From Kitasatospora viridis (GTDB taxonomy: Bacteria > Actinomycetota > Actinomycetes > Streptomycetales > Streptomycetaceae), in assembly GCF_007829815.1 (NCBI RefSeq), contig NZ_VIWT01000008.1, positions 62,001 through 126,000 of the forward strand: a stretch of DNA of 64,000 nt. Reading direction: 5' to 3'. Of the stretch, positions 1 to 64,000 are shown in pieces. A program made the translations under genes and the position numbers. The notes under the pieces are model-generated. The model was not told the origin of the DNA. It ran no database searches and saw only the letters and a program-made list of their open reading frames with translations. Each line of letters opens with the position of its first letter. Within the stretch, counting starts at the first letter, position 1.

Positions 1-1827
1 CAGCCGGGGGTAGGGGACCTGGGCTCCGAGCCGGATGTGCGCGCCCATGTACGCCCGCTCCGACGGGTGGGCGGACCTCGGCACCGGGAACACCCGGGCG
101 TTGAACCACTCGTCGCGGGCCTTGACGGCCGCCGACTCGTCCGGGACGAACGCGCTGGCGGAGATCGGGTTCAGGGCACCGGGCCAGCGCAGGTACTGGT
201 AGATCGACGACAGCTCGGGCCGGTCGCTTCCGGCGGTCGCGCGGGCCTGCCCGTAGGACTCCAGCATCTCCAGCGCGCCCCAGGCGCGATTGATCCACAA
301 CGCGCTGTGCGGTGAGTCCAGCTCGGCGATGCTGTCGGGCACCCGGTCCCCGAGCACCACGTACTCCAGCAGCTCGTGGCCCATTTCGAGGAACTCGTCC
401 CACGAGGCGGCCACCGGCCGGGCGGCGGGCACGGCCTCGTCGAAGGGGGCCTTCTGCAGGTCGGCGAGCTTGCGGCGCAGGAAGGCGATCTCCCGGACCT
501 GGTCGTCGCCTTCGGCTTCCAGCTCCACCACCCGCTGGTTGGCCGCGTCGCGGTCGCGTACGGCGGCCACCGCGACTTGCCGCAGCGCCGCCGTGTCCGG
601 GCGGGCCCGCAGCTCCTCGACCTCGGCCCTGGCCGCCGTCAGCTGGATCTTGGTGTCCTCAAGCTCCTCCAGGGTGCCGTTCAGCTCGCCGAGGATCTCC
701 TCCCGGCCTTCGGCGAGCATGGCGATCTCCTCCTGTGGAGAGGGCCCGGTGACCTCCTGGACGGTGATGCCCTCGGGCCCGACGTCGACGCGGGTGAGGG
801 AGCCGAACAGCTCGACCAGGTCCCCCAGCATGAAGCCGCTGCGCTCTTCCTCGTGCTCCTCGATGGTCTCGGCGATCCCGACGGTGTTGCGGACGTTGTT
901 CTCCACCCACTGGGTCATGTCGCACGGCATCTGGTGGTAGACCTGCAGACCCCGGGCGGCGCGGCCGGAGACGACATCGTCGTGGGTGAACATCACGTTC
1001 GAGGAGCGCAGGCCCTCACGCAGGGTGGGCAGGATGAACGCGCCACCGGGATGCAGGCGCATGTCGTACTGGTGGGCGAGGGCCTCGTTGAGCTGGTCGT
1101 ACTCAGGGCCGGAGACGGTCCACAGGACCGTGTTGCCGTGCATGGAGGGAGTGAAGTCCTCCACCAGGGCCTTCGCGTTGGTGGCCTTGACCAGGTCGTC
1201 GTCGTGGACGAAGACGGTGGTCGTGTCGGCGTACCTGCCCAACTCCTGCAGCTGGACCTGGAGGCTCTTGGTGTTCCCGAAGCTGCTCTTCGTCAGGCGG
1301 TTGATCTTCAGCATGCGCCCGCCGAGACCACCGTGGGCCCGGTCCCAGCCGACGTTCTTGTTCTCCGGCATCAGCCTGACCGCTGGGGAGAGCCAGTGGC
1401 TCTGCCAGGTCGGCTCGCCCGGGGCGTAGGCGACGATCGTCCAGGCGCCTCGCTTGTCCGCGCCCTTGGCCTTGCTCACTGGGAGGCCAGGCCCTGGGGA
1501 GAACGACTCGTCGGAGGCGCGGATGTCGGCGATGTTGCAGTGGCTGGTGTCGAGGACGGTGAGGGTGGCGTAGATCCGCACCGGGGTGGGGTCGTTCGTC
1601 CTGCGGGGCTCGGTCCACCGGGCGGCGAAGCCGTACCCGTTGGCCTTGCTGACGTCGGCGGCCCGGATGTCGAGCAGCTCGAACCTCGGCTCGGGGTGGT
1701 CCTCCTGCCGCTCGGCGTGGGTCAGGATCTCGTGGAGCTGCGCGGGTGCGTCGCGCAGCAGTCCCCTACCGAGCCAGGAGTTGAGAGGGCGGCAGCGGAT
1801 CGTCAGCGTCTTGGGCCGGATGGCCAT
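1..1827 (-). CDS. Unknown coiled-coil protein, C-terminus cut by window edge
   Basis: The minus-strand frame is open from an ATG at 1827 to the left edge, giving 609 visible residues without the end. GAGGAAG lies about 7 nt before the ATG, which fixes the start. Residues about 1-340 look globular. Residues about 350-470 are rich in Glu, Leu, Ala and Arg in heptad-like runs and probably form a coiled coil. The visible C-terminal part, with the motif MGAHIRLG, looks like a second folded domain. I recognise no enzyme motif. A TAAGCA-containing dyad lies about 80 nt upstream. Confidence 0.75.
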   Translation of the reverse strand, partial: MAIRPKTLTIRCRPLNSWLGRGLLRDAPAQLHEILTHAERQEDHPEPRFELLDIRAADVSKANGYGFAARWTEPRRTNDPTPVRIYATLTVLDTSHCNIADIRASDESFSPGPGLPVSKAKGADKRGAWTIVAYAPGEPTWQSHWLSPAVRLMPENKNVGWDRAHGGLGGRMLKINRLTKSSFGNTKSLQVQLQELGRYADTTTVFVHDDDLVKATNAKALVEDFTPSMHGNTVLWTVSGPEYDQLNEALAHQYDMRLHPGGAFILPTLREGLRSSNVMFTHDDVVSGRAARGLQVYHQMPCDMTQWVENNVRNTVGIAETIEEHEEERSGFMLGDLVELFGSLTRVDVGPEGITVQEVTGPSPQEEIAMLAEGREEILGELNGTLEELEDTKIQLTAARAEVEELRARPDTAALRQVAVAAVRDRDAANQRVVELEAEGDDQVREIAFLRRKLADLQKAPFDEAVPAARPVAASWDEFLEMGHELLEYVVLGDRVPDSIAELDSPHSALWINRAWGALEMLESYGQARATAGSDRPELSSIYQYLRWPGALNPISASAFVPDESAAVKARDEWFNARVFPVPRSAHPSERAYMGAHIRLGAQVPYPRL

Positions 1828-1904
1828 GCGGTACTTCCTCTGTACTTGGGGCGCGGCAGCGGTTCCATCATCGCGCGCGGCGCCGACATCGGTCGGTCGA
1901 GTCC

Positions 1905-1920
1905 TAGTTAAGCAACTGAG
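1905..1920. promoter_or_regulatory. AGTTAAGCAACT dyad upstream of the first gene
   Basis: The short inverted repeat AGTT-aagc-AACT sits between two minus-strand genes. Related sites with the same TAAGCA core occur at 12392 and 56517, each close to the start of a gene. It could be an operator, but the arms are short. Confidence 0.3.
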
Positions 1921-1924
1921 CAGG

Positions 1925-2308
1925 TCATCCGGTGCGACGTTCCCGGAACTGCCCAACTCCCCCGTGGAGTAGGGCTACCATCCTGCGCAACATTTTTCTA
2001 TAACAAGCCCAGGCGGCCTTCTTCCTCGGTCCGAACCGGCCTGGCTCCTGGGGGGTGGGGGCCGCCGCCGTTGGGGCTGGGCAGCAGTACGCGAGGGTCT
2101 CCAGGTCGAGCATCCGGTAGTCGCGGAACATGGCGAGGGCCTCGGGGGCGTTGGGCCAGCGGACGGTGCTGGTCCGGCCGTCGTCGGCCTGCACGGTGAC
2201 GTGGGCCTGGGCGTGGTCGATGGCGGTGACGGTGGTGCACAGGCCCAGCAGGCCCTGCTGCGGGGCGTGGTGGATGCGGTCGCCGACGGCCAGCGGCGGG
2301 TGGATCAC
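1925..2308 (-). CDS. Unknown 127-aa protein, possible SH3-like barrel
   Basis: The ATG at 2308 overlaps the stop of the upstream gene in an ATGA, so the two are probably translationally coupled. Residues 5-60 alternate short hydrophobic strands with a 'VGDRIHH' turn, as in small beta-barrel DNA- or RNA-binding domains. The C-terminus is basic (RKK, RRM). No named family is recognised. Confidence 0.55.
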   Translation of the reverse strand: MIHPPLAVGDRIHHAPQQGLLGLCTTVTAIDHAQAHVTVQADDGRTSTVRWPNAPEALAMFRDYRMLDLETLAYCCPAPTAAAPTPQEPGRFGPRKKAAWACYRKMLRRMVALLHGGVGQFRERRTG

Positions 2309-2790
2309 TTGTCGGTCCCGGGGTTGTAGGCGTTCTTGAGGCGGGGGTTCTCGGCGACCAGGTCGGAGGCGGTCAGGTGGAGCTGCTCGCTGGCGTAGTC
2401 GCGCTCGCTGGCCTTGCTGATCTGGTCGAAGTAGAGGGCGGCGGCGACCACCACGGTGTCGGTGAGCATCGCGTTCTGCGCCTCCAGGGTGGTCAGGCGT
2501 GGGGTGAGGGCCTTGACGACCGCCCTGGTGATGGCGGCGGCGCTGGCGGCCGGGGAACTGCTCAGGGCGGCGGTGACGACCTCGCTGACGACGGCTTCCA
2601 GGCCGGTGGGGTCGAGGCGGACGCGCTCGCGGGGCGGTTCGCCGACTCCGGCGCAGGCGGCGCCCATGAGCCAGGAGAGGTGGTACGGGTTCGGGGCTCC
2701 GTGGTGGCGGATCATCCCGGCCTTGGTGAGGTTCGCCTTCCGGCCGCAGCTGGCGCAGGTGCCTTGCGGTGGCAGCGTGGTGGGAGTCAT
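2305..2790 (-). CDS. Unknown zinc-ribbon-like 161-aa protein
   Basis: The start is set at the ATG at 2790, which has AGGA about 8 nt upstream; a longer frame upstream lacks a ribosome site. The N-terminus holds CASCGRK followed by a His pair and a later Cys, consistent with a small zinc site. The remainder is predicted helical. It overlaps the downstream 127-aa gene by 4 bp. Function unknown. Confidence 0.6.
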   Translation of the reverse strand: MTPTTLPPQGTCASCGRKANLTKAGMIRHHGAPNPYHLSWLMGAACAGVGEPPRERVRLDPTGLEAVVSEVVTAALSSSPAASAAAITRAVVKALTPRLTTLEAQNAMLTDTVVVAAALYFDQISKASERDYASEQLHLTASDLVAENPRLKNAYNPGTDK

Positions 2791-2871
2791 GGGGTGGGTC
2801 CTGTTTCGGCAGTTCAGGCGGCAGGCGGTGGCAGTATGTAGAAGGTTAGTCGCTGGTTGTGACAATCCGGG

Positions 2872-3039
2872 TCAGGGGTCGGGGTGGTCGGCTCCCCCGG
2901 TGACGGTCAGCGTGATCCAGGTGAAGATCCCGGCCGCCGCCGCGCTCGCCAGCGTGACCACGCCGAGGTGGAAGGCGCCTTCGGCGGCAGCGGCGACGGT
3001 GGTGGAGCAGGCCAGGGTGACGGGGGCGGTACGGCGCAC
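2872..3039 (-). CDS. Small hydrophobic protein, 55 aa
   Basis: A GTG at 3039, preceded by GGA, opens a 55-codon frame. The product has a basic start (MRRT), a long run of small and hydrophobic residues over positions 6-47 (AAAAEGAFHLGVVTLASAAA, then IFTWITLTV) and an acidic tail, as expected for one or two membrane helices. It lies 61 bp after the stop of the next upstream gene. Small membrane proteins of this kind occur among plasmid spread proteins, but I see no specific family match. Confidence 0.45.
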   Translation of the reverse strand: MRRTAPVTLACSTTVAAAAEGAFHLGVVTLASAAAAGIFTWITLTVTGGADHPDP

Positions 3040-3100
3040 ATCAGATCCACGGGAGTCGGTTCGGGCATGAAGTAGACGGAGGGCAGCGGGCCGGGGACGA

Positions 3101-3664
3101 TCACCGGCCCTGGCTCACCTTCCACTGGTGGAGGTCCGTGATGTGGCGCGGGAGGCCCTCGTGGCGGCGCCGCTCGGTGAGGACTTCGTCCATCAGCTCG
3201 GTCAGCTCGCCGATTCCGGCGGCGGTGCACAGCACCCGCTCGGCGCGGCTGGTGACGTCCGGGTCGATGACGGCGCGCTCGGTGGCGGCCCAGTCCAGGG
3301 CCCAGGACAGCAGCTGCGGTTCGAGCGTGAGGGCGGCGGTGAGCGGGGTGCGGCGCTGGACGACGCGGTTGTCCAGGTCCAGCACCTCCAGCACGCGGCC
3401 GGTCAGGCGGACCTTCTGGTAGATCGCGGCCACCCCGGTGTGCTGGTAGTTGCTGTAGGACTCCCACAGCTCGGTCAGCCAGGTGTTGACGCCGAGGATG
3501 TCGGCGAGCAGCGGGTGGATCTGCTCGTGGGCGTGGCGGTTGTTGCGGAGGTCGGAGATCGCGGCGACCAGGACGGTGCGGTTGCGCTGCTGCAGGGTCA
3601 GTCCGTAGAGGACGGCCGGGGGCGTGGGGCCGGTGCTGTTGGTGGAGATGGTGGCGATGGTCAT
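3101..3664 (-). CDS. Unknown helical protein, 187 aa
   Basis: The chosen start is the ATG at 3664, 14 bp after the upstream stop; a longer version from 3712 would overlap that gene. The product is largely helical, with a Gln/Leu/Glu-rich centre and an Arg-rich C-terminus (TERRRHEGL). No motif is recognised. It is probably cotranscribed with the two genes upstream. Confidence 0.6.
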   Translation of the reverse strand: MTIATISTNSTGPTPPAVLYGLTLQQRNRTVLVAAISDLRNNRHAHEQIHPLLADILGVNTWLTELWESYSNYQHTGVAAIYQKVRLTGRVLEVLDLDNRVVQRRTPLTAALTLEPQLLSWALDWAATERAVIDPDVTSRAERVLCTAAGIGELTELMDEVLTERRRHEGLPRHITDLHQWKVSQGR

Positions 3665-3678
3665 CGTGGCTCGCTTCG

Positions 3679-4047
3679 TCAGGCGTTGCGGACGCGCCAG
3701 TAGGTCCGGCACCGGGAGCAGCGGTAGGTGGTCCAGCGCTTGTCGTCCGGGTGGGTGCCGTGGTTCCAGGTGCGGCGGTGGTCGGTGGGCCGGGCGCAGG
3801 CGCGGCCGGTGAAGCCGGGGCGGCCGAGGGTGGTGGTCCTCGGCGGGTGGATGCGGCGGTTGTAGGCGTGGACGGCCGACAGGAGCAGGCGCGGGGCGCG
3901 CAGTCCGTCGACGGGGACGACCGGGAGCGTCTGGTACTCCACGAGGAGGCGGACCTGGTCCTCGGTCTTGCCGAGGAGAGCGGCGGCGTCGTGGAGGGAG
4001 CAGGTGCTGAAGTCGACCGGGACGGCTGTCTTCTTGCTGCTGCTCAT
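3679..4047 (-). CDS. Unknown protein with HTH-like N-terminus and zinc-knuckle end
   Basis: 122 aa, coupled by an ATGA overlap to the gene upstream. Residues 15-60 (LHDAAALLGKTEDQVRLLVE, then a Pro turn) resemble a small helix-turn-helix of the excisionase/MerR kind. The C-terminal TYRCSRCRTYWR contains a CxxC and aromatics typical of a zinc knuckle. Possibly a DNA-binding accessory protein; target unknown. Confidence 0.55.
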   Translation of the reverse strand: MSSSKKTAVPVDFSTCSLHDAAALLGKTEDQVRLLVEYQTLPVVPVDGLRAPRLLLSAVHAYNRRIHPPRTTTLGRPGFTGRACARPTDHRRTWNHGTHPDDKRWTTYRCSRCRTYWRVRNA

Positions 4048-4589
4048 CGGGGCTGGCGGGCCTCGGAGTTGAGCATCAGGGCGGCGATGAGGGCGCGCAT
4101 GCCGTGCACGGTGAAGGTCTTCTTCTCGCCGAGGTCGCCGGGGACGCCCGCCTCCAGGAAGCCGTCGACGATGCTCCGGTAGTCCGGCAGCTCGGGTTCG
4201 CCGACCAGCCTGGTGTAGTCCGGGCCTTCCAGGCGGGCGGCGACGACGTCGGCGGCGCGGGTGAGCGGCCGGGCGTAGAGCAGCGGTTCCTCCGGCTCCC
4301 AGCCGGAGACCAGCAGCACCGTGGCGGCGCCGTCGTGGGTGGCCCAGACGGCGCGCAGCTTGTCGGTGCGGGAGGACTTCACCAGCAGGGCCGGGTGGAG
4401 GTTCTCGGCGTCGATGCTCGCGGGCGAGATCGGGACGATGCCCAGGGCGGCGAGGGCGGCCTTCAGGGCCTTGAGGCGGTCGCGGGTGCTGACGAGGTAC
4501 GGCGCCGGAGCGAGGAAGGGAAGGGTGGTCTCGTACTCAGCTGCGGCGAGTTCGTACCACCCGGGCGTGGCAGTGCCCGAGGACGGCAT
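4044..4589 (-). CDS. Unknown 181-aa protein
   Basis: The ATG at 4589 has AGGAG about 7 nt upstream. The protein is mixed alpha/beta (LRAVWATHDGAATVLLVSGW) with no catalytic motif I can name. It heads a three-gene run (4589 down to 3101) with a stop-start overlap and a 14-bp gap, and follows a terminator-like hairpin. Confidence 0.6.
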   Translation of the reverse strand: MPSSGTATPGWYELAAAEYETTLPFLAPAPYLVSTRDRLKALKAALAALGIVPISPASIDAENLHPALLVKSSRTDKLRAVWATHDGAATVLLVSGWEPEEPLLYARPLTRAADVVAARLEGPDYTRLVGEPELPDYRSIVDGFLEAGVPGDLGEKKTFTVHGMRALIAALMLNSEARQPR

Positions 4590-4690
4590 GGCGGATTCTC
4601 CTGGCAGGAGGAGTGGTGGAGCATTGGCAGGTCCGGCCAGCCTACATGCCGTCTTCGCAGGCCGTCGAGGTCTGAAACGATCTCACGACA

Positions 4691-4730
4691 GCGCTGCTGG
4701 CCCCGGTCGTCGCTCCAGGGCCAGCAGCGC
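4691..4730 (-). terminator. Hairpin terminator after the gene at 4739
   Basis: Two perfectly complementary 13-nt arms (GCGCTGCTGGCCC and its complement) with a 14-nt loop, 8 bp past the stop of the minus-strand gene. There is no U-tract, as is usual in Streptomyces. Confidence 0.6.
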
Positions 4731-4738
4731 CAAGCATG

Positions 4739-5734
4739 TCAGAACGCGGGTTCGGCCGGGCTGTCCTGGTTGAACAACCACGCCTCTTCGTCCTGGACAC
4801 AGGTGTCCTCCGGGGAGGGCTCCTGCTCCTCCTCCTGGTCGGCGCCCGCCAGACCGGGGAACAGCTTGGCCACGTGCCGGGCCACCGCGAGGCCGGAGCC
4901 TGCTCCCCGCAGACCGGACGGCGGCTGGTGGCCCAGCTGCCCGGCGGCATCGGTGTAGACCGGCTCCGGGAGCTTCACGTCGAGGTCGAACGAGTCGATC
5001 TCGTCGTCGACCACCTGCTGCGCCTGCAGCAGCTGCCCGTTGGCGTCCCAGGTCACGCGGACCAGCTCACCGGTGACGACCAGCCATCCGATCATGCGGA
5101 CCGCGAGGAGCTGCGGAACCTGGTGGGGGCGAAGACCACGGTCGACCCGGGCCTGCTGCAGCGTCGGGATCAGGTCGCCCGCCAGTTCCGACAGCCGGTG
5201 GATGCCCGATGCGGATTCGAGGTACGCGCGCACGCTGGGGCGGGCGTTGGGGAGGTTGTAGAACATGACGCCGACGCCGTGGTCGAGGAGGATGCGCTGC
5301 AGCGGCTCCTCGCCGCCTTCGGTGACGTACTTGGCCAGGACCGCGCCCTCCTCGGCGGCCACCTTCTCCGGTGAGGGCGAGGCTTCGGGCGTGGGCCTCG
5401 GGGGCACCAGCGCTGCCGTGGCCTCCACGGAGCCCACCTCGGGGCGCTTCGGCCATGCGAGGCGCAGCCGCTGCTCCTCGGCGTGAAGGGCCCGCTCCAG
5501 TTCTTCGGTTTCCACGGACTGCCGCCAGACCGTCAGCGTGCCGCCCTGCGGGTACGCGTACTCCATGGCCTTGGCCGGTGCCGAGCGGTGCTCCGGGTCG
5601 CCGGGATGGTCCTCGGACAGCCACTGGGGCGCGGCGTCATCGGGCAGGAGGCAGGAGGCGGCGTTCCGGGCGTCGACCAGGGACAGTTCCAGATTGGGTG
5701 TCCCGTCCGGCAGGACGAGCGTGTAGACGAACAC
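4739..5734 (-). CDS. Unknown 331-aa protein with acidic tail
   Basis: A GTG at 5734 with GGAG 8 nt upstream is preferred to a TTG 12 nt earlier. Residues 1-95 form a strand-rich domain. Residues about 110-135 are a Pro/Glu linker. The middle is helical, and the last 45 residues are Glu- and Asp-rich (ADQEEEQEP). It is probably cytoplasmic and follows the 108-aa gene by 25 bp. No family recognised. Confidence 0.6.
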   Translation of the reverse strand: MFVYTLVLPDGTPNLELSLVDARNAASCLLPDDAAPQWLSEDHPGDPEHRSAPAKAMEYAYPQGGTLTVWRQSVETEELERALHAEEQRLRLAWPKRPEVGSVEATAALVPPRPTPEASPSPEKVAAEEGAVLAKYVTEGGEEPLQRILLDHGVGVMFYNLPNARPSVRAYLESASGIHRLSELAGDLIPTLQQARVDRGLRPHQVPQLLAVRMIGWLVVTGELVRVTWDANGQLLQAQQVVDDEIDSFDLDVKLPEPVYTDAAGQLGHQPPSGLRGAGSGLAVARHVAKLFPGLAGADQEEEQEPSPEDTCVQDEEAWLFNQDSPAEPAF

Positions 5735-5759
5735 GGTGTACTCCAAAGGGGGCGGCAGG

Positions 5760-6086
5760 TCAGGCAGTGAGGGCCTGGGCGGAAGGCGGCGGTGAGGTGA
5801 TGCTGAGGTGGGGCAGCTGGTTCATGCCGAGTGCGATGTCCACCGTCAGTCCCGCTTTCTCCAGCACCTGGGCGCAGGTCTCGGTGATGTTGAAGACGAG
5901 CCGGGCGTTGGGCGGAAGGCTGGTGGCGACGTAGGTGACCCGGACGGTGCCGTCGGACAGGTCCTCGACCAAGTACCCGGCGTGGGTGACGACTCCGGTC
6001 CTGGAGAGGGAGGCGGCCACCAACCCGGCGTCCCGCAGTGCGTCCGCGCTGCGCTGGGCGAGGCCGGAGAGGGAACGCCGGGTCAT
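5760..6086 (-). CDS. Unknown 108-aa protein
   Basis: The ATG at 6086 overlaps the upstream stop as ATGA. The N-terminus is a helix (LAQRSADALRDAGL) followed by strands (VTHAGYLVEDLSDGTVRVTY), a helix-plus-sheet arrangement seen in small conditioned-gene products on actinomycete plasmids. No motif identified. Confidence 0.55.
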   Translation of the reverse strand: MTRRSLSGLAQRSADALRDAGLVAASLSRTGVVTHAGYLVEDLSDGTVRVTYVATSLPPNARLVFNITETCAQVLEKAGLTVDIALGMNQLPHLSITSPPPSAQALTA

Positions 6087-6535
6087 CTGGCACCGTCCAG
6101 CAGCCACGGCGGGACGGTCAGGGGCAGCTCGGCGATCTGGGCGGTGGCGATCCAGAACTGCCCGGACTCCGCCAGGCTGGCCAGACGGGCGGACCCGGTC
6201 ACTCCGGGCTCGTCCTGGTCCAGCAGCGCCTTGATCCCCAGCTCGAACTCTTCCTCGCGCTGTTCCCGGACGGCGGCCACCAGCTCCTCGTCGGTCAGTT
6301 CGTCCAGGTGGCGTACGCCCGCGTGCTTCCTGACCCGGCGCCAGATCGCTTCCCTCTCCTGCGCGCGGACGTAGGTGCCGACCTGGCCGTGGGGGGCGTG
6401 CTTGCGCAGGATCAGCAGGGAGTTGAACCTGCGGCGCTCGCTCTCGTAGTCCTCGCCGTGCCGCTCGGCGCTGGCCCGTATCCGCTGGGCGGCAAAGGCG
6501 ACCTGCTGTGCGGTGCGGACGGTGGAGTCGGACAA
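6083..6535 (-). CDS. Unknown charged helical protein, about 150 aa
   Basis: The frame stays open to 6793, but codon quality falls off upstream. A TTG at 6535 preceded by GGGAGAAGCG is the best start. The product is almost wholly helical and charged (REQREEEFELGIKALLDQD) and probably forms coiled coils. It is divergent from the membrane-protein gene at 6748, with a conserved element between them. Confidence 0.5.
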   Translation of the reverse strand: MSDSTVRTAQQVAFAAQRIRASAERHGEDYESERRRFNSLLILRKHAPHGQVGTYVRAQEREAIWRRVRKHAGVRHLDELTDEELVAAVREQREEEFELGIKALLDQDEPGVTGSARLASLAESGQFWIATAQIAELPLTVPPWLLDGAR

Positions 6536-6633
6536 CGCTTCTCCCAGGTCAAAGAGCTGAGCTGCACGAGCACGGCGTGCGGAGTGACGTCCCGTCAGGG
6601 CATGCGCCAAAGAGCGCAGATGACAGACCGGGT

Positions 6634-6659
6634 GATCCGCACAATGCAATAATGTCAGC
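6634..6659. promoter_or_regulatory. Conserved 26-bp intergenic element, copy 1 of 2
   Basis: GATCCGC, four or five variable bases, then TGCAATAATGTCAGC. A close match (GATCCGC...TGCAACAATGTCAGC) lies at 33751 in front of the XRE regulator. Both copies sit between divergent genes, which suggests a shared promoter or operator. Confidence 0.4.
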
Positions 6660-6747
6660 CTCTTGCGGGCGCTGCACAGGAACTGGCCAAAACCGAACGA
6701 GCCGATCCTGTGGCCCCCCACCAACAACCGCCGGAGAGCACCGCTGC

Positions 6748-7041
6748 ATGACCAAGAACCAGCCACCACCCCGACCCGACAACACCACCCCATCGAGTGA
6801 ACGCCGCCGGACCCTCACCCTCTATCTCTCGCTCATCGCCCTGGCCATCCTCGCCACCGGCGCGGTCTTCGTCTTCCTCTCCCCCGAGAAGCACACCCCC
6901 GCCGCAGCCGCGCTGTACGTCCTCACCGTCGGCGTCTGCGTGATCGTCATCATCGCGGTTCCCGACCTCCTGGCCTCCCGGGAGCGCCAGGACCGCACCC
7001 TCCCCCCGCCCAGGCCCTCCAAGGGCCGTACCGAGAAATGA
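6748..7041 (+). CDS. Small membrane protein with two helices, 97 aa
   Basis: The ATG at 6748 is preceded by GGAGAG. After a Pro- and Arg-rich cytoplasmic start there are two hydrophobic segments at about residues 24-44 (LYLSLIALAILATGAVFVFL) and 54-75 (ALYVLTVGVCVIVIIAV), then a basic, Pro-rich tail. This is an integral membrane protein of unknown role. A strong hairpin follows immediately. Confidence 0.65.
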   Translation: MTKNQPPPRPDNTTPSSERRRTLTLYLSLIALAILATGAVFVFLSPEKHTPAAAALYVLTVGVCVIVIIAVPDLLASRERQDRTLPPPRPSKGRTEK

Positions 7042-7042
7042 A

Positions 7043-7078
7043 CGGTGCCCCGGCCGGGCGGACTCGGCCGGGGCACCG
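7043..7078. terminator. Bidirectional hairpin terminator
   Basis: 14-bp perfect stem (CGGTGCCCCGGCCG) with an 8-nt loop between two convergent genes ending at 7041 (+) and 7090 (-). Confidence 0.75.
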
Positions 7079-7089
7079 CGTGTTCATGA

Positions 7090-7521
7090 TCAGTAGACCG
7101 GGCAGGACGGGCAGAACGCGGCGCTGACGGCGAGCGGGCCCAGGAAGATCGTGCGGCTGCGCCCACCGGTCTCCCGCAGCGACTTCTTGCAGGAGTAGCA
7201 CTTGCGGGCCGTGATCGACAGGCGCTTGACGTCGCAGGGGACGCAGGCGACGGTGTCGGGCATCTCGGCCCAGGCGACGAGCGGCACGGTGAGTTCGCCG
7301 TTGCTCGGGAAGTGCGGGCAGTAGTAGCGCTTCTTGCGCGGATTGCTGTGCGTGGCGAGGACGTTCCGGAACCAGTCGGGCCGCTCCTCCGGGCGGATCG
7401 TGGACTCGATCGCCTCTCCCCCGGCAAGCTCCCCGAGCACTTCGACGTGCTCCTGGATGTCACGGACGGCGGCCTGCTCCTGGTCGGAGACAGCGATCTC
7501 TGAGGGGTGTCGCTTCATCAT
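7090..7521 (-). CDS. Zinc-binding protein with several CxxC motifs
   Basis: About 143 aa from an ATG-ATG pair at 7521/7518. The C-terminal half has YYCPHF, CVPC, CYSCKK and CPSC, enough cysteines for two zinc sites. The N-terminal half is helical. A good promoter (TTGCGC, 17 bp, TACATT) lies just upstream. Possibly a small nucleic-acid-binding protein, unassigned. Confidence 0.6.
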   Translation of the reverse strand: MMKRHPSEIAVSDQEQAAVRDIQEHVEVLGELAGGEAIESTIRPEERPDWFRNVLATHSNPRKKRYYCPHFPSNGELTVPLVAWAEMPDTVACVPCDVKRLSITARKCYSCKKSLRETGGRSRTIFLGPLAVSAAFCPSCPVY

Positions 7522-7549
7522 GCGAAAGACGCTATTCCCCCAACTACCA

Positions 7550-7578
7550 AATGTAGAGCCAAAGTTGGGCCCGCGCAA
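7550..7578 (-). promoter_or_regulatory. Promoter of the CxxC protein
   Basis: Read on the minus strand: -35 TTGCGC, 17-bp spacer, -10 TACATT, about 29 nt before the ATG. It lacks the arms of the family A operators. Confidence 0.5.
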
Positions 7579-7691
7579 TTTCCCGTCTCCAACCGGCCCA
7601 TTGTGTCCGAAACCCCGGCCTCCGGCTGGCCAGATGCCGCCGGTGCCGGGGTTTCAGGTCGCTCCTGCGTACGACTTCTCGCTCCGATGTT

Positions 7692-8489
7692 CTACTGGCG
7701 GCGGTACGCGGCGAGACGGCAGCGGATACCCCACCAGTTGACGTGCGCGGGGGACGCCGACACCTCCACCCACTCCTCGTCCAGCAGCTCGTAGAACCCG
7801 TCATCGGCGTTCGCCCCGCCCCAGCCCTCCCCCGCGTACAGCAGCAGGTCGCCCTGGTACACCGACAGGGCGTGGCGGGCGTGCTCGCCCTGGTGGGGCG
7901 GCCAGACCATCAGCAGCACACGGTCCGGGTGCGCGGCAGCAGCCTCGGCGCCCTCGACCAGCACCGTGGTGTACGGACCGCCGGAGCACCACCGGTTCTC
8001 CCAGCCGGGCGGCAGCGGGTCGTAGGCGGCGACGTCCACCCCGGCCTGCTCCAGCTGCCACGCCCAGTACCCCGTACCGGCGCCGACCTCGACCACGGCC
8101 CGGCCGCCGAGCTGCTCCACCATCCAGGTGATGTCGCCAGGGGACGGGATCGACCAGGCGTACTGCGTGCACAGCTGCTGCCGGGAGGCACCGAGGAGCG
8201 CGAGGCGCATGCTCAGCTCCGGCGCGAAGTACATCGGCTCCATTTGCACCTCGGGCATCGTCCCGAAGACCGGCGGCGTCGACGGCATCCACCGCACCAC
8301 CTCCCAGTACGGGTTCTGCACCCCGTCAGGAACGAGCTGGTCGTGCGGGCCGCCCGCGAGCGGCGCAGCGCCCTCCGAGAAGAAGAACGGCTTCTCCGGC
8401 AGCTCCGGGTTCTTCCAGGCGGCCTGCAGCGCTTCCACGGCCCGCGCGGGGTCGATCAGCGGGCCGTGCCCCTCAAGGATGTCGGTCAT
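7692..8489 (-). CDS. SAM-dependent methyltransferase-like protein
   Basis: 265 aa. Residues 132-142 (VVEVGAGTGYW) match motif I of class I methyltransferases, an acidic strand end follows (AAYDPLPP at about 155), and LLMVWPPHQ at 192-200 sits where the catalytic motif IV of Rossmann methyltransferases is expected. The first 110 residues are an extra N-terminal region. The substrate cannot be inferred. The ATG overlaps the upstream stop (ATGA), placing it last in a five-gene run from 10375. Confidence 0.6.
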   Translation of the reverse strand: MTDILEGHGPLIDPARAVEALQAAWKNPELPEKPFFFSEGAAPLAGGPHDQLVPDGVQNPYWEVVRWMPSTPPVFGTMPEVQMEPMYFAPELSMRLALLGASRQQLCTQYAWSIPSPGDITWMVEQLGGRAVVEVGAGTGYWAWQLEQAGVDVAAYDPLPPGWENRWCSGGPYTTVLVEGAEAAAAHPDRVLLMVWPPHQGEHARHALSVYQGDLLLYAGEGWGGANADDGFYELLDEEWVEVSASPAHVNWWGIRCRLAAYRRQ

Positions 8490-8686
8490 GCCCTCTTTTT
8501 CCTGAACTCCAGTACGGTGCCCGGCGGTTGGTCCTCCGGGGTCTTGCAGTCCTGCTGGTGCACGGCGTACCAGGCGGCGGCCTGGGTGTGGGAGCGGTCG
8601 AACCCCGAGACCGAGCACCGGCGGCAGGTCGCGATGCCGGTCTCGGGGTCGTACCGGTACGGGAGCCGGGTCACCCGTCGGGTCAC
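8486..8686 (-). CDS. Small zinc-binding protein, 66 aa
   Basis: The GTG at 8686 overlaps the stop of the DUF6283 gene (GTGA). A second in-frame GTG at 8674 comes from the repeated GTGACCCG. The protein has CRRC and later His and Cys (HTQAAAWYAVHQQDC), compatible with one zinc ion. It links the DUF6283 and methyltransferase genes with 4-bp overlaps on both sides. Confidence 0.6.
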   Translation of the reverse strand: MTRRVTRLPYRYDPETGIATCRRCSVSGFDRSHTQAAAWYAVHQQDCKTPEDQPPGTVLEFRKKRA

Positions 8687-9081
8687 CCGTCGACCGCGCC
8701 CTGCCGCTCGGCCATCTCTTCGAAGGTGTCGAACAGCTCGGGCCACCCCTCGCCGGGGCGCAGCGCCTGGGCCGGGATGCGGCCGGTGGCTACCGCGAGC
8801 CGGATGCCGATGTGCTGGTGGCCCTCGACGGCGAGCCAGCCCGCGCATGCCTCCTCGTCGCCTTCGGGGGATTTGTGGCAGGCGAACATCGGCTGGGAGA
8901 CGATGTCCTCCATGCTGGTCACCTCGATCTGCTCGCTGGTGTTGCGGAGCAGCTCGTACCGCTCGGCGGTGAACTGGCCGGGCTCGGTCTCGCGCTTCCA
9001 CGGGCACTCGTTGCACGGGTAGCGGCGGTGCGGCGTGCCCGTGCTGCAGGAGCCGCGCTCCGGGGTCTGGGCGTCGGTCAC
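8683..9081 (-). CDS. DUF6283 family protein
   Basis: 132 aa from a GTG overlapping the upstream stop. The N-terminal PCNECPWKRETEPGQF and the internal MFACHKS are the signature Cys- and His-containing segments of the actinobacterial DUF6283 family, so a metal site is likely. The family is common on actinophages and plasmids and has no established function. It is coupled to its neighbours on both sides. Confidence 0.7.
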   Translation of the reverse strand: MTDAQTPERGSCSTGTPHRRYPCNECPWKRETEPGQFTAERYELLRNTSEQIEVTSMEDIVSQPMFACHKSPEGDEEACAGWLAVEGHQHIGIRLAVATGRIPAQALRPGEGWPELFDTFEEMAERQGAVDG

Positions 9082-9839
9082 TGCTGGCTGCCCTGGGTCA
9101 GGGCGAGCAGGCGCAGCGCACCGTCGACGAGGTCGACCAGCTCCTTGGGGATGTCGTCGTCGTACTCGGCGAGGGAGCCGGAGAAGCTGGTGGTAGCGCG
9201 GCTGCGGCCGGGCTTGTTCTTCTCGTTGACGACCAGGCCCGCCGCGACGACGGTGCCGACAGCCCACTGGTTGGGCTCGGTCAGGTCGAAGGTGACGAAG
9301 ACGTTGTCGACCAGGATGCGCTCCTCCGGCTTCTCATAGCGGGCCATGATCAGGTCCTTCGGGGGCTCCAGGTGGAGCTTGACGCGGCCGTCGATGGTCT
9401 TGACGGTGGGGACCGGGATGTCGTCCTCGTCGTCAAGGAGTTCGACGATGCTGGTCTTGGAGAGGAAGCGGGAGACCGCGTTGTGCATGGCGGTGTCGAT
9501 CTCCTGGGCCAGGCCCGCGCGCTGGTTGCGGCGCTGCCCCAGCCAGGTGTTGACGTCGTCGCGGACGGCCATGGTGGCGTCGAAGACGACCTGGTCGGAG
9601 AAGCCGTCCAGGTCGGCGGGCTGCTCGAAGGTGTTGGAGACGATCGTCTGGGCCTTGGCTGCGACGTCCTGCCACTGCTTGAAGTGGGCGTTGGCCTGGA
9701 TCAGCTCCTCCATGCTCCGCTCGCTGAAGCGGGAGATGTCTCCGAGCCACGCGCCGGTGGCCTCGCGGGCGGCGGTCTGGTCCTTGATCACCTCCTTGTA
9801 GGCGGAGCGGATCGACTTGGCGACGGACTTGAGCTGCAC
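9078..9839 (-). CDS. Unknown 253-aa protein
   Basis: A GTG at 9839 with CAGGAG about 9 nt upstream is the start. The first 150 residues are helical with many charged residues; the C-terminal 100 are strand-rich (LVDNVFVTFDLTEPNQWAVG). It could be a structural or nucleic-acid-associated protein. No family recognised. Confidence 0.65.
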   Translation of the reverse strand: MQLKSVAKSIRSAYKEVIKDQTAAREATGAWLGDISRFSERSMEELIQANAHFKQWQDVAAKAQTIVSNTFEQPADLDGFSDQVVFDATMAVRDDVNTWLGQRRNQRAGLAQEIDTAMHNAVSRFLSKTSIVELLDDEDDIPVPTVKTIDGRVKLHLEPPKDLIMARYEKPEERILVDNVFVTFDLTEPNQWAVGTVVAAGLVVNEKNKPGRSRATTSFSGSLAEYDDDIPKELVDLVDGALRLLALTQGSQQ

Positions 9840-9853
9840 GGAGTGGCTCCTGG

Positions 9854-10375
9854 TCAGACGAGATCGGTGGGCAGGGTGGGCAGGATGTTCAGGCTCGCGC
9901 CGTCGTGGTCGCACTCCAGGGTGCCGACGTGGTGGCGGGAGTCGTTCGGGGTGACCGGGTGGACGGACTCGAAGCCGACGGTCCAGGGGTCGAGGCGGCC
10001 GGTGTAGTCGACGCTGGTGACCTTGGCGAAGTACCGCTCCCCGTACTGGCGGTCGTAGACCTTGATGGTGTCGCCCTCGGCGTAGGGCGGCTGCCGGTCG
10101 GTGTGCGGGTCCTTCTTGGCGGCGGGGCCGACACAGGCGATCTCGGCCAGCCGGTCCGGTCCGTCCTCGTGGTTCATCGCGAGGTCGACGGCAGCGGCCT
10201 CGACGGGGTACGCCTCGGTGAGGATGGCGCGGTTGCGGCGGTCGGCGGCGGCGAGGGCGGCGATCAGCGGCCGGGTGAAGGAGCCGACCTTGTGGCCGGG
10301 CAGGTAGCCGAAGTGGTGGAGGGTGTCGCGGGCGAGGGTGACGGGGATCTGGGGGGCCGGGTCGGCGGGGGTCAT
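9854..10375 (-). CDS. Unknown 173-aa protein with small beta domain
   Basis: The ATG at 10375 is preceded by GAGGAA. The C-terminal half (YAEGDTIKVYDRQYGERYFA, then VTSVDYTG) resembles a small SH3/KOW-like barrel. It starts the five-gene run down to 7692, right after a terminator. Confidence 0.6.
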   Translation of the reverse strand: MTPADPAPQIPVTLARDTLHHFGYLPGHKVGSFTRPLIAALAAADRRNRAILTEAYPVEAAAVDLAMNHEDGPDRLAEIACVGPAAKKDPHTDRQPPYAEGDTIKVYDRQYGERYFAKVTSVDYTGRLDPWTVGFESVHPVTPNDSRHHVGTLECDHDGASLNILPTLPTDLV

Positions 10376-10400
10376 GGGTTCCTCAAGGGGGTTGGTTGGG

Positions 10401-10435
10401 CCGGGGTCCGGCAGGTTCATCCTGCCGGACCCCGG
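10401..10435 (-). terminator. Hairpin after the first family A gene
   Basis: 15-bp perfect stem (CCGGGGTCCGGCAGG) with a 5-nt loop, just past the stop at 10442. Confidence 0.7.
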
Positions 10436-10441
10436 TGGGGT

Positions 10442-11023
10442 TCAGGGCTGGAAGGGCCGGTTGCAGTCGTCGGCCCGCTCGGTGGCGCAGATCGGGTCGT
10501 CGGTCAGGGTGTGCTCCCAGTGGCGGCCTTCGTCGTGGGTGCGGTAGGTGACGGGCTGGGAGCAGTAGTCGCAGGGGCGCGGCCGGGGGCCGCCCGGGAC
10601 GGCGCGCTCGTCGGGGGCCCAGGGGGCGAGCAGGTTGGAGTTGTTGACCAGCTCGGGGCGCAGCCGGGGCAGGAGCAGGTTGGCGCCGACCAGGGCCCGC
10701 CAGGCGCGCAGGCCCTCCAGGGTGCGGGCGTCGTCGGTGAGCGGGGGCAGCATGGCCAGGCGGGCGGCGGCCTCGGTGGCGGCCTTGTCGGTGAGCGGGA
10801 TGATCGAGGGCAGCATCACCAGCAGGCCGCTGCGCCCGGAGCGCGGGGTGTTGATCATGGGGCGGTGGGTTCCGGGGGCCGGGTGCAGGGTGTCGTCCCA
10901 GGCGATGTTCCGGTACGCCCACAGGTCGGTGGCGTCCAGGAGCCGCGCGGGGACGGGGACCGGGGTCTCCTTGGTCAGGCGCAGCTGGTAGGTCTGGTTG
11001 GCGGCCAGGGCGGAGCGCTTCAT
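10442..11023 (-). CDS. Family A regulon protein with C-terminal zinc site, 193 aa
   Basis: The ATG at 11023 follows GGAGACC. The C-terminus has CDYCSQ, a His in RHWEH and Cys in DPICATERADDC, likely a zinc-bound treble-clef-like fold. The rest is helical, with no known motif. It is transcribed from family A promoter copy 1 and ends in a strong hairpin, so it stands as its own unit. Confidence 0.65.
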   Translation of the reverse strand: MKRSALAANQTYQLRLTKETPVPVPARLLDATDLWAYRNIAWDDTLHPAPGTHRPMINTPRSGRSGLLVMLPSIIPLTDKAATEAAARLAMLPPLTDDARTLEGLRAWRALVGANLLLPRLRPELVNNSNLLAPWAPDERAVPGGPRPRPCDYCSQPVTYRTHDEGRHWEHTLTDDPICATERADDCNRPFQP

Positions 11024-11092
11024 GGCAGGTGGTCTCCTGGTGGGGCGGCAGGGTCGGCGGGCCTGGCAGTGGCCCGCCTTCTGCACCCCAAT

Positions 11093-11132
11093 CTAGTGCA
11101 CCGCTATGCGCATAGGCAAGAGGGTTCACTAG
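11093..11132 (-). promoter_or_regulatory. Family A operator-promoter, copy 1
   Basis: Minus-strand reading: upstream arm CTAGTGAAC, -35 TTGCCT, 18-bp spacer, GTGCAC running into -10 TAGATT. It lies 70 nt before the start at 11023 and overlaps the end of the gene at 11129. One of 11 copies in the window. Confidence 0.8.
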
Positions 11133-11449
11133 GATTGGCGGCGCCCCCTCACCCGGTCCACCGCCCGCTGCGCCGCGCCCTGCCCGTGCTCGCGGTCGAA
11201 CAGCCAGCCGTCGAACTCCGTCGCCCCGGGCCGCAGGTCCACCTTCAGCGGCCGAGCGGCCACGTACTCGAACTGGCCGTCCGGGACCTGCTCAAGCCAC
11301 CGGCGAGCCTGCTCGACCGGCACGTCCTCGGGCACGGCGCCCATTGCCGCGTAGACCAGCGCCACCTGGCCACCGCCCCCGCCCAGCCCCGCCTCGTTGA
11401 ACAGCGCGGCCAGGACCTCGGCCCGGTCCAGCCCCGTGATGTCGATCAT
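11129..11449 (-). CDS. Unknown 106-aa protein
   Basis: Overlaps the upstream HAD gene by ATGA. It begins with a helical segment (LDRAEVLAALFNEAGLGGGG) and ends basic. The composition suggests a small cytosolic adaptor. No family recognised; cotranscription with the HAD gene implies a linked role. Confidence 0.6.
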   Translation of the reverse strand: MIDITGLDRAEVLAALFNEAGLGGGGGQVALVYAAMGAVPEDVPVEQARRWLEQVPDGQFEYVAARPLKVDLRPGATEFDGWLFDREHGQGAAQRAVDRVRGRRQS

Positions 11450-12024
11450 GAACGGTCCATCTCCGTCTCGGTGCGGTGGCTGGCCCAGGCGGCCAGCGTC
11501 TCGAAGTCGTCGTCGGTCAACCCGGTGGCCGGGTCGACCAGGCGCAGCAGCGCCGGGGCCGCGTGCCGGTCGGCGACGAAGGCGCGGTCGGCGTCGGTCA
11601 CCTCGTCGTCCACCCAGGCGAACGGCCGCCCGGCGGCGTACTCCAGGAGCGCGGCCAGCTTCCAGTGCACCCCGCCCGGCCGGTCCTCCTCCGGCGCGTC
11701 ACCGACCGGCACGAGCGGCAGGTCCGGCAGCTGCTCCTCGCCGCCGACCAGGCCGACCGCCGGTCCGATGTAGCGGTTGGCCAGCTCGTTCCAGCTGGTG
11801 CACCACACCAGGTCGTACGGCAGTGCGCGCAGCCGGGCGCCGTGGCCGGGGTGCAGCCACACCTTCGGCAGCCGCACGTAGTAGGAGGGCTTGCCCGGGG
11901 TGCCGCCGCTGCGCAGGTGGGTCCAGCGGTGCGGCGTGTACCCGGCCGGGCGGCCCTCGGGCCGGGTGCCGTAGGCGTTCAGCGGGCCGTCGACGTCCAG
12001 GAAGAGCAGCGGGCGGTCAGCCAC
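11446..12024 (-). CDS. HAD-superfamily phosphatase-like protein
   Basis: 192 aa. LLFLDVDGPLN at residues 6-16 carries the two motif I aspartates (D10, D12). WCTSW at 74-78 gives the motif II Thr/Ser. K122 fits motif III, and WVDDEVTDAD at 137-146 gives the motif IV acidic pair. The compact form matches HAD domains found in bacterial RNA-repair 'Swiss army knife' proteins and in many phages. The substrate could be a nucleotide or an RNA end; that part is inference. Confidence 0.75.
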   Translation of the reverse strand: MADRPLLFLDVDGPLNAYGTRPEGRPAGYTPHRWTHLRSGGTPGKPSYYVRLPKVWLHPGHGARLRALPYDLVWCTSWNELANRYIGPAVGLVGGEEQLPDLPLVPVGDAPEEDRPGGVHWKLAALLEYAAGRPFAWVDDEVTDADRAFVADRHAAPALLRLVDPATGLTDDDFETLAAWASHRTETEMDRS

Positions 12025-12361
12025 GGCCAGCCTCCCGGGCGCCGTGCACGGCGGGCGGGGCAGCGGAGAGCAGCACGTTGTACCGCAGGTGGCTGCTCCG
12101 CTCGGCGAGCAGGCCGTTCAGCCTGGCGGCGGCTCCCTGGGCGACCTCCAGCAGGCCGCGCTCGCGGTCGGTCAGGCCGTCCGGGCCGATGGCGGGCTCC
12201 CGGGGCTCGAAGCCCTCGGCGCCGCAGTGGACGCAGCGCCAGCCCTCGCCGTCCGGCCCGGAGTGGGTGGTCTCGGTGTCGTGGTCGTAGGTGTCCCCGC
12301 AGACCACCCCCGCCCGGTCGTCGGCCAGGGCCTGTTCCAGGCCCTTCGGCGGGTATGTCAC
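12017..12361 (-). CDS. Unknown zinc-knuckle protein, 114 aa
   Basis: A GTG at 12361 with GAAGGAGG upstream; the 3' end overlaps the HAD gene by 8 bp. WRCVHCGAEGF is a CxxC knuckle and an earlier VVCGDTYDH may complete the site. The second half is helical. First gene of the three-gene unit that ends at 11129. Confidence 0.6.
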   Translation of the reverse strand: MTYPPKGLEQALADDRAGVVCGDTYDHDTETTHSGPDGEGWRCVHCGAEGFEPREPAIGPDGLTDRERGLLEVAQGAAARLNGLLAERSSHLRYNVLLSAAPPAVHGAREAGRG

Positions 12362-12391
12362 GGTGCTCCTCCTTCGAAGTGCTGTGTTGCT

Positions 12392-12407
12392 GAGTTAAGC
12401 ATCTCTG
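12392..12407. promoter_or_regulatory. GAGTTAAGCATCTC dyad upstream of the zinc-knuckle gene
   Basis: Second site with the TAAGCA core and short inverted arms (GAG/CTC), 31 nt before the GTG at 12361. Compare 1905 and 56517. Confidence 0.3.
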
Positions 12408-12410
12408 CGG

Positions 12411-12785
12411 TCAGCGCGGCTGCGCCTCGGTGATCGACCAGTCGGCGGCGGCCCAGGTGGTGGCGCCGGTGTCGGGGTCGGTGCTCGGTTTCCAGGCCAG
12501 CGGGCCGCCGTGGGCCTCAGCCTCGTGCCGGGCGCCGCTCAGGTCCCCGTGCCGGGTGTGCTCGGCGCCGCGCAGCAGCAGCACCCGGGGGCGCCGGTCG
12601 GCGGGGACGGCCACCACGGTGTGGGCGGAGCGCTCCTCCCAGCCCCAGGCGCCCGTCGTGAGCAGCTGCGCGCCGGGGGCCAGGGAGGCGGCCATCAGCG
12701 CGCTCTCGATGTCGGTCCCCTTCCACAGCTCGGTGCGGTCGGGTGCCAGGACGGCCATCATCCGGTCCGTCACTCGGTGAGTCAT
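12411..12785 (-). CDS. Unknown 124-aa protein
   Basis: The ATG at 12785 has CGAGGAG about 12 nt upstream. The sheet-rich sequence (LLTTGAWGWEERSAHTVVAV, then RVLLLRGAEH) ends in a Trp-rich strand. No motif is identified. It is separated from its neighbours by short intergenic regions and is probably a single-gene unit. Confidence 0.55.
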   Translation of the reverse strand: MTHRVTDRMMAVLAPDRTELWKGTDIESALMAASLAPGAQLLTTGAWGWEERSAHTVVAVPADRRPRVLLLRGAEHTRHGDLSGARHEAEAHGGPLAWKPSTDPDTGATTWAAADWSITEAQPR

Positions 12786-12963
12786 GATCGTTTCATCTCC
12801 TCGTGTCCGGCCACCGTAGTCGGCGGCCGGGTAGCGGGCGCGGGGTTTGTCCGGGCCCATGATGGGCGGGGCGGCCGACACTCCCCCTGGCGCCGGGTGG
12901 TGGCGGCGCAGCGGCTGGCCATACTGGCCCGACCGCCGCCGGGCCGGGCGTGAAGGCGGCGCA

Positions 12964-13011
12964 GCGGGCCCAGGCGGGCCCCGGGAACCTCCGCCGGGGT
13001 CCTGGGCCCGC
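12964..13011. repeat. Large GC-rich inverted repeat
   Basis: Arms GCGGGCCCAGG and its exact complement enclose 26 nt that can pair further (CCGG with CCGG). It lies in the 256-bp gap between divergent genes at 12785 (-) and 13042 (+), so a terminator role is unlikely; it may be an operator or structural element. Confidence 0.45.
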
Positions 13012-13030
13012 CCACGCCCGTTGAGCGCCT

Positions 13031-13041
13031 AGCCTGGTGGC
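13031..13041 (+). promoter_or_regulatory. -10 box of a likely leaderless gene
   Basis: TAGCCT ends 5 nt before the ATG at 13042 and there is no ribosome site, the usual layout for leaderless transcripts in actinobacteria. Confidence 0.4.
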
Positions 13042-13209
13042 ATGACACCTACGCGCTTCTTGATGTGCCCCGAGTGCGGCGGACCGGCTCCGGTAGACCC
13101 GTTCAACCAGATGGGCCCGCACGACCAGCCCGACGGCAAGCCCTGCGTGATGTCGTGGGATGACGGGGGCCGGGCGTTCCTGGCCAAGGCGGACGCGGAC
13201 TCCGCCTGA
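13042..13209 (+). CDS. Small zinc-finger-like protein, 55 aa
   Basis: The short plus-strand frame encodes MCPECGG near the start, then GPHDQPDGKPC, giving a CxxC plus His and Cys. Such mini zinc proteins are common in streptomycetes and have no assigned role. It appears leaderless, with TAGCCT just upstream. It is convergent with the gene at 13231, with a small hairpin between. Confidence 0.5.
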   Translation: MTPTRFLMCPECGGPAPVDPFNQMGPHDQPDGKPCVMSWDDGGRAFLAKADADSA

Positions 13210-13232
13210 GCCCTACGGAGGGCAGGGCCCTC
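13210..13232. terminator. Small convergent hairpin
   Basis: Overlapping inverted repeats GCCCT/AGGGC and GAGGGC/GCCCTC between convergent stops. Weak compared with other hairpins here. Confidence 0.3.
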
Positions 13233-13959
13233 ACCGGCGCAGCGCCGCGAGCAGCTCGGTGTACTTCTCCGGCTGCTCCTCGGGCCAGACGCCGTAGCCG
13301 TTGCGGGCCTCGTTCAGGTCGTGGGTGATCGCGGAGTACAGGGCCAGGACGGCCGGGTTGTTGCTGATCTCGGAGCGGTCGGCGGTCCAGTCGAAGCCGG
13401 TGTCCTCCAGCCACCCGGCGATGATCATGGCGCGGGTCTTGGTCCGGCAGTCCATCGCCACGATGACGCCCGGGGTGGCGTCGGCGGTCGGCAGGGCGAC
13501 GGTCCAGGCCATCGGGGAGTGGTTCGAGGGCTTGCGGCGGGCGACGACCAGAGTGGCCGGGGCGGCCGGGCGCGGCGGCTTGGCGGCGGGCTGCTCCGGT
13601 GCGGGGTGCTCGGCGAGCAGGGCCTTCACCTCGTCCAGGGTGTCGTACGCCTTGAACAGGCTGCTCCCGCCCCAGGTGCGGGCGGCGGCGGCCTTGAGCA
13701 CGGCGTCCGTGGCGCAGCGGCCGGACTCGACGAGCAGGATCTTGTGGTCCTTGGGCAGCACGGCGGCCGTGGCGAAGGTGCGGCCGTCCGGTCCGCGCAT
13801 CGCCTTCACCGTGCCGTCGCGGCGCACCGAGGTGACCAGCGCCGGAGTGAAGGTGACGGCCTCGGAGGGCTGCTCCTGGTTGATGTAGAAGGCGCGGTGG
13901 ACCTCGCGGTAGACCGCGAGCTGTCCCCGGGTAGCGCGCAGCGGGGCGGTGGTGGTCAT
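13231..13959 (-). CDS. Family A regulon protein, 242 aa, unknown
   Basis: The ATG at 13959 follows CGGAGAC. Two strand-rich halves (residues about 10-95 and 140-225) are joined by a Pro/Ala linker at about 118-137. The second half contains AMDCRTKTRAMIIAGWLEDT. It is transcribed from family A copy 2, 43 nt upstream. I do not see the repeated module clearly in it. Confidence 0.65.
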   Translation of the reverse strand: MTTTAPLRATRGQLAVYREVHRAFYINQEQPSEAVTFTPALVTSVRRDGTVKAMRGPDGRTFATAAVLPKDHKILLVESGRCATDAVLKAAAARTWGGSSLFKAYDTLDEVKALLAEHPAPEQPAAKPPRPAAPATLVVARRKPSNHSPMAWTVALPTADATPGVIVAMDCRTKTRAMIIAGWLEDTGFDWTADRSEISNNPAVLALYSAITHDLNEARNGYGVWPEEQPEKYTELLAALRR

Positions 13960-14001
13960 CGGTGTCTCCGGTTCTTGGCAGGGTTGGTGACAGGCAGGAA
14001 C

Positions 14002-14040
14002 CTAGTGCAACGCTGTGAGTATGCGCAAGGTGTTCACGAG
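14002..14040 (-). promoter_or_regulatory. Family A operator-promoter, copy 2
   Basis: Minus-strand -35 TTGCGC, 18 bp, -10 TAGGTT, with arms CTCGTGAAC and GTTGCACTAG. The upstream arm is one base closer than in other copies. It overlaps the 3' end of the gene at 14034. Confidence 0.8.
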
Positions 14041-14498
14041 AACGTGATGGCCGCGACCGCCTCCAGCGTCATCGGCCCGCGCTGCGCCACCGGCCGGGGA
14101 GCGGCCGACCGCCGGACCTCCCCCCGGTCCACGGACACCGCGTACGGCGGCTCCGGCAGGGCCCCGACGTCCCCCTGCACCCTGACGCGCCCGGCGCGCC
14201 ACTCCCCCTGGACCGCCCCCATCACCTGCGCCCAGTGCGCCCGCGCCTGCGGCAGTTGCCCCGGCCCGTACGGGTGCGCCATCACCCGGGCCGCCCGCGT
14301 CTCCCCCACCCGGGCGGAGATCCTGGTGATCCACTCCCGCCGCTCCCAGGCCGGGGCTCCGCCGGTCGTGGTGCGCACGTCGGCGGCCCAGTGCTGAACC
14401 AGGGTGCGCCACCCGTTCTCGTGCACCACGTCCACGGTGCGCAGCAGCGCGGCGGCGGGGTCGGGGCGGGCGGCGGTCTCGATCGGGTGGGGGCTCAT
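14034..14498 (-). CDS. Unknown 154-aa protein
   Basis: The ATG at 14498 has CGGAGGGA upstream. Helical N-terminal half with conserved-looking WRTLVQHWAADV and WERREWITRI segments; the C-terminal part is strand-like. No family recognised. Its upstream region carries repeated ACGGAATCC boxes, which may control it. Confidence 0.6.
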   Translation of the reverse strand: MSPHPIETAARPDPAAALLRTVDVVHENGWRTLVQHWAADVRTTTGGAPAWERREWITRISARVGETRAARVMAHPYGPGQLPQARAHWAQVMGAVQGEWRAGRVRVQGDVGALPEPPYAVSVDRGEVRRSAAPRPVAQRGPMTLEAVAAITFS

Positions 14499-14544
14499 GG
14501 CAGGTCGTCCCTCCGTGGCAGGCGGCAGGCAGGCGGTGGGTGAT

Positions 14545-14646
14545 GCGGATTCCGTCGCCGACTGGCAGTGATCGTGCGGAATCCGTGGCTCGGCCCTAGG
14601 GGGCGAGACGACGGAATCCGTAGATTGGGCTACGGATTCCGTCGTC
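14545..14646. promoter_or_regulatory. Cluster of four ACGGAATCC boxes with a 17-bp inverted repeat
   Basis: GGATTCCGT or its complement occurs at about 14547, 14577, 14611 and 14632. The last two form perfect 17-nt arms (GACGACGGAATCCGTAG at 14607-14623 and its complement at 14630-14646) with a 6-nt loop. The hairpin could end transcription of the gene at 14672. The two extra unpaired boxes nearer the gene at 14498 argue for a protein-binding site as well. Confidence 0.5.
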
Positions 14647-14671
14647 GGGGGTGGCGGCCCGGACGGGGGGC

Positions 14672-14911
14672 TCAGCCGGTGTGGACGGTCTCGCCGTCGA
14701 CGGTGACCTTGATCGGGATGGTGCCGTCCGGCCGGGTCGCGGTGCAGTCGTCGTCCTTGGAGGCGACGCCGATGAGCAGGGTGCCGTCCGGCTCGAAGGA
14801 GACGAACACCCACGTCCCCCCGATCTCCAGGGTGGGGCCCGCGTACATGTCGGCGGGGTGGAACTGGGCGTCGTCGTTGGCGCGCTCGGCGTCGGCGGCG
14901 GAAGAGATCAT
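14672..14911 (-). CDS. Small beta protein, 79 aa, paralogue of 15539 gene
   Basis: An ATG at 14911 with a GAGAA stretch upstream. The sequence around PTLEIGGTWVFVSFEPDGTL and PIKVTVDGETVHTG aligns along its length with the protein ending at 15539 (EIGGAQVYAYLDDDGTL ... PLRITVGDREVFTG). Both are about 78 aa and look like one all-beta domain. Function unknown. Confidence 0.65.
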   Translation of the reverse strand: MISSAADAERANDDAQFHPADMYAGPTLEIGGTWVFVSFEPDGTLLIGVASKDDDCTATRPDGTIPIKVTVDGETVHTG

Positions 14912-14980
14912 GGCGAGTTCTCCAACTGGCTTGGCAGGGTTGTGAGTTGGCCGGACCGTGGCAGTGGTCGGCCGGTCCGC

Positions 14981-15016
14981 CCGGCGCTGCTCCGTGGCAG
15001 GGTGGCGCAGCGCCGG
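14981..15016 (-). terminator. Hairpin after the gene at 15060
   Basis: 10-bp perfect arms (CCGGCGCTGC) with a 16-nt loop, downstream of the minus-strand stop. Confidence 0.5.
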
Positions 15017-15059
15017 GGCGTGAACTGGCTTGCAGGGCTTGGCAGTTGCCCGGGTTGGG

Positions 15060-15449
15060 TCAGGCGGTGTGGTGCAGGTCGAGCACGCGGCCGACGTTGC
15101 CGCTGCCCGCCCCGGGGGTGCGGTGCGCGGCGCACCGGGGGTCGAAGTCCACGACGCTGCCCAGGGGGCTGGAGGTGACGAACACGACGGCCGACGCCTC
15201 CCCGCACACGTCCCCGGCGCTGCTGGTGAGCACGCGGCACGGGCGGGCGGCCCAATACCGGAGGATGGCGTCCCGGCCGTCAGGGGTGAGCTGGGCGTCC
15301 CACCCGGTGGGGGTGTCGGCGACCAGGCCGAGCCGGGCGGCCCGGTGGCGGGCGGTGCGGTGCTCGTCGCCGGTGACGGAGTGCTGAGTCAGCAGGCGCT
15401 CCAGGACGGTGCGCACGGGGCGGGACAGCGGGGCGGCGGTGGCGGGCAT
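15060..15449 (-). CDS. Winged-helix-like protein, 129 aa
   Basis: The ATG at 15449 is the first start after the hairpin at 15490. Residues 10-60 (VRTVLERLLTQHSVTGDEHR, then RAARLGLV) followed by LTPDGRDAILRYW resemble a winged helix whose wing is the LTPDGR strand. The C-terminal part has paired Cys (RPCRV, DVCGEA, RCAAH). Possibly a DNA-binding regulator; no family named. It sits between the two small beta paralogues. Confidence 0.5.
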   Translation of the reverse strand: MPATAAPLSRPVRTVLERLLTQHSVTGDEHRTARHRAARLGLVADTPTGWDAQLTPDGRDAILRYWAARPCRVLTSSAGDVCGEASAVVFVTSSPLGSVVDFDPRCAAHRTPGAGSGNVGRVLDLHHTA

Positions 15450-15489
15450 GGCGGCCTCTCTGGCGGTCTGGGCGGGGTGCTGGAGGGAG

Positions 15490-15518
15490 CGGGGCGCAGC
15501 GGGCGGTGCTGCGCCCCG
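15490..15518 (-). terminator. Hairpin after the gene at 15539
   Basis: 11-bp perfect stem (CGGGGCGCAGC) with a 7-nt loop. Confidence 0.65.
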
Positions 15519-15538
15519 TGGGGGCGGCGTGGGCGGCT

Positions 15539-15772
15539 TCAGCCGGTGAACACCTCGCGGTCGCCCACGGTGATCCGCAGGGGGACGGTGTCGTCGGCCC
15601 GGACGAGGCCCGGGGCGGCGGTCTCCAGGTTGACGGACACGCACAGGGTGCCGTCGTCGTCCAGGTAGGCGTACACCTGGGCGCCGCCGATCTCGATGCA
15701 CGGCAGCGTGCCGGGCTCGGCCGGGTCGGCGGGCAGGAAGGTGGCGGCGGCGTTGGCGGTCTTCGGGTTCAC
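15539..15772 (-). CDS. Small beta protein, 77 aa, paralogue of 14672 gene
   Basis: A GTG at 15772 with GAGGAGAG upstream. It shares the EIGG...DDGTL core and the terminal V(D/G)xxxVxTG with the protein ending at 14672, so the two arose by duplication, with a winged-helix gene between them. No enzymatic motif. Confidence 0.65.
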   Translation of the reverse strand: MNPKTANAAATFLPADPAEPGTLPCIEIGGAQVYAYLDDDGTLCVSVNLETAAPGLVRADDTVPLRITVGDREVFTG

Positions 15773-15819
15773 GGCGGTCTCTCCTCGCGGTCGTCTGGCC
15801 AACTGGCTTGCGGTGGTGG

Positions 15820-16068
15820 CTAGTTGCTCTGTCCGGGGCGCCAGGCGGGCGGCTGGGCCAGGGTGGCGATGCCTTCCAGCTCCGGGAACAGGCGCAGCAG
15901 GTCATCGGTGGTGCTCGGGGTGAGCCGCTCCATCAGGTCGACGATGACCATGCCCCGGCTCGGCTCGACCCCGAAGCGCTCGGCGTAGGCCGCGACGTCC
16001 ACGGCCACCATGAAGTTGAGCGGGATCGTGACGGGCTCGGGCTGGGCCGGGGTGCGGTCGGTGCTCAC
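15820..16068 (-). CDS. Unknown 82-aa protein
   Basis: The ATG at 16068 opens a short frame with hydrophobic strand and helix pattern (IPLNFMVAVDVAAYAERFGV, then LMERLTPSTTDDLLRLFPEL). It is acidic and probably a soluble small protein. Flanked by hairpins; no family recognised. Confidence 0.55.
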   Translation of the reverse strand: MSTDRTPAQPEPVTIPLNFMVAVDVAAYAERFGVEPSRGMVIVDLMERLTPSTTDDLLRLFPELEGIATLAQPPAWRPGQSN

Positions 16069-16096
16069 GAGGGCCTCCAGGGGGCCTACAGCGGCC

Positions 16097-16121
16097 GCTG
16101 CGCCCCGGTGTGGGGCGCAGC
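16097..16121 (-). terminator. Hairpin after the gene at 16135
   Basis: 10-bp perfect stem (GCTGCGCCCC) with a 5-nt loop. Confidence 0.65.
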
Positions 16122-16134
16122 AGCGGCGCGGGTG

Positions 16135-16662
16135 TCAGGCGGTCGGCTCGGTGGCGCTGGTGGCGTCGGGGGTGGCGTCCGGGTCGGTGTCGGCAACGCC
16201 CGGGTACGTCCACTGGTTGGCGTTCTCGGGGAAGGGCCAGCGCAGCGCGGTCAGCTGGGCGCGGGTCTGGGGCGACAGGTAGAACATGCTGGAGAGGGTG
16301 TGCCCGGCGAACAGGTTGACCCAGGCCGGGGGGTCGACGGGCATCCGGCGCTTGCAGGAGCAGTAACCCTGCTCCTCGGGGTCGCACTCGGCGTCGTGCA
16401 GGGTGCGGTACTGCTGCGGGGCGGGGTTGACCAGGGTGACCAGGCGCCAATCCTGCACGGTGCCGCCCATGATGCTGGGCTTGCCGGTGTCGATGATCTC
16501 CCAGAGGCACAGGGTGCGGTTCTTCAGGTCGGCGTCGTCGGCGGCGGCGTCCAGGGCGTCCCGGACGGGGCCGAAGTTCATGTTGTCGGTGAGGGTGTCG
16601 CGGCTGAGGGTGGTGAGACGGAAGCCGGTGCGGATTCCGGCGGCGGGGGTGGTGGCGTTCAC
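16135..16662 (-). CDS. Unknown 175-aa protein with Cys cluster
   Basis: The ATG at 16662 is preceded by AGGAGCCCACC. Centrally HDAECDPEEQGYCSCKRRMP could bind a metal. The C-terminus is Asp/Thr/Ala-rich and probably disordered. It follows a long perfect hairpin and is itself followed by one, so it appears monocistronic. Not recognised. Confidence 0.6.
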   Translation of the reverse strand: MNATTPAAGIRTGFRLTTLSRDTLTDNMNFGPVRDALDAAADDADLKNRTLCLWEIIDTGKPSIMGGTVQDWRLVTLVNPAPQQYRTLHDAECDPEEQGYCSCKRRMPVDPPAWVNLFAGHTLSSMFYLSPQTRAQLTALRWPFPENANQWTYPGVADTDPDATPDATSATEPTA

Positions 16663-16706
16663 GGTGGGCTCCTGAGGGGCTGTAGGGGGTGCTGGGCGGT
16701 CTGCGG

Positions 16707-16740
16707 GCCCCCGCTGCGCCGCGCGGGGCGCAGCGGGGGC
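16707..16740 (-). terminator. Hairpin after the gene at 16751
   Basis: 14-bp perfect stem (GCCCCCGCTGCGCC) with a 6-nt loop just past the stop. Confidence 0.7.
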
Positions 16741-16750
16741 TGTGGGGCTG

Positions 16751-17845
16751 TCAGGCGGCGTGCTGGGCGGCGTCGGTCTGGTCGTACGGGAGGGGGATGG
16801 GGGCGGGCAGGGTGCGGGTGGTCTCGGGCCACCCCTTGCGCCACTCCTCGACCACGGTCAGCACGATGGGGCCGGTGACGCCGTAGTAGGCGGCGAGCAC
16901 GCGCACGGCGTCGTCCTTGGTGGTCTGGGCGGTGCCGACGACGCACCCGGCGGTGCCCTCCTCGGCGTACCACTTGCCGTCTTCGGTGATCACGCAGCCG
17001 CCGAAGTTGGCGGAGGTGACCAGGCCCTTGCCGCGTTCGACCATGTCGACGGCGACGGCGGTGGTGGTCATGATCGCGGTGAGCGCGTCGGCGGCGGCCC
17101 GGTGGGTGGCGACGGTCTTGGCGCAGTCGGCGGCGGACTTCTCGGCCTTGGTGGCCACGGTGGTCCAGTGGTGGGCGCGGTCGTCGCCGGGGCGCTCGGC
17201 GAGGGCCCGGCGGTGGCGCTCGGCTTCGGCGGTCTCGCGGCGCTCCTGGTCGGCCCAGTGGGCGGCGCTGCGCTCGTGCTCGGTGCGGAAGCGCTCCAGG
17301 GTGGGGGTGTCGGTGACCACCATGATCACGCCCACCTCGTCCCGGGTCTTGCCCGCGTACAGGGTGATGGTGCCGCCGTTGTTGATCATGACCTCCCCGT
17401 GCTCGGCGCGGACGCGCTCCACCGCCTCCCAGACCTCGGCCGGGGTCTGGTGGGTGAGGGGGCGGGAGGTGCCGCCCCAGGTGTCGGCGTAGCCGTAGGC
17501 GGGGGCGGTGAGGTGCTCGCGGGTGACGGGGATGCCCTTGACGGGGCGCAGCGGGGTGCCGGGGGTCACGCGCAGCATGGGCACGTGGTAGGTGCTCTGG
17601 GCGCCCCGGTGCTGGGAGGTGCGTTCGACGTCGTAGCCGCGCTGCTCCAGGGCGGTGGCGATGTCGTCGAGGGCGGTGGCGTCGGTGCCCTCCCAGGTGA
17701 CGGCGACTTCCCCGGGGGCGGTCTGAGAGACCTGGTAGCCGGTGTGGGGGTTGCGCCGGATGCCCTTGTCCGTGAGTGCGGTGGTGGTGGCGAGTTGGCG
17801 GGAGATGGTGGCGGCGTGGGCGGTGGTGGCGGGCTTCGCGGTCAT
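16751..17845 (-). CDS. Family A module protein, 364 aa
   Basis: The ATG at 17845 follows GGGAGCC. Residues about 35-105 contain one copy of the module shared by several family A proteins: GYQVSQTAPGEVAVTWEGTD, then LDDIATALEQRGYDVE and a closing LRVT. The central part is helical (AEAERHRRALAE). The C-terminal third (VITEDGKWYAEEGTAGCVVG) looks strand-rich. No catalytic motif is seen. Controlled by family A copy 3, 48 nt upstream. Confidence 0.65.
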   Translation of the reverse strand: MTAKPATTAHAATISRQLATTTALTDKGIRRNPHTGYQVSQTAPGEVAVTWEGTDATALDDIATALEQRGYDVERTSQHRGAQSTYHVPMLRVTPGTPLRPVKGIPVTREHLTAPAYGYADTWGGTSRPLTHQTPAEVWEAVERVRAEHGEVMINNGGTITLYAGKTRDEVGVIMVVTDTPTLERFRTEHERSAAHWADQERRETAEAERHRRALAERPGDDRAHHWTTVATKAEKSAADCAKTVATHRAAADALTAIMTTTAVAVDMVERGKGLVTSANFGGCVITEDGKWYAEEGTAGCVVGTAQTTKDDAVRVLAAYYGVTGPIVLTVVEEWRKGWPETTRTLPAPIPLPYDQTDAAQHAA

Positions 17846-17892
17846 CTCGGTGGCTCCCTGGGCGGTGGTCGGTCGAACGCAACAAGGCCAAG

Positions 17893-17932
17893 CTAGTGCA
17901 CAGCGATGAGTATGCGCAAGCTGTGTCACTAG
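17893..17932 (-). promoter_or_regulatory. Family A operator-promoter, copy 3
   Basis: Minus-strand -35 TTGCGC, 18 bp, -10 TAGCTT, arms CTAGTGACA and GTGCACTAG. The inner flanks CACAGC and GCTGTG are also complementary, extending the dyad. Confidence 0.8.
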
Positions 17933-17956
17933 ATTGGCTGGCCGGGCCGGACAACA

Positions 17957-18000
17957 GGCCGCCCCGCTGCTCCCGTCACCAGGGGCGCAGCGGGGCGGCC
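17957..18000 (-). terminator. Hairpin after the ArdA-like gene
   Basis: 14-bp perfect stem (GGCCGCCCCGCTGC) with a 16-nt loop, 12 bp after the stop at 18013. Confidence 0.65.
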
Positions 18001-18012
18001 ACCGCCACGGGC

Positions 18013-18624
18013 TCACTGCTCGCTCGGGTCTCCTGCTTCCTGCTCGAACACGTACGCCCGCCCGCCCACCTCGAAGATCAGCACGTCCTCACGGCTGAGG
18101 TAGTACCACTCCCCCGCCGACCGCCAGTCCACGAAGTCCGCCAGGCCCGTCAGGATGCCCATGCGGTCACGCCCCTCGTACTCGCTGCGGGCCCACGCCG
18201 CCACCGAGTCGAACACCCCCTGGTAGGCGTCCTCCGCGATCTCCTCCAGCTCCAGGGCCGTCACCTCGTGCTCGCCGTTGCGCTGCTCCACGAACAGGCC
18301 CATGGCGTTCACCGCGTGCTCCCCGTGCGCGTCCACCAGCTGCGCGACGGTCTCAAGCCACTGGTGCCCCTCCTCGGCAAGCACCTCGAACCCGTCCCGG
18401 CCCACCTCGGCCACGGCCGCGATGATCTCCCGCTCCCCCCGGGCCGCCCGGTCCGCCAGGGCGTAGCCGACCACCCCGAGGGAGTCCAGTTCCGCCAGCC
18501 GCTCCGTGTCGCCCGCCTCGGCCGCCTCGATGCGCTGCTCCGCGAACGCCCCGTGCACCAGCGGGTCACCCTCGAACTCGGCCAGCAGGCCCTGGATACG
18601 CGCGTCGCAGTCGAACTTGCCCAT
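18013..18624 (-). CDS. ArdA-like antirestriction protein
   Basis: 203 aa from the ATG at 18624, with GAGAGG further upstream than usual. Residues about 130-195 contain EIAEDAYQGVFDSVAAWARS and FVDWRSAGEWYY ... VGGRAYVFE, which follow the C-terminal pattern of ArdA proteins (EAYxGxFDSxxxYA ... YIDYxxYAxxL ... VYVF). ArdA is an acidic DNA mimic that blocks type I restriction enzymes and is common on conjugative elements. The N-terminal part is helical and acidic but diverges from classic ArdA, so the call is tentative. Confidence 0.5.
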   Translation of the reverse strand: MGKFDCDARIQGLLAEFEGDPLVHGAFAEQRIEAAEAGDTERLAELDSLGVVGYALADRAARGEREIIAAVAEVGRDGFEVLAEEGHQWLETVAQLVDAHGEHAVNAMGLFVEQRNGEHEVTALELEEIAEDAYQGVFDSVAAWARSEYEGRDRMGILTGLADFVDWRSAGEWYYLSREDVLIFEVGGRAYVFEQEAGDPSEQ

Positions 18625-18688
18625 GGTGATCTTGAACCCTCTCAGTACCGTCCAACGCCCCGGGACCACCCCGGACCGCCCCACCCAA

Positions 18689-18716
18689 GGGGGCGCAGCA
18701 CCACCGCCACGCCCCC
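18689..18716 (-). terminator. Hairpin after the gene at 18730
   Basis: 7-bp stem GGGGGCG/CGCCCCC with a 14-nt loop, 13 bp past the stop. Confidence 0.4.
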
Positions 18717-18729
18717 GCCCACCGCAACG

Positions 18730-19698
18730 CTAGGCCACCTCGGCCACCGGCTTGACCACCGCGACCATCAGCCGCTGCCACTTCGCCAGGATGCCGCCCG
18801 GGGGCACGTCCTCCAGGGTGATCACGCTCTCACCGCGCCCCTGCTCCCGGTACCCGGCCACCACCGCCGAGCGCACCAGCGCCACCGCCCACGCCCGGTC
18901 ACCGTGCTTGCTCCGGGTCGCGTGGGTGGGGAACTCCTCCCACACCCCCTCGAACAGCTCGCCCTGGGGCACCAGCGCCTCAGCGATGGCATCCGCGTCC
19001 GCCCGGCGCCGCTCCCCCTCCCGGTGCCAGTCCAGAATGGTCTGGTCCACCACGCGCAGCGCTGCGCCGTCGCGCCCCTCGATCAGCAGCACGCCGAACC
19101 CGGCCGCCTCCAGCGCCGCCTTAGCCTTGCCCACGGTGTCCGCGTGCCCCTCCGGCGCAGCGATGCGCGCCCCCTTGTCGTCGGAGAACGCCCGCTGGAA
19201 CGCCGCCTGGTTCTGGGCGCGGTAGTACCAGGACACCGTCACGGACGTGCCCCCGCCCTCACCCCGGCCGGGCGCGTCCTGCCGGAAGCCGTCGCTGTGC
19301 ACGCCGAAGAACCCTCCGGACTTGACGCTCTGCTCCAGCCCGGCCCCCTTCAGCACCCGGGTGATGGACCCCTTGACCGGCTCACGCACCGGCGCGGGCG
19401 CGGCCACCTCCACCACCGCCTGCTGCTCCCCGCCCTCACGCTGCTCCCGCTCGGCGCGGACCTCGGCAAGGGTGGCGTCCAGGGCTGCCTGGCGGTCGGA
19501 CTCGATGCCGGTGGCCGTGGTGAACCCGGTGTCGGTGAGGACGTAGCCGCCGTCCCCGGCGGCGCTCAGGTAGCCGTCGGCCGCGAGCGACACCAGGGTG
19601 CGCAGGTTGCCGGTGACGCGGCGCAGCGGGTTGTCGAGGGGGCTTTCGATCCCGGTGAGCAGGGCCTTGGACTTGGCGGGGCTGAGCTTGCGGGCCAT
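18730..19698 (-). CDS. Family A module protein with winged-helix start, 322 aa
   Basis: The ATG at 19698 follows CGGAGGACC. Residues about 18-65 (LDNPLRRVTGNLRTLVSLAA, then GYVLTDTGF) look like a winged helix. Residues about 110-218 hold one copy of the shared module: ITRVLKGAGL, GGFFGVHSDGF, TSVTVSWYY, AKAALEAAGFGVLLIEG and ALRVV. The C-terminal 90 residues are helical. Driven by family A copy 4 and ended by a short hairpin. Confidence 0.65.
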   Translation of the reverse strand: MARKLSPAKSKALLTGIESPLDNPLRRVTGNLRTLVSLAADGYLSAAGDGGYVLTDTGFTTATGIESDRQAALDATLAEVRAEREQREGGEQQAVVEVAAPAPVREPVKGSITRVLKGAGLEQSVKSGGFFGVHSDGFRQDAPGRGEGGGTSVTVSWYYRAQNQAAFQRAFSDDKGARIAAPEGHADTVGKAKAALEAAGFGVLLIEGRDGAALRVVDQTILDWHREGERRRADADAIAEALVPQGELFEGVWEEFPTHATRSKHGDRAWAVALVRSAVVAGYREQGRGESVITLEDVPPGGILAKWQRLMVAVVKPVAEVA

Positions 19699-19742
19699 GG
19701 GGTCCTCCGGTGCTTGGCAGGGCGTTGGTGACAGGAAGAAAG

Positions 19743-19782
19743 CTAGTGCACCGCTGCGCGTATACGCAAGTGGGTTCACGAG
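19743..19782 (-). promoter_or_regulatory. Family A operator-promoter, copy 4
   Basis: Minus-strand -35 TTGCGT, 18 bp, -10 TAGCTT, arms CTCGTGAAC and GTGCACTAG. The centre contains GCGTATACGC, itself a palindrome. Confidence 0.8.
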
Positions 19783-19883
19783 ACTTCCCGGCGGGCCAGG
19801 GTGACAACCGGCGCCCCATCACGGCCGGTAACACGAGGTGGAGTCACCACCACGAACTATGACAATCAGTGACCAAAGGGGAA

Positions 19884-19917
19884 GGGCGCGCTACCCGGTC
19901 TCCCAGGTGCGCGCCCC
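19884..19917 (-). terminator. Hairpin after the gene at 19941
   Basis: 8-bp stem GGGCGCGC/GCGCGCCC with a 17-nt loop downstream of the stop. Confidence 0.45.
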
Positions 19918-19940
19918 GCTGTTGTGCCCCCGCTTCTGCC

Positions 19941-20444
19941 CTACTCCTCGGACCACCAGTCGGTGAGGGCCGGGTCGAGGAACGCGGCGTACTGCTCCTC
20001 TCCCAGGAACTCCCGCAGGCGCGGAGTCACCACCTGGGCCGTGGTGAACTCCTCCCACTCCGCGTCCACGTCCGCGCGGGCGGTCTCGTTGCGGTCCAGC
20101 CACACGGTGAAGTCCCCGGCGCTGCGGTCGAAGTCCCGAGCGTTCTCGACCAGGTGGTGCAGCAGGTCCTGAAGGATGGGGGTGCTACCGAAGGGCCCCC
20201 GGGTGCCGTACTCGCCCGGGGTCTCGTACTCAACCAGGAGGTAGCGGCCGTGGTGCCCGGACAGGGCGCCGTCTTCCTTGTCGTCCCCGAGCGCGATCCC
20301 CGTGCCGTCCAGCAGGGCGCGGAACAGGATGACGGCCCAACGCTGAATCTGAACGGTCCCCGGGTCGGCGGTACCGATGTGATGGAAACGGGCGGTGATG
20401 GCGTTGACCTTGATGCGGCCGGACGCGGCGATCTGCTGGGCCAT
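19941..20444 (-). CDS. Unknown 167-aa protein
   Basis: The ATG at 20444 has AGAGGGAG upstream. Mixed alpha/beta with an acidic C-terminus (DPALTDWWSEE). It follows the 69-aa gene by 27 bp, so the two probably form an operon. No recognised family. Confidence 0.6.
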   Translation of the reverse strand: MAQQIAASGRIKVNAITARFHHIGTADPGTVQIQRWAVILFRALLDGTGIALGDDKEDGALSGHHGRYLLVEYETPGEYGTRGPFGSTPILQDLLHHLVENARDFDRSAGDFTVWLDRNETARADVDAEWEEFTTAQVVTPRLREFLGEEQYAAFLDPALTDWWSEE

Positions 20445-20471
20445 GGTCGTGGGGTCTCCCTCTGGGGTAGG

Positions 20472-20681
20472 TCAGTTGGTCGGAACGTCGGCGGGGCCAG
20501 CGATGTACCAGCGATCACGATGGGGGCCACCACCGAAGCGGAAGACGAGCGGGCCGACGTGGATGTCTTGGTCGGTGGGGACGTCCACGTAGCTCGCCCA
20601 GTGGAGATTGCCGTTGAGCGCCTCAACGATCTTGATGGCGAGTTCGCTCCGGCTGGGGTCGGAACTGGGATTCCGGGCCAT
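20472..20681 (-). CDS. Unknown 69-aa protein
   Basis: The ATG at 20681 is preceded by TTGGAGAACC, a good ribosome site. The protein contains ELAIKIVEALNGNLHWASYV then VGPLVFRFGGG, a helix followed by strands. It lies between a terminator and the 167-aa gene. Small soluble protein, function unknown. Confidence 0.55.
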   Translation of the reverse strand: MARNPSSDPSRSELAIKIVEALNGNLHWASYVDVPTDQDIHVGPLVFRFGGGPHRDRWYIAGPADVPTN

Positions 20682-20700
20682 GGTTCTCCAATCGGGCCGG

Positions 20701-20728
20701 GCCCGCCCGGCAGTGGTACCGGGCGGGC
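20701..20728 (-). terminator. Hairpin after the gene at 20737
   Basis: 10-bp perfect stem (GCCCGCCCGG) with an 8-nt loop, 8 bp past the stop. Confidence 0.65.
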
Positions 20729-20736
20729 GGGGGCGG

Positions 20737-21903
20737 TCAGCGCATGGTGAGGATGTTGTCCCGGGAGGACATGATGGCGGGCTGGTCGGTGTCGGCGTTC
20801 TGAACGAGCCAGGCCCGGCGGCCGTGCAGGGTGGTGGTGTCCCGCAGGATGGCCGGGAACGAGCCGCCGCCCTGGAGCGAGACGACGTTGACCAGGGTGC
20901 CGCTGGGGAAGTCGGAGACCACCGGGGAGCACTCGGTGGCCAGCCACTCCGCGCCGCCGTCGTCGGTGACCTTGACGCGGGTGGGCTCGCCGTCGCGGTA
21001 GACCATGCGGGCCACCCTGCGGACGGTGCCATCGGCAACAGCGACCCGGGCATCCCGGGGGTAGTCGAAGTGAGCCGGGGTGGGGGTGGTGGGGTAGACG
21101 GCGAGCCCGGCCGGGCCGGAGACGGCGGCGCGCACGTACTCGTTGCGGGTGACCAGGTTGGTCTCGATGCTGGCCCGCCACTCCCGGTACGGGTCGTTGG
21201 TGAAGGCGTCGACGATGGCGCTCAGCTTGGGGCCGGTGACGCGGACGACGCCGGGGCCGCCGCTCTCGACGGTGCAGCCGGTCAGCCCGGCGGCGTCGAG
21301 CAGGTCGAGGGCGGGGCCGATGGGCGAGTGGCTGCGGTGGCCGACGCGGTCGGCGATGGGGCCGCTGTTGGGGGCGTCGGGCGCGGGGGTGGTGTCGGTC
21401 ATCTTGGTCACGGTGCCGGAGAGTTCGCGGATCACGATCACGTCGCGGCCGTCGTCGCTCTTCTGGCGGGTGACGGCGGCGCCGCGCCACACGGCGGCCA
21501 CGATCCGGGCGCGGACCAGGGGCGGGGTGATGATGCGGCCGGGCTCGGGGATGCCGTTGGCGGTGACGCTGGTGTTGTACCGGTTGGGGTAGGTGCCGGT
21601 GGCGGGGTTGCAGGCCATGGCGTCCGCGATGGTGCGCACGTGGTCCCTACGGGCCTTGCTCGCCTGGGCGTCGTCGTCACCGGTGGGGGGCTCCTCGGCG
21701 TGGCGGACGGCTTCGGCGCGCCCGGCGGCGGTGAGCAGCACGCGGCGGTTGGTGCCGGTGCCGTGCTCGAAGGCCAGGTCACGGCGGATGAGGGCGTTGG
21801 CGGTGCCCTTGGGGGCGTGGACCTCGTGGCCGAAGGCGGTGAGGGCGTCGAGGAGGGCGGTGATCATGGTCGGGGTGAGCTTGGCGGGCTTGTCCGTGGC
21901 CAT
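20737..21903 (-). CDS. Family A regulon protein with winged-helix start, 388 aa
   Basis: The ATG at 21903 follows CTGGAGACC. Residues 8-70 (MITALLDALTAFGHEVHAPK, then NRRVLLTAAGRAEAV) resemble a winged helix. Residues about 205-245 (ALDLLDAAGLTGCTVESGG, VVRVTG) may be a shortened form of the shared module. The C-terminal 150 residues are strand-rich, as in small barrel repeats. Transcribed from family A copy 5. Confidence 0.65.
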   Translation of the reverse strand: MATDKPAKLTPTMITALLDALTAFGHEVHAPKGTANALIRRDLAFEHGTGTNRRVLLTAAGRAEAVRHAEEPPTGDDDAQASKARRDHVRTIADAMACNPATGTYPNRYNTSVTANGIPEPGRIITPPLVRARIVAAVWRGAAVTRQKSDDGRDVIVIRELSGTVTKMTDTTPAPDAPNSGPIADRVGHRSHSPIGPALDLLDAAGLTGCTVESGGPGVVRVTGPKLSAIVDAFTNDPYREWRASIETNLVTRNEYVRAAVSGPAGLAVYPTTPTPAHFDYPRDARVAVADGTVRRVARMVYRDGEPTRVKVTDDGGAEWLATECSPVVSDFPSGTLVNVVSLQGGGSFPAILRDTTTLHGRRAWLVQNADTDQPAIMSSRDNILTMR

Positions 21904-21949
21904 GGTGGTCTCCAGTCCTTGGCAGGGTTGGGTGGTGACAGGAAGAAAG

Positions 21950-21989
21950 CTAGTGCACCACTTCGCGTATACGCAAGTGGTTTCACGAG
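21950..21989 (-). promoter_or_regulatory. Family A operator-promoter, copy 5
   Basis: Minus-strand -35 TTGCGT, 18 bp, -10 TAGCTT, arms CTCGTGAAA and GTGCACTAG. Inner flanks ACCACTT and AAGTGGT are complementary, giving a near-continuous dyad centred on GCGTATACGC. Confidence 0.8.
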
Positions 21990-21995
21990 AGTGGG

Positions 21996-22028
21996 GCCGG
22001 GCGGCCCGGGGTGACGGGGCCGCCCGGC
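21996..22028 (-). terminator. Hairpin after the gene at 22036
   Basis: 12-bp perfect stem (GCCGGGCGGCCC) with a 9-nt loop. Confidence 0.65.
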
Positions 22029-22035
22029 TGTCTAG

Positions 22036-22905
22036 TCAGTAGTCCAGGCCCCACGCGGTCATGCGCTCGGACCACTCGCCCAGCACGGTGTGCACGGCCG
22101 TCAGGTCGTCGTACGTGGCGGTGCCGTCGTCCACCAGGCCGAGCACGCTCATGCCCGCCATGTTGGCGTCGGCGATCTCCTCGCGGGTTTGCGCCCGGTG
22201 CTGGCGGAAGCCGGGCAGGTACTCGCCGTAGACGGTGAGAGCCACGTCGGCGACCGCGAACACCCACGACGTGTAGGTGCCCCACGGGCTGTGTTCGATG
22301 TCGTCCCGCATCATCTCGGCCATGATCGCGTCGTAGCCCGGGGTGCGGCCGGTCTCGGGGTGCTCGGGCAGGCGGGCCGCCGCCTTGTGCCACTGGGCGT
22401 AGCGGGCCATGGTGCGGAACGCGGCGGCGACGTCGTCGGTGGTCACCTCGGTGTCGGTGACGTCGTCGGTGTCGATCATGTCGAACACCATCGCGGCCGG
22501 GTAGGTGTCACGGTAGGCGTTGGCCACGACTGCCGGGGTGGCGTGCGCGGTGGTGTCGTCGAGCGCGGTCCCGGTCCGGGCGTAGTGCACGGCGCTCAGC
22601 GCGATGATCCAGTCGACGATGGTGTCGTGGTCCAGGTCGTTGGTGCGGATCTCGTCGATGAGCTCGCGGTAGCCCTCGGTGTTCCAGCCGACGCGGATGC
22701 CCTGGGGGGTGCGGTTGACGGTGGTCCCCAGGATCTCCCACCCGTCGGTTTCGATGCCGGGCCAGTCGGCGGCGGTGGGCTCGCTCGCGCCGCCGAAGTA
22801 CAGGTGGGTGTCGGTGGTCTCGCCGGGGCGGCCGATGACCAGTTCGACGTGCCAGCGGGCCTCGGACGGGGCGACCTGCGGGCGGGGGGAGGGCATGGCG
22901 GGCAT
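22036..22905 (-). CDS. Family A regulon protein, 289 aa, unknown
   Basis: The ATG at 22905 follows CTGGAGCCC. Residues 17-80 are strand-rich (WHVELVIGRPG, THLYFGG, WEILGTTV); the rest is mainly helical with many Asp/Thr (DMIDTDDVTDTEVTTDDVAA). It may carry a shortened copy of the shared module near the start, but I am unsure. Own promoter (copy 6) and own terminator. Confidence 0.65.
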   Translation of the reverse strand: MPAMPSPRPQVAPSEARWHVELVIGRPGETTDTHLYFGGASEPTAADWPGIETDGWEILGTTVNRTPQGIRVGWNTEGYRELIDEIRTNDLDHDTIVDWIIALSAVHYARTGTALDDTTAHATPAVVANAYRDTYPAAMVFDMIDTDDVTDTEVTTDDVAAAFRTMARYAQWHKAAARLPEHPETGRTPGYDAIMAEMMRDDIEHSPWGTYTSWVFAVADVALTVYGEYLPGFRQHRAQTREEIADANMAGMSVLGLVDDGTATYDDLTAVHTVLGEWSERMTAWGLDY

Positions 22906-22949
22906 GAGGGCTCCAGGGGCGTTCGGGTGCGGTGGTGACAGGAAGAAAT

Positions 22950-22989
22950 CTAGTGCACTGTCATGAGTATGCGCAAGACAGTGCACAAG
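22950..22989 (-). promoter_or_regulatory. Family A operator-promoter, copy 6
   Basis: Minus-strand -35 TTGCGC, 18 bp, -10 TAGATT. The arms are the most symmetric of all: GTGCACTGTC upstream and GACAGTGCAC downstream, 10 bp perfectly inverted. Confidence 0.85.
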
Positions 22990-22992
22990 AAT

Positions 22993-23026
22993 GGGTGCCG
23001 CCCCGTCGTCTCCCGGGGCGGCACCC
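22993..23026 (-). terminator. Hairpin after the 945-aa gene
   Basis: 13-bp perfect stem (GGGTGCCGCCCCG) with an 8-nt loop, 15 bp past the stop. Confidence 0.7.
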
Positions 23027-23041
23027 TCTCTCTCCGCAGCG

Positions 23042-25879
23042 TCAGGCGGGGAGCACGGTCACCGTGATCTCGTCCTCCCGTTCGACCGCCCACCCAGCGG
23101 CCCGGAAGGCGGCCTCATGGGCCCCGGAGAGGGCGCGGGCGAGCTGCTCCCCCTCGCCGTCCGCCCAGACGTTGCACGGGGCGGTGACGCTCACCCGGTC
23201 GTGCAGCCTGGTCAGCTCGTCGGCCGGGGTGTTGTCCACGTTCACCGAGCCGTCGCGCAGGTGGGCGGGGAGCTGGGGGTAGACGCGGTGGCCGATGGTG
23301 CCAAGCTCGGTGTTCTCCCGGCTGAACCCGGCCCGCCACAGCACCTTGCGCGCCTCCACCACGGCCGGGGTGTCCGGGCGCAGGCCGTCCCGGGGATCGG
23401 TGAGGCTGCCGTCCGCCTCCACCGTGAGCCCGTAGCCGTAGCCGACCTGGGGCGCCAGGGTGCTGCTCTCCCGGGCGTTGAGGCCCTCGGCGCGCAGCGC
23501 GGCGACGGCCGCCCGGACCTTCTCCACCGGGGTGGCGTGGGAGAAGTTGACCAGGCAGTAGACGGCGGCGGTGGCGTGGTCGGGGATCGTGTACCGGGCC
23601 GGGTCGGAGCAGTGGCCGGGCATCCTGTCCGCCTTGACCAGGCCGAGGGTGGACAGGATGGAAGTCACCTTCCCTGCAAGGGAGTTGGGGCCGTCGCCGG
23701 GGATGATGTGCCAGACCATGTGGACGGTGCCGGTGCCCAGGGCGGCGGTGGCGGCGATCATGTCCGGCCTGCTGGCCACGGCGAGGAGCGAGCGGTTCCC
23801 GTAACGGGTCTTCAGCCACTGGTCGACCTGGGCGCCGGTGACGGTCAGCTCAGAGCGCTGCTTGCCGTCCAGGTAGGCGGTCTGGCGGTACATGGCGGCC
23901 GGGTCGGTCTTGACGGCCAGCCACTGGGCGCGGATGCGCTCGCTGTCGTCGGCCGCCGGGCGGCTCCACTCCCCCGTGCTGTTCTCGCCACGCTGCCAGC
24001 CGGTGCGGGTGAGGGCCTCGGCGTAGCGGGCGCGGCGCTCGGCCGGGTCGTGGTCGGTCTCCCAGCCCCTCGGGTGCTCGTGCAGGACCAGGAGGCCGGT
24101 GTAGGCGCCGCGCAGGTCGAAACTGGTCATGACGGTGAAGCCCTCGTGCTGCTCGCCCATGGGGGCGAAGCCCGCGCGGCTCAGCGCCTGGGCGGCGGCG
24201 TCGCGGTCGGCCTCGGCGCGGGCCTGCTGCTGGGGCAGGTCGCGCAGGGCGGCGAGCAGCTCGGCGGCGGTGGCCGCGTTGGCGGCCTGGCGGTGGGGAG
24301 CGGGGTGGCTGCGGTCGGTCAGCGCGTGCCAGCGCAGGCTGTCAGGGTTGCTGCTCTGTCGCCAACTCACCTCGTAGGAACGGCCGTTGGCGGTAGTGAA
24401 CAGCCACCAGTTCGACTCAGGGAACTTCGGGTTCATGGGGCGGATGGACTCGCCGTCGCCGACCAGGGGCATGGTGCGGACGATGCGCGGCACCTCGGGC
24501 AGAGCGCGGACGGCGGCGCGGTAGCAGACGTGGGGGAACTCGGCGCCCTCCTCGTGGGCGGTCCACCCGCCGGTGATCTCGTAGCCCTCCCGGCGGATGT
24601 GCTCGGCGACCTCGTTCAGCGTCACGGCCTCGGGGGTGGCGACGCCGTGACCGCCCACCTGCCAGTGGTTGCAGCGGCACACGCAGTCGAGGGCGATGGA
24701 GACGCCGACGAACGGGGACGCCTTGAACACGCGGACCTGCCGGGCGACGTGGTCGCAGGCGGGGGCGGCCGGACGGTGGGCGCGCGGCAGCGGGCGCGGC
24801 TGCACGGGGCCGGTGACGGCCTCACCCACGGTGGCGAAGGCGCCGAACGGCGGCTGCGGGACCACGGCGAAGGCGGGCTCAGGGTCGGCCACGGCCACGG
24901 GCGCGGGGGCAGCGTCGGGGGCCGAGGCGGGCTGCTCGAAGACGTCGACACCTTCGGTGACGCGGACGGCGGCCAGCGGCGCGCGGTCGAGGAGCTTGGC
25001 CACCTCGTCCAGGGCGGCCTGGCCGCGCTCGGCGGAGGCCCGGTAGGCGTCGCCGTCGCTCCGGCCGCAGGTCCAGGCGACCCGGACGCGGTTGCTGCCG
25101 CGCAGGCGGCGCAGGTACAGGCCGTCGGTGTCGAAGCCGCCGAGCTTGTCGGACTGGGCGAGCGTCAGGCTGGCCCGCTTCAGCGCGGCGCGGACGGCGG
25201 GGACGCTGAGCGCCGGGGCGGCGGGCGCGGTCTCGGGGGCGGGGGCGACGTCGGGCAGGTTCTGGGCGAGGGCCTCGGCGCGGTGGTAGACGGCGAGGTA
25301 CCCGTTCGGCAGGACGTGGACGACGTGCAGGCCCCTGGCGCGCAGGGCCTCGGCCATCGGCTCCAGGTCGATCCCGTAGCCGTGGACGGTGACGCAGCGG
25401 CGCTTGGTGTCGCTGGAGGCGGAGAAGCCGTGGCGCTTGGTGTCGCTGTAGCGGGGGAACTCGGCGGTGTCGAGCATGGCGGAGATGCTGGCGCCGGTGA
25501 TGCCGAACGAGCGGGCCTTGCGGCGGGCGGCCTTGGTGGCGCGCTCGACGCAGCGGGAGTCGGTGCAGGGCTGACCCTTGCGCAGGGCGTGGTGGTCGAG
25601 GTGGCCGTTGATCTTGCCCGCGTTCTTGACGGAGAGGGGGCAGGCGTCGAGGGCGGTCTGGTCGTAGAGCCAGGGGCGGTCGTACGGGTCGCGGGCCTTC
25701 AGCGGGGCGGCGTCGACGTCGTCGATCAGCGTCTTGGCCCAGGTGATGGCCTCCTTGGGCGTCATGGTGCGGTTGGGGGCGGGCACGAGGTGGTCGTTGA
25801 TCTTGATGATCGTCGGGTTGTACTGGTTGCCCTGGGGACGGGTGGCCTCGATGGTGCGGCCCTTGTGGGTGGTCTTCAC
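23042..25879 (-). CDS. Large multi-module family A protein, 945 aa
   Basis: A GTG at 25879 with CGGGAGACC upstream is the start; a long open frame further upstream is only the shadow of the next gene. At least five copies of the shared module can be traced, at about 149-200, 228-310, 560-640, 735-820 and 840-943. A typical pattern is a helix (ALKRASL or VLWRAGF), GF, a VxVxW strand, a helix such as YAEALTRTGW, and a closing LxVT strand. Cys/His pairs occur at about 80-110 and 375-410 (CVCRCNHW). No enzyme motif is seen. It may be a scaffold or DNA-associated protein, but that is inference. Confidence 0.7.
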   Translation of the reverse strand: MKTTHKGRTIEATRPQGNQYNPTIIKINDHLVPAPNRTMTPKEAITWAKTLIDDVDAAPLKARDPYDRPWLYDQTALDACPLSVKNAGKINGHLDHHALRKGQPCTDSRCVERATKAARRKARSFGITGASISAMLDTAEFPRYSDTKRHGFSASSDTKRRCVTVHGYGIDLEPMAEALRARGLHVVHVLPNGYLAVYHRAEALAQNLPDVAPAPETAPAAPALSVPAVRAALKRASLTLAQSDKLGGFDTDGLYLRRLRGSNRVRVAWTCGRSDGDAYRASAERGQAALDEVAKLLDRAPLAAVRVTEGVDVFEQPASAPDAAPAPVAVADPEPAFAVVPQPPFGAFATVGEAVTGPVQPRPLPRAHRPAAPACDHVARQVRVFKASPFVGVSIALDCVCRCNHWQVGGHGVATPEAVTLNEVAEHIRREGYEITGGWTAHEEGAEFPHVCYRAAVRALPEVPRIVRTMPLVGDGESIRPMNPKFPESNWWLFTTANGRSYEVSWRQSSNPDSLRWHALTDRSHPAPHRQAANAATAAELLAALRDLPQQQARAEADRDAAAQALSRAGFAPMGEQHEGFTVMTSFDLRGAYTGLLVLHEHPRGWETDHDPAERRARYAEALTRTGWQRGENSTGEWSRPAADDSERIRAQWLAVKTDPAAMYRQTAYLDGKQRSELTVTGAQVDQWLKTRYGNRSLLAVASRPDMIAATAALGTGTVHMVWHIIPGDGPNSLAGKVTSILSTLGLVKADRMPGHCSDPARYTIPDHATAAVYCLVNFSHATPVEKVRAAVAALRAEGLNARESSTLAPQVGYGYGLTVEADGSLTDPRDGLRPDTPAVVEARKVLWRAGFSRENTELGTIGHRVYPQLPAHLRDGSVNVDNTPADELTRLHDRVSVTAPCNVWADGEGEQLARALSGAHEAAFRAAGWAVEREDEITVTVLPA

Positions 25880-25928
25880 GGCAGGTCTCCCGGTTGCTCG
25901 GGGGCGGTCTTCCTTGGCACCGCTGAAT

Positions 25929-25968
25929 CTAGTGCAACATAATGAGTATGCGCAAGATGGTTCACTAG
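25929..25968 (-). promoter_or_regulatory. Family A operator-promoter, copy 7
   Basis: Minus-strand -35 TTGCGC, 18 bp, -10 TAGATT, arms CTAGTGAAC and TTGCACTAG; 50 nt before the GTG at 25879. Closest to the consensus. Confidence 0.85.
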
Positions 25969-25984
25969 ATTCGTTCTGGAGACG

Positions 25985-26026
25985 CCTCGGCGGCCGGGCC
26001 CGGTAAAGGGGCTCCGGCCGCCGAGG
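25985..26026 (-). terminator. Hairpin after the 892-aa gene
   Basis: 13-bp perfect stem (CCTCGGCGGCCGG) with a 16-nt loop. Confidence 0.65.
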
Positions 26027-26043
26027 GCAGGAAGAACCGCAGG

Positions 26044-28722
26044 TCAGGAGGTCTCCTCCACGGCCTCCACCGCGCCCCGGTTCTGGGTGAACGAGACGAT
26101 CCGCACCAGGCCGACCGCCTCCAGGTACTCGACGTCGGCCGCGTGGACGCTCGCGGGCTCGTAGGCCCGGCGCTTGCCGCCCTTGCCCGGCTTGTCGACC
26201 CAGTGGACGGCCCGGCGGTTGGCCCGGATCGTCTCCAGCAGGGTCTCCTGTGCCTTGGTCAGGTGCTGGGGCAGCTCGGCAGCCAGGTCGGCCGCCAGCG
26301 CGGCGACCTCGTCGGGGGTGGCGACCCAGACCCGGCGAGCGGCGTTCGGGGCGATGTCGCCCCGGGACAGCGTGGGGCGGCCAGTGACGCCGTCGACCCA
26401 CACCCGCCGGGGCAGCTCCGCCAGCGGGTTCGTGAACCGGTCCCGCTCGACCTTGCCGTACTCGTCCGTGTCGACCCAGGTGAGCAGCTTGGCCGCCGCC
26501 GCGTCCCGCACGTGCAGGTACGCGCCGTACTTGCTGGTGTTCAGGGCGATGGCGACCGCCGTCGCGACGTTGATCAGCGGCCGGAGCCCGGTGCCCTCGT
26601 CGACCTTGCTGCCGGTCACCGCCGCCACCACGGCGGACAGCTCGACATCCTCGGGCTTGTAGCGGTGCACGACCTGGTCGGCGGTCAGGTCGCCCCCGGC
26701 GACCAGCTCGGCGAGGTAGCGCAGGCCGTTCGGCTTGTCGTGGCCGGGCACCTCCAGGGCGTCCAGCCACACCTCGAACTGCGCGCGGATACGGGTGATG
26801 CCCAGGCCCAGCATCACGCGCTGTTCCTCGGTCTGCGCGTCCAGCACGGCCCGGGTGAGCTGGCGCAGCCGGTCGCCGCAGGCGACGGCCTTGGCCTCCC
26901 AGTCCGTTTCGAACGGGCGCTGCTCGGGGCGGGGCGGGTCGAAGCTCTCCGGGGCGGGCGGCATGGCGCGGCCGTCCGGGGCAGCCATGATCACCACGTG
27001 CTCGGCGCCGCCGCCGCGCAGCTCCTCGGCGCGCACCTGGGCGTCGTCCCACACGTAGTCGTCGGCGCCGGTGTGGCGCTCGCCGCCGCTGGTCCAGGCG
27101 AGCACGTAGCGCTTACCGGCGGGCAGCGCCGAGGCCGGGGCCGTCGCCCACACCACGGCACTGCTGGCGACGACGTCCCGCCAGCCGTAGCCGCGCAGGG
27201 CCTGGGCGTAGGCGTTCAGCTTGTGGTCAACGCTGTTCGGCTCCTCGCCCGGCTGGGCGCCCATGACCCGGGTGCCGTCGAGGAACTCAAAGACGCGGAC
27301 GTCGTACTCGCTGCCCTCGACGTAGAAGCCGCTGGCGGCGGGGTTGCCGGTGCGGATGTCGTCGCCCACCACGCGCACCGCGCGCTGACCGTCGTCCGTG
27401 AGCACGTGGACGGCGGCGCGCACAGTGGCCAGGCGGTCGAAGCGCGGGGAGGTGCCCTCGGTGATGTTGGTGTCGGTGGGCGGGGTCACCCACAGCAGCT
27501 GCGACGAGGCCATCTCGTCGAAGGTCCACCCGGCGGCGGCCAGGGCCTGGCCGTACTCCCTGAGCTTGGTCAGGGCCTTGCGGTCCTTGGTGTCCCGGAC
27601 CCAGGTCAGCTCACCGGCGGCGTAGTCGTAGACGGCGATCCGGTCGTCGCGGCGCTGGACGACGAACCCGGAGGTCTGCTCGAAGTCCTCGGGGTCATCC
27701 GTGACGGGGGCGGGGTGGTGCCCAGCGGCGGCCAGCACGCGGACGGCGGCCTGCACCACGGCGTCGTCGGCCTGGTCCGGGTAGCAGCCGTGGGCGGTGC
27801 CGCCGTGGACGACGACCGTCCCTTCGATGGGCTCGGCCACGCGGACGGCCAGGACGGTGGCGGGCTGCTGGGGCACGGCGGTGTTCTCCTCGGTGGTGTC
27901 GGGCTTGGTGGTGGCGCTGGCGATCCAGAACTTCTTGCTGGGGTGGTGGAGAGTGTCGGACATGTGCTCGGTGTAGGTGGCCAGGCCCTTCTCCACCAGG
28001 GACTGGACGGTGCGCAGGCTGATGCCGTAGCCCGCGTGAAGCTCGCCCTCCTGGAGGCGCTTCCACGCGTCGGCCTGGGCCGGGGTGAGCGTGATGCCGT
28101 CGGGGGTGGTGAACGTCTCCGGCTTGGCCTTGACGGGCTCGGGACGGGTGCTCGTGCCGGTGACCTTGATGATGTGCTGGTCGGTGCGGTCGTAGACCTC
28201 GGCCGTCCAGCCGTCGGCCCGCAGGGCCTGCACGAACTCGCCGATGTCGTCCTGCAGGGCCTCGCTGACGCCGACGTCGACGCTGTCCAGGCGCTCGAAC
28301 GCGAAGTACGCCTTCGGGCCCTTCCCGGCGGCCTCCAGGGTCTGAACGACCCGGGCGACGACGGGGGCGCCCTCCACGCGGGGGCGCGGCTCGGCGAGCG
28401 CGGTGACCTCCAGCGCCCCTTCGCGCGGGGACTTCTCGTTGTGCTCGACGTCGAAGAAGTCGGAGAGGTACGCGGCGTAGTCGGCCGCGAACTCCCGTGC
28501 GATCCGCTCGCTGCTGCCCAGCCCGACCTTGTCCAGGTGAGGGCCCCAGTAGAGGGAGACGTAGGAGCGGGCCCCCGCGCCACCGCTGCTCAGGCGGGCG
28601 CCGGGCTTGACGGAGGGGTGGGTGTAGCTGGACTCCACCTTCACGGAGACCTGGAACCCGGCCCGCTTCAGGCGGGTCTGGACGAGGGCGACGGTGATCG
28701 TGGGCTTCGTGGTCTCGGGCAT
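26044..28722 (-). CDS. Large multi-module family A protein, 892 aa
   Basis: The ATG at 28722 follows CCGGAGAGCC. Module copies lie at about 8-110 (TRLKRAGF ... YVSLYWG ... ALEVT), 120-188, 320-413 (VRVLAAAGHH ... GFVVQRRDDRIAVYDY ... YGQALAAAGW ... LLWVT) and 432-528. Residues 205-270 look like a winged helix. The C-terminal 300 residues are mostly helical and differ from the 945-aa neighbour. No catalytic motif. Own promoter (copy 8) and terminator. Confidence 0.7.
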   Translation of the reverse strand: MPETTKPTITVALVQTRLKRAGFQVSVKVESSYTHPSVKPGARLSSGGAGARSYVSLYWGPHLDKVGLGSSERIAREFAADYAAYLSDFFDVEHNEKSPREGALEVTALAEPRPRVEGAPVVARVVQTLEAAGKGPKAYFAFERLDSVDVGVSEALQDDIGEFVQALRADGWTAEVYDRTDQHIIKVTGTSTRPEPVKAKPETFTTPDGITLTPAQADAWKRLQEGELHAGYGISLRTVQSLVEKGLATYTEHMSDTLHHPSKKFWIASATTKPDTTEENTAVPQQPATVLAVRVAEPIEGTVVVHGGTAHGCYPDQADDAVVQAAVRVLAAAGHHPAPVTDDPEDFEQTSGFVVQRRDDRIAVYDYAAGELTWVRDTKDRKALTKLREYGQALAAAGWTFDEMASSQLLWVTPPTDTNITEGTSPRFDRLATVRAAVHVLTDDGQRAVRVVGDDIRTGNPAASGFYVEGSEYDVRVFEFLDGTRVMGAQPGEEPNSVDHKLNAYAQALRGYGWRDVVASSAVVWATAPASALPAGKRYVLAWTSGGERHTGADDYVWDDAQVRAEELRGGGAEHVVIMAAPDGRAMPPAPESFDPPRPEQRPFETDWEAKAVACGDRLRQLTRAVLDAQTEEQRVMLGLGITRIRAQFEVWLDALEVPGHDKPNGLRYLAELVAGGDLTADQVVHRYKPEDVELSAVVAAVTGSKVDEGTGLRPLINVATAVAIALNTSKYGAYLHVRDAAAAKLLTWVDTDEYGKVERDRFTNPLAELPRRVWVDGVTGRPTLSRGDIAPNAARRVWVATPDEVAALAADLAAELPQHLTKAQETLLETIRANRRAVHWVDKPGKGGKRRAYEPASVHAADVEYLEAVGLVRIVSFTQNRGAVEAVEETS

Positions 28723-28765
28723 CAGGGGCTCTCCGGTGGTAGCGCAGGTGGCGACACCGGTGAAT

Positions 28766-28805
28766 CTAGTGCACACCAATGCCCATACGCAAGTTGTTTC
28801 ATTAA
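28766..28805 (-). promoter_or_regulatory. Family A operator-promoter, copy 8
   Basis: Minus-strand -35 TTGCGT, 18 bp, -10 TAGATT, arms TTAATGAAA and GTGCACTAG. The upstream arm is the most degenerate of the set. Confidence 0.75.
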
Positions 28806-28810
28806 AGTTG

Positions 28811-29119
28811 TCATGACCTGGGCAGCTCCTGCCTTGTCACACCGGTCACGCTAGGACCCTGAGCCGACATCCCCGAGCGACGCTCCCAGTCCCCCACCGC
28901 CTCCGCCGCCGACCCGGTCCGGACCGCCGCAGCGGTACGGCGGGCCAGCCGCGCCAGCGCCCGGCGGCCGGTCACCGGGGTCTGCGGCAGCGGCTGGCCG
29001 GGCCAGCGCAGCCGGTGGGCCCGGTTCAGGTGCTCGACGCCGGGTCCGCACTCCCCCTCCCGCTCGCACCGCACCTCCGGCCGGTCCGGATGGGCCTGGC
29101 CGCACTCCCCGGCGCTCAC
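28811..29119 (-). CDS. Unknown Cys/His-containing protein, 102 aa
   Basis: The GTG at 29119 overlaps the upstream stop (GTGA). The N-terminus has ECGQAHPDRPEVRCEREGEC, a possible zinc site; the rest is Arg/Ala-rich and helical. Last gene of the overlapped operon 31610-28811. Confidence 0.55.
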   Translation of the reverse strand: MSAGECGQAHPDRPEVRCEREGECGPGVEHLNRAHRLRWPGQPLPQTPVTGRRALARLARRTAAAVRTGSAAEAVGDWERRSGMSAQGPSVTGVTRQELPRS

Positions 29120-29556
29120 GCGGAACCGGCCGGGGCGAGCGCGGCCAGGTGGACGGCGAGCAGCTCGGCGTACTCCTCGTCGTGGCGCGCGGCCAGCTCG
29201 GCCCAGGCGCCGTGCTGGGCCTTGGCCATGAGAGCCGCCTGCCGCTGCTCGTCCTCGGCCTGCATCCGGGCGGCGTGGGCCTCCCGCGACTCCCAGACGG
29301 GGCGGTTCTGGCCCCGGCGGAACGCGCTGGTCCTGACGGCGAGCCCGTTGACGGTCATGGCGGCGAGGAGGTTCTTCAGGGTGTAGTGGGAGACGGCCTT
29401 CTGTATCTGGTCCGACGTCACCAAGTCGCCCGGGTCGACGCCCTGGAGCAATGCGACCCGGTAGGCGATCTCGGTCATGGACAGCGGCCCGGCGTCGGGC
29501 GCCGTCAGGACGGCCTCGACCTCGGCCTGAGTGGGCTTGATGATCATGCGGAGCAT
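29116..29556 (-). CDS. Unknown helical protein, 146 aa
   Basis: The ATG at 29556 has CGAGGAG 8 nt upstream and overlaps the previous stop by one base. Residues 5-75 (TQAEVEAVLTAPDAGPLSMT ... LKNLLAAMTVNGL) are consistent with a winged-helix fold; 76-146 are a charged helix. May bind DNA; not assigned. Confidence 0.55.
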   Translation of the reverse strand: MLRMIIKPTQAEVEAVLTAPDAGPLSMTEIAYRVALLQGVDPGDLVTSDQIQKAVSHYTLKNLLAAMTVNGLAVRTSAFRRGQNRPVWESREAHAARMQAEDEQRQAALMAKAQHGAWAELAARHDEEYAELLAVHLAALAPAGSA

Positions 29557-30140
29557 CAGTTCTCCTCGTTCCAGGCCCGGCCGCGCGGGCCCTCCTCGTG
29601 AGGGTCGTCGGGGTAGGGGTAGAAGGGCTCCTGCTCGGCGTCGAAGCCGTGCAGGTGGGCGTGGTCGGCACGCATGATGTAGACGTCGGTGCCGCCGTCC
29701 TCGCCGGGGTGGTTGAAGCGGTAGTCCCAGCACGTCGAACCCTCGAAGTGGCTGCGGGAGGCCAGCGGGGCGCAGGCGAAGTCCTCGGCCCAGTCGCGGG
29801 CGGCCTTGCGGCTGGCGGCCACGTGCAGGATGCCCTGGTCCATGTCGCCGACCACCCAGGGCATCTCCCTGGTGCGGGTGCAGAGCAAGTGGCGGACGGT
29901 GTCGAGGTCGCCGTAGAAGCGGTTCTCGGCCTTGGGGTTCTTCAGGTCCTCGACGCGCCACTGCTCGATCGTGATGGTCAGGCCGCCGCGCGGGCGGTGG
30001 GCGTACATGGGAGTGATCTCGTACCGGCCGTCGCTGGTGCGGTAGTAGGTGAAGCCGAGGCTGTCCTTGCGCCGCTTGAGGGCCCGGGGCTTGATCCGGG
30101 GCGGGAGCTTGCGGGGGGTCTCGATGGTCTCGGTGCTCAC
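29556..30140 (-). CDS. Unknown 194-aa protein
   Basis: The GTG at 30140 overlaps the upstream stop. Basic N-terminus (RIKPRALKRRKD), a strand-rich middle (YEITPMYAHRPRGGLTITIE) and an acidic C-terminus with His residues (DHAHLHGFDAEQEPFYPYPD). No motif recognised. Tightly coupled on both sides. Confidence 0.6.
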   Translation of the reverse strand: MSTETIETPRKLPPRIKPRALKRRKDSLGFTYYRTSDGRYEITPMYAHRPRGGLTITIEQWRVEDLKNPKAENRFYGDLDTVRHLLCTRTREMPWVVGDMDQGILHVAASRKAARDWAEDFACAPLASRSHFEGSTCWDYRFNHPGEDGGTDVYIMRADHAHLHGFDAEQEPFYPYPDDPHEEGPRGRAWNEEN

Positions 30141-30415
30141 CGGGAGGTCTCCTTCTCGTTCGGCTCGGCGCAGTCCTCGCACTGCTCGCCCTCGGGGTAG
30201 CCGGGGTGCTGGTGGCACTGGGGCTCGACGCGGACCTGCTCGCCCTCGGCGCGGTAGTACTCGGCGATGCCCTCGGCGGCATCCGCGCTGGGGAAGCCGC
30301 CTTCGATGAGGCGGCCGTCGTCGGCGTCGTCGAAGACGCCGTAGGTCGGTCTGGTGGCGTCCGCCGTCTGAAGGTCGCGGACGGCTCGGTGCAGGCGGTC
30401 GTCGATGTCGTTCAC
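30137..30415 (-). CDS. Unknown 92-aa protein with terminal zinc knuckle
   Basis: The GTG at 30415 overlaps the upstream stop. It contains YGVFDDADDGRLIEGGFPSA and ends in CHQHPGYPEGEQCEDC, probably zinc-bound. Soluble small protein in the same operon. Confidence 0.55.
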   Translation of the reverse strand: MNDIDDRLHRAVRDLQTADATRPTYGVFDDADDGRLIEGGFPSADAAEGIAEYYRAEGEQVRVEPQCHQHPGYPEGEQCEDCAEPNEKETSR

Positions 30416-30987
30416 GGTCTGTCCTTGTTCGTCAACTCGCCCATGGTGGCGATGAGTTGCTGGATGGAGTCGTTGAGTTCGAGCATCGCGAGGGTCTGGG
30501 CCTCGCAGCGGAGCCCGTCCGCCACGGGGTTGGTCTCGTCGAAGCGGGCCGGTATCGCGGCGGCCTCCCGGAGCAGCTCGCGGGCCCTGTCCGCGCCGCT
30601 GCGCACCTGGTCGGGCTCCGGCCTGCTCGGCGTTCCGGTGCGGGAGCGCCACTGGGGGTCGGTCTCCTGGGCCAGCCACAGCCCACGCACCGGGGCGAAG
30701 GCGTCGGTCGTGGTGAACTCCCTGAGCCTGTCGAGCAGTTGGTTCGGCGTGGGGGCCGTCCAGCGGCCGGGCTCGCCGCTGTGGCGGGTCATCCAGGCGG
30801 CCAGTCCGGGGATGGTGAAGTGCTGGGTGCTGATCTCCGCCGCCCACGCCTGCTCGGGGTGGTGGGCGGGCGGGTGGACGGAGAAGACCACGTCGGCAAC
30901 GACGGCGTAGAGGACCTGGAACCGGGCGTCGGGCAGGCTGCTCTGGCCGGTGATCGGGTGCTGCTGCAGCAGGACCGGGGTACTCAT
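30412..30987 (-). CDS. Unknown 191-aa protein, paralogue of upstream gene
   Basis: The ATG at 30987 overlaps the upstream stop (ATGA). Its first 75 residues (QQHPITGQSSL, VVFSVHPP, AEISTQHFT) align with the protein encoded just upstream (RRHPLTGETSR, VVFTISAP, AVIATEHLT), so this is a tandem duplication with divergent C-termini. Function unknown. Confidence 0.6.
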   Translation of the reverse strand: MSTPVLLQQHPITGQSSLPDARFQVLYAVVADVVFSVHPPAHHPEQAWAAEISTQHFTIPGLAAWMTRHSGEPGRWTAPTPNQLLDRLREFTTTDAFAPVRGLWLAQETDPQWRSRTGTPSRPEPDQVRSGADRARELLREAAAIPARFDETNPVADGLRCEAQTLAMLELNDSIQQLIATMGELTNKDRP

Positions 30988-31610
30988 GCCAGCCGCTCCC
31001 GGGCGATCTCCTTGAGCTGGGCGAGCATGTCGGCGTGCTTGCGGACCGGGCCGACCTCGTCCAGGCCCGCGCGGATCGTCCAGCCGTTGTCGAGGTCGCG
31101 GCCGGAGCGGTAGCCGGACTGGCTGCGGGCCTCGGCGACCACGTGGTGGGCCTCGGGGGTGCCGTCGGTGTCGAGGCCGGAGTAGGGCCGGGGGTCGTTG
31201 GCGACGGCCTGGTAGTGGTGCGCGTCGACGCGCACGACGCGCAGCGGCTCGGGCACCTTGGCCGGGTCGATCTCCAGGCGCTGCCAGCGGTAGCGCACGG
31301 CGGGGAAGGCGGCGGAGTCGCAGAAGAGCAGGAGGCGCCCGACGACGCTGTCCACGGTCGGGCCGGACCACGTCGGCGGCCGGTCGTCGGTGTCCCGCAG
31401 CCACTGCCTGCGCCCGATCTCGGTCAGGTGCTCGGTGGCGATCACGGCGGTGCGGGACTTCCCGGGGTTCCTCGGGGCGGAGATGGTGAAGACCACGCCG
31501 TCCAGGTCGGCGTACACGAGGGGCTCGGCGTGCCGGGAGCGGCTGGTCTCGCCGGTGAGCGGGTGTCTGCGGCTGAGGTGGAGGCCGGTGGCGGTGGTGA
31601 TCATGGGCAT
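30984..31610 (-). CDS. Unknown 208-aa protein, tandem paralogue
   Basis: The ATG at 31610 has AGGACC 7 nt upstream; another ATG two codons later is possible. It shares the HP(I/L)TG...VVF(S/T) N-terminal domain with the next gene. The C-terminal half has strands and a Tyr/His-rich segment (DAHHYQAVANDPRPYS). First gene of the operon down to 28811. Confidence 0.6.
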   Translation of the reverse strand: MPMITTATGLHLSRRHPLTGETSRSRHAEPLVYADLDGVVFTISAPRNPGKSRTAVIATEHLTEIGRRQWLRDTDDRPPTWSGPTVDSVVGRLLLFCDSAAFPAVRYRWQRLEIDPAKVPEPLRVVRVDAHHYQAVANDPRPYSGLDTDGTPEAHHVVAEARSQSGYRSGRDLDNGWTIRAGLDEVGPVRKHADMLAQLKEIARERLA

Positions 31611-31654
31611 GGGGTGGTCCTTGTCCGGGGCCCGCCCGGCGCGGCGGGCGGGGA

Positions 31655-31987
31655 TCAGATGGGCAGCGTCGGGGCGGAGTCGTCGGTCGGCGGGGCGGGG
31701 TCCGGGGGGAGGCTGCCGCGTGCGATCCGGGCCTGGTGGCGCACCCTGCGCAGGTGGTTGACCAGCACAGGGGCGTAGGCCAGGGCGGCTTGCTCGTCGA
31801 GCAGGTGGTTCAGGATCTGCGCGTACCGGGAGGCGGAGATGCCGAGCTGCTCCCGGATCTGGCTCTCCTTGGTCCCCCGGTTGTGCGGCCCCCAGCTGCC
31901 GCTGCGCTCGAAGTCGAGCACCGCGCGCTGGAAGTCGAACAGGCCGTCGGGGCCGCGTACGGGCAGGTCCTCATCGGCCGGGGTCAC
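31655..31987 (-). CDS. DUF3263 family protein
   Basis: 110 aa; the ATG overlaps the upstream stop. FQRAVLDFERSGSWGPHNRG, then IREQLGISASRYAQILNHLL and LVNHLRRVRHQ match the actinobacterial DUF3263 pattern (FERxWW...KE..IRExFGxSxTRYYQxLNxL). The segment looks like a helix-turn-helix, and family members are usually small DNA-binding-like proteins of unknown role. Cotranscribed with the family B-controlled gene, so it may itself be a regulator. Confidence 0.75.
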   Translation of the reverse strand: MTPADEDLPVRGPDGLFDFQRAVLDFERSGSWGPHNRGTKESQIREQLGISASRYAQILNHLLDEQAALAYAPVLVNHLRRVRHQARIARGSLPPDPAPPTDDSAPTLPI

Positions 31988-33015
31988 CGCCTGCTCAGGC
32001 GCAGCAGCGCCGGGGCGGAGGAGTCAGTGAGGGAGTGCTGGAGCAGCGGGCCGGGGCTGTGGCGGCGCATCGGGGTGACGGCCGTGTAGGCGTCGGTGTC
32101 GAAGCGCAGCAGCGTGAGGTGTCGGCCATCGGTGTCTATGGCGCGCTGGCCGGTCCGGAACGCGGAGGGCTGCTCGAAGTCGGCGGTGCGGGCGAGGACC
32201 GGCATGGTCAGGTGCTGGTGGTGCCAGTCCGAGAAGCGCTCTCCGAGGACCCGGGAGTGGTGCGCCCAGGGGTAGACGGAGGGGGCGGCGATCCGGCCGA
32301 AGACCCCCGAGTAGCCGGGCTGGCCCGGGACGTCATGGACGACGTCGTCCAGGGCCAGCAGGCCGCCGCCGGGCAGCGGGATCACGTCGCCGGGCTGCAG
32401 GTCGGCGACCGGCTTGGCCGGGTAGGCCCGGCCGTCGACGTACAGGTGCGGCCGGTCGGCGGCCGGGGAGTAGACGTACCAGTGGTCGCGCAGGTGCTCG
32501 GTGGCGGTGACCGCCTTGTCGACGGCCAGGGTGCTGGTGGGGCGGTTCAGCGAGTTGACCCAGGCGGTGCCGTCGAAGGTGAACTCGGTCCGGGCCCAGG
32601 AGGCGGTGCTGGTGGCCCACTGCGACAGGATGCGGTCGCCGGTGGCCGGGTTCTTGGGCACGCGGGCCTCGGGAACGTCCGGGACCAGGTCCGGGGCGAG
32701 GAGCAGCGGGATGCCGTTCGTGGCCCGGACCTGGACGGGACGGTCTCCGGGAAGGATGAGCAAGGTGTCGTTGCCGCCCATGACCGGGCGCTGACGGATG
32801 GCCACGGAGTGGGCGTTCGACAGGGAGGTGGTGTCGACGACGACCATCGCGCAGATGATCGACGGGGTAGCGGAGGCGACGATGACCTGACCGGCGGTCA
32901 GCTCCTTGGCGAGGAGCTGAGCAGCGGTGCTCCAGCGGAGGGCTTCGATGGTGGCAGTGCAGAAGCCGTGCTGGTGCCGGGTGTGCGTCGCGTCCGCCTG
33001 CTGGGCAGGCAGCAT
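31984..33015 (-). CDS. Family B-controlled protein, 343 aa, unknown
   Basis: The ATG at 33015 follows AAGGGAC. Strand-rich throughout: residues about 50-110 (VIVASATPSIICAMVVVDTT), 180-250 (LYVDGRAYPAKPVADLQPGD, VIPLPGGG) and 290-343. The 'ADLQPGDVIPL' turn is reminiscent of Hint-type folds, but the catalytic Cys/Asn are absent, so no such call is made. Its promoter has the ACCCAGATATCTGGGT palindrome between -35 and -10. Confidence 0.6.
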   Translation of the reverse strand: MLPAQQADATHTRHQHGFCTATIEALRWSTAAQLLAKELTAGQVIVASATPSIICAMVVVDTTSLSNAHSVAIRQRPVMGGNDTLLILPGDRPVQVRATNGIPLLLAPDLVPDVPEARVPKNPATGDRILSQWATSTASWARTEFTFDGTAWVNSLNRPTSTLAVDKAVTATEHLRDHWYVYSPAADRPHLYVDGRAYPAKPVADLQPGDVIPLPGGGLLALDDVVHDVPGQPGYSGVFGRIAAPSVYPWAHHSRVLGERFSDWHHQHLTMPVLARTADFEQPSAFRTGQRAIDTDGRHLTLLRFDTDAYTAVTPMRRHSPGPLLQHSLTDSSAPALLRLSRR

Positions 33016-33059
33016 GGCGTTGTCCCTTTGGCAGAGGGGTGAACTTCCTTGGCAAGAAC

Positions 33060-33089
33060 ACCGTAACCCAGATATCTGGGTGACCGCAA
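33060..33089 (-). promoter_or_regulatory. Family B operator-promoter, copy 1
   Basis: Minus-strand -35 TTGCGG (33084-33089), 18-bp spacer, -10 TACGGT (33060-33065). The spacer contains the perfect palindrome ACCCAGATATCTGGGT (33066-33081). Confidence 0.75.
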
Positions 33090-33149
33090 TGCCAATTCGG
33101 GGAATTCTGTCTTCTGGGCCGGGACGTGCGCCAGCCAGCTGCGCAGCTC

Positions 33150-33650
33150 TCACCAGTCCAGGGAGAACCAGACGACCTTGGTGTCGCCGCGCTTCACGAC
33201 GCCCCACTCCTCCGCCATGGCCTCGACCAGGAGCAGCCCCCGGCCACCCACCAGCCCCTCACCGTCGGCGCCGTCGATGTCCTCGAAGCTGACCGGCTCG
33301 GACGCCTGCGCGGGCACCGCGACCTTGTCGGCGGACTCGGGGTCGCCGTCGATGACCTCGATCAGCACCCGGGCGTCGGCGCGCAGTTCGGCGCGCACCA
33401 CGACCTTCGCTTCGTCGCCTTCCGGGTCGTCGGCGTGGCGGACGCTGTTGGTGATGATCTCGGACAGCAGGAGCACTGCCGTCTCGATGACCCGCGTGAT
33501 CCCGTGCCACTGCGTCAGGCGCTGGCGCAGGTCGTCGCGGGCGACACCGACGCTCTCGGGATGGGCGGGGTAGGGGCGCCGGTACGGCTGGAATCCGTCG
33601 GGGTTGGCGCGCGCCAGTCTGTTGCTGGCGGCCTTCGCGGTCTGGCTCAC
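33150..33650 (-). CDS. HATPase (anti-sigma-factor-like) protein
   Basis: About 166 aa. Two GTG codons are possible; the one at 33650 has GGAG 10 nt upstream and is preferred to 33659. LLLSEIITNSVRHAD is the N-box of GHKL ATPases, VLIEVIDGDP matches the D-box, and GGRGLLLVEAMAEEWG the G-box. Single-domain proteins like this are RsbW/SpoIIAB relatives and are abundant in Streptomyces beside XRE/DUF397 genes, where the partner is rarely known. Divergent from the XRE gene. Confidence 0.85.
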   Translation of the reverse strand: MSQTAKAASNRLARANPDGFQPYRRPYPAHPESVGVARDDLRQRLTQWHGITRVIETAVLLLSEIITNSVRHADDPEGDEAKVVVRAELRADARVLIEVIDGDPESADKVAVPAQASEPVSFEDIDGADGEGLVGGRGLLLVEAMAEEWGVVKRGDTKVVWFSLDW

Positions 33651-33750
33651 AAGTCTCACGCTCCAGGGGCGTACGAGTGGAACCGGGCATCACCCACCCT
33701 GGCCCGACGTGCGCACAGCGTGAGCGTCTCCAATACCCACGGTCCCGCAA

Positions 33751-33777
33751 GATCCGCGAAACTGCAACAATGTCAGC
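33751..33777. promoter_or_regulatory. Conserved intergenic element, copy 2 of 2
   Basis: GATCCGCGAAAC followed by TGCAACAATGTCAGC, matching the element at 6634. Lies between the divergent HATPase and XRE genes. Confidence 0.4.
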
Positions 33778-33866
33778 TGAACGAATGTCATTTCGATAGT
33801 GGAGTTTGACGCTTCGACACGTCAGACTGATCCTTGGACACCGGACGAGACCAGGGAGACAACGGG

Positions 33867-34727
33867 ATGGCGTACGAGGGCGTTCCAACGGTTCGCAAGC
33901 GCCTGCTCGGCTACCACCTGCGGCAACTCCGCGAAGCGGAGGGTCTGAAGTGGGAGGACACCGCTGCTCGACTGCAGGTCGCCAAGCCGACCGTCATGCG
34001 CCAGGAGAGCGGCCACAGCGCGGTCTCCAGCGCCAACCTTGAAGTCCTCCTCGACTTCTACAAGGTCGGCGACCTGGACAAGCGCTCCCGTCTGGAGGCG
34101 TTCCGTCAGCACGGCCGCAAGCGGGGCACCTGGCACGCCTTCGGCACGGAGATCGGCCCGACCCTGCGGGACCTGGCCGACGCCGAGTCCATCGCCACCA
34201 GCATCCTGTGGTGGGAACTCGGGGTCATCCCGGGCATTCTGCAGACCGACGAGTACGCCGAGGCCACACTGCGCGGCGCCAGCGTTCAGGCCACCAACGA
34301 CGAAACGTTGCGCGAACTGGCGCACCTGCGCCGTGAACGCAGGCATACCCTGGAGAAGGACGGTGCTCCCGAGGCGTGGTTCATCCTCGGTGAGGCCGCT
34401 CTGAGGACCAGGACCGGCGGCCCTGGGAAGGCCGTGATGGAGACTCAGATCCGCTACCTGCTCGACATCAGCGAGCAGCCCCACGTGAACATCCAGGTCG
34501 TGCCGTTCGCCGCCGGAGCCCACCCAGGCGTGGCAGGCAGCTTCACCCTGCTCGGGTTCGACCAGGTCCTGACCTACCAAGCCCTGTACTTCGAGACGGC
34601 CGGGATCATCACCGATGAGGAGAAGTTGGTGGGGGAGAACCAGGCAAGGTTCACTCGCCTGCGGTCCCAAGCCGAGTCGACTCAGCAGAGCCGGAAATTC
34701 CTCCGGGAAGTTCTCGCTACTCTGTGA
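33867..34727 (+). CDS. XRE-family regulator with DUF5753 domain
   Basis: 286 aa; the ATG at 33867 follows CAGGGAGAC. Residues about 12-65 (LGYHLRQLREAEGLKWEDTA, ARLQVAKPTVMRQESG) form the XRE helix-turn-helix. Residues about 95-280 have the DUF5753 features (WWELGVIPGILQTDEYAEAT, VPFAAGAHPG). In Streptomyces these regulators (WhiJ-like) act with a small DUF397 protein encoded next door, as here. It may bind promoters in this element; the target is not shown. Confidence 0.9.
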   Translation: MAYEGVPTVRKRLLGYHLRQLREAEGLKWEDTAARLQVAKPTVMRQESGHSAVSSANLEVLLDFYKVGDLDKRSRLEAFRQHGRKRGTWHAFGTEIGPTLRDLADAESIATSILWWELGVIPGILQTDEYAEATLRGASVQATNDETLRELAHLRRERRHTLEKDGAPEAWFILGEAALRTRTGGPGKAVMETQIRYLLDISEQPHVNIQVVPFAAGAHPGVAGSFTLLGFDQVLTYQALYFETAGIITDEEKLVGENQARFTRLRSQAESTQQSRKFLREVLATL

Positions 34728-34756
34728 GTCAACTCGCAAGTACGAAGGGCTCTCCA

Positions 34757-34993
34757 GTGAACACACCATCCCAGGGGTACAAGCAGTGGCGCATCTCGTC
34801 GGAATCGGGCGGTGACCAGGGGTCTTGCGTCGATGTCGGCCTCGGCGACCTCGACGCCGAGACCGAGGAAGTCGCGTTCCGGGACAGCACGCTCCAGGGT
34901 AGGGGGCCGGTCCTCGGCTTCCCTGCGTCCGCAGTGACCGCGCTGACGGGCGCAATCAAGGTCAGGGGCAGCCGTCTCGCGGGCGGCTTCTGA
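34757..34993 (+). CDS. DUF397 protein, first tandem copy
   Basis: 78 aa from a GTG preceded by GAAGGG. SSESGGDQGSCVDVG and the closing FRDSTLQGRGPVLGFPASAV (then ALTGAIK) are standard DUF397 features. It is thought to be the partner of the upstream XRE protein. The downstream copy at 35187 is nearly the same protein. Confidence 0.85.
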   Translation: MNTPSQGYKQWRISSESGGDQGSCVDVGLGDLDAETEEVAFRDSTLQGRGPVLGFPASAVTALTGAIKVRGSRLAGGF

Positions 34994-35011
34994 CCAGTGC
35001 GCAACCAGAAT

Positions 35012-35046
35012 GGTGGCCCCCGGCGCGCGATTCGCCGGGGGCCACC
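35012..35046 (+). terminator. Hairpin between the two DUF397 genes
   Basis: 14-bp perfect stem (GGTGGCCCCCGGCG) with a 7-nt loop. Confidence 0.7.
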
Positions 35047-35186
35047 CCTGTTTCTACCCCATCGGGCCGTCAGAGCCTCTCATACCCGTTTGAAGATGCA
35101 TGGTCACATTCCGGCGATAGACGATCCCGCCCGGGGCATTCTCGCTACGCTGTGAGTCGCAACCCGCGAGAGCGAAGGGCGTTCCG

Positions 35187-35420
35187 GTGACACCGTCTCA
35201 GGGCTACAACCAGTGGCACATCTCGTCCCACTCCAACGGGGATCAAGGCGGCTGCGTCGATGTCGGTATCGACGCAGCCGCCCCCGAGGCCGAGGAGATG
35301 GCCATCCGGGACAGCACGCTCCAGGGCAGCGGGCCGGTCCTCGGCTTCCCCGCCTCCGCCGTCAGCGCCCTCACCAGCGCCGTGAAGACGAAGGGCCACC
35401 GTCTCGCGGGCGGCTTCTGA
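35187..35420 (+). CDS. DUF397 protein, second tandem copy
   Basis: 77 aa, GTG start with GAAGGGCG upstream. It differs from the first copy mainly in the middle (DVGIDAAAPEAEEMAIRDST). The 45 bp in front of it resemble the end of the XRE gene (TTCTCGCTACGCTGTGAGTC), showing that the duplicated unit, offset by 430 bp, included that 3' end. It has no XRE gene of its own, and a terminator lies between, so it needs separate transcription or read-through. Confidence 0.8.
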   Translation: MTPSQGYNQWHISSHSNGDQGGCVDVGIDAAAPEAEEMAIRDSTLQGSGPVLGFPASAVSALTSAVKTKGHRLAGGF

Positions 35421-35444
35421 CCAGCACGGCAACAGAAACGGTGG

Positions 35445-35789
35445 TCACGGCTGGTCCCGTACCCGAGCAGCGCGGTTGGCGATCTCGCTGGAGACCGGCT
35501 TGTAGTTGGCCAGGGCGGCCTCCACCGTGGCGCGGTAGGTGGCCAAGGCGGCCTCGAAGGTCGCCTCGGCGCCGGTCATCTCCTGGTGGGCATCGGCGAT
35601 CCGGTGGCGAGCGGCCTGCAGGGCGGCCTGCCACTGCTCGCGCTCGGCGTCGGTGGCCGGGACGGTGCCAGGCAAGTCGGTGAGCGCGAGCAGCGGGTGG
35701 GTGAGGTCGAAGGTGACCTCGGCCCGGTTGCCGACGTAGGCCAGCTCCTCCACGGGGTTGAGCTGCTTCGGCTTCCAGCTGTCGGTCAC
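35445..35789 (-). CDS. Unknown helical protein, 114 aa
   Basis: The GTG at 35789 overlaps the upstream stop. Residues 50-105 are a long Ala/Glu-rich helix (AHQEMTGAEATFEAALATYR), probably a coiled coil. It follows the 406-aa family A protein in the same transcript and may work with it. Confidence 0.6.
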   Translation of the reverse strand: MTDSWKPKQLNPVEELAYVGNRAEVTFDLTHPLLALTDLPGTVPATDAEREQWQAALQAARHRIADAHQEMTGAEATFEAALATYRATVEAALANYKPVSSEIANRAARVRDQP

Positions 35790-37006
35790 TGGGACTCCTT
35801 GGCGAGCTGCTGGGCCTGAAGGGCCTTGTACTCCTCCGCCTCGGCCACGGTCATCCTGGTGATGAAGAAGTCGGCGCTGTGCCTGTCGCGGATCATCTTG
35901 TGGCCGTGCTCCTGGATGCGCGCGGCGACCCACTCGTACTCGTTGGCGACATCGGGCAGCTGGCCGGAGGCGAGGTCGGAGCTGGCGGCCCGCACTCCCC
36001 CCTCGAAGGTGTAGCTCACCGGGACCTGCTCGGCGGCCTTGACCGCCCTGAAGGTCTGGGCGTTGCGAGGCGGGTGAACGTGGAACCCAGACGTCAACGT
36101 GTCGGCGTTGTAGAGCGCCGCTCCCATTCGGGTGAGCAGCGCCTTCACGTCGTCCATGCCGATCTTCGGGCGGGTGTGGAGCCGCTCGTGCTCGGCGTCG
36201 TCGATGGCCTGCTGAGCCTTGGCTCGCCAGGCCGGGGCGTGGTCGCCGAGGCAGTCGAGGGCGGTGGCGGCGGCCTTGCAGCGGCGGCACCACTTGACGG
36301 GGAGCTTGGTGCCGGTCGGGCACCCCCGGCGGGGTCCGTCGTGCCGGGAGTTGTAGACCTCGTCCGCGCCGGTGACGGCGAGGTCGCCGATGTCCTCCAG
36401 CCGGACCCCGGGAAGGGACTTCTTGGCGACGGCCGGGCAGGCGGCGGTGTGGATGGTCGGGACGAGAGCGTCGGCGGGGAAGCTCTCAGAGATGTCGATC
36501 TTGGGCCGGGCGATCACCCAGTCCCGGCTGCCGAGCACCGCATCTTCGGCAGCCAGTTGCTGCTCGGCCTGGCGCCCCTGTTCCGCTTCGGCGCGCTCGC
36601 GTTCGGCTTCGAGGCTGGCGGCCATCTCCTCGTAGCGGGCGGCGATAGGCTCTCCGGCGTGCTGCTGGTACAGGCGCTCGGCCGCTCCTACGCGGTCCTG
36701 GTACCGCTGCAGGGCGAGTTCGAAGACCTTCTCGTGGACCTTCAGGTCAGCCAGAGCCTCGTCAACCATCTCGGTGTAGACGTCGTGGGCGGTGGCCCAG
36801 ATCTCGACCTCGACCCTGGTGGCCTGGATCGGCCCCTCGCCGCTGCGCGCGTCGTACTCGTCCAGGGCGACGTCGACGGCCTGCTCGCGAAGGGCGGCGG
36901 TGACGAGGCGGAGCTTGCCCAGACGGCCCTGGGTCAGGTCGGAGTCGTAGTCCGTGCGGTCATCCGTGGTCGTGCGCCACAGCAGGGGGCGCTGGTCGGT
37001 GTCCAT
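35786..37006 (-). CDS. Family A module protein with zinc site, 406 aa
   Basis: The ATG at 37006 lies only 7 nt after the -10 TAGATT, so the transcript is probably leaderless. Residues 30-160 form long charged helices. A Cys cluster follows (CPAVAKK, GCPTGTK, WCRRCK). Residues about 285-395 hold one shared module: ALLTRMGAALYN, SGFHVHPPR, VPVSYTFEGG, YEWVAARIQEHGHKM and FFITRMT. Controlled by family A copy 9. Confidence 0.65.
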   Translation of the reverse strand: MDTDQRPLLWRTTTDDRTDYDSDLTQGRLGKLRLVTAALREQAVDVALDEYDARSGEGPIQATRVEVEIWATAHDVYTEMVDEALADLKVHEKVFELALQRYQDRVGAAERLYQQHAGEPIAARYEEMAASLEAERERAEAEQGRQAEQQLAAEDAVLGSRDWVIARPKIDISESFPADALVPTIHTAACPAVAKKSLPGVRLEDIGDLAVTGADEVYNSRHDGPRRGCPTGTKLPVKWCRRCKAAATALDCLGDHAPAWRAKAQQAIDDAEHERLHTRPKIGMDDVKALLTRMGAALYNADTLTSGFHVHPPRNAQTFRAVKAAEQVPVSYTFEGGVRAASSDLASGQLPDVANEYEWVAARIQEHGHKMIRDRHSADFFITRMTVAEAEEYKALQAQQLAKESQ

Positions 37007-37016
37007 GGCCCGGAAT

Positions 37017-37056
37017 CTAGTACACCCACAAGAGCATGCGCAAGTGAGTTCACTAA
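37017..37056 (-). promoter_or_regulatory. Family A operator-promoter, copy 9
   Basis: Minus-strand -35 TTGCGC, 18 bp, -10 TAGATT, arms TTAGTGAAC and GTGTACTAG. The predicted transcript starts at or next to the ATG at 37006. Confidence 0.8.
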
Positions 37057-37061
37057 ACCTG

Positions 37062-37991
37062 TCAGGCCGCCAGCCCCGACTCGCGGCTCTGCAGCACCCC
37101 CAGCCGCATGCACTCCATCCTGACCGGCATCGGACCCGGCCAGCCCGGCCAGGCCGACAGGACGCCGTTCGCTGTCCTGATCCCGCGCCGCCACGCCTTG
37201 TGCAGCCCGATCTCCTGGAGCGTCACCCCGGCGCGCAGGGAGACGCCGTGGCGGTGGTTCGCGGCCAGCGTCACCCACATCCCGACCCTGCCCCCGGTCA
37301 GCCCGGCGGTCAGCGAGGCCCGGCCGCCGCTCTCCCACTGTCGGACCGCCCGCGCGGCCACCGGGGACAGGTCGACGCGCTCGCGCTCCCCGAGCCCCTC
37401 CACCCGCTGCGGATTGCGCTGCAGCCAGACGCTGCGCCGGTCGGCCCCGAAGTCGTCGGGGAAGAGCGCGGCCAGCTCCCCCGACCGGGGCGCCGACTCG
37501 ACCACGACGTGCGCCATGGCGACGAAGCGCTGCCACTCCAGCGACCCGGTGGGGCGCTGAGCGTGCTGGAGCAGCAGGCCCTGGAACATGCGCAGCTGCT
37601 GGCCGGAGACCGGCTGCTGGGCTTCCCAGTCGTACGGGACGTACTCGGTGATCTCGATCCCGGCCTGGGCCGCCAGCCGCTCGACCCACAGTGTCCGGAC
37701 GTTGCCGCTGTTCGAGGTGGACGAGTCCTTGGCCGGGCGCCGCGAAGGGTCGCGGAAGGCCCCTTCCTTCGCCAGCCGCCGGAACTCGGCCTGGCCCCGG
37801 CCGGTGAGCAGGGCCGACAGGCTGACCTCGGTCTCGGGGGGCAGCTCTCCCGAGGTCACGGCCCGCTCCAGCTGACGGACGACCATGTTCAGCTGCCGCG
37901 CCTGCTCCTTGCTCCACTCCTGGGAGGCGAGGAGGCGTGCGTGCACGCTGGCCAGTTCGGCCAGGGAGATCGGCTGCTGCCCGCTGCTCAT
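37062..37991 (-). CDS. Tyrosine-recombinase-like protein, possibly inactive
   Basis: 309 aa. Residues about 160-190 (AHVVVESAPRSGELAALFPDD) resemble box I of tyrosine recombinases around the catalytic Arg, and the following strand (SVWLQRN) fits the usual beta-hairpin. Later LRAGVTLQEIGLHKAWRRGI is in the box II position but lacks a clear HxxR, and no tail tyrosine is evident. Either a diverged recombinase or an unrelated fold. TAGTGT lies 6 nt before the ATG, suggesting a leaderless gene. Confidence 0.45.
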   Translation of the reverse strand: MSSGQQPISLAELASVHARLLASQEWSKEQARQLNMVVRQLERAVTSGELPPETEVSLSALLTGRGQAEFRRLAKEGAFRDPSRRPAKDSSTSNSGNVRTLWVERLAAQAGIEITEYVPYDWEAQQPVSGQQLRMFQGLLLQHAQRPTGSLEWQRFVAMAHVVVESAPRSGELAALFPDDFGADRRSVWLQRNPQRVEGLGERERVDLSPVAARAVRQWESGGRASLTAGLTGGRVGMWVTLAANHRHGVSLRAGVTLQEIGLHKAWRRGIRTANGVLSAWPGWPGPMPVRMECMRLGVLQSRESGLAA

Positions 37992-38039
37992 GGAACAACA
38001 CTAGGCGGCGGCTGCCGGGCCGCGCCAAGAAGTCACGTG

Positions 38040-38079
38040 CGCTGAGCCCCTCCGGTCCGGGTCCGGGAGGGGCTCAGCG
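38040..38079 (-). terminator. Hairpin after the HA-repeat gene
   Basis: 14-bp perfect stem (CGCTGAGCCCCTCC) with a 12-nt loop, 21 bp past the stop at 38101. Confidence 0.7.
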
Positions 38080-38100
38080 CTGTGCGGGTTCCGGCTGTGG

Positions 38101-39684
38101 CTAGTCGAAGTCCTCGGGGCGCAGCGGGTTGTCGTTCCTGAAGACCCTGGTGTCGTTGTGCCAGGACCAGTCCGGGACGGAGTTCAGCAGGTACTTCTCG
38201 TGCGGCCAGGGCAGGCGTCCGGCCCAGTGGTCGGTGCGGATCACCCGAATCCAGCGGGCGTAGGGCAGGCCGGTGGGGCTGCGGTGGTCCCAGGCAGGGA
38301 CGTGGTCGTCGGACTCCTCCAGGTAGTGGAACAGCTCGTCGGTGTTCGCGCGGAAGATCTTCAGCTGCTCTTCCCGGCTGGCAAGGATGATCTTGGTGGC
38401 GTTCTGGTAGTCGTCGAGCTGGCTTGCCGTCAGCAGGCCCCGGGAGGCGCTGTTCCGGCAGTACGCGGCGAAGTCCTGCACCTTGAAGCCGCCTTCGAGT
38501 ACCGGGGGTTCGGCATCGTCCCAGAGCGCCTGCAGCGTGTCCGTGACGGCGTCGATGCCGGTCTGCCAGCCCACCGCTGCCGCGCGGTCGAGGTACTTCT
38601 TCACCTGGTTGCCGCCGTTGCCGAGGCGCCGCACCCAGCGGCGGGAGCGCAGCTTCTCGATCTGCTCGCCGAGCAGCAGGCCGTCCTCGGTGACGTAGTC
38701 CACGGGGACGTCGATGTGGCCCCAGGTGCGCGCGTACACCTCCAGGGCGACCAGCTCCGGCCGGACCCACTCCCAGCCGTCGATGGCCTCGACAGCGGCC
38801 CGGATGGCCGGGTCGAGCTTGCCCTGGGCGTACTCGCCCCGCCACGACGAGACGGTCCGCCCGTACGTGAAACCCGTGGGCGTCGTGGCGTCGTACGGGA
38901 TGTTGCAGTGCTGGTTGAAGCCGACGAAGGTCGCGATGGCCTGCACGGCCTGCACGCGGCGCTGCTCCGCGAACGACCTGCGCTGTTCGGCGTCGGAGCG
39001 CAGGTCGGCGCCTTTCGCCTTGAGAGCTTCCAGGCGCTGCACGACCTGCGGGCGGGCGCTGCCCTGGGCGATGCTGGCGCGGGTGTCGGCCCACCACCGG
39101 TCGAGGCGGAAGCCGTTGACGGCCGTCCCGTCGGGGACGTTGCTGTGGCCGTGGGTGCGGACGAAGTCGGTGATCAGCCGCAGGCCCTCGCCGGTGTCGG
39201 CGGCGCGGTTGCCCTTGCGGGTCAGTTCCTGGTCGAAGGTCCACCCGGGCCGGGAGCGGAGCAGGATCTCCTCGGCCAGGGAGAGGCGTCCGGACCAGTG
39301 CTGCACGCAGATCTGGTTGATCCACTTGCCGAGGCCCTGGCAGAACGTGTCGATCACGTGGGGGTGCCGGGGCTCGGGACCGTTGTGGGCGAGCCAGCGG
39401 TCGAGGTTGTGCAGCCAGTGCAGGCGGGTGCCCCACTCGTGCGCGCGCCGGGGGGTGGAGGGCTTGTTCGGCAGGATCGGGATCGAGGCGACGGCGGCCC
39501 GCAGCGGGTCGTCCTGGGGCCGCTCCCACAGGTCGGTGAGCCACCAGGCCAGCGGGTCGCTGTCCTCGGGGAGGCGGCCGTCGTGGTCGACCAGGTGGCG
39601 GATGACGCGGGTCAGGTCGTTGACGAGGCCGGGGGTGTTGTCGAGGGTCTTCAGGATGTCCGGAGCGGGCGCGGTGGTGGTCAC
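38101..39684 (-). CDS. Helicase-associated (HA) repeat protein, 527 aa
   Basis: The GTG at 39684 overlaps the upstream stop. At least four, probably six, repeats follow the HA pattern (Y...GHxxVPxxxxxxGxxLxxWxxxxRxxxxxGxLxxxxxxxLExxxxW). Clear ones are at about 165-225 (RTHGHSNVPDGTAVNGFRLD), 255-320 (TFVGFNQHCNIPYDATTPTG), 320-390 (RTWGHIDVPVDY) and 465-520. HA domains usually follow helicase motors and are thought to bind DNA; no helicase motif is present here. Paired with the ParB/DndB-like gene. Confidence 0.7.
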   Translation of the reverse strand: MTTTAPAPDILKTLDNTPGLVNDLTRVIRHLVDHDGRLPEDSDPLAWWLTDLWERPQDDPLRAAVASIPILPNKPSTPRRAHEWGTRLHWLHNLDRWLAHNGPEPRHPHVIDTFCQGLGKWINQICVQHWSGRLSLAEEILLRSRPGWTFDQELTRKGNRAADTGEGLRLITDFVRTHGHSNVPDGTAVNGFRLDRWWADTRASIAQGSARPQVVQRLEALKAKGADLRSDAEQRRSFAEQRRVQAVQAIATFVGFNQHCNIPYDATTPTGFTYGRTVSSWRGEYAQGKLDPAIRAAVEAIDGWEWVRPELVALEVYARTWGHIDVPVDYVTEDGLLLGEQIEKLRSRRWVRRLGNGGNQVKKYLDRAAAVGWQTGIDAVTDTLQALWDDAEPPVLEGGFKVQDFAAYCRNSASRGLLTASQLDDYQNATKIILASREEQLKIFRANTDELFHYLEESDDHVPAWDHRSPTGLPYARWIRVIRTDHWAGRLPWPHEKYLLNSVPDWSWHNDTRVFRNDNPLRPEDFD

Positions 39685-41960
39685 TTGGCGCTCCCGGCGG
39701 CGGGCAGCGGAACGACGGGCATGTGGTAGGTGCGGCCGGAGGCGGCCTCGTGGCGGCGGGTGGCGTCGTCGGCTTCCTGGATGATCTCCTCGCTGGTCTC
39801 CTCCATCAGGGCCTCGAAGACGGCGGCGTCGCTGGCGCCGTCGGGTCCGTCGTAGCCGGTGACCAGGTGGGCGCCGACGCCCAGGAGGGTGCCGTCGGGG
39901 AAGCCGGAGTCGGGGGCGTCCAGGGGCAGGGTGTCCTTGGTGCCGGGCGGGCGGCCCTCGGGGTACCAGCGCTGCTCTCGGCGGGCCGCCTCGCGCTCCA
40001 TGGAGCGGTCGTGGATGCGGACGAAGACGGAGCCGACCATCACGCCGACGGTGAAGAGGTCTTCCCAGTCGGTCATGACCAGGTCGGTGGCGTCGGGGAA
40101 CCAGCGGCGCAGGATCTGCGCGAGGTCGGCGTCCGGGTCGTCCTGCTCCTCCAGAGCGCTCAGCGGGGTGGAGGGGACGGTGAGGGTGACGCCGTGGCGG
40201 AGCTGGAAGATGTGGCTGACACCCGGGTAGGGCAGCGCGGGGGCGGTGGGCAGGAGCATCTGGTAGCGGGCGTTCTTGGGCTCCTTCTGGCCCTTGAAGT
40301 CGTTTCGGTCCAGCCAGCCGGACTCCAGGGTGACCGGGTGGCTGTCGGTTCCGGTGACGGTCCGGCCGGAGTGGTCGACCAGGGTGATCGGCTCGTTGTC
40401 GGGGGTGCGGGCGGCCCGGGAGAGCAGGTGACGGTGGGCCAGGAGGCGGTCGGGCACCTGGTACTGGTCGGACGGGTGGGCGGTGGGCAGGAGGCCGCGC
40501 AGGGCGAGTTCGGCGAGCGCGATGTGCTGGGCGTTGCGCTCGCGCGGGTGGGTCAGCCAGCCGCCGGTGCCGTCGCTGGTGATCTGGGCGACGGCGTCGA
40601 TGTTCTCGGCGTCGTGGACCAGCAGGGCGAGGGAGTCGGGGTGGGAGTTGGGGTCGCGGTAGTCGCCGGGCGGCCAGGCGGCGCCGGGGTCCTCCTCCAT
40701 CAGGTAGGTGGTGCAGCGCAGCAGGTCGCCGGTCAGGGCCTCGGCCAGGGTGCCGGTGTGGTGCTGGGCGAATCCGGCGAGGGCGGTGGCGGGCTTGCCG
40801 CCGAGGGCGGCGACGGCACGGCACCACCACACCAGGCGGACGGCGGGGCGGCTGGTGCGGTCGAGGCCGTAGGAGAGGGCGCGGGTGGGGGCCTGGGGGC
40901 TGCGGGAGAGTCGGGCCTTGAGGCGGGCGGGGAGGGTGCGCAGCAGCTCGCTGTCGATCTCGGCCTGCGGGATCGGCAGGCCGTTGATCAGGCTGGTGCC
41001 GATCTGCTGCACGCGGGGGCGCTTGCTGTCGTCGCCGGTGTGCCAGTGGCGGATGGAGCTGTGCAGCAGGTTGACGGTGTCGCCGTAGCGGTTGGCTGCC
41101 TGGCCGAGGAGGGTCTGGGTGCCGTTGCGGCTGACCTGGCCGACGACGACGTGGACGGGCAGGGCGATGACGGAGGCGAGGTGGCGCGCGGTCTCGCGCA
41201 GGATCTCGTCCTTGGCTTCGCAGGCGGTGCGCAGGGTGGTGACCACGCGGAGCAGGGCCGGGCGGTCGAGGTTCCAGGCGGCGTCCATGTCGGCCGGGTC
41301 GATGTTCAGGCGCTGCAGCATCTCGGGGCGCTGCAGGGTGGTGCGGGTGGCGTAGTAGCGGCGCATGCCGTCGGCGATGCGCAGCCGGTGGTCGGCCGGG
41401 GAGCCGTCCTTGAAGGTGAGGGTCTGCGGGATGACGACGAGGGGGGTGTGGATGCCGCCCTCGTCCGCCATGATCCACAGGTCGCTGTCGGGGTCCTCCT
41501 GCTGCTCGTAGATCCGGGCGTTGTCCGCGAGGTGCCAGTTGCGGTCGGCGAGGTTGGGCCAGGCGATGGTGGCGCCGCCGCTGGTCTCCTCGACCGTGCT
41601 CCTGCTGGGCAGCGGGGGTACCGTGCCGCCGGAGCTGGAACGGGTGAGCTTCTTGGTGATGTGCCGCTGGATCTCGTCGGCCGGGGGGCACAGCCACGGT
41701 GCCCACATCCGGGTGGTGAGGATCAGCAGGCTCTTGCCCTGGATGGTGGACAGGCCCGCCAGCGGCTGGGTGAGCTGGACGCGGACGGCGGCCGGGTCGG
41801 TGCTCGCCTGGGCGAGCGCCGTGCTGGTGTCCTCGTCGAGCTGGAGGGTGCTCTGGAGGCGCTGGGCGAGCTTGCGGACCGCGTCGGCCTTGGCGGGCAG
41901 CGGCGGCAGCTCGAAGGTCCCGTAGCCGAAGGTGGACGGGGTGTCGTCGATGGACGTCAT
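39681..41960 (-). CDS. ParB/DndB-like protein, 759 aa
   Basis: Residues about 145-235 read NWHLADNARIYEQ, DEGGIHTPLVVIPQTL, HRLRIADGMRRYYATR, which resembles the N-terminal fold of ParB and the DGQHR proteins of the DndB kind (a phrase such as EGI..PLVV followed by xDGxRRxxA). The remaining 500 residues are unassigned and mostly helical, with a strand-rich stretch at about 560-640. It is the first gene of the pair with the HA-repeat protein, coupled by a 4-bp overlap. Could act in DNA binding or modification; tentative. Confidence 0.5.
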   Translation of the reverse strand: MTSIDDTPSTFGYGTFELPPLPAKADAVRKLAQRLQSTLQLDEDTSTALAQASTDPAAVRVQLTQPLAGLSTIQGKSLLILTTRMWAPWLCPPADEIQRHITKKLTRSSSGGTVPPLPSRSTVEETSGGATIAWPNLADRNWHLADNARIYEQQEDPDSDLWIMADEGGIHTPLVVIPQTLTFKDGSPADHRLRIADGMRRYYATRTTLQRPEMLQRLNIDPADMDAAWNLDRPALLRVVTTLRTACEAKDEILRETARHLASVIALPVHVVVGQVSRNGTQTLLGQAANRYGDTVNLLHSSIRHWHTGDDSKRPRVQQIGTSLINGLPIPQAEIDSELLRTLPARLKARLSRSPQAPTRALSYGLDRTSRPAVRLVWWCRAVAALGGKPATALAGFAQHHTGTLAEALTGDLLRCTTYLMEEDPGAAWPPGDYRDPNSHPDSLALLVHDAENIDAVAQITSDGTGGWLTHPRERNAQHIALAELALRGLLPTAHPSDQYQVPDRLLAHRHLLSRAARTPDNEPITLVDHSGRTVTGTDSHPVTLESGWLDRNDFKGQKEPKNARYQMLLPTAPALPYPGVSHIFQLRHGVTLTVPSTPLSALEEQDDPDADLAQILRRWFPDATDLVMTDWEDLFTVGVMVGSVFVRIHDRSMEREAARREQRWYPEGRPPGTKDTLPLDAPDSGFPDGTLLGVGAHLVTGYDGPDGASDAAVFEALMEETSEEIIQEADDATRRHEAASGRTYHMPVVPLPAAGSAK

Positions 41961-42314
41961 CAGAGGTCACGTCGTTTCTGCCACGACGCACGGACGGCCG
42001 GAACCGGGGGTTCGACGGACGGTGCGATGAGTGTGGCGTAGGCAAGCGGGTCAGGGTTCCCTGCGGAGGGCCTGGCCGGTCACCGCGACGGTCCCCAACG
42101 TGGTCGGGGCGTGGCCGGAGGCGAAGCGGAACGGGTCCGAAGGGGCCTGCCACGAGCTGCTGGTCCTTCCGGCTGAACCGGACGCGGACGGGGCAGCGGC
42201 TCGACGGCTGCACCGCCAACGATAGACCACACCGGCCGCTGGAGCGCAAGTCCCCAGGTCGACGGCCAAGCCGAAGTTGCCCGTGGGCAGTTCGTGATCT
42301 GCCAAGCTGTCTCC
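41961..42314. other. Intergenic region between divergent genes (354 bp)
   Basis: Separates the minus-strand gene at 41960 from the plus-strand gene at 42315. On the minus strand TTGCGC, 19 bp, TATCGT near 42214-42245 is a plausible promoter for the ParB/DndB-like gene. A 59-codon minus-strand frame (42051-42230) is present but lacks a ribosome site. No repeats of note. Confidence 0.4.
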
Positions 42315-42914
42315 ATGACCGAGACGACGTTCCCCTACCGGCTGGCCGACAGCTCCGGCGAGGGCTGGCTGCACACCGGCGACGGCCTCTACAGCACGTT
42401 CCCCCGCACCGACCTGGGCGACATGGAGTACGACCAACTCGTCTCCGAGCGAGGCCCGTTGAGGGAGATCGCCCCCGAGTCGGCCGAGGACAGCCAGGCC
42501 ATCCAGGAGGCCCTCACCGCAGCGGGGAAGAAGGCCGTGATCACCCTGCTCGCCGCCCTCTACGCGACTGCCCGCAAGGTGATGGACCAGAGCGGCGGCC
42601 GGATCGCGGTCATGACGGCCGGTCGCCCCGGCTCCTGGGAGGCCGACCGGCTCAGGAACCTGATCTGGGAGGGCGACGGCGTCAAGCCCAGCCGCGTCGA
42701 CCAGGCCGCCCTGGACACGCTGACCGGCATCTTTGAGCGCTGGGTCCTCACCGGCGACACCGTGGTGGAGATGGCCGAGAACCTCGCTGGCGACGTCGCC
42801 CAGGTCGCCGGGAAGATCGGCGGCTGGAACGCGATCACCGACCAGTGGGTCCGCAGCGCCCAGTACGCCGAGAGTCTCGGGACCTGGCTGGTCGGCGCCG
42901 ACTACCACTCGTGA
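42315..42914 (+). CDS. Unknown helical protein, 199 aa
   Basis: The ATG at 42315 follows the promoter region without an obvious ribosome site, so it may be leaderless. After a strand-rich start (YRLADSSGEGWLHTGDGLYS) the protein is helical (AVITLLAALYATARKVMDQS; VVEMAENLAGDVAQVAGKIG). No transmembrane segment. Function unknown. Confidence 0.6.
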   Translation: MTETTFPYRLADSSGEGWLHTGDGLYSTFPRTDLGDMEYDQLVSERGPLREIAPESAEDSQAIQEALTAAGKKAVITLLAALYATARKVMDQSGGRIAVMTAGRPGSWEADRLRNLIWEGDGVKPSRVDQAALDTLTGIFERWVLTGDTVVEMAENLAGDVAQVAGKIGGWNAITDQWVRSAQYAESLGTWLVGADYHS

Positions 42915-42974
42915 ACAGGGCGCGAGCCAGTAACTCCGCCTGAAAGTCGGCGACTTGGAGGGGCAGGCCGATTC

Positions 42975-43005
42975 TTGCCCCTCCGGCCCGCTTCGGTGCT
43001 ATGGT
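42975..43005 (+). promoter_or_regulatory. Promoter of the 216-aa gene
   Basis: -35 TTGCCC, 19-bp spacer, -10 TATGGT, followed by two 20-bp direct repeats before the gene. Confidence 0.4.
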
Positions 43006-43013
43006 CCTCGCCG

Positions 43014-43068
43014 AGGGACGGAAGCCCCGTTCCTCACCCCGCTGATCCAGGGACGGAAACCCCGTTCC
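43014..43068 (+). repeat. Two 20-bp direct repeats in a leader
   Basis: AGGGACGGAAGCCCCGTTCC at 43014 and the same with one base changed at 43049, 35 bp apart, in the untranslated leader of the gene at 43085. Only two units, so not a CRISPR array; could be a protein- or RNA-binding site. Confidence 0.6.
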
Positions 43069-43084
43069 GAGGAAGGACCCAGCC

Positions 43085-43735
43085 ATGCAGCTGGAGGAGA
43101 TCACCGTCCGCGCTCTGACGGACGACGAGATCAAGGCCCTCACCCCCGAGGACGTCATCTACGTCCCGGACCCCGATTTCAAGCACGACCCGTTCAAGCA
43201 CGACTCCGACCCCAACCCTCTGATCCTGATCCTGGTCGAGGCGCGACGTGCCGAGCGCGGTGAGTACTACCTGAAGCAGGGCAGCCTGCAGGTCCAGAAC
43301 ATCTACGGCGTCGAGTACTGGGTACCGGCCACGCAGGTGTTCACCGCCGACCCCGACGGTCAGGCGATGCCCAAGTTCTCCACCGCCGGAACGAACCTCT
43401 CCCTCGCCCTGTACATCCCCGGCATGAGCGAGGAGGAGGCCAAGACCGCCGTCTTCGACGCGCTGCGGGCCAAGTTCGGTGCTGGCGTTGTCCAGGTGTG
43501 GAACGCCCGGACCCGGCCCGTGAAGGACCTGCGCTACGACGTCTACGAGGAGAAGATGGTCTACCAGCCCGGCCCCTCCAAGAAGGACCCCGGCACCTAC
43601 GTTGCAACGCGGGTCCGAACGGTCGCCAACGGCGTCCTGGGCGGGCAGGTCCAGTACCTTCGCGGGCAGAACGCTGGCACCAGGCTCGTCACTGAAATCC
43701 ATATCCCCGCAGAAAGCGTCACCGAGACGATCTGA
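43085..43735 (+). CDS. Unknown 216-aa protein
   Basis: The ATG at 43085 follows GAGGAAGGACC. Strand-rich with segments such as GEYYLKQGSLQVQNIYGVEY and TNLSLALYIPGMSEEEAKTA. The sequence is acidic at the start and ends in strands. No family recognised. Followed by two consecutive hairpins. Confidence 0.65.
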   Translation: MQLEEITVRALTDDEIKALTPEDVIYVPDPDFKHDPFKHDSDPNPLILILVEARRAERGEYYLKQGSLQVQNIYGVEYWVPATQVFTADPDGQAMPKFSTAGTNLSLALYIPGMSEEEAKTAVFDALRAKFGAGVVQVWNARTRPVKDLRYDVYEEKMVYQPGPSKKDPGTYVATRVRTVANGVLGGQVQYLRGQNAGTRLVTEIHIPAESVTETI

Positions 43736-43743
43736 TCGGCACG

Positions 43744-43786
43744 GATTCCCCAATGATGGGGAATCGCATTTCCACACGGGGAAATG
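43744..43786 (+). terminator. Double hairpin after the 216-aa gene
   Basis: GATTCCCC-aatgat-GGGGAATC, then CATTTCC-6 nt-GGAAATG, starting 9 bp past the stop. Confidence 0.65.
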
Positions 43787-43843
43787 GTGTGGTGCACTTT
43801 CCCACGCAGTGACGAGTTCGGGTGCCATCCCTGGTCCGGCTCA

Positions 43844-43881
43844 GCTGGTGGGGCCGGAGGTGGTAGCCCGGCCCCACCAGC
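43844..43881 (-). terminator. Hairpin after the gene at 43887
   Basis: 14-bp perfect stem (GCTGGTGGGGCCGG) with a 10-nt loop, 5 bp past the minus-strand stop. Confidence 0.7.
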
Positions 43882-43886
43882 GGCAT

Positions 43887-44837
43887 TTAACGCTGCCAGG
43901 GTTCGAGTTCCGGTTCGACGTTCTTCCAGGCCACGATCCCGAGCGATGCACTGCCGGGGCCCCACGGTTCCTTGCGGGCCCGGGTGGCGTAGCCGTCCTC
44001 CCGCAGGGTGGCGGTGATGAGGGTCTGGGCTTCCGTCCAGTGCTCCTGGTAGCGGGCGAGCTGCGGGTCGGGGAACCAGGCGACGTGGGCGCAGTCGACG
44101 GCGCCCAGGGGCCGCAGGGTGGGCTTCAGGTCCCATACGACGCAGCCCTTCCCGATCCGGGACGGGACCTTCTCCAGCGGGCGCTCCCCGTACACGTAGT
44201 TCTGCATCATCAGCCGAGCGGCTTCGAGGACGCGGCGCACGCGCTCCTGCTCGTAGGCGGCCTTGTTGATGCCGTACTCAAAGTTCGGCCGGGCGGGACC
44301 GTAGGTGGCCCAGGCGTTCGCGGGCTTCCTGGGGGGCTCCACGCCGGGCGCCATCCGGTAGACGAGGATCTCGGCTCCGGGGTGGTGGGTCGGGGTCCAG
44401 AGGTCGCTGTGGAACTCGGCGACGTAGCCGAGGGACTCCAGGGCGGCCACCGTGGCGGCGATCCGCTTCTCCCAGTGCGCAGCGGCCCCGGTCGGGATCG
44501 TGCGCTTGCGGTAGTCGTTGCTGTACTGGGGGCGGTGGGCGACGTCGGGGTACCAGTTGACCACCACGCACAGCTCCGCCCCGTCCGGCCAGCACTCCTC
44601 GGGTGCCTGGAGCGCCTGGCACCAGCCGAGGCCCTTCGGGAGGACCCGGTGGCCTTGGGCGTCCACACCTTCGCCGAGGCCGAGTCGCATCAGGTCCTCG
44701 TTCACGATGTGCCTGGCGCCGAACGGCCGGACCGGTTCGTACGGGGGCTCGTCGTCCTGCTGCTGGGGCTTGGGCTCCGACGTCTCGGCGGGTTCGCCGT
44801 CCTTCACGATTCTCAGCATGACGGCATTGTGAATCAT
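43887..44837 (-). CDS. Unknown protein, about 316 aa
   Basis: Three starts are possible: TTG 44855, ATG 44837, ATG 44819; 44837 has AAGAA upstream. Residues 20-45 are a low-complexity Gln/Pro/Glu linker. The main body is alpha/beta with paired motifs (AELCVVVNWYPDV; GCVVWDLKPTLRPLG) and Trp-rich segments. I see no catalytic signature. Divergent from the membrane-protein gene, with a 28-bp palindrome between. Confidence 0.6.
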   Translation of the reverse strand: MIHNAVMLRIVKDGEPAETSEPKPQQQDDEPPYEPVRPFGARHIVNEDLMRLGLGEGVDAQGHRVLPKGLGWCQALQAPEECWPDGAELCVVVNWYPDVAHRPQYSNDYRKRTIPTGAAAHWEKRIAATVAALESLGYVAEFHSDLWTPTHHPGAEILVYRMAPGVEPPRKPANAWATYGPARPNFEYGINKAAYEQERVRRVLEAARLMMQNYVYGERPLEKVPSRIGKGCVVWDLKPTLRPLGAVDCAHVAWFPDPQLARYQEHWTEAQTLITATLREDGYATRARKEPWGPGSASLGIVAWKNVEPELEPWQR

Positions 44838-44876
44838 TCTCGGAAGGTTCTTCAACGATTCCAGAAAGTACGACTG

Positions 44877-44904
44877 CCGTGGGATTGCATATGCAATCCC
44901 ACGG
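44877..44904. promoter_or_regulatory. 28-bp perfect palindrome between divergent genes
   Basis: Each half is CCGTGGGATTGCAT and the two halves meet without a loop. It lies 40 bp from one start and 66 bp from the other, so it is better placed as an operator for both than as a terminator. Confidence 0.6.
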
Positions 44905-44939
44905 GACTTATGGGTTCCGGAAAGGCCAAATGGGTGACA

Positions 44940-44962
44940 CTCGCTACTCGCCTCGGTACACT
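44940..44962 (+). promoter_or_regulatory. Promoter of the two-helix membrane protein
   Basis: GTGACA (from about 44934), 17-bp spacer, TACACT, then 7 nt to the ATG at 44970; the transcript is probably leaderless. Confidence 0.5.
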
Positions 44963-44969
44963 ACTTGCC

Positions 44970-45344
44970 ATGTTCGACGGACTCCGGAAGAGAATTGATC
45001 GCTGGCTAGCAGAGAAAGAAGCCAATCCCCCTCCGTTCCCACCGGAATTCTACGTAACCGATAGAGGAATTCGATTCCGCTCATGGCTCCTCGTCAGTAC
45101 ATTCTTTACGGGATTGGCGGCCGTAACGGGAGCCCTGGTCTACTTCGCTTTGTCTCTGCTCTTCATCGTGCTCTCCCCTAATCTCGCAACCGCCATGGAG
45201 GACTACTGGGAAACGGTTCTCTTTTCGTTTCTCGTCGGGGTCCTTTTCATGGTGCGCCATGGCAGTGAGATCGTCGACGGGCTTCTGTGGCAGGGAGCCA
45301 AGAAGGCGGCAGCACGGTATTCCGAGGAGCCGGAGGAAGAGTAG
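44970..45344 (+). CDS. Membrane protein with two or three helices, 124 aa
   Basis: ATG 7 nt after a TACACT -10, so probably leaderless. Amphipathic N-terminus (MFDGLRKRIDRWLAEKEANP), then hydrophobic segments at about 39-70 (WLLVSTFFTGLAAVTGALVY and onward) and 82-95 (VLFSFLVGVLFMV), and a basic/acidic tail. Base composition is clearly less GC-rich than its neighbours, suggesting separate origin. Role unknown. Confidence 0.65.
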   Translation: MFDGLRKRIDRWLAEKEANPPPFPPEFYVTDRGIRFRSWLLVSTFFTGLAAVTGALVYFALSLLFIVLSPNLATAMEDYWETVLFSFLVGVLFMVRHGSEIVDGLLWQGAKKAAARYSEEPEEE

Positions 45345-45419
45345 GTAGCCCGTGATCGCGGTAGCCTCCATCGGACCGACCTTCCAGCAGCTAACACCAT
45401 CTCAGACAGCGGAGCAGCC

Positions 45420-46037
45420 ATGTCCGACAAGGCAGAGGACCACCCGGACGTGCAGCGGCTCCTCGCTGCGTACCAGCGGCTGCAGGAGACCAGCCTCACC
45501 TTGCTGGCACTGACCGCCCAGATCAGCGACCTCGGCCCCTACGGTACCGAGGAGCTGCCAGACGCCCTGACGGCACTGCGCTCGCTCGTGGAGCAGGAGT
45601 TCTACGTCCACGAGTTGGCAGAGGTTCTGCGGTCGGTCTCCTGCGCCTATACCGTCGACCCGCTCGCCGCCCTGCGCCTGGGCGGCGAGGACCCGTTGGC
45701 GCTGACGGGGGCCATCATGATGATCCGGGGCACGCTCAGCCAGCTCGATGAGCTGGGTGAGCTGTTTCAACTTCCGGTCCTCACCGTGAAGTTGCCGGTC
45801 GACCTCGGCTGGGAGCAGCGCCAGCCCGGGGGCTGCCGGTGCGCCTGCCAGTTCTTCCACCAGGCACCCGGGGTCTGCCTGCGGGCCGGGCAGCCGGGCC
45901 TGTTCGTCCGGGTGGTCTCCAGGCAGGTCTTCTCCCCCGAGCCCGCCGAGGTCGAGACCGGCATGGTGGTGGTGTGCCTGGACTGCTACCAGGCCATCGC
46001 CGCCCGGCAGGACGGCGTGGCCTCCGGTCAGCAGTAG
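45420..46037 (+). CDS. Zinc-binding protein, DUF6372-like C-terminus
   Basis: 205 aa; the ATG at 45420 follows GGAGCAGCC. Residues 1-125 are helical. The last 70 hold GGCRCACQFFHQAPGVCLRA and VVCLDCYQAI, the CxC...H...C...CxxCY pattern seen at the end of DUF6372-type actinobacterial proteins. One or two zinc ions likely; function unknown. Confidence 0.6.
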   Translation: MSDKAEDHPDVQRLLAAYQRLQETSLTLLALTAQISDLGPYGTEELPDALTALRSLVEQEFYVHELAEVLRSVSCAYTVDPLAALRLGGEDPLALTGAIMMIRGTLSQLDELGELFQLPVLTVKLPVDLGWEQRQPGGCRCACQFFHQAPGVCLRAGQPGLFVRVVSRQVFSPEPAEVETGMVVVCLDCYQAIAARQDGVASGQQ

Positions 46038-46066
46038 GTCAGGCGACGGTCTCGCCCGCCTCCCAG
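46029..46066. repeat. 38-bp repeat, copy 1
   Basis: CAGCAGTAGGTCAGGCGACG and onward; about 33 of 38 bases match the copy at 46607. It covers the stops of both convergent genes. Confidence 0.6.
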
Positions 46067-46323
46067 GCCGCCGCGACCGTGTCCTGGTCCACGTCCGGCG
46101 CGAGCTTCGCCCGCCGCATGTCCTCGCACCGCACGTCGGCGCTCAGGAGCGCGATCGTCTCGCCGTCGCCGTCGTACAGCTCGAACGAGTGGCCGTCCCA
46201 CTCCTCCGGGACGGCTCCCGAGAGGGTGCCGAAGTCCCCGCCGCTGATCTTCTCGCCGTCGCTCGGGCGCAGCACGATGTACGCGCGCAGGATGACGACG
46301 TCCGGGTTCGTCTTCTTGGCCAT
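46039..46323 (-). CDS. Unknown 94-aa protein
   Basis: The ATG at 46323 has AGGAAGGGG upstream. Strand-rich (VVILRAYIVLRPSDGEKISG, then FELYDGDGETIALL), ending in AAWEAGETVA. Its end shares a 38-bp repeat with the end of the gene at 46617. Its stop is 1 bp from the convergent zinc-protein gene. Confidence 0.6.
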   Translation of the reverse strand: MAKKTNPDVVILRAYIVLRPSDGEKISGGDFGTLSGAVPEEWDGHSFELYDGDGETIALLSADVRCEDMRRAKLAPDVDQDTVAAAWEAGETVA

Positions 46324-46383
46324 GCCGAGTAAGCCCCTTCCTGGGGTGATGTGGTGGAGGTGGTCGGCGATCACCGACAGCAC

Positions 46384-46616
46384 TGACGCTACGCATCGAG
46401 CCCCTGTGCTTCAACTGTCCTCACACCGCAGGAATTTGGCCGCTCGGAGGGGAAGATCGCTGCTCTGGCTGCCCCGAAGCAGCGCCTGGTGGCGGTGCTG
46501 GATGCGGCTCGGCTGCCATCAGACGCAACGCACGACGCTTCAGGTCCCCGCAGCTCGACCCGCCTTGAATGTCACCGTTCTATAACGATGAGATCCGCCC
46601 CTCGCGCAGCAGTAGG
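46384..46616. other. Gap with possible gene remnant
   Basis: 233 bp. The plus strand reads as plausible protein in one frame around 46437-46540 (EFGRSEGKIAALAAPKQRLV...) but has no start or continuation, so it may be a decayed gene fragment. Ends in the second 38-bp repeat. Confidence 0.25.
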
Positions 46617-46644
46617 TCAGGTGACCGTCTCGCCCGCATACCAG
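46607..46644. repeat. 38-bp repeat, copy 2
   Basis: CAGCAGTAGGTCAGGTGACC and onward, matching 46029-46066. It covers the last codons of the minus-strand gene at 46617. Confidence 0.6.
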
Positions 46645-47348
46645 TTCTCCGAGGAGGTGAAGTGCCATGTCCAGGGGACTGTCCGGCATGCGTAGATCCG
46701 GCGCTCCCGTCGTGCCTCGTTGCCGCGCACGTCGTGCAGGATCTTGAATTCGAGAAGCTGCTGTTCGGCCTGGTCCCACGTAAAGGGGATCTTCCCGCAC
46801 ACGCAGCGGCTGGGCTTCTGAGCCTGGCCGCTCCTGTCCCATGCCTCCAGGGCGTCGTCGCACCACGTCGTCAGGGGGGTGATTTGCTCAGCAGCAGCAG
46901 CATTCAGTTGGGTGGAGATGGCGATGTTGCGCTGCGCTGAGTCTCCAGCCTCCTCCACCACAGTGAGCCGTGCCCCCATCTGCAGGGCCTTCGAAGCTGC
47001 CTGTGCAATGAGCGTCTCGATCTGAGGCGATCGGGAGCGGAGGCGGACGGCGCTTCCGGCGAGGAGGCGGTTCCATGCCAGTGCGGACGTGTGGCGCGAG
47101 AAGTGCATCTGGATGGGTACTGGAGCCGTGATCCGCAGCATGGTCGCCAGGGCGCAGACAACCTCCAAGGTCTCCAGATCCGCACACAGCCCCATATCGG
47201 CGACTAGATGCCTGGTCTTATTCCGATGCGTGTAGCTGCGTACGACGTGGACTTTCCCGGCGCCTTCGCTCCAGATTCCGCGCACCCTGACGCGCTGGCC
47301 GTTCCGGAGCTGCTTTTGGCGGCTGATTCGTGGGTGAATCATTTGCAT
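46617..47348 (-). CDS. Unknown 243-aa protein with zinc site
   Basis: ATG at 47348, or two codons later at 47342. TAGATA lies 10 nt before it and no ribosome site is visible, so it may be leaderless. The basic N-terminus (RISRQKQLRNGQRVRVRGIW) looks like a small barrel. A helical middle precedes RCVCGKIPFTWDQAE and a later Cys. No family named. Confidence 0.55.
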   Translation of the reverse strand: MQMIHPRISRQKQLRNGQRVRVRGIWSEGAGKVHVVRSYTHRNKTRHLVADMGLCADLETLEVVCALATMLRITAPVPIQMHFSRHTSALAWNRLLAGSAVRLRSRSPQIETLIAQAASKALQMGARLTVVEEAGDSAQRNIAISTQLNAAAAEQITPLTTWCDDALEAWDRSGQAQKPSRCVCGKIPFTWDQAEQQLLEFKILHDVRGNEARRERRIYACRTVPWTWHFTSSENWYAGETVT

Positions 47349-47479
47349 GAAGGCGATTATCTAGCACCAATCCAGTCGGCATCGGGGGTTTCACGAAACA
47401 TCCCATCCTTTCCAGAAATGAAATATAGAGAGTTGATAATCAAATCCTCTCGATGGGACCGGAGAGCCGCCTTGGATGT

Positions 47480-47534
47480 TACTCATGAGTAGCTTGCGGT
47501 AATGGAGGTTACCGCAGGCTACTCATGAGTAGCC
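47480..47534. promoter_or_regulatory. Three adjacent palindromes upstream of the recombinase
   Basis: TACTCATGAGTA (47480-47491), TGCGGTAA-6 nt-TTACCGCA (47495-47516) and GGCTACTCATGAGTAGCC (47517-47534) follow each other with almost no gap, 50-100 bp before the GTG at 47584. They could be operators controlling the recombinase or its binding and crossover site. A TAGCGT box follows at 47537. Confidence 0.6.
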
Positions 47535-47583
47535 TGTAGCGTGGGCTGGACATGGTTCCATCTCACGCCCTTGAGGACCGCCG

Positions 47584-48678
47584 GTGACCGCCACCGAGAT
47601 CGTCGACGCCGAGCTGGTCGACGAGCAGCCGCCCGAGGCTCCGCCGCTGCGCGGGACCTCCCTCGTCGTCGCCGACGGCCGGGCTGGAACGCGCCCGGGT
47701 CTGTCCGACGCGGCCCGGCGCCGCCTGGAGCAGTCCACCCCGGAGGAGACGCGCCGCGCCTACCAGCGCGAGTGGAACCGGTTCTTCGCCTGGTGCTGGA
47801 AGAACGCCGTCCGGCCGCTGCCGTGCACCGACGACGACCTGTCCAACTGGGTGGCCGAGCGGTGTGATAGCAGCGACGGCATCTCCGCGATCCGGCAGGG
47901 CATCGGCGCCGTGGTGATGGCGCACGAGACCCGCTACGGAGTCGGCAAGGGGCCCAAGACGAAGGAGAGTTGGCGCATCCTCTCCTCCTACAAGCGCGAG
48001 CGGTTCGACGCCGGGCACCGCGCCGACCAGGCCGCCACCTTCAACGCCGACCAGCTGCGCGAGATGCTGCTCACCATCCCGAACGACCACCCGGCCGGGG
48101 TCCGCGACCGGGCCCTGCTGTGCACCATGGTGGCGTCCATGAACCGGCGCAAAGCCTGGAACTCCCTGGACATCGAAGACGTGACCGAGGACGAGCTGGA
48201 CCCCGAGTCGGCCGACCAGGAGCTGCTGGCCGACCTGCGGGCGTTCGTCGGCCGTTCCAAGACCGACCAGGCCGCCCGGGGGCGCACGGTCGTGATCCCG
48301 CCCGGCGAGCACGAGCTGTCGGACCCGGTGGGGAACCTGCAGGCGTGGCTGTGCGAGATGGGCGTCCAGGGCGTCACCACCGGCCCGCTGTGGCGGCCTT
48401 TCAGCCGGGGCGGGCGCATCCTCGACCGGCGCCTGAACACCGACCACGCCCGCCTCCTGGTCCGCGACGCCGCTGCCCGCGCTGGGCTCAAGGCCCCGCA
48501 CGGGCGCACGTTCAAGGCCCACTCCACCCGGGCCTCCGCCGTCCGCATCGCCCGCAAGGCTGGGAAGACCTGGTCGTCGATCGAGGAGCAGGGCGGCTGG
48601 GTGCCCGGCTCCACGGCTGCCAAGGGATACGACCGGCCGGAGGAGGAGGAGAACGCGATGCGCGGAGCGGGCCTGTGA
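47584..48678 (+). CDS. Tyrosine recombinase/integrase
   Basis: 364 aa, GTG start with GAGGACC upstream. Residues about 55-145 form a SAM-like N-terminal DNA-binding domain (ETRRAYQREWNRFFAWCWKN). In the catalytic domain, Arg 188/189 (SMNRRKAW) is the box I Arg, K226 (GRSKTDQAA) the hairpin Lys, HSTR at 313-316 the HxxR, W339 the His/Trp position, and Y349 (KGYDR) the nucleophile. All catalytic residues are present. It may integrate or resolve this element. Confidence 0.9.
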   Translation: MTATEIVDAELVDEQPPEAPPLRGTSLVVADGRAGTRPGLSDAARRRLEQSTPEETRRAYQREWNRFFAWCWKNAVRPLPCTDDDLSNWVAERCDSSDGISAIRQGIGAVVMAHETRYGVGKGPKTKESWRILSSYKRERFDAGHRADQAATFNADQLREMLLTIPNDHPAGVRDRALLCTMVASMNRRKAWNSLDIEDVTEDELDPESADQELLADLRAFVGRSKTDQAARGRTVVIPPGEHELSDPVGNLQAWLCEMGVQGVTTGPLWRPFSRGGRILDRRLNTDHARLLVRDAAARAGLKAPHGRTFKAHSTRASAVRIARKAGKTWSSIEEQGGWVPGSTAAKGYDRPEEEENAMRGAGL

Positions 48679-48700
48679 CCCGCCCCGCGCACCCGGCGCC

Positions 48701-49174
48701 CTACCGGAACCGCACCGTGGGCACCCGCCGGGCCGAGGCCATCCACCCTGAGTGGGTGTTGATCGCCTCCAGCATCTCCTCCGTCGTCGGGTGCCGGAGG
48801 TGGGGCAGCCAGACCACCACCAGCTGCGCCCGACCTCGGGCGAGGTCCCACCACAGGGCCGGGGGCTCGTCCAGCTCCATGATCACCTCCACGGCGCCCG
48901 GCTCCCCCGGCTTGTCGAACGCCAAGGTGACGGCGCCGGTGCCGTCGTCCCAGAAGCACCATGGCGACGTCATCGGGGCCTCCTGGTCGAGCGGAGTCAG
49001 CGAGGCGTAGGAGGGGAAGGTGTCGATCTCGGCCTGGCCTGCTCCGCCGTACGGTGCGAGCACGACGGCGGCCATCAGGGCATCGCCGACGGGGAAGGCG
49101 GTCGGCTGGGCCAACAGCCGTGGAATGGACGGGACTTGCTGATCCTCGGTGCGCGGGGTGTGCATCGCGGTCAC
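48701..49174 (-). CDS. Unknown 157-aa protein
   Basis: The GTG at 49174 overlaps the upstream stop; an ATG three codons later is an alternative. It contains SPWCFWDDGTGAVTLAFDKP, then ALWWDLARGRAQLVVVWLPH, strand-rich with many Trp. Second gene of a two-gene operon; convergent with the recombinase. Confidence 0.6.
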   Translation of the reverse strand: MTAMHTPRTEDQQVPSIPRLLAQPTAFPVGDALMAAVVLAPYGGAGQAEIDTFPSYASLTPLDQEAPMTSPWCFWDDGTGAVTLAFDKPGEPGAVEVIMELDEPPALWWDLARGRAQLVVVWLPHLRHPTTEEMLEAINTHSGWMASARRVPTVRFR

Positions 49175-49647
49175 CGGTTGGTGGGGAGGACGAGGTTGAC
49201 CCACTCCTGGGCGTTGCCGGGCTCGAACTGGCTCCAGTCCTTCCCCGGGGCGGGCGTCCACCCGGCCACCTGCTCGTAGCCGGAGTGGCGGCTGGGGAGG
49301 ACCATGTAGCCGTGCTCGATGAGCCGGTGCCCGGCGGAGGCCGGGCGGAAGTCGTCCCAGTCGTAGGTCAGGTGCACGAGGTCGGCTCCGCCCTTGGGGT
49401 CGAGGACGCGGAGGGTGAACGGCCCGGTGGTGTCGGCGCTGCAGACGGCGGTCAGCGCGACGGCCCGCTCCCGGGCCTGGATCGCGGCGATCCGCTCCGG
49501 CGACCCGGTCGGCATCGCGGCGATCTCTTCGTCGGAGAGCAGCTCTTCGGCGGGCTCGGCGGGCAGGAGGGCGGTGGTGAACTTGGCCCCGGATTGGGCG
49601 GCTTGGCGGGCCCGGCGGCTGGCGGTCGACTGGTGCTTCGGCGACAC
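49171..49647 (-). CDS. Unknown 158-aa protein
   Basis: A GTG at 49647 with AAGGAGCG 5 nt upstream. Basic first 20 residues (SPKHQSTASRRARQAAQSGA) followed by an acidic helix and a strand-rich second half (LVHLTYDWDDFRP). No family recognised. Head of the two-gene unit. Confidence 0.6.
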   Translation of the reverse strand: MSPKHQSTASRRARQAAQSGAKFTTALLPAEPAEELLSDEEIAAMPTGSPERIAAIQARERAVALTAVCSADTTGPFTLRVLDPKGGADLVHLTYDWDDFRPASAGHRLIEHGYMVLPSRHSGYEQVAGWTPAPGKDWSQFEPGNAQEWVNLVLPTNR

Positions 49648-49866
49648 GGTGCGCTCCTTGACGCGGCGGACCCCACACCTCCGCCGGATCGGATGCACGT
49701 CGGCACGATTCCAGTGGACGCATTCGCTCTGCACGGGCCCCGGGAGACCTTCACCGAAGCGGTCGGCGATGTGGGCGCCGACCACGGCTCACGGCGTGCG
49801 TGGCTTGCCGCGTGGCGACAGTGTAGCGGTGCCGTCACTGACTGTCTACCACTTCCGGGCGCCACT

Positions 49867-49901
49867 GTGCCCCGGGCCCTGCTGTTCAGGGTCCGGGGCA
49901 C
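49867..49901 (-). terminator. Hairpin after the orphan DUF397 gene
   Basis: 15-bp stem (GTGCCCCGGGCCCTG) with one G-T pair and a 5-nt loop. Confidence 0.65.
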
Positions 49902-49911
49902 GGGCTGGCCG

Positions 49912-50193
49912 TTAGTCCTGGGGCGCTGGGGTCGCCCAGGCCGGGGTCGAGGACTGCGGGTCAAGGTCGAACTCGCCGTCGCGGGCGCCGAGGACGAAGG
50001 CCCTCCACTCGTTGGGCGTGTAGGTGAGGGTCGGGCCGTCCGGGTTGCGGCCGTCCCGCATGACGATGTAGCCCTCGACGAAGGCGATCTGGATGATCCC
50101 CTCGGGGTCAGCGGAGATCCATTCGGCCCCGGTGAGGTCCAGGACGGGCTTCCCGTTGGACGGCAGGTCGGGTCCAGCGCTTTCGTCGGTCAT
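49912..50193 (-). CDS. DUF397-domain protein, orphan
   Basis: 93 aa; the ATG at 50193 follows AGAAGGGC. GAEWISADPEGIIQIAFVEG, VMRDGRNPDGPTLTYTPNEW and RAFVLGARDGEFDL match the DUF397 fold including the C-terminal FxxGxxDGEFD. Unlike the copies at 34757 and 35187 it has no XRE gene beside it, so it may pair with the regulator at 33867. Confidence 0.75.
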   Translation of the reverse strand: MTDESAGPDLPSNGKPVLDLTGAEWISADPEGIIQIAFVEGYIVMRDGRNPDGPTLTYTPNEWRAFVLGARDGEFDLDPQSSTPAWATPAPQD

Positions 50194-50279
50194 GGGGTGG
50201 GTGGGTGCCCTTCTGGTTGCGGTTCGTGGATCAGCGTACCGCTGGGAGCCGACGCCGGTGGGCGGGTTGGACGAGCTGG

Positions 50280-51230
50280 TCAGCGGGGGCTGGCGGTAGC
50301 GGCCACGGCGTCCCAGAAGTCGTTCATCCGGAAGTGGAAGAGGCCCATGCCGTGGTCGGTCCAGCTCCCGATCGGCTTGGTGATGATCTCGACGCCCTCC
50401 AGGGTCTCGGGGATGTAGCCGTTGCCCCAGCCGAAGTCGATGCGGGGGCGGCGGATGCCGTCGGGGTTGCCCTGGTCGGTGCGGATCAGGCTGGCGGTGC
50501 CCTGCAGCTCCTGGCCGAGGTGCTTGTGGGCGTGCAGGGCGAGGTCGGTGAACCCGGCCCGGGTCATGACGTCCCAGGGGCCGGTGTCGTGGCGGCCGTC
50601 GGCGGTGGTGCGGTTGGCCCGGAACGGCAGGTCGGTCACCACGTCCCAGTCCGGCAGGGTGGCGCGGTCGGCTTCGTCGCCGCTGTAGGAGTTCTGGTCG
50701 CCGAACCACAGGCAGGGGTAGGTGGTCTGGACGCGCTCGCCGAAGCGGTCGTCCGGGTCCTTGGGCCGCTGCTCGTTCTTGCCCCACTTGACCATCATGA
50801 GGGCCTCGCGGCGGCGCCACTCGGCGTCGTTCGAGCACAGGTGGTAGGAGGCGAGGTTGAGTTCGGGGCTGGCCTCGGTCCCGGCCCGGACGGTCTTGAT
50901 CTGGCAGGCCGGGTGCCACCAGCCGGTCTCCTGCGGGTAGTCGGCGACCACGCGCAGCAGCTGCTCGTTGACGAAGATCCCGGGGGCGTTGGGGCTCTCC
51001 CGGGTGCTGGAGGCGGCGATGTAGCCGGTCATGCCGAGGGCGTGCCCGGCGGCGAAGAGCAGGCGCTTGCCGTTGGCGCGGGAGTGGGTCAGCTCCTGCC
51101 GGGCGATGGCGGCGATGCGGTACTTCCGCGTGAGCATGGCCAGGTAGGCGTGGGCCTCGCGCCAGTGCGCGGAGTTCTCGCCGCCGAAGTCGTGCTCACC
51201 GTTGAGGTTCACGAACGTGATCAAGGACAA
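50280..51230 (-). CDS. Endonuclease/exonuclease/phosphatase-family protein
   Basis: 316 aa from a TTG at 51230 that has AGAGGGG upstream. Metal-site residues of the EEP fold are present: N8 (FVNLN), E46 (ARQELTHS), D178 and N180 (FGDQNSY), D265 (RIDFGW) and the D292-H293 pair (TDHGMGL). Substrate could be DNA, RNA or a phosphoester metabolite. It is the last gene of the minus-strand run that starts with the radical SAM gene, but a 336-bp gap separates it from the MazG-like gene. Confidence 0.7.
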   Translation of the reverse strand: MSLITFVNLNGEHDFGGENSAHWREAHAYLAMLTRKYRIAAIARQELTHSRANGKRLLFAAGHALGMTGYIAASSTRESPNAPGIFVNEQLLRVVADYPQETGWWHPACQIKTVRAGTEASPELNLASYHLCSNDAEWRRREALMMVKWGKNEQRPKDPDDRFGERVQTTYPCLWFGDQNSYSGDEADRATLPDWDVVTDLPFRANRTTADGRHDTGPWDVMTRAGFTDLALHAHKHLGQELQGTASLIRTDQGNPDGIRRPRIDFGWGNGYIPETLEGVEIITKPIGSWTDHGMGLFHFRMNDFWDAVAATASPR

Positions 51231-51566
51231 GGTCAGGCCCCTCTTGGAGGTGAATCCCGGTGTGGTGGCCCTGTCCCGGCCGAACAGCTGAAGGTGATTT
51301 TCTGACCGATCAACCAGCTACTGTCATGGCTCGGCCGGGGCAGGGAGTCTCGGGTTCGTCGGAGGCCCGGGGGTTTCCGGCGCCTCGGGCCTCCGACAGG
51401 CGGGTGGGGGGAACCGCCTTGGTCCGCACGCGAGACCTACCGGGGAGCTGGGGTCTCAAGCGGTGCGGGCCGCCCCGTGCGGCAACCTGCGCGGGGCGTT
51501 CGTGGGTGGTGTGGGTGCCCCTTCCCGGCTGGGGCTGGTACTGCTACTACCGGGCCGGTCCGGCGG
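51231..51566. other. Gap between phosphodiesterase and MazG-like genes (336 bp)
   Basis: Holds a 12-bp inverted repeat (GTCGGAGGCCCG at 51358 and its complement at 51386) with a 16-nt loop that could end the MazG-like transcript, and a likely promoter for the gene at 51230. A GC-rich plus-strand frame across it looks like a shadow. Confidence 0.4.
51358..51397 (-). terminator. Hairpin after the MazG-like gene
   Basis: 12-bp perfect stem (GTCGGAGGCCCG) with a 16-nt loop, about 170 bp past the stop at 51567. Confidence 0.4.
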
Positions 51567-51890
51567 CTACTGGATGGCGCGGGCTCGTGCGGCGACCCCT
51601 TCCAGGTGCTCCTGGAAGATCTTGGGTGCGTCGGGGCCCGCGAGGGTGTACAGCGCGACCATCCCGGTGAGGATGGTGTCGCCGATCTCCTTCTTGACGT
51701 CCTCCCACGTGTGGGTGATGCCCTTGCGGGGGTTTTGACCGAGGACTCCGCTGACGGCCTCGTGGACCTCGCCCACCTCCTCCCCGATCTTCATGATGCG
51801 GAGGAGGCGTTCCGTCTCGGGCGGCAGGGTGCTCTTGCCGTCGAGCCAGGCGACGAGATCGCCGATGTGGTCCCAGGTCTGCTGTTCCAT
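51567..51890 (-). CDS. MazG-like nucleotide pyrophosphohydrolase
   Basis: 107 aa. EEVGE at residues 37-41 and KKEIGD at 66-71 supply the ExxE...ExxD metal ligands of the all-alpha NTP pyrophosphatases (MazG family), within a single four-helix unit. Such enzymes hydrolyse non-canonical or surplus NTPs to NMPs. It lies 34 bp after the phosphodiesterase gene, in the radical SAM/dTMP kinase operon, which points to nucleotide metabolism. Confidence 0.75.
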   Translation of the reverse strand: MEQQTWDHIGDLVAWLDGKSTLPPETERLLRIMKIGEEVGEVHEAVSGVLGQNPRKGITHTWEDVKKEIGDTILTGMVALYTLAGPDAPKIFQEHLEGVAARARAIQ

Positions 51891-51924
51891 GCGTTGCGTC
51901 CGCTTCGGGTCGGGGCGCCGTCGC

Positions 51925-52767
51925 TCAGAACAGGGTGGTCTCCGGTTCGGGCTCCGGCGTGCTGGTCGGGTCGGAGACCGTGAGGTGCTGGTCCCCGGTC
52001 ACGTCCACGCGCAGGGTCAGGCCCGAGTGGTCGGTGAGGTTTTTCTCGGTGCGGGGCTCGTGGACGTACGCACAGGAGTGTACGAGGCCGAGCAGGGGGG
52101 TGGAGACGAATGCGTGGTCGTAGCGGTAGCCGTCGTTGGTCCGTCCCACCCAGGAGTACTCCTGGGCGCCGGGGTGCACGTGCCGGAAGGCGTCGTGGTA
52201 GCCGGTCTTGCCGAACCAGCGGTAGTAGTCGTACTCGAAGGGGCGGAAGATCGGGTAGCGGGGGCGGTGGTCGGGTTCCAGGATGTTGAGGTCGCCCATC
52301 ACGATCCTGGGGGTGCCGGTGCCCTCGGGGGTGCGGTCCTGGCACTCGGCGATGAAGCGGGCCTTGCGCTCGGTCTTGGCGGCGGTGGCGTCCCTGGAGG
52401 GGACGTAGAGGCCGAGGATCTCCAGCGGGCCGTCGGTGGTGTGCACGGCGGTGGAGACGGCCCGGTAGGGCAGGTAGTCGAGCGTGACGGGCTGGTGCGC
52501 GGCGAGCCGGAGCCGGGAGACGATCATGACGCCGCGCTCGCCCTTGTCGGGAACGGGGTAGGCCACCTCGTAGCCTGCGCTCCGGAAGCGGTCGGCCAGG
52601 TAGGCGCAGCCGGGTCCGGGGGTGGTCTCGGTGAGGACGAAGACGTCCTCGGGGCGCTGGGCCAGCCAGGCGAGCTGGCGCTGTGCACGCTCCAGCGCCG
52701 GGCCGCCGATGTTGAAGGTGAGAAAGCTCAGGCCGGGTCGGGCCGGTGTCGCTGCCTCAGTTGCCAC
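51925..52767 (-). CDS. Exonuclease III-like phosphodiesterase (EEP family)
   Basis: 280 aa. Catalytic residues of the fold are all visible: N19 (LTFNIGG), E47 (VLTETTP), D159 and N161 (VMGDLNIL), D217-H218 (RYDHAFVS) and D246-H247-S248 (LTDHSGL). It overlaps the dTMP kinase gene by 11 bp. Exonuclease III-type members cut DNA at abasic sites or degrade it 3'-5', but others act on small phosphoesters. Confidence 0.85.
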   Translation of the reverse strand: MATEAATPARPGLSFLTFNIGGPALERAQRQLAWLAQRPEDVFVLTETTPGPGCAYLADRFRSAGYEVAYPVPDKGERGVMIVSRLRLAAHQPVTLDYLPYRAVSTAVHTTDGPLEILGLYVPSRDATAAKTERKARFIAECQDRTPEGTGTPRIVMGDLNILEPDHRPRYPIFRPFEYDYYRWFGKTGYHDAFRHVHPGAQEYSWVGRTNDGYRYDHAFVSTPLLGLVHSCAYVHEPRTEKNLTDHSGLTLRVDVTGDQHLTVSDPTSTPEPEPETTLF

Positions 52768-53386
52768 TGGTTCCCCTCCGCAGGGTGCCGATCCTGGAGA
52801 CGATGATGTCGGCGACCCGCTCAGGGCTGCGGTTGGTGCAGTCGATGATCAGGGTGGGGTAGCCGACCTTTTCCAGGAAGGTAGCGGCTTCCTCATAGAG
52901 GGCGGCTTCCTTACGGCTGCTTCCGGGCATCTTCTCGAAGCGGCTGTGGGTGCCCCGGGCGGTCAGCCGGGCGTGGATGACCTCGGGGTCGGCGGTGAGC
53001 ACGACGGTCAGGTCCGGGGTGATGGCGTGCTGGTTGATGGCCCAGATCGTCGTGGGGTCGATGCCGTCGAGCCGCTGCAGCACCAGGGAGGAGCCCACGT
53101 AGCGGTCGCACAGGACGGTGTCGCCGCGTTCGAGGGCGGGGGTGATCTCGGTGGCGATGTGGTGGTAACGGTCGGCGGCGACGAGGCAGGCCAGCGACAT
53201 GCCGGTGTAGGTCTCGGTGCCGTGCCGGGCGATCTCGCCGAGGTTGGCCCGGGAGGGTTCGGTGGTGGCGTGGACTGCCGTTCCGGCTGTGGTCAGGAGG
53301 TGGCCGACGGCGGCGACGGTGGTGGACTTGCCGACGCCGCCGGGGCCGTCGAAGGCGACAAACAGGCCGCGCTCGGTGTCGCTCAC
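52757..53386 (-). CDS. tmk: Thymidylate kinase (dTMP kinase)
   Basis: 209 aa, typical length. GPGGVGKST at 14-22 is the P-loop, TTEPSR at 41-46 the dTMP-binding EP motif, DRYVGSSL at 94-101 the DR(Y/H) motif, and ARGTHSRFEK at 143-152 an Arg-containing lid. The enzyme phosphorylates dTMP, or a related NMP, with ATP. The GTG overlaps the radical SAM stop (GTGA), so the two are translated together. A plasmid-borne copy next to a radical SAM enzyme suggests a modified nucleotide as substrate. Confidence 0.85.
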   Translation of the reverse strand: MSDTERGLFVAFDGPGGVGKSTTVAAVGHLLTTAGTAVHATTEPSRANLGEIARHGTETYTGMSLACLVAADRYHHIATEITPALERGDTVLCDRYVGSSLVLQRLDGIDPTTIWAINQHAITPDLTVVLTADPEVIHARLTARGTHSRFEKMPGSSRKEAALYEEAATFLEKVGYPTLIIDCTNRSPERVADIIVSRIGTLRRGTSGN

Positions 53387-54501
53387 GAGACGGCCACCAC
53401 GGGCAGCAGGGCGCGCTTGTTCGGGGCGACGGGGCACATCTCGGCGTCGAGGGCGCCGATGCGCTCCCCGGCGGCGACCACGGCGGCCGGGCATCCCTTG
53501 CCGCAGCCGTCTGCCATCGAGCAGCTGCCGCAGGTGGGGTTGGCTCCGACGGTGTACCGCTCGTGGAAGTTGTAGGCGTCCAGGCGGTCGGCGATGTCGG
53601 TGTCGGTGAAGATGTTGCCGACGATGAACTCGGTGTCGGCGTGCTGGGAATTCGGGGTCCGGGCGGCGAAGACGAGGTAGGGGCAGACGGTGACCTCGCC
53701 CGGGGCGAAGACGTAGATGATCGTCCCGGCCTCGCAGTTCGCGAGGGGTTTGGTGTCGTTGGGGAAGCGGATGTGGACCAGGTCGAGCTGGTCGCTGGCG
53801 AACGGGGAGGTGAGGTCGTGGATGTGCCGCATGTGGTCGTCCGACCGGGCGAGCTTGTTCTTGCTCTTGACGCCGCGCCCCATGCTGGAGAGCGGGTTCA
53901 TCAGGACGTAGGAGGCGCCCTGCTCGCTGGCGAAGGCGCACAGCTGGGCGTACTCCTCGTCCTCGGCAAGGTTGTTCGGGGTGCAGAGCAGGCCCTGCAG
54001 GAGCCCGGCCTGGGCCAGCCGCTTCACCGTCTCCACGGTGGTGTAGAACGACTCGCGGTCGCCCCGGAACTTGCCGTGGGAGTCGGCGGCGAAGCCGTCC
54101 AGGCTGACGTTCACGTGGATGTCGCCCATCTTGGCCAGGGCCGTGATGTGGTCGTCCGTGATCAGGGTGGCGTTGGTGCACAGTCCCACGCCCATGCCCG
54201 CGTCGCGGAAGGCGGCGGTGACGGCGAGGAAGTCGGGGTGCAGGAACGGCTCTCCGCCGGTGAGGGTCACCCGGGTGACCCGGGCCGCCTTCAGCTGGGG
54301 GATGACCTTGGTCCGGATGTCCTCCAGCGGCATCGTCACGCCGGTCTTGAGGGCGCTGACGAAGCAGTGGGCGCAGCCGAGGTTGCAGGGCTCGTTGATT
54401 TGGACGAGCGCCTTGCGGTAGGGCTCCACGACGGAGGTCCGGAAGTAGCAGGACACGGCCTGCTCGTCCGTCATGATCCGGCGTGCTGTCTTCTCGCTCA
54501 T
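53383..54501 (-). CDS. Radical SAM/SPASM protein
   Basis: 372 aa; the ATG at 54501 has GGGGGAC upstream. C39-x3-C43-x2-C46 (CNLGCAHC) binds the 4Fe-4S cluster that cleaves S-adenosylmethionine. GGEP at 82-85 is the SAM-binding motif. The C-terminal part has C256, C273, C324, C327, C333, C337 and C356, as in SPASM domains holding extra clusters. Family members modify peptides or small molecules. It heads the operon with dTMP kinase, phosphodiesterase and MazG-like genes. The leader contains a short CGCCCCG hairpin. Confidence 0.85.
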   Translation of the reverse strand: MSEKTARRIMTDEQAVSCYFRTSVVEPYRKALVQINEPCNLGCAHCFVSALKTGVTMPLEDIRTKVIPQLKAARVTRVTLTGGEPFLHPDFLAVTAAFRDAGMGVGLCTNATLITDDHITALAKMGDIHVNVSLDGFAADSHGKFRGDRESFYTTVETVKRLAQAGLLQGLLCTPNNLAEDEEYAQLCAFASEQGASYVLMNPLSSMGRGVKSKNKLARSDDHMRHIHDLTSPFASDQLDLVHIRFPNDTKPLANCEAGTIIYVFAPGEVTVCPYLVFAARTPNSQHADTEFIVGNIFTDTDIADRLDAYNFHERYTVGANPTCGSCSMADGCGKGCPAAVVAAGERIGALDAEMCPVAPNKRALLPVVAVS

Positions 54502-54736
54502 GGGTGTCCCCCATCAGGCCGGAGGCACTGCTGCGCCCCGTGGTGGCGGGGCGTCTCGGTGCTTGGGCCGTGCGTCGAGGTGGTCAGCGGGGACCGGGCC
54601 CGTCTGGCGCCCGGTTGCTTGCGGTGACCACTTCATCACTGGATCAACCATCCTGACAAGAAGGCGAGTTGAATAAATGTCAGTTACTTACGACTGGCAT
54701 GTGCTGCTGGCATGTTTCCGCAGCTCGCCGGACAAG

Positions 54737-54776
54737 TTAGTGAACTGGGTTGCGCATACTCAATCGAGTGCACTAC
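54737..54776 (+). promoter_or_regulatory. Family A operator-promoter, copy 10 (plus strand)
   Basis: Arm TTAGTGAAC, -35 TTGCGC, 18 bp, GTGCAC into -10 TACTGT, then 5 nt to an ATG. The only copy on the plus strand. Confidence 0.8.
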
Positions 54777-54784
54777 TGTCGTCC

Positions 54785-55582
54785 ATGTCGCCAACCACCA
54801 CGAACGGGAAGCAGGCCATGTCCAAGACTCCGCAGCTCGTCGGCATCACCACCCCCGTCAAGATCACCCTCACGATCGACGACTGGGAGGGCACCTACGG
54901 CACCGAGCGCAACAAGGCCGAGATCACCCAGCAGCTCGCCTCCCTCACCGTGGAGACCATGCTGAGCACCAACCTCCGCACCGAGCTGTGCGCCCTGATC
55001 GGGCAGACCGGCCACATCAGGACCGACGTGCTCCCCCCGAGCAACACCCTCGAAGCCCAGTTCGACATCGCCACCATCGTGGACACCACGATCTGGGAGT
55101 CCACCTACGGCTCCGACGAAGATGCCCAGCAGATCGCCGACGACGTCGCCAACCGCGTCCAGGAGTACGCCGCCGAGGCCCTCAAGCAGCGCGGCATCAC
55201 CGCCCAGGTCGAGCTGCGAGCCACCCCCACCGTCATCGACGCCACCGGCGACTACACCACCCTCTACCTGGTCTTCGCGCCGCGCGAGAACCCCTTCCTG
55301 GCCACCACCACCGGCGGCCTGCAGAACTTCGCCGCCCGCCTCGACGACGACGCCTGGCTGCGCCCCCTGGACTCCCAGATCGGCGAGTTCGTCGACTACT
55401 GGAACCGCCGGGAGCCGGAGGCGGCGCTGTGGGCCGTCACCACGGAGACCGAGAAGCTGCTGCCCGCGTCCGGCACCGAGCCCAACCTTCACGGCCGCAC
55501 CCCGGTGATCTTCCGGCGCGACCAGATCAAGCCCCTGCTCGCCGTCCTCGCCTCCCCCCAGAACCAGAACCTGGGAAACTGA
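54785..55582 (+). CDS. Family A regulon protein, 265 aa, unknown
   Basis: The ATG at 54785 lies 5 nt after the -10, so a leaderless start is likely; an ATG at 54818 with GGGAAG upstream is the alternative. Strand-rich start (GITTPVKITLTIDDWEGTYG), a helical middle (QQIADDVANRVQEYAAEALK) and a strand-rich end. The two halves may be repeats: both contain (W)E(G/S)TYG followed by a helix. Function unknown; first gene of a plus-strand trio. Confidence 0.65.
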   Translation: MSPTTTNGKQAMSKTPQLVGITTPVKITLTIDDWEGTYGTERNKAEITQQLASLTVETMLSTNLRTELCALIGQTGHIRTDVLPPSNTLEAQFDIATIVDTTIWESTYGSDEDAQQIADDVANRVQEYAAEALKQRGITAQVELRATPTVIDATGDYTTLYLVFAPRENPFLATTTGGLQNFAARLDDDAWLRPLDSQIGEFVDYWNRREPEAALWAVTTETEKLLPASGTEPNLHGRTPVIFRRDQIKPLLAVLASPQNQNLGN

Positions 55583-55610
55583 CCCGTCCTCACCGACACC
55601 GGGAGACGCC

Positions 55611-56018
55611 GTGCACCAGCTCCACCCCCGCGAGCACCCGTGGGGTGACATCCGCCTCGACCACAACGGCGAGGCGACGTTCCTGACCGCCGAGCGCTCC
55701 ACCGACCCGGACTGCCTCTTCGTCCACCTCAAGGTCGCCGACTGCCCGCCGGACCACCAGCTCCTCGACAAGGAGGAGCAGGACGCCGGAGCGGTGCTGT
55801 TCCACATCACCGTCAGCATCCGGCTCCCCCGCGCGGACACGATCGTCCTGGCGCAGTACGAGGGCGGCCCGATCGTTCCCCGCGACATGGCAGCGTTCGA
55901 GTCCGCCAAGTACATGCGCGACGAGATCAACAGGGCCGTCTTCACGGCCCGGTTCAACCTGCGGGCCCTGGCCGCCGTCGCCCACCACCATCCGGTCGCC
56001 GCCCAGGGCACCACCTGA
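55611..56018 (+). CDS. Unknown 135-aa protein
   Basis: GTG start at 55611 with CGGGAGACGCC upstream, 28 bp after the previous stop. Strand-rich middle (CLFVHLKVADCPPD; GAVLFHITVSIRLP) and a helical C-terminus (ARFNLRALAAVAHHHP). Probably cotranscribed with the family A gene. Confidence 0.6.
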   Translation: MHQLHPREHPWGDIRLDHNGEATFLTAERSTDPDCLFVHLKVADCPPDHQLLDKEEQDAGAVLFHITVSIRLPRADTIVLAQYEGGPIVPRDMAAFESAKYMRDEINRAVFTARFNLRALAAVAHHHPVAAQGTT

Positions 56019-56042
56019 CCACGTATCACCTGAAGGAGCGCC

Positions 56043-56462
56043 ATGAGCACCGAGACCAGCAGTGGCCCCACCGAGTGGCAGCAGAAGCGCCAGGAGGCGC
56101 TCGCCGAGCGCGGCCTGGCCGAGGTCGAGCAGTACTCGCGAGCCAGCGACCTCTTCTACCCCGACAGCATCCGCCCGGCCCGCCGGGGCCGGATCGAGAA
56201 CATCATCTCCCTGGGCCCGACCACCGGCGACACCTACATCGCCGAGCTGGTGGAGAAGTTCAACGGCGAGAACCGCACGTGGTTCGCGGTCGTCATCGAC
56301 GGCAAGAAGGACCCCCAGCGCATGTACACCGCCGACGCGGCCCTGCTGCACTACCTCAGCCGGAAGCACAACAATCCGGACGCCTCCACCGCCGCCTGGT
56401 ACGCCGCCCGCGTCCTGGGCATGCCCGACCTCGACCAGGACCCCGCTGCGCCCGCCTCCTGA
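56043..56462 (+). CDS. Unknown 139-aa protein
   Basis: The ATG at 56043 follows AAGGAGCGCC. Helical start (WQQKRQEALAERGLAEVEQY), then strands (TYIAELVEKFNGENRTWFAV) and a helical end. Closes the plus-strand trio, which ends in a perfect hairpin. Confidence 0.6.
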   Translation: MSTETSSGPTEWQQKRQEALAERGLAEVEQYSRASDLFYPDSIRPARRGRIENIISLGPTTGDTYIAELVEKFNGENRTWFAVVIDGKKDPQRMYTADAALLHYLSRKHNNPDASTAAWYAARVLGMPDLDQDPAAPAS

Positions 56463-56475
56463 CACACAACCTGCC

Positions 56476-56507
56476 CGGCCCCGTCGCTCTCCCGAGCGAC
56501 GGGGCCG
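56476..56507 (+). terminator. Hairpin after the plus-strand trio
   Basis: 14-bp perfect stem (CGGCCCCGTCGCTC) with a 4-nt loop. Confidence 0.75.
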
Positions 56508-56516
56508 ACGTGTTCA

Positions 56517-56532
56517 GCAGATAAGCAACTGC
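56517..56532. promoter_or_regulatory. GCAGATAAGCAACTGC dyad
   Basis: Third site with the TAAGCA core, here with GCAG/CTGC arms, about 40 nt before the TACACT -10 box of the gene at 56574. Confidence 0.35.
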
Positions 56533-56573
56533 CCATCTGTAGGAGTCACCGTTCCATGTCTACACTGCGGAGT

Positions 56574-57116
56574 ATGACCGCCAACCCTGCCTCCACCAGC
56601 GAAGCCACGACGCCGCCAGCCCGCGCCGGACGCCGTGGCGGCCGGACTCGCGAACAGAGCCCCGCGCGCGCCGAACGGCGCCGCCCAAAGCAGGAGCACG
56701 ACCGCCAGACACCGGAGCCGTCGCCTGCTCCCGAGGACGCTGCTCAGATCGACTTCTCCCAGCACCCCGCCCACACCACCCCCTGGCGCCGGACCTCCGC
56801 CCTCCCCGCCACCAAGCGCCTGCCGCGCGTCGGGACGCCGTCGACCCGCACAGTCGTCATGACCCGCGAGCTGGCCGCCCACGTGGACGCCGTCCGGGTC
56901 GACATCGGCACTCCCAACGCCGTCGACTTCACCCTGCTCACCAGCAGTCTCCTGCGCGCCCTGGCCCGCGAGCACGAGGACTACAAGATCCGCGTTGAGG
57001 AGTACCGCCAGACCCACGGGGTCGTCCCCGGGCCAGACGTGGTCCCGCCCGGCCCGATCTTCACTGCGCTGAGTGCCGAGGTCGCCATCGTGATGGACGG
57101 CGGCACCGCCCCCTGA
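56574..57116 (+). CDS. Unknown basic protein, 180 aa
   Basis: The ATG at 56574 lies 7 nt after TACACT, suggesting a leaderless start; an upstream ATG at 56556 is less likely. Residues 1-60 are disordered and basic (ARAGRRGGRTREQSPARAER). Residues 90-150 (STRTVVMTRELAAHVDAVRV, then LLTSSLLRALAREHEDYKI) are strand-helix-helix and could be a ribbon-helix-helix-like DNA-binding domain. Confidence 0.55.
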   Translation: MTANPASTSEATTPPARAGRRGGRTREQSPARAERRRPKQEHDRQTPEPSPAPEDAAQIDFSQHPAHTTPWRRTSALPATKRLPRVGTPSTRTVVMTRELAAHVDAVRVDIGTPNAVDFTLLTSSLLRALAREHEDYKIRVEEYRQTHGVVPGPDVVPPGPIFTALSAEVAIVMDGGTAP

Positions 57117-57130
57117 CGGTTGGAGCGACA

Positions 57131-57337
57131 GTGAAGTACCCCCGGAGCAACTGCCGGATCTGCGGCCGTGAGGTCTCGATCCCCGGCAACCGCTACGCCC
57201 GGCACGACCCTCCCGGCCCCCGTGCCCAGGTCGACCTGACCAGCTGCCCAGGGAGCCTCAAGGCCGCGATCCCGCCCCAGGCCGCCATCCCGGGTCTGGA
57301 ACTCCACCAGGCCGAGGAGCACCTGGCCCTGTTCTAG
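57131..57337 (+). CDS. Small zinc-binding protein, 68 aa
   Basis: GTG start with TGGAGCGAC upstream, 14 bp after the previous stop. NCRICGREVSIPGNRYARHD and a later Cys form a CxxC...H...C site. Function unknown; cotranscribed with the basic protein. Confidence 0.6.
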   Translation: MKYPRSNCRICGREVSIPGNRYARHDPPGPRAQVDLTSCPGSLKAAIPPQAAIPGLELHQAEEHLALF

Positions 57338-57528
57338 CCCTCCGTCCCCGGGAGAAGCGCCATCAGCCTCAGGGCAACGTCCACCGCGCTCTCGCCCTCC
57401 CGGGCCGCCGCGAGGTCGACTGGCCGGTGGACGGCCAGCCAGTTGTGCAGGCGCTGCATCTGCGCCACCAGCGGGTCGGCCAGGGCCCGGCCCGGGTCGT
57501 CCGTCGGCGGAGGCGGGAAGCCGCTCAT
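57334..57528 (-). CDS. Unknown 64-aa protein
   Basis: The ATG at 57528 overlaps the stop of the 67-aa gene. Pro-rich start (SGFPPPPTDDPGRALADP) then one helix. Its 3' end overlaps the convergent zinc-protein gene by 4 bp. Confidence 0.5.
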   Translation of the reverse strand: MSGFPPPPTDDPGRALADPLVAQMQRLHNWLAVHRPVDLAAAREGESAVDVALRLMALLPGTEG

Positions 57529-57728
57529 ACCCACACCTCCGGGCCTGCGGTCTCGGAGGCCAGCTGCGGGTTGGCCTCCTCCCAGCGCTCTCGGACCGTG
57601 ACCGAGGCCGGGACCGACCCGCTGGCGCATGGGCCGTTGTGGTGCTCGACCACCTCGCACGAGTAGTTCTGGAACTCCCCGCCCACCATCGCCCGGCACG
57701 ACCGCTCCGGGAACACTGCTCGACGCAT
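57525..57728 (-). CDS. Unknown 67-aa Cys/His protein
   Basis: The ATG at 57728 follows GGGAGGAG. ERSCRAMVGGEFQNYSCEVV and EHHNGPC contain the Cys/His spacing of a small zinc site. Head of a two-gene unit. Confidence 0.55.
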   Translation of the reverse strand: MRRAVFPERSCRAMVGGEFQNYSCEVVEHHNGPCASGSVPASVTVRERWEEANPQLASETAGPEVWV

Positions 57729-57790
57729 CTGTCACTCCTCCCTGTTCACCCCTTCGTGGGGTGTAGGGGCAGCACGGCAGGGCACCCCTC

Positions 57791-57822
57791 CCCCAGCTGC
57801 CGAGTCCTGTCGGCTGCGGGGA
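57791..57822 (-). terminator. Imperfect hairpin after the gene at 57853
   Basis: GCCGA/TCGGC stem with GC-rich flanks that pair with two mismatches, 30 bp past the stop. Confidence 0.35.
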
Positions 57823-57852
57823 GAGAGGTGCTTGGGCTTGTTATAGGAATGA

Positions 57853-58962
57853 TCAGTCGTTGCTGTCCTTGGGGAACGTCGAGGGCGCCGGGGTCGCGAA
57901 CGCTGCCCAGGGCTCCTCACCCTTCGCCCGCTTGCTCTCGGCGTAGGCGACGGCCTCGGAGAAGCTGCGCTGCCGGAGGTCCTTCTGGGCCTCGCGGTTC
58001 AGACGCTTGTACTTGGCGATGGCCTTCGCCTCCAGGCTGTCCCGCACCTCGGTGACCCCCTGCCCGCGCTTGGCGGCCAGGGCCACGACGAGGCGGTCCG
58101 CGAACTCGACGTCCTCCGCAAGGAGCCGAGCGCGATGCTCCGCCGGGAGGAAGTAGAACGCCAGGTCCGGCTCGGCGGCAAGGATGGCGGCGATGTGCGC
58201 CTCACGGAGGGACGTCACGAGGGCGTCGACGGCCTCGCTCTGGGCGGCGGCCTCGGTGTCGATCCAGTCCCCTCGGCCCTTGCCCTGCAGCCGGTTGCCC
58301 TCGGGGTCGGTGATCGCCTTCGCCGCCTTCGTCACCTTGGCGGCCTCGGCCGCCTTGGCCTTGGCAGCGCGGGCCTCGCTCGCTGCGATCTCGTCGGGCG
58401 TGAAGATCTTGGTGGGCCGCTTCCGAATGTCGACGGGGGCCGAGGGGTAGCACACGGTGCAGGCCCGCTCCCCCGCGTCCTCGACGACCTGCTGCTCCGT
58501 TCCGCCGGAGTAGTCGGTCAGCCAGGCGAACTGCGTGCTGGGGCGGCAGGTGGAGCAGTCCATGGTCTTGTGCACGTGGCCGTCGACGTTGGTGACGATG
58601 AAGGCCCGGGTCCAGCCGCCCCGGCGGGCGAACTCGGCATCGTAGGGGGCCTGCTCGGCCTCGATGGCGGCGATGGACTTCTCCGCGTCCTGCAGCCGCT
58701 GCAGGGCGTTGCGGGCGTCGCGTCCGATGTAGGTGGTGTCGGTGTCGGCGCGGTGCTGGGCGGCCTGCTGGGCGGCGTTGAAGTCCATGCCCCACACCTG
58801 GCGGCGGCCCTGGTAGTTGGACCGGTCACCGGCGGCGCGGTGGATGCTGTCCCGGAGGCTGGGCAGCTTGCTCTCGGCCTTGAAGAGCTGCGCGGCCAGC
58901 TGGGCGAGCTGCTTGTCGATGTCGGCGGGGGTGGCGGTGGTGAGGTCCTTGGCAGAGGTCAT
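57853..58962 (-). CDS. Family B-controlled protein, 369 aa, unknown
   Basis: The ATG at 58962 lies 6 nt after the -10 TATATT, so the transcript is probably leaderless. Residues 10-125 form coiled-coil-like helices. Residues about 135-190 hold His and Cys pairs (HVHKTMDCSTC; RACTVCYPS) that could bind zinc. The rest is helical and basic (AKAKAAEAAKVTKAAKAI). No named family; a DNA-binding or structural role is possible. Confidence 0.6.
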   Translation of the reverse strand: MTSAKDLTTATPADIDKQLAQLAAQLFKAESKLPSLRDSIHRAAGDRSNYQGRRQVWGMDFNAAQQAAQHRADTDTTYIGRDARNALQRLQDAEKSIAAIEAEQAPYDAEFARRGGWTRAFIVTNVDGHVHKTMDCSTCRPSTQFAWLTDYSGGTEQQVVEDAGERACTVCYPSAPVDIRKRPTKIFTPDEIAASEARAAKAKAAEAAKVTKAAKAITDPEGNRLQGKGRGDWIDTEAAAQSEAVDALVTSLREAHIAAILAAEPDLAFYFLPAEHRARLLAEDVEFADRLVVALAAKRGQGVTEVRDSLEAKAIAKYKRLNREAQKDLRQRSFSEAVAYAESKRAKGEEPWAAFATPAPSTFPKDSND

Positions 58963-58968
58963 GGAATG

Positions 58969-58998
58969 AATATAGCAACCTAGATATCTAGGTTGCAA
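58969..58998 (-). promoter_or_regulatory. Family B operator-promoter, copy 2
   Basis: Minus-strand -35 TTGCAA, 18-bp spacer, -10 TATATT. A 22-bp perfect palindrome with centre CCTAGATATCTAGG (58975-58996) fills the spacer and overlaps the -35. Confidence 0.85.
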
Positions 58999-59023
58999 GA
59001 TAGGCGGGATAACTTGGTCGAGT

Positions 59024-59587
59024 TCAGAGGGGCGGGTACTGGCCGTACGCTCCCCAGGAGTCCTTGCCCGGGTTCAGAGTGTCGTTGACGCCGAGCTGTT
59101 GGCCGTAGGAAGCGCGGGCCCAGGCTTCGAGACGTGCCGCGTGGCCGTCGGGGCCGGGGATGTACGGGTGGTCGGGGACCGGGGTATCCCATTCGTCGGA
59201 CGGCGCCCCGGGCGGTGCGAACTGCACCACGAGGGCCGCAAGCAGGCCGCCGCCGCCCGCGACCAGGAGGACCGTCTTGAAGATGATCGGGTCCTGGCCG
59301 CGCAACAGAGCTGCAGCGAGCAGGCAGACGGCGGTCGCAGCCACCAGCCAGCCGAGGACCCAGGGGTGGAGGCCGGGGGCAGCACGGCGGACCGACCAGG
59401 TACCGGTGGCCGGGTCAAGGTGATGGACCTGCTGGCGGTACGGGCGCCGGGCCCGGCGGTACAGACGCAGCTGGCCGGTGGGGCTCAGGCCCTTGTAGGT
59501 CCAGTACTGGCCGTCCAGGTGGAGGTACCAGTGCTCGCCGGGGCGTACCGGCAGGTGGGCTATCGCCCTTGCCTCCTCATGAGTCAT
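59024..59587 (-). CDS. Membrane protein with two helices, 187 aa
   Basis: The ATG at 59587 lies inside a hairpin arm; the one at 59614 is an alternative. Residues 1-70 form a soluble strand-rich domain (WYLHLDGQYWTYKGLSPTGQ). Hydrophobic helices follow at about 76-95 (WVLGWLVAATAVCLLAAALL) and 102-121 (IFKTVLLVAGGGGLLAALVV). The C-terminal 65 residues are soluble. Function unknown. Confidence 0.6.
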   Translation of the reverse strand: MTHEEARAIAHLPVRPGEHWYLHLDGQYWTYKGLSPTGQLRLYRRARRPYRQQVHHLDPATGTWSVRRAAPGLHPWVLGWLVAATAVCLLAAALLRGQDPIIFKTVLLVAGGGGLLAALVVQFAPPGAPSDEWDTPVPDHPYIPGPDGHAARLEAWARASYGQQLGVNDTLNPGKDSWGAYGQYPPL

Positions 59588-59615
59588 GCCGCCACGGTAG
59601 TGCCGTGGCGGCATG
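59585..59615 (-). terminator. Hairpin overlapping a start codon
   Basis: 13-bp perfect stem (CATGCCGCCACGG) with a 5-nt loop, 13 bp after the stop at 59628. Its distal arm contains the ATG of the next gene, so besides ending transcription it could hide that start. Confidence 0.6.
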
Positions 59616-59627
59616 GGAGGGGGGATG

Positions 59628-60872
59628 TCAGGCGGTGGTGACGAGGGAGTTCAGCTTGTCCTCCATCGGCTTCTTGATGGTCTGTGAGATGTAGGAGGGG
59701 GCGACGCCGAGCACGAGCGCGAGGAGAGCGCCGGTGCACTTCTGGCCGTGGTCGGCGCAGATGTCGTGGATCTTGACGGCGAGGTCGACAGTGTCCTCGA
59801 CGGAGCGGCTTCCACGGCGCTCGGGGATCTCGGTGAGGAGAGCGTCCTGGAGCACCTTGGGCAGTCGCGTGAGCGCCGTCTTGCCGTCGGCGCCGACCAG
59901 CCCGAGGGAGAGACGCTGGTCGGCCGGGGGCTTCTGCGGCGGGATGGGGACCGTCACGATCTGCTTCGGGGCCTTGACGGCGGCGGGGAGCACGTTCTGG
60001 GTCTTCGTCAGCGCGGGCTTGACCGGGGCGGGGGTGAGCTGCAGGCCCGCGAGGGCGAGCGTGGTGTTGACGGCCGGGGCTTCCGGCTCCCGGGTCACTT
60101 CCACCGACGGGGGCAAGAGAAGGTCCGTCATCGGGTCGTCGACGACGAGGAACCGCCAGGCCAGCGGGATGCTCTCGTCGGCGGCCTGGGCCTGGGCGAT
60201 CAGGAACCGGGCGGCCGTACGGGCGTCGCAGCCGCTGAACCACATGACCCGCTTGACCTTGAACATCGGCAGCGGGGCGAGCAGGACCTGGGCCCGGCGC
60301 AGGCGCGGTACCGGGGCCGGGAGGATGCCCTGCTCGATCAGCTTCTGCCGCTCCTCGGCCTGCTGGGCGCGGCGCTGCTTCTTGACCGCGTGCCACTTGG
60401 CCTGGAGCGTGCTGAAGTGGGCGCCGATCCACAGGACTGGCGGGAGGGCGTGGTACGTGGAGGCCCAGGGGTTGGGCCAGCTGTCGTGGATGTTGAGCGC
60501 GATGCTCGCGCTGGCGAGCGCGAGGACCATGAGGTTGATTCCCCAGGTCCGGCGGCCGTCCTCGGCAGCGCTGATGGCCTTCCAGGAGTAGGCGAAGACG
60601 CCGAGGTCGGCCAGGAAGGCCGCGACGTACGCTTCGGACGACCCGGCGCTGAAGCCGACCTTCAGGGCGAGGCCGTAGAGGGTGCGGTAGCTGAGGTAGA
60701 ACGCTCCGGCGGCGAGGACGTAGTCGACGCCGTAGGCCAGGGCGCGCTCGCCGATCTTGAGGTGGCGCCACCAGCGGACCTTGGCGGAAGCCAGTTCCTG
60801 GCCCGATTCCGTCGGAGCGGACGCGAACGACACCTGGTCTTCGCTAGTCTTTCTCCTGGACATCCTGAGCAT
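59628..60872 (-). CDS. DUF2637-type membrane protein with C-terminal HTH, 414 aa
   Basis: The ATG at 60872 has CGAGGAAACG upstream. Four hydrophobic segments lie at about 42-66, 73-93, 102-122 and 130-150, containing LASASIALNIHDSWPNPWAS and ALPPVLWIGAHFSTL, the pattern of actinobacterial DUF2637 proteins, often found on transmissible plasmids. The cytoplasmic tail ends in CTGALLALVLGVAPSYISQT, which looks like a helix-turn-helix. It may link membrane and DNA during transfer, by inference only. Confidence 0.65.
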   Translation of the reverse strand: MLRMSRRKTSEDQVSFASAPTESGQELASAKVRWWRHLKIGERALAYGVDYVLAAGAFYLSYRTLYGLALKVGFSAGSSEAYVAAFLADLGVFAYSWKAISAAEDGRRTWGINLMVLALASASIALNIHDSWPNPWASTYHALPPVLWIGAHFSTLQAKWHAVKKQRRAQQAEERQKLIEQGILPAPVPRLRRAQVLLAPLPMFKVKRVMWFSGCDARTAARFLIAQAQAADESIPLAWRFLVVDDPMTDLLLPPSVEVTREPEAPAVNTTLALAGLQLTPAPVKPALTKTQNVLPAAVKAPKQIVTVPIPPQKPPADQRLSLGLVGADGKTALTRLPKVLQDALLTEIPERRGSRSVEDTVDLAVKIHDICADHGQKCTGALLALVLGVAPSYISQTIKKPMEDKLNSLVTTA

Positions 60873-60955
60873 CGTTTCCTCGCGGGAGCGTCGTGGTGGG
60901 TGTTCGGGAAACCCTCGGCGGCTCCTGCTAGAGCACCGTCGGGGGCTTTCTCGTT

Positions 60956-61873
60956 TCACGAGATGGGCTGGCCAGGCCAGTCGGGGTCGAGAAGAAGGCC
61001 CAGGTCCGAGAAGGAGCGTGGCAGTTCCAGCAGTTCCTCGGGGACGGGCAGGCTGGACACCGCCTTGTTCGGCGCCGAGTCCGGCATCCGGTTGGTGCGC
61101 TTGAGCGACCTGTAGACGGGCGCGGTCATGAACGGAGTGCCGTCCGCCCACGCGATGTGGCGCACCGGGTGCCCCTCGTCGCTGGCGATGCCGATCAGCT
61201 GGTCCTGCAGTTCACCAAGGTCCTGGGAGGCCCTGGCGAGCAAGTGCCGCGCCTGGCCCGCAACGCGGAGGCGCTCCATGAGCGGGGTCCAGGTGACCTT
61301 CTTGTCGTAGGCGCCCTCAAGCTCGGGGTTTGTCTCTCCCGAGGGGATGATCTCCTTGAGGAAGCTGAGGTCGGGCAGGCGCTGCTGCGCCTTGTCGAGC
61401 TGTACGGCTTGCACGCCGTTCTTCAACCGGTCGCGGGCGCGGTCGGTCTCGTACCCCGCTTCCCGCCACACGTTGTAGATGGGGCGGGTCTCCCGGGTGG
61501 ACAGTCCGGAGACCGTCCCGAGGTGGATGGCGGGCTGATTCTCCGACCAGCCGAGCAGCCAGAGGCCCTTGCGGTACTCCTCGATCTCGTGGACCGCCTG
61601 CTGCAGGAGCGCGCGGATCGGCACCGTCTTCACCAGTCGGTCGGTGGCGGCGGTGCTGACGAAGGCGTGGGGCCGGTTCTCCGGAGTGGAGCCCTGGCTG
61701 AGCCCCCCTTCGTCACGTATGCGCTGAGGAGGCGTTACACCGTGCAGGCGCATGTGGGAGCCGAGCCCAGCCGGGCCCTTGCAGACCTTCCCGCACGTCT
61801 TGCAGCGGTAGGCGTCCGCGTCGGCTTCCGGTTCTCGCGTCGGCTCGGAACCCGTGGGTGTGCTGGGTACCAC
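60956..61873 (-). CDS. C2H2 zinc-finger protein, family A regulon, 305 aa
   Basis: A GTG at 61873 with a full AAGGAGG upstream. Residues 22-45 (YRCKTCGKVCKGPAGLGSHM...) form a canonical C-x2-C-x12-H-x3-H finger (C24, C27, H40, H44), rare in bacteria and mostly seen in Ros/MucR regulators and in actinophage proteins. The rest is helical, with RARDRLKNGVQ and RLPDLSFLKE segments. Likely DNA-binding. Controlled by family A copy 11. Confidence 0.75.
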   Translation of the reverse strand: MVPSTPTGSEPTREPEADADAYRCKTCGKVCKGPAGLGSHMRLHGVTPPQRIRDEGGLSQGSTPENRPHAFVSTAATDRLVKTVPIRALLQQAVHEIEEYRKGLWLLGWSENQPAIHLGTVSGLSTRETRPIYNVWREAGYETDRARDRLKNGVQAVQLDKAQQRLPDLSFLKEIIPSGETNPELEGAYDKKVTWTPLMERLRVAGQARHLLARASQDLGELQDQLIGIASDEGHPVRHIAWADGTPFMTAPVYRSLKRTNRMPDSAPNKAVSSLPVPEELLELPRSFSDLGLLLDPDWPGQPIS

Positions 61874-61911
61874 CGAACCCTCCTTCCACGGTCAGGCGTG
61901 ATGACGGAACT

Positions 61912-61951
61912 CTAGTGAACTAAGTGTTGCATGGGCAATCGAGTTCACTCA
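61912..61951 (-). promoter_or_regulatory. Family A operator-promoter, copy 11
   Basis: Minus-strand -35 TTGCCC, 18 bp, -10 TAGAGT, arms GAGTGAAC and GTTCACTAG. The centre differs most from consensus, but spacing and arms are kept. Confidence 0.7.
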
Positions 61952-61953
61952 AG

Positions 61954-62736
61954 TCACCTCGCAGCGCTGTCCTCGGCGAAGGCTTCGGGGTCGATCTTGA
62001 TGATCCGCATGACCGCCTCGGCCGGACGGTTGTCGAGGACGGCATGGACGACCTGCTCCTTGAACCGCCGGAGCACCCTCAGTTCGGCGGCACTCTCCTT
62101 CGCCGCCACCTTCAGGTCCTTGGCGGCCTGGGCCTTGGTGTCCGCGAGTTCCTCTTCGAGCGCGCGGATGCGCTCGGAGAAGCGCTCGAACTCGGCAACG
62201 GCCCCCTCGCGGACGGCTGCCAGCGCGCTGTCGAAGGCCAGCATCGGATCGGCGGCGGAGCGGGTCCTGCGCCGGGGGGTGTTTCCCGAGGAGGCCCGGA
62301 CGTCGTGGGCACGGGCACGGTGGACCCCGAGGTTGCGGAAGCGCTTCCCGCAGTCGGGGCACTCCTTGTCGGCACCGTCGACCGAGCCTTCGCCGGTCTC
62401 CGGCTCCACTTCTCCGACTGGGGTCGGCTCCTCCGGAACCGGGATCTCGGCTGACGCGACGCCGCCCGCGCCGTACTCGGCCAGAGCCGCCTCCAGAAGC
62501 TCGTCGCCGCCCTGGTCAGCCAGGGCCTCGTACGCCTCCTGGAGGGCATTCCGGACGGCGGAGTCCTGCACGCCACCCCAGCCCGGGTCGCTGGTGTCGT
62601 GAGGCAGGTCGAGGCGTCCGCCGTCCGGCGAGGTGATCACCGTGGCGTTGGCCCGGACGGACACCTCCCACCCGGGGAGCTGCTCGGCCATCGACGCGAA
62701 GCGGGCGGTCTCCGGGGGGAGGGTGGGCGATGCCAT
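61954..62736 (-). CDS. C2H2 zinc-finger and coiled-coil protein, family B-controlled, 260 aa
   Basis: The ATG at 62736 follows CAGGAGACC. C126, C129, H139 and H144 (ECPDCGKRFRNLGVHRARAH) make a C-x2-C-x9-H-x4-H finger, followed by a basic stretch (PRRRTRSAA) and a coiled coil at about 165-235. Residues 1-120 are an acidic N-terminal region with a beta core. Likely DNA-binding. Its promoter carries family B copy 3 and overlaps the end of the next gene. Confidence 0.7.
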   Translation of the reverse strand: MASPTLPPETARFASMAEQLPGWEVSVRANATVITSPDGGRLDLPHDTSDPGWGGVQDSAVRNALQEAYEALADQGGDELLEAALAEYGAGGVASAEIPVPEEPTPVGEVEPETGEGSVDGADKECPDCGKRFRNLGVHRARAHDVRASSGNTPRRRTRSAADPMLAFDSALAAVREGAVAEFERFSERIRALEEELADTKAQAAKDLKVAAKESAAELRVLRRFKEQVVHAVLDNRPAEAVMRIIKIDPEAFAEDSAAR

Positions 62737-62763
62737 GGGGTCTCCTGGGTCTAGTTTCAATTC

Positions 62764-62792
62764 ACCCTATGACCCTGATACCTAGGTGTCAA
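62764..62792 (-). promoter_or_regulatory. Family B operator-promoter, copy 3
   Basis: Minus-strand -35 TTGACA (62787-62792), 17-bp spacer, -10 TAGGGT (62764-62769). The spacer holds CCTAGGTATCAGGG, an imperfect version of the CCTAGATATCTAGG palindrome. Confidence 0.7.
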
Positions 62793-64000
62793 CGCTGTTC
62801 CTCGGAGCCGCTCCGAATGGAATCTTTGTCCACACCCTGCCTGTGGAAACAATTATGTCTGATGCCGTCCAGGAGACTTCCGGGAGTTTGGGCATGAATC
62901 GGAAGTGGTCGCCGACGTACGCGAGCGTCATATGCGGTGACCAGCCGTGTTCGCTCGGGGTTCGATAGCCGTGGCCGTTGAGGAATTTCTCCAGATCGGA
63001 GTGGAGGTGAGTTCCTCCGGGGATATCAGCCGAGCCCCAGAGAACATTCTGGCCGGGCTTGGTGAATGTCCCCACGCCTCCGATGCGGACGGTTACCGGG
63101 CGGTGTCGGCTGGCCCAGTTCCCGATCAGCTGCGGCAAGTCGGCGAGCTGCTGGCGGGTGTAGTGACCCGTCTTGCCGAGGTAGGCGAGGGTGACGTGGA
63201 GCTGGGCTGCTGGTTCTCCGCCGGGCAGGGCCAGCTGCTCGGCGATCTCCGGCGGCGGGACCAAGGCCACCATCATGCCGTCCTCGACTTCGGCGGCGGC
63301 CTGGCGGGCGATGCGGTCGGCCTCCTCGGGGGTGGCCTGCCGGAAGAACAGGGTGGCGGTCTTCGGCCTGAGCGAGGTGAGGTCGACGGTCTCGCTGGGG
63401 CCGTACTCGTCGTGGGTCATCACGCCGTCGTAGCCGTCGGCGGCGATGGCTTCGGACAGGGCGCGGCCGGACTTGCCGTCGTAGCGCGCGGACAGCTGGT
63501 GCTTCCAGTTCGACGGGTCGCGGTAGTCGCCGCCGAAGTGCATCCGCAGCGGCCGGTGGAAGGTGATCTGGCCGCCTTCGTAGCGCGGATCGTCGGCCAG
63601 GTGGGAGGGCAGCGCGCCCTGGGTGATGTATCGGCCGTGGGGTTCGAGGTCCTGGGCGAACTGGCTGCCGTGGTGCCCGGCGCCCTCGGTGTTGCGGAAG
63701 TAATCGAAGGTGACGGGGCGATCGTCGCCGGTGTCCTCGGTGTAGGGCTGGCGCGCGGCGGTGTGGTGCCCGGTGGTGAAGTCGTGATGGGTGAAGTCGG
63801 TGCGGAAGTCGCGGTTGTCGTCGGCCAGGTGCAGGGTCCAGGAGATCCCGGTGCGGTCGCTGGCCCGCTCGCGGCTGTGCCAGACGATCTGCGTGGCCGG
63901 GTGCGGCACAGCGGGGAGGTCCTCGGCGGCTTCGTGAGCGGCCCCGTGGGCGTAGTCGGGGTCGTCCTCCCATTCATGGGCGGCGGGAGCGACCTGCTTG
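62782..64000 (-). CDS. ART-like and 2H phosphoesterase fusion protein, 5' part cut
   Basis: 405 visible residues; the frame is open to the right edge. The central part (ITFHRPLRMHFGG, ALSEAIAADGYDGVMTHDEY, PSETVDLTSL) resembles phage-type ADP-ribosyltransferase-like domains near MuF proteins. The C-terminal 190 residues contain two H-x-T-L motifs (LHVTLAYLG and HMTLAYVGD) about 90 residues apart, the signature of 2H (LigT-like) RNA phosphoesterases. The combination suggests RNA-end or nucleotide ADP-ribose processing. The N-terminal domain lies outside the window. Confidence 0.65.
   Translation of the reverse strand, partial: KQVAPAAHEWEDDPDYAHGAAHEAAEDLPAVPHPATQIVWHSRERASDRTGISWTLHLADDNRDFRTDFTHHDFTTGHHTAARQPYTEDTGDDRPVTFDYFRNTEGAGHHGSQFAQDLEPHGRYITQGALPSHLADDPRYEGGQITFHRPLRMHFGGDYRDPSNWKHQLSARYDGKSGRALSEAIAADGYDGVMTHDEYGPSETVDLTSLRPKTATLFFRQATPEEADRIARQAAAEVEDGMMVALVPPPEIAEQLALPGGEPAAQLHVTLAYLGKTGHYTRQQLADLPQLIGNWASRHRPVTVRIGGVGTFTKPGQNVLWGSADIPGGTHLHSDLEKFLNGHGYRTPSEHGWSPHMTLAYVGDHFRFMPKLPEVSWTASDIIVSTGRVWTKIPFGAAPRNSVDT

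Follow-up and report, generated by a model that had tools for sequence, protein, structure and literature searches.

Our profile comparisons indicate that a module repeated along a 64,000-nucleotide stretch of Kitasatospora viridis DNA (contig NZ_VIWT01000008.1, positions 62,001 to 126,000; here, the window) is a genuine, strongly diverged shared domain family of about 75 to 120 residues. As to the repression, timing and function of the proteins that carry it, we infer that they are most likely repressor-controlled, non-structural proteins with binding modules.

Profile evidence for the module copies

The first-pass annotation had described the module in five proteins, with 12 copies, and in no other protein of the window. 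A strict iteration gathered 18 members, referred to as the core, and no decoy; a looser one (E < 0.01) was dropped, at least one of its members being judged false by eye. The profile used for scoring comprised 34 sequences, none from this phage: 15 that remained after thinning 29 chromosomal sequences, 15 from the core and 4 more copies from phages. G433, a record nearly identical to G432, was excluded from the proteome set. With this outside-only profile, 9 of the 12 claimed copies outscored every one of the 1,035 background windows as well as each of their own 500 shuffles: the single copies in proteins 16751 and 18730, three of five in protein 23042 and all four in protein 26044 (Table 1). 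The remaining three copies lack such support, which leaves one of the five proteins, 35786, without it. Conversely, the module is not confined to the named proteins, as gene 5760-6086 consists of a single copy. A host-only profile recovered 8 of the 12 copies, with none of the 1,035 background windows as high.

These results bear on the alternative that there is no shared module, only a loose amino acid pattern of GC-rich proteins. A profile built from the window copies, the check originally proposed, recovered nothing when one protein at a time was left out: four proteins had best domain E values between 0.06 and 1.4, and the 22 matches listed did not include 35786. Such a pattern would also account for copies 5c, 5d and 7a, which score like background. 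Nevertheless, the two profiles free of window sequences recover nine and eight copies above the entire background, and the predicted secondary structures agree. We find this alternative scarcely credible; on the profile scores, it is already contradicted for nine copies.

Table 1. Modules, winged-helix-like segments and family A promoter sites, in window positions (x/1,035, background windows scoring as high)
Feature	Position	Strand	Evidence
Module 1a, residues 6-98 of 364-aa protein 16751-17845	17552..17830	-	strict iteration; 40.3 bits, 0/1,035
Module 2a, residues 104-221 of 322-aa protein 18730-19698	19036..19389	-	23.4 bits, 0/1,035; profile-profile 67%
Module 5a, residues 221-317 of 945-aa protein 23042-25879	24929..25219	-	strict iteration, E 2e-4; 30.7 bits, 0/1,035
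Module 5b, residues 553-642 of 945-aa protein	23954..24223	-	20.4 bits, 0/1,035
Claimed module 5c, residues 732-823 of 945-aa protein, not confirmed	23411..23686	-	3.4 bits, 36/1,035
Claimed module 5d, residues 837-945 of 945-aa protein, not confirmed	23045..23371	-	5.8 bits, 13/1,035
Module 5e, residues 126-200 of 945-aa protein	25280..25504	-	19.3 bits, 0/1,035
Module 6a, residues 8-112 of 892-aa protein 26044-28722	28387..28701	-	strict iteration; 20.3 bits, 0/1,035; model
Module 6b, residues 119-191 of 892-aa protein	28150..28368	-	8.2 bits, 0/1,035; own subfamily profile 25.2 bits; model
Module 6c, residues 319-416 of 892-aa protein	27475..27768	-	21.9 bits, 0/1,035; model, last-but-one strand barely formed
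Module 6d, residues 430-530 of 892-aa protein	27133..27435	-	12.6 bits, 0/1,035; recruited by 6c family profile; model
Claimed module 7a, residues 284-386 of 406-aa protein 35786-37006, not confirmed	35849..36157	-	6.2 bits, 10/1,035; one subfamily profile 6.5 bits, 2/1,035
Single-module gene, 108 aa, no family A site	5760..6086	-	host-only profile E 4.9e-8; 28.7 bits, 0/1,035
Winged-helix-like segment, residues 4-73 of protein 18730 (weak)	19480..19689	-	E 0.029 after iteration, first decoy 0.32
Winged-helix-like segment, family A gene 20737-21903 (no module found)	21676..21882	-	host-only profile E 3.8e-4, first decoy 0.23
Helix-helix-strand-strand segment between 6b and 6c, winged-helix-like by shape only	27913..28083	-	model secondary structure
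Family A site, gene 16751	17890..17940	-	repeat family
Family A site, gene 18730	19726..19783	-	repeat family
Family A site, gene 23042	25912..25969	-	repeat family
Family A site, gene 26044	28749..28806	-	repeat family
Family A site, gene 35786	37000..37057	-	repeat family
Family A site, gene 10442-11023, no module	11076..11133	-	repeat family
Family A site, gene 13231-13959, no module	13985..14042	-	repeat family
Family A site, gene 20737-21903, no module found	21933..21990	-	repeat family
Family A site, gene 22036-22905, no module	22933..22990	-	repeat family
Family A site, gene 54785-55582, no module	54734..54780	+	

Predicted fold and character of the module

Structure prediction had been suggested for each protein and was run with AlphaFold2 on one standalone relative and on protein 26044. 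In both, the module is predicted as helix-strand-strand-helix-strand-strand; the order is the same in 6a, 6b and 6d, whereas the last-but-one strand of 6c is barely formed. No named family covered the modules at curated cut-offs in Pfam, NCBIfam or PHROGs, nor was there a match in PADLOC-DB (10 proteins) or PDB sequences, in line with the earlier statement that no described domain of this form is known. Foldseek returned no PDB match for a single module and no viral match for the four-module model, both at E <= 0.001. EpsL/XcpY/PulM-type domains, which are circularly permuted ferredoxin-like, gave Z scores of at most 4.8 for a single module and up to 7.1 for 6b, in the range of a common arrangement.

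VIA-align listed neck and tail-terminator chains, with Z scores up to 6.4 and 6.5, as would be expected if the modules were tail-terminator or neck-like structural proteins. However, the tool treats such values as common for unrelated folds, and the module genes lie outside the structural block, downstream of repeated promoters. We therefore consider a structural role very improbable.

Leu, Gly and Val are the only residues in the invariant columns of the module, a composition that fits binding better than catalysis. Thus, of the proposed "diversified set of binding domains", the shared and strongly diverged domain stands, and binding is a function that its conserved residues would suit. If the modules acted on the phage genome itself by binding nucleic acid there, the carriers could be replication or DNA-handling proteins. 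A module-like segment is present in a viral model annotated ParB/Sulfiredoxin (E 1.5e-3), and among the 15 core copies that do not come from this phage, 12 have a computed pI of at least 8.6. Overall, though, the modules are not consistently basic or acidic, and several of those in the window are acidic. Moreover, the recognized replication genes map to other parts of the contig and, unlike the module genes, are conserved in relatives. A DNA-handling role thus seems quite unlikely.

Phage-plasmid setting and occurrence in hosts and phages

The window belongs to a 155,259-bp circular myovirus phage-plasmid, as judged from its phage genes and circularity: phage structural genes, those of a contractile tail among them, lie on a circular extrachromosomal replicon. 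The first-pass annotation had not recognized the window as phage DNA. A relative, pRLB1-9.1, was deposited as a circular plasmid. In the parts of the literature retrieved by our search, which included PMC9513070 and PMC10023795, no paper treated these phage-plasmids as phages. The module region (contig positions 63,925 to 119,337) looks like a variable accessory region, because 58 of its 73 predicted genes are without a homologue in seven relatives, compared to 10 of 96 elsewhere. Bxz1-like myoviruses of Mycobacterium, Gordonia and Rhodococcus share the contractile-tail genes, and their head protein is 56 to 59% identical among the best matches listed. They differ in that five of them gave no match to the module profile, an absence that by the tool's own account shows nothing by itself.

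The module was found in 48 of 393 other Streptomycetaceae genomes and in related phages, and 2 of 36 further virus records matched the profile. With the 892-aa protein, tblastn against phages and plasmids gave nothing at E <= 1, and a search of 61 genomes returned only the protein itself; IMG/VR scans with both large proteins returned this contig only. Four phage module proteins had no relevant tblastn match in the phage collection. A two-module profile, A3, gave no confident match outside this phage in 394 family genomes, with five others at E 3e-4 to 0.008.

phiSAJS1 gp68 and three other proteins of cultivated Streptomyces phages (from 17 records) were considered as carriers and rejected, since the module profiles do not score them. 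These four proteins match, and by eye resemble, the N-terminal portion of a chromosomal protein whose other end is a true module.

The unnamed Streptomycetaceae chromosomal protein carries the same module as the phage proteins, with profiles matching in both directions. It differs in being chromosomal and in holding one module per protein. At 7 of the 29 chromosomal loci read, a winged-helix-like segment precedes the module and resembles those of genes 20737 and 18730; in most module carriers, a winged helix is absent or undetected.

The chromosomal copies raise the possibility of a host mimic or decoy, in which the phage acquired a host domain whose many diverged copies block the partner of a host protein, for host takeover or counter-defense. 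Tandem, diverged copies behind phage-wide promoters would fit a takeover set, but no PADLOC family was matched among the 10 proteins searched. We regard this explanation as unlikely. A further speculative idea, rather improbable in our judgment, is that the domain is a phage-host interface. On this view, tandem copies would let phages capture or mimic a regulator of the host when they pass from the plasmid state to lytic growth. The genes for the domain would remain under each phage's own operator even as the operator sequence changes between phages.

Repeated promoters and a proposed working

Ten family A sites of one type lie upstream of ten genes, nine on the minus strand and one on the plus strand. 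With a few departures they follow the consensus nTAGTGnAC-n4-TTGCGyATrCnC-...-GTGCACTAGmTT; the promoter family reported earlier is confirmed. The pattern, allowing up to 3 mismatches, occurred in none of 69 other genomes of the genus and matched once, with 3 mismatches, in 13 related records. Complementarity between the variable arms gave a P value of 0.07 in a crude fixed-register test. A site precedes each of the five proteins named at the outset, but the statement that every carrier has one fails for gene 5760-6086. The module is nonetheless concentrated in these genes: 5 of the 10 are named carriers (4 confirmed), versus 1 carrier among the other 159 genes predicted by our own gene caller. 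It is not confined to them, as it also occurs in Streptomycetaceae chromosomes and in relatives without the repeated promoter.

In phages with other promoter sequences, module genes likewise tend to follow the phage's own repeated promoter, a recurrence that the first-pass annotation did not notice. Repeated elements identified without the module genes stand upstream of most of these genes in six phages whose promoters differ (Fisher's exact test, P = 2.6e-8). The strictest version, without this phage, gave a P value of 0.0028; individually, the link was not significant in four of the six. One count took only genes with an upstream gap of at least 40 bases, which left out gene 5760-6086 and G098p_027. 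In three of the phages, the number of sites was taken not from the top motif but from another in the list, giving 18, 15 and 14 in place of 17, 14 and 13, which errs toward caution. With the set restricted to the 18 core members, the carrier in RLB1-9 is without a site of its own.

Many near-identical sites before the genes of one phage, as in the ten found here, are a feature of dispersed repressor-operator networks. In phage P1, the C1 repressor controls promoters through an operator network. P1 is a temperate phage kept as a plasmid (PMC8546580). The phage studied here is likewise plasmid-kept and may be under repressor control, but it is of a different type and host. Cluster A mycobacteriophages also carry many sites over one genome, and the consensus varies from one related phage to another; their stoperators and operators are asymmetric repressor sites that mostly do not lie at promoters (PMC6550527). 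In contrast, the family A sites stand at promoters, where a repressor would act.

We propose that the module family belongs to non-structural proteins of large actinobacterial myoviruses, some of them plasmid-living; it also occurs in Streptomycetaceae chromosomes. In the plasmid state, a putative phage repressor would hold the repeated promoters down, and upon infection or induction these would fire. The module proteins would then be early proteins binding protein or nucleic acid. Where present, the winged helix could direct these proteins to DNA, and partner binding or oligomerization may come from the modules, of which the 945- and 892-aa proteins each carry several in a row. This combination of a genuine domain family, repressor-held promoters and early binding proteins is our best explanation, tentative and at slightly under an even chance.

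Together, these results connect proteins encoded on Streptomycetaceae chromosomes to a group of large phages and phage-plasmids through an unnamed domain family. The module marks the variable region of these phages, and its genes supply defined proteins and promoters with which to study a phage's exit from the plasmid state.

Recovery of the module with relatives of the phage

The first-pass annotation had proposed that an unnamed domain of about 90 residues occurs in 12 copies in five proteins of the window: once each in the proteins at 16751 (copy 1a), 18730 (2a) and 35786 (7a), five times in that at 23042 (945 aa; 5a to 5e) and four times in that at 26044 (892 aa; 6a to 6d). A profile of these copies, the check that the annotation itself had put forward, did not recover left-out copies on the window alone: with one protein left out each time, E values were 0.06 to 1.4, and the 35786 copy was not among the matches listed in this search.

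The 892-aa protein was matched by two adjacent proteins of the relative in Streptomyces sp. RLB1-9 (E values of 5e-6 and 0.001), which align with module 6c and with 6a plus 6b. Seeding the iteration with this pair and module 1a extended the set, in metagenomic relatives, to a 104-aa standalone protein and copies in tandem. Under strict iteration (E < 1e-3, with reversed sequences as decoys), we obtained a core of 18 members, including 1a, 5a and 6a, and zero decoys. The 108-aa single-module gene 5760-6086 (0.0068) and 2a (0.084) remained below the threshold, with the best decoy at 0.2. In profile-profile comparisons with the core, 2a scored 67% and 5e 39%, and 6b scored 52% against 6c/6d, versus at most 6.0% for 60 random segments. 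The best links of 5c (22%) and 5d (29%) cover just about 20 helix columns, and 7a scored 4.4% versus 4.3% for its random control.

Profiles containing no window sequence, whose outside members had been found via searches seeded with window copies, were scored on the 12 copies (segments hand-cut following the first-pass pattern), alongside shuffles and 1,035 windows from other proteins of C8, the contig that holds the window. In a first set of four, the core profile placed 8 of 12 copies above the entire background. A further profile, from 29 Streptomycetaceae sequences only, likewise passed 8. With another, merged from 34 outside sequences, nine copies (1a, 2a, 5a, 5b, 5e, 6a, 6b, 6c and 6d) exceeded all background and all 500 of their own shuffles; gene 5760-6086 was also above all background. 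Copies 5c, 5d and 7a did not pass, as 36, 13 and 10 of the 1,035 windows, respectively, scored as high. The shared module holds for four of the five named proteins, and the copy in 35786 stays a candidate.

A standalone relative was modelled (18 rows, mean pLDDT 80) as helix, two strands, helix, two strands. For the 892-aa protein, residues 1-535 were modelled from 6 rows (mean pLDDT 65); 6a, 6b and 6d have the same order there, as does 6c with one strand barely formed, and a helix-helix-strand-strand segment lies between 6b and 6c. A PDB structure search with the module returned nothing at E ≤ 0.001. The VIA-align matches listed, with Z no higher than 7.3, include EpsL/XcpY/PulM domains, tail terminators and ribosome recycling factor; the tool deems this range common for unrelated folds. 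A single module was matched by two viral models (E values of 8.9e-5 and 1.6e-4), both without known function.

Carriers on C8, related phage-plasmids and host chromosomes

C8 has 155,259 bp (host genome, 10.1 Mb) and is also contained in IMG/VR. PHROGs matches of the 10 proteins scanned include tail sheath, baseplate wedge, major head protein, portal, terminase and DNA polymerase. Bxz1-type phages of Rhodococcus, Gordonia and Mycobacterium, the best matches listed from the phage collection, have head proteins that share 56-59% identity with that of C8; head proteins 81-83% identical lie on contigs of Streptomyces sp. A0642 (152,548 bp), MH60 (156,949 bp) and RLB1-9 (154,158 bp), the last being the circular plasmid pRLB1-9.1. 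C8 is circular as well, because a reading frame across its ends aligns with an RLB1-9 homologue (432 columns, 38%). By gene calls from a custom script, 58 of 73 genes in one region (see the table) lack a homologue in seven relatives, versus 10 of 96 elsewhere on C8.

Coordinates of regions and genes on C8 and its relatives
Feature	Coordinates	Remark
Region poor in homologues	C8 63,925-119,337
Window within C8	C8 62001-126000
Family A sites	window 17890-37057	arms complementary between some sites
Helix-turn-helix gene	window 33867-34727
Direct repeat	window 34763-35010 and 35190-35437	248 nt, 77% identical
Tyrosine-recombinase-like gene	window 47584-48678	44% to RLB1-9 protein
Gene block	window 50280-54501	no homologue in seven relatives
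RLB1-9 helix-turn-helix gene	L122:16258-17346 (RLB1-9 76258-77346)	GAGAATTCTC repeats upstream
A0642 phage-plasmid protein	L188:13942-16962	1,006 aa

The direct repeat copies encode two small similar proteins adjoining the helix-turn-helix gene and an ATPase-like gene; at the corresponding position, RLB1-9 is annotated with a set of DUF397, HTH and ATP-binding genes. Near the homologue of the recombinase-like gene, RLB1-9 has an annotated integrase; the phage is apparently extrachromosomal. The gene block includes a gene with a cysteine motif that we take to resemble radical SAM proteins and another that is, by its motifs, presumably thymidylate kinase-like. The A0642 protein combines a DUF6011 match, a DnaJ-like zinc motif and a stretch resembling window gene 57853-58962, and ends in two modules.

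The module domain is not private to the C8 phage. With an 18-row profile, matches came from 49 of 394 Streptomycetaceae genomes, K. viridis among them, and E values elsewhere went down to 5e-10. A 15-row profile matched 26 of 394 genomes of the class: K. viridis, 22 other Streptomycetaceae and three outside the family (best E value, 1.9e-4). Judged by eye, 26 of the 29 chromosomal loci read apparently encode one single-module protein family, and a winged-helix-like segment was recognised upstream of the module in 7 of the 29. On phage proteomes, a host-only profile matched gene 5760-6086 (4.9e-8), 1a (1.2e-7), 5a (5e-4), 5b (0.022), 6c (0.031) and 6d (0.1), all ahead of the first decoy at 0.11. 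A host-only winged-helix profile matched 20737, a family A gene, at 3.8e-4, where the first decoy stood at 0.23; iteration then added the N-terminus of 18730 at 0.029, with the first decoy at 0.32.

Another Streptomycetaceae genome holds a module candidate (E value of 3.5e-6) within a 9,491-aa open frame (locus L228). Proteins of the cultivated Streptomyces phages phiSAJS1, Xkcd426, TurkishDelight and Geonosis (L263 to L266) have an N-terminal part in common with a chromosomal protein ending in a true module, and may form a distant subfamily. Module profiles gave no support for a module in these four.

Promoters of module genes in six phages

Family A comprises 10 sites of one type upstream of 10 genes, each combining a TTGCGY box, a TAGMTT-like box and the inverted repeat CTAGTG(A/C)AC...GTGCACTAG. 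Among 70 genomes of the genus, the pattern occurred in K. viridis alone, solely on C8. The less conserved arms are complementary between some sites, such as the ones preceding 16751 and 20737 (p = 0.07 in a crude permutation test whose register misreads some sites). Confinement of the module to promoter-bearing proteins, as first proposed, did not hold, since gene 5760-6086 carries it without a family A promoter.

Other phages have repeated promoters of their own: GCAAC-N4-GTTGC in RLB1-9, GCGCACT-n4-AGTGCGC in A0642 and other elements in the phage genomes G097, G098 and G099. To guard against circularity, repeated upstream motifs were searched with module genes excluded; the element ranked first in five genomes, and in A0642 it shared the first rank with a GC-rich pair. 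Counting module genes with an upstream gap and allowing up to 2 substitutions, hence some false sites, we found it upstream of 5/5 in C8 (11/97 of all upstream regions), 2/3 in RLB1-9 (18/91), 4/4 in A0642 (12/89), 2/3 in G097 (15/84), 2/3 in G099 (14/84) and 2/2 in G098 (20/53). The Fisher p value for the link was 2.6e-8 (8.6e-5 without C8; 2.3e-7 without 35786), and 6.2e-5 with the 18 core members alone (0.0028 additionally without C8). C8 and A0642 were individually significant; RLB1-9, G097, G098 and G099 were not. Carriers free of the element are gene 5760-6086, G097_135, G099_021, G098p_027 and G096_090, the last coming after a gene that bears it. The RLB1-9 helix-turn-helix gene is no obvious regulator of the GCAAC-GTTGC family, because its upstream repeats differ from that element.

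Cluster A mycobacteriophages are known to have operators that are specific to each phage, lie dispersed and diverge in their consensus (PMC6550527). Phage P1 is maintained as a plasmid and controlled by a repressor (PMC8546580). From the promoter layout, the setting and the domain company, we infer the repression, timing and molecular function of the module genes.
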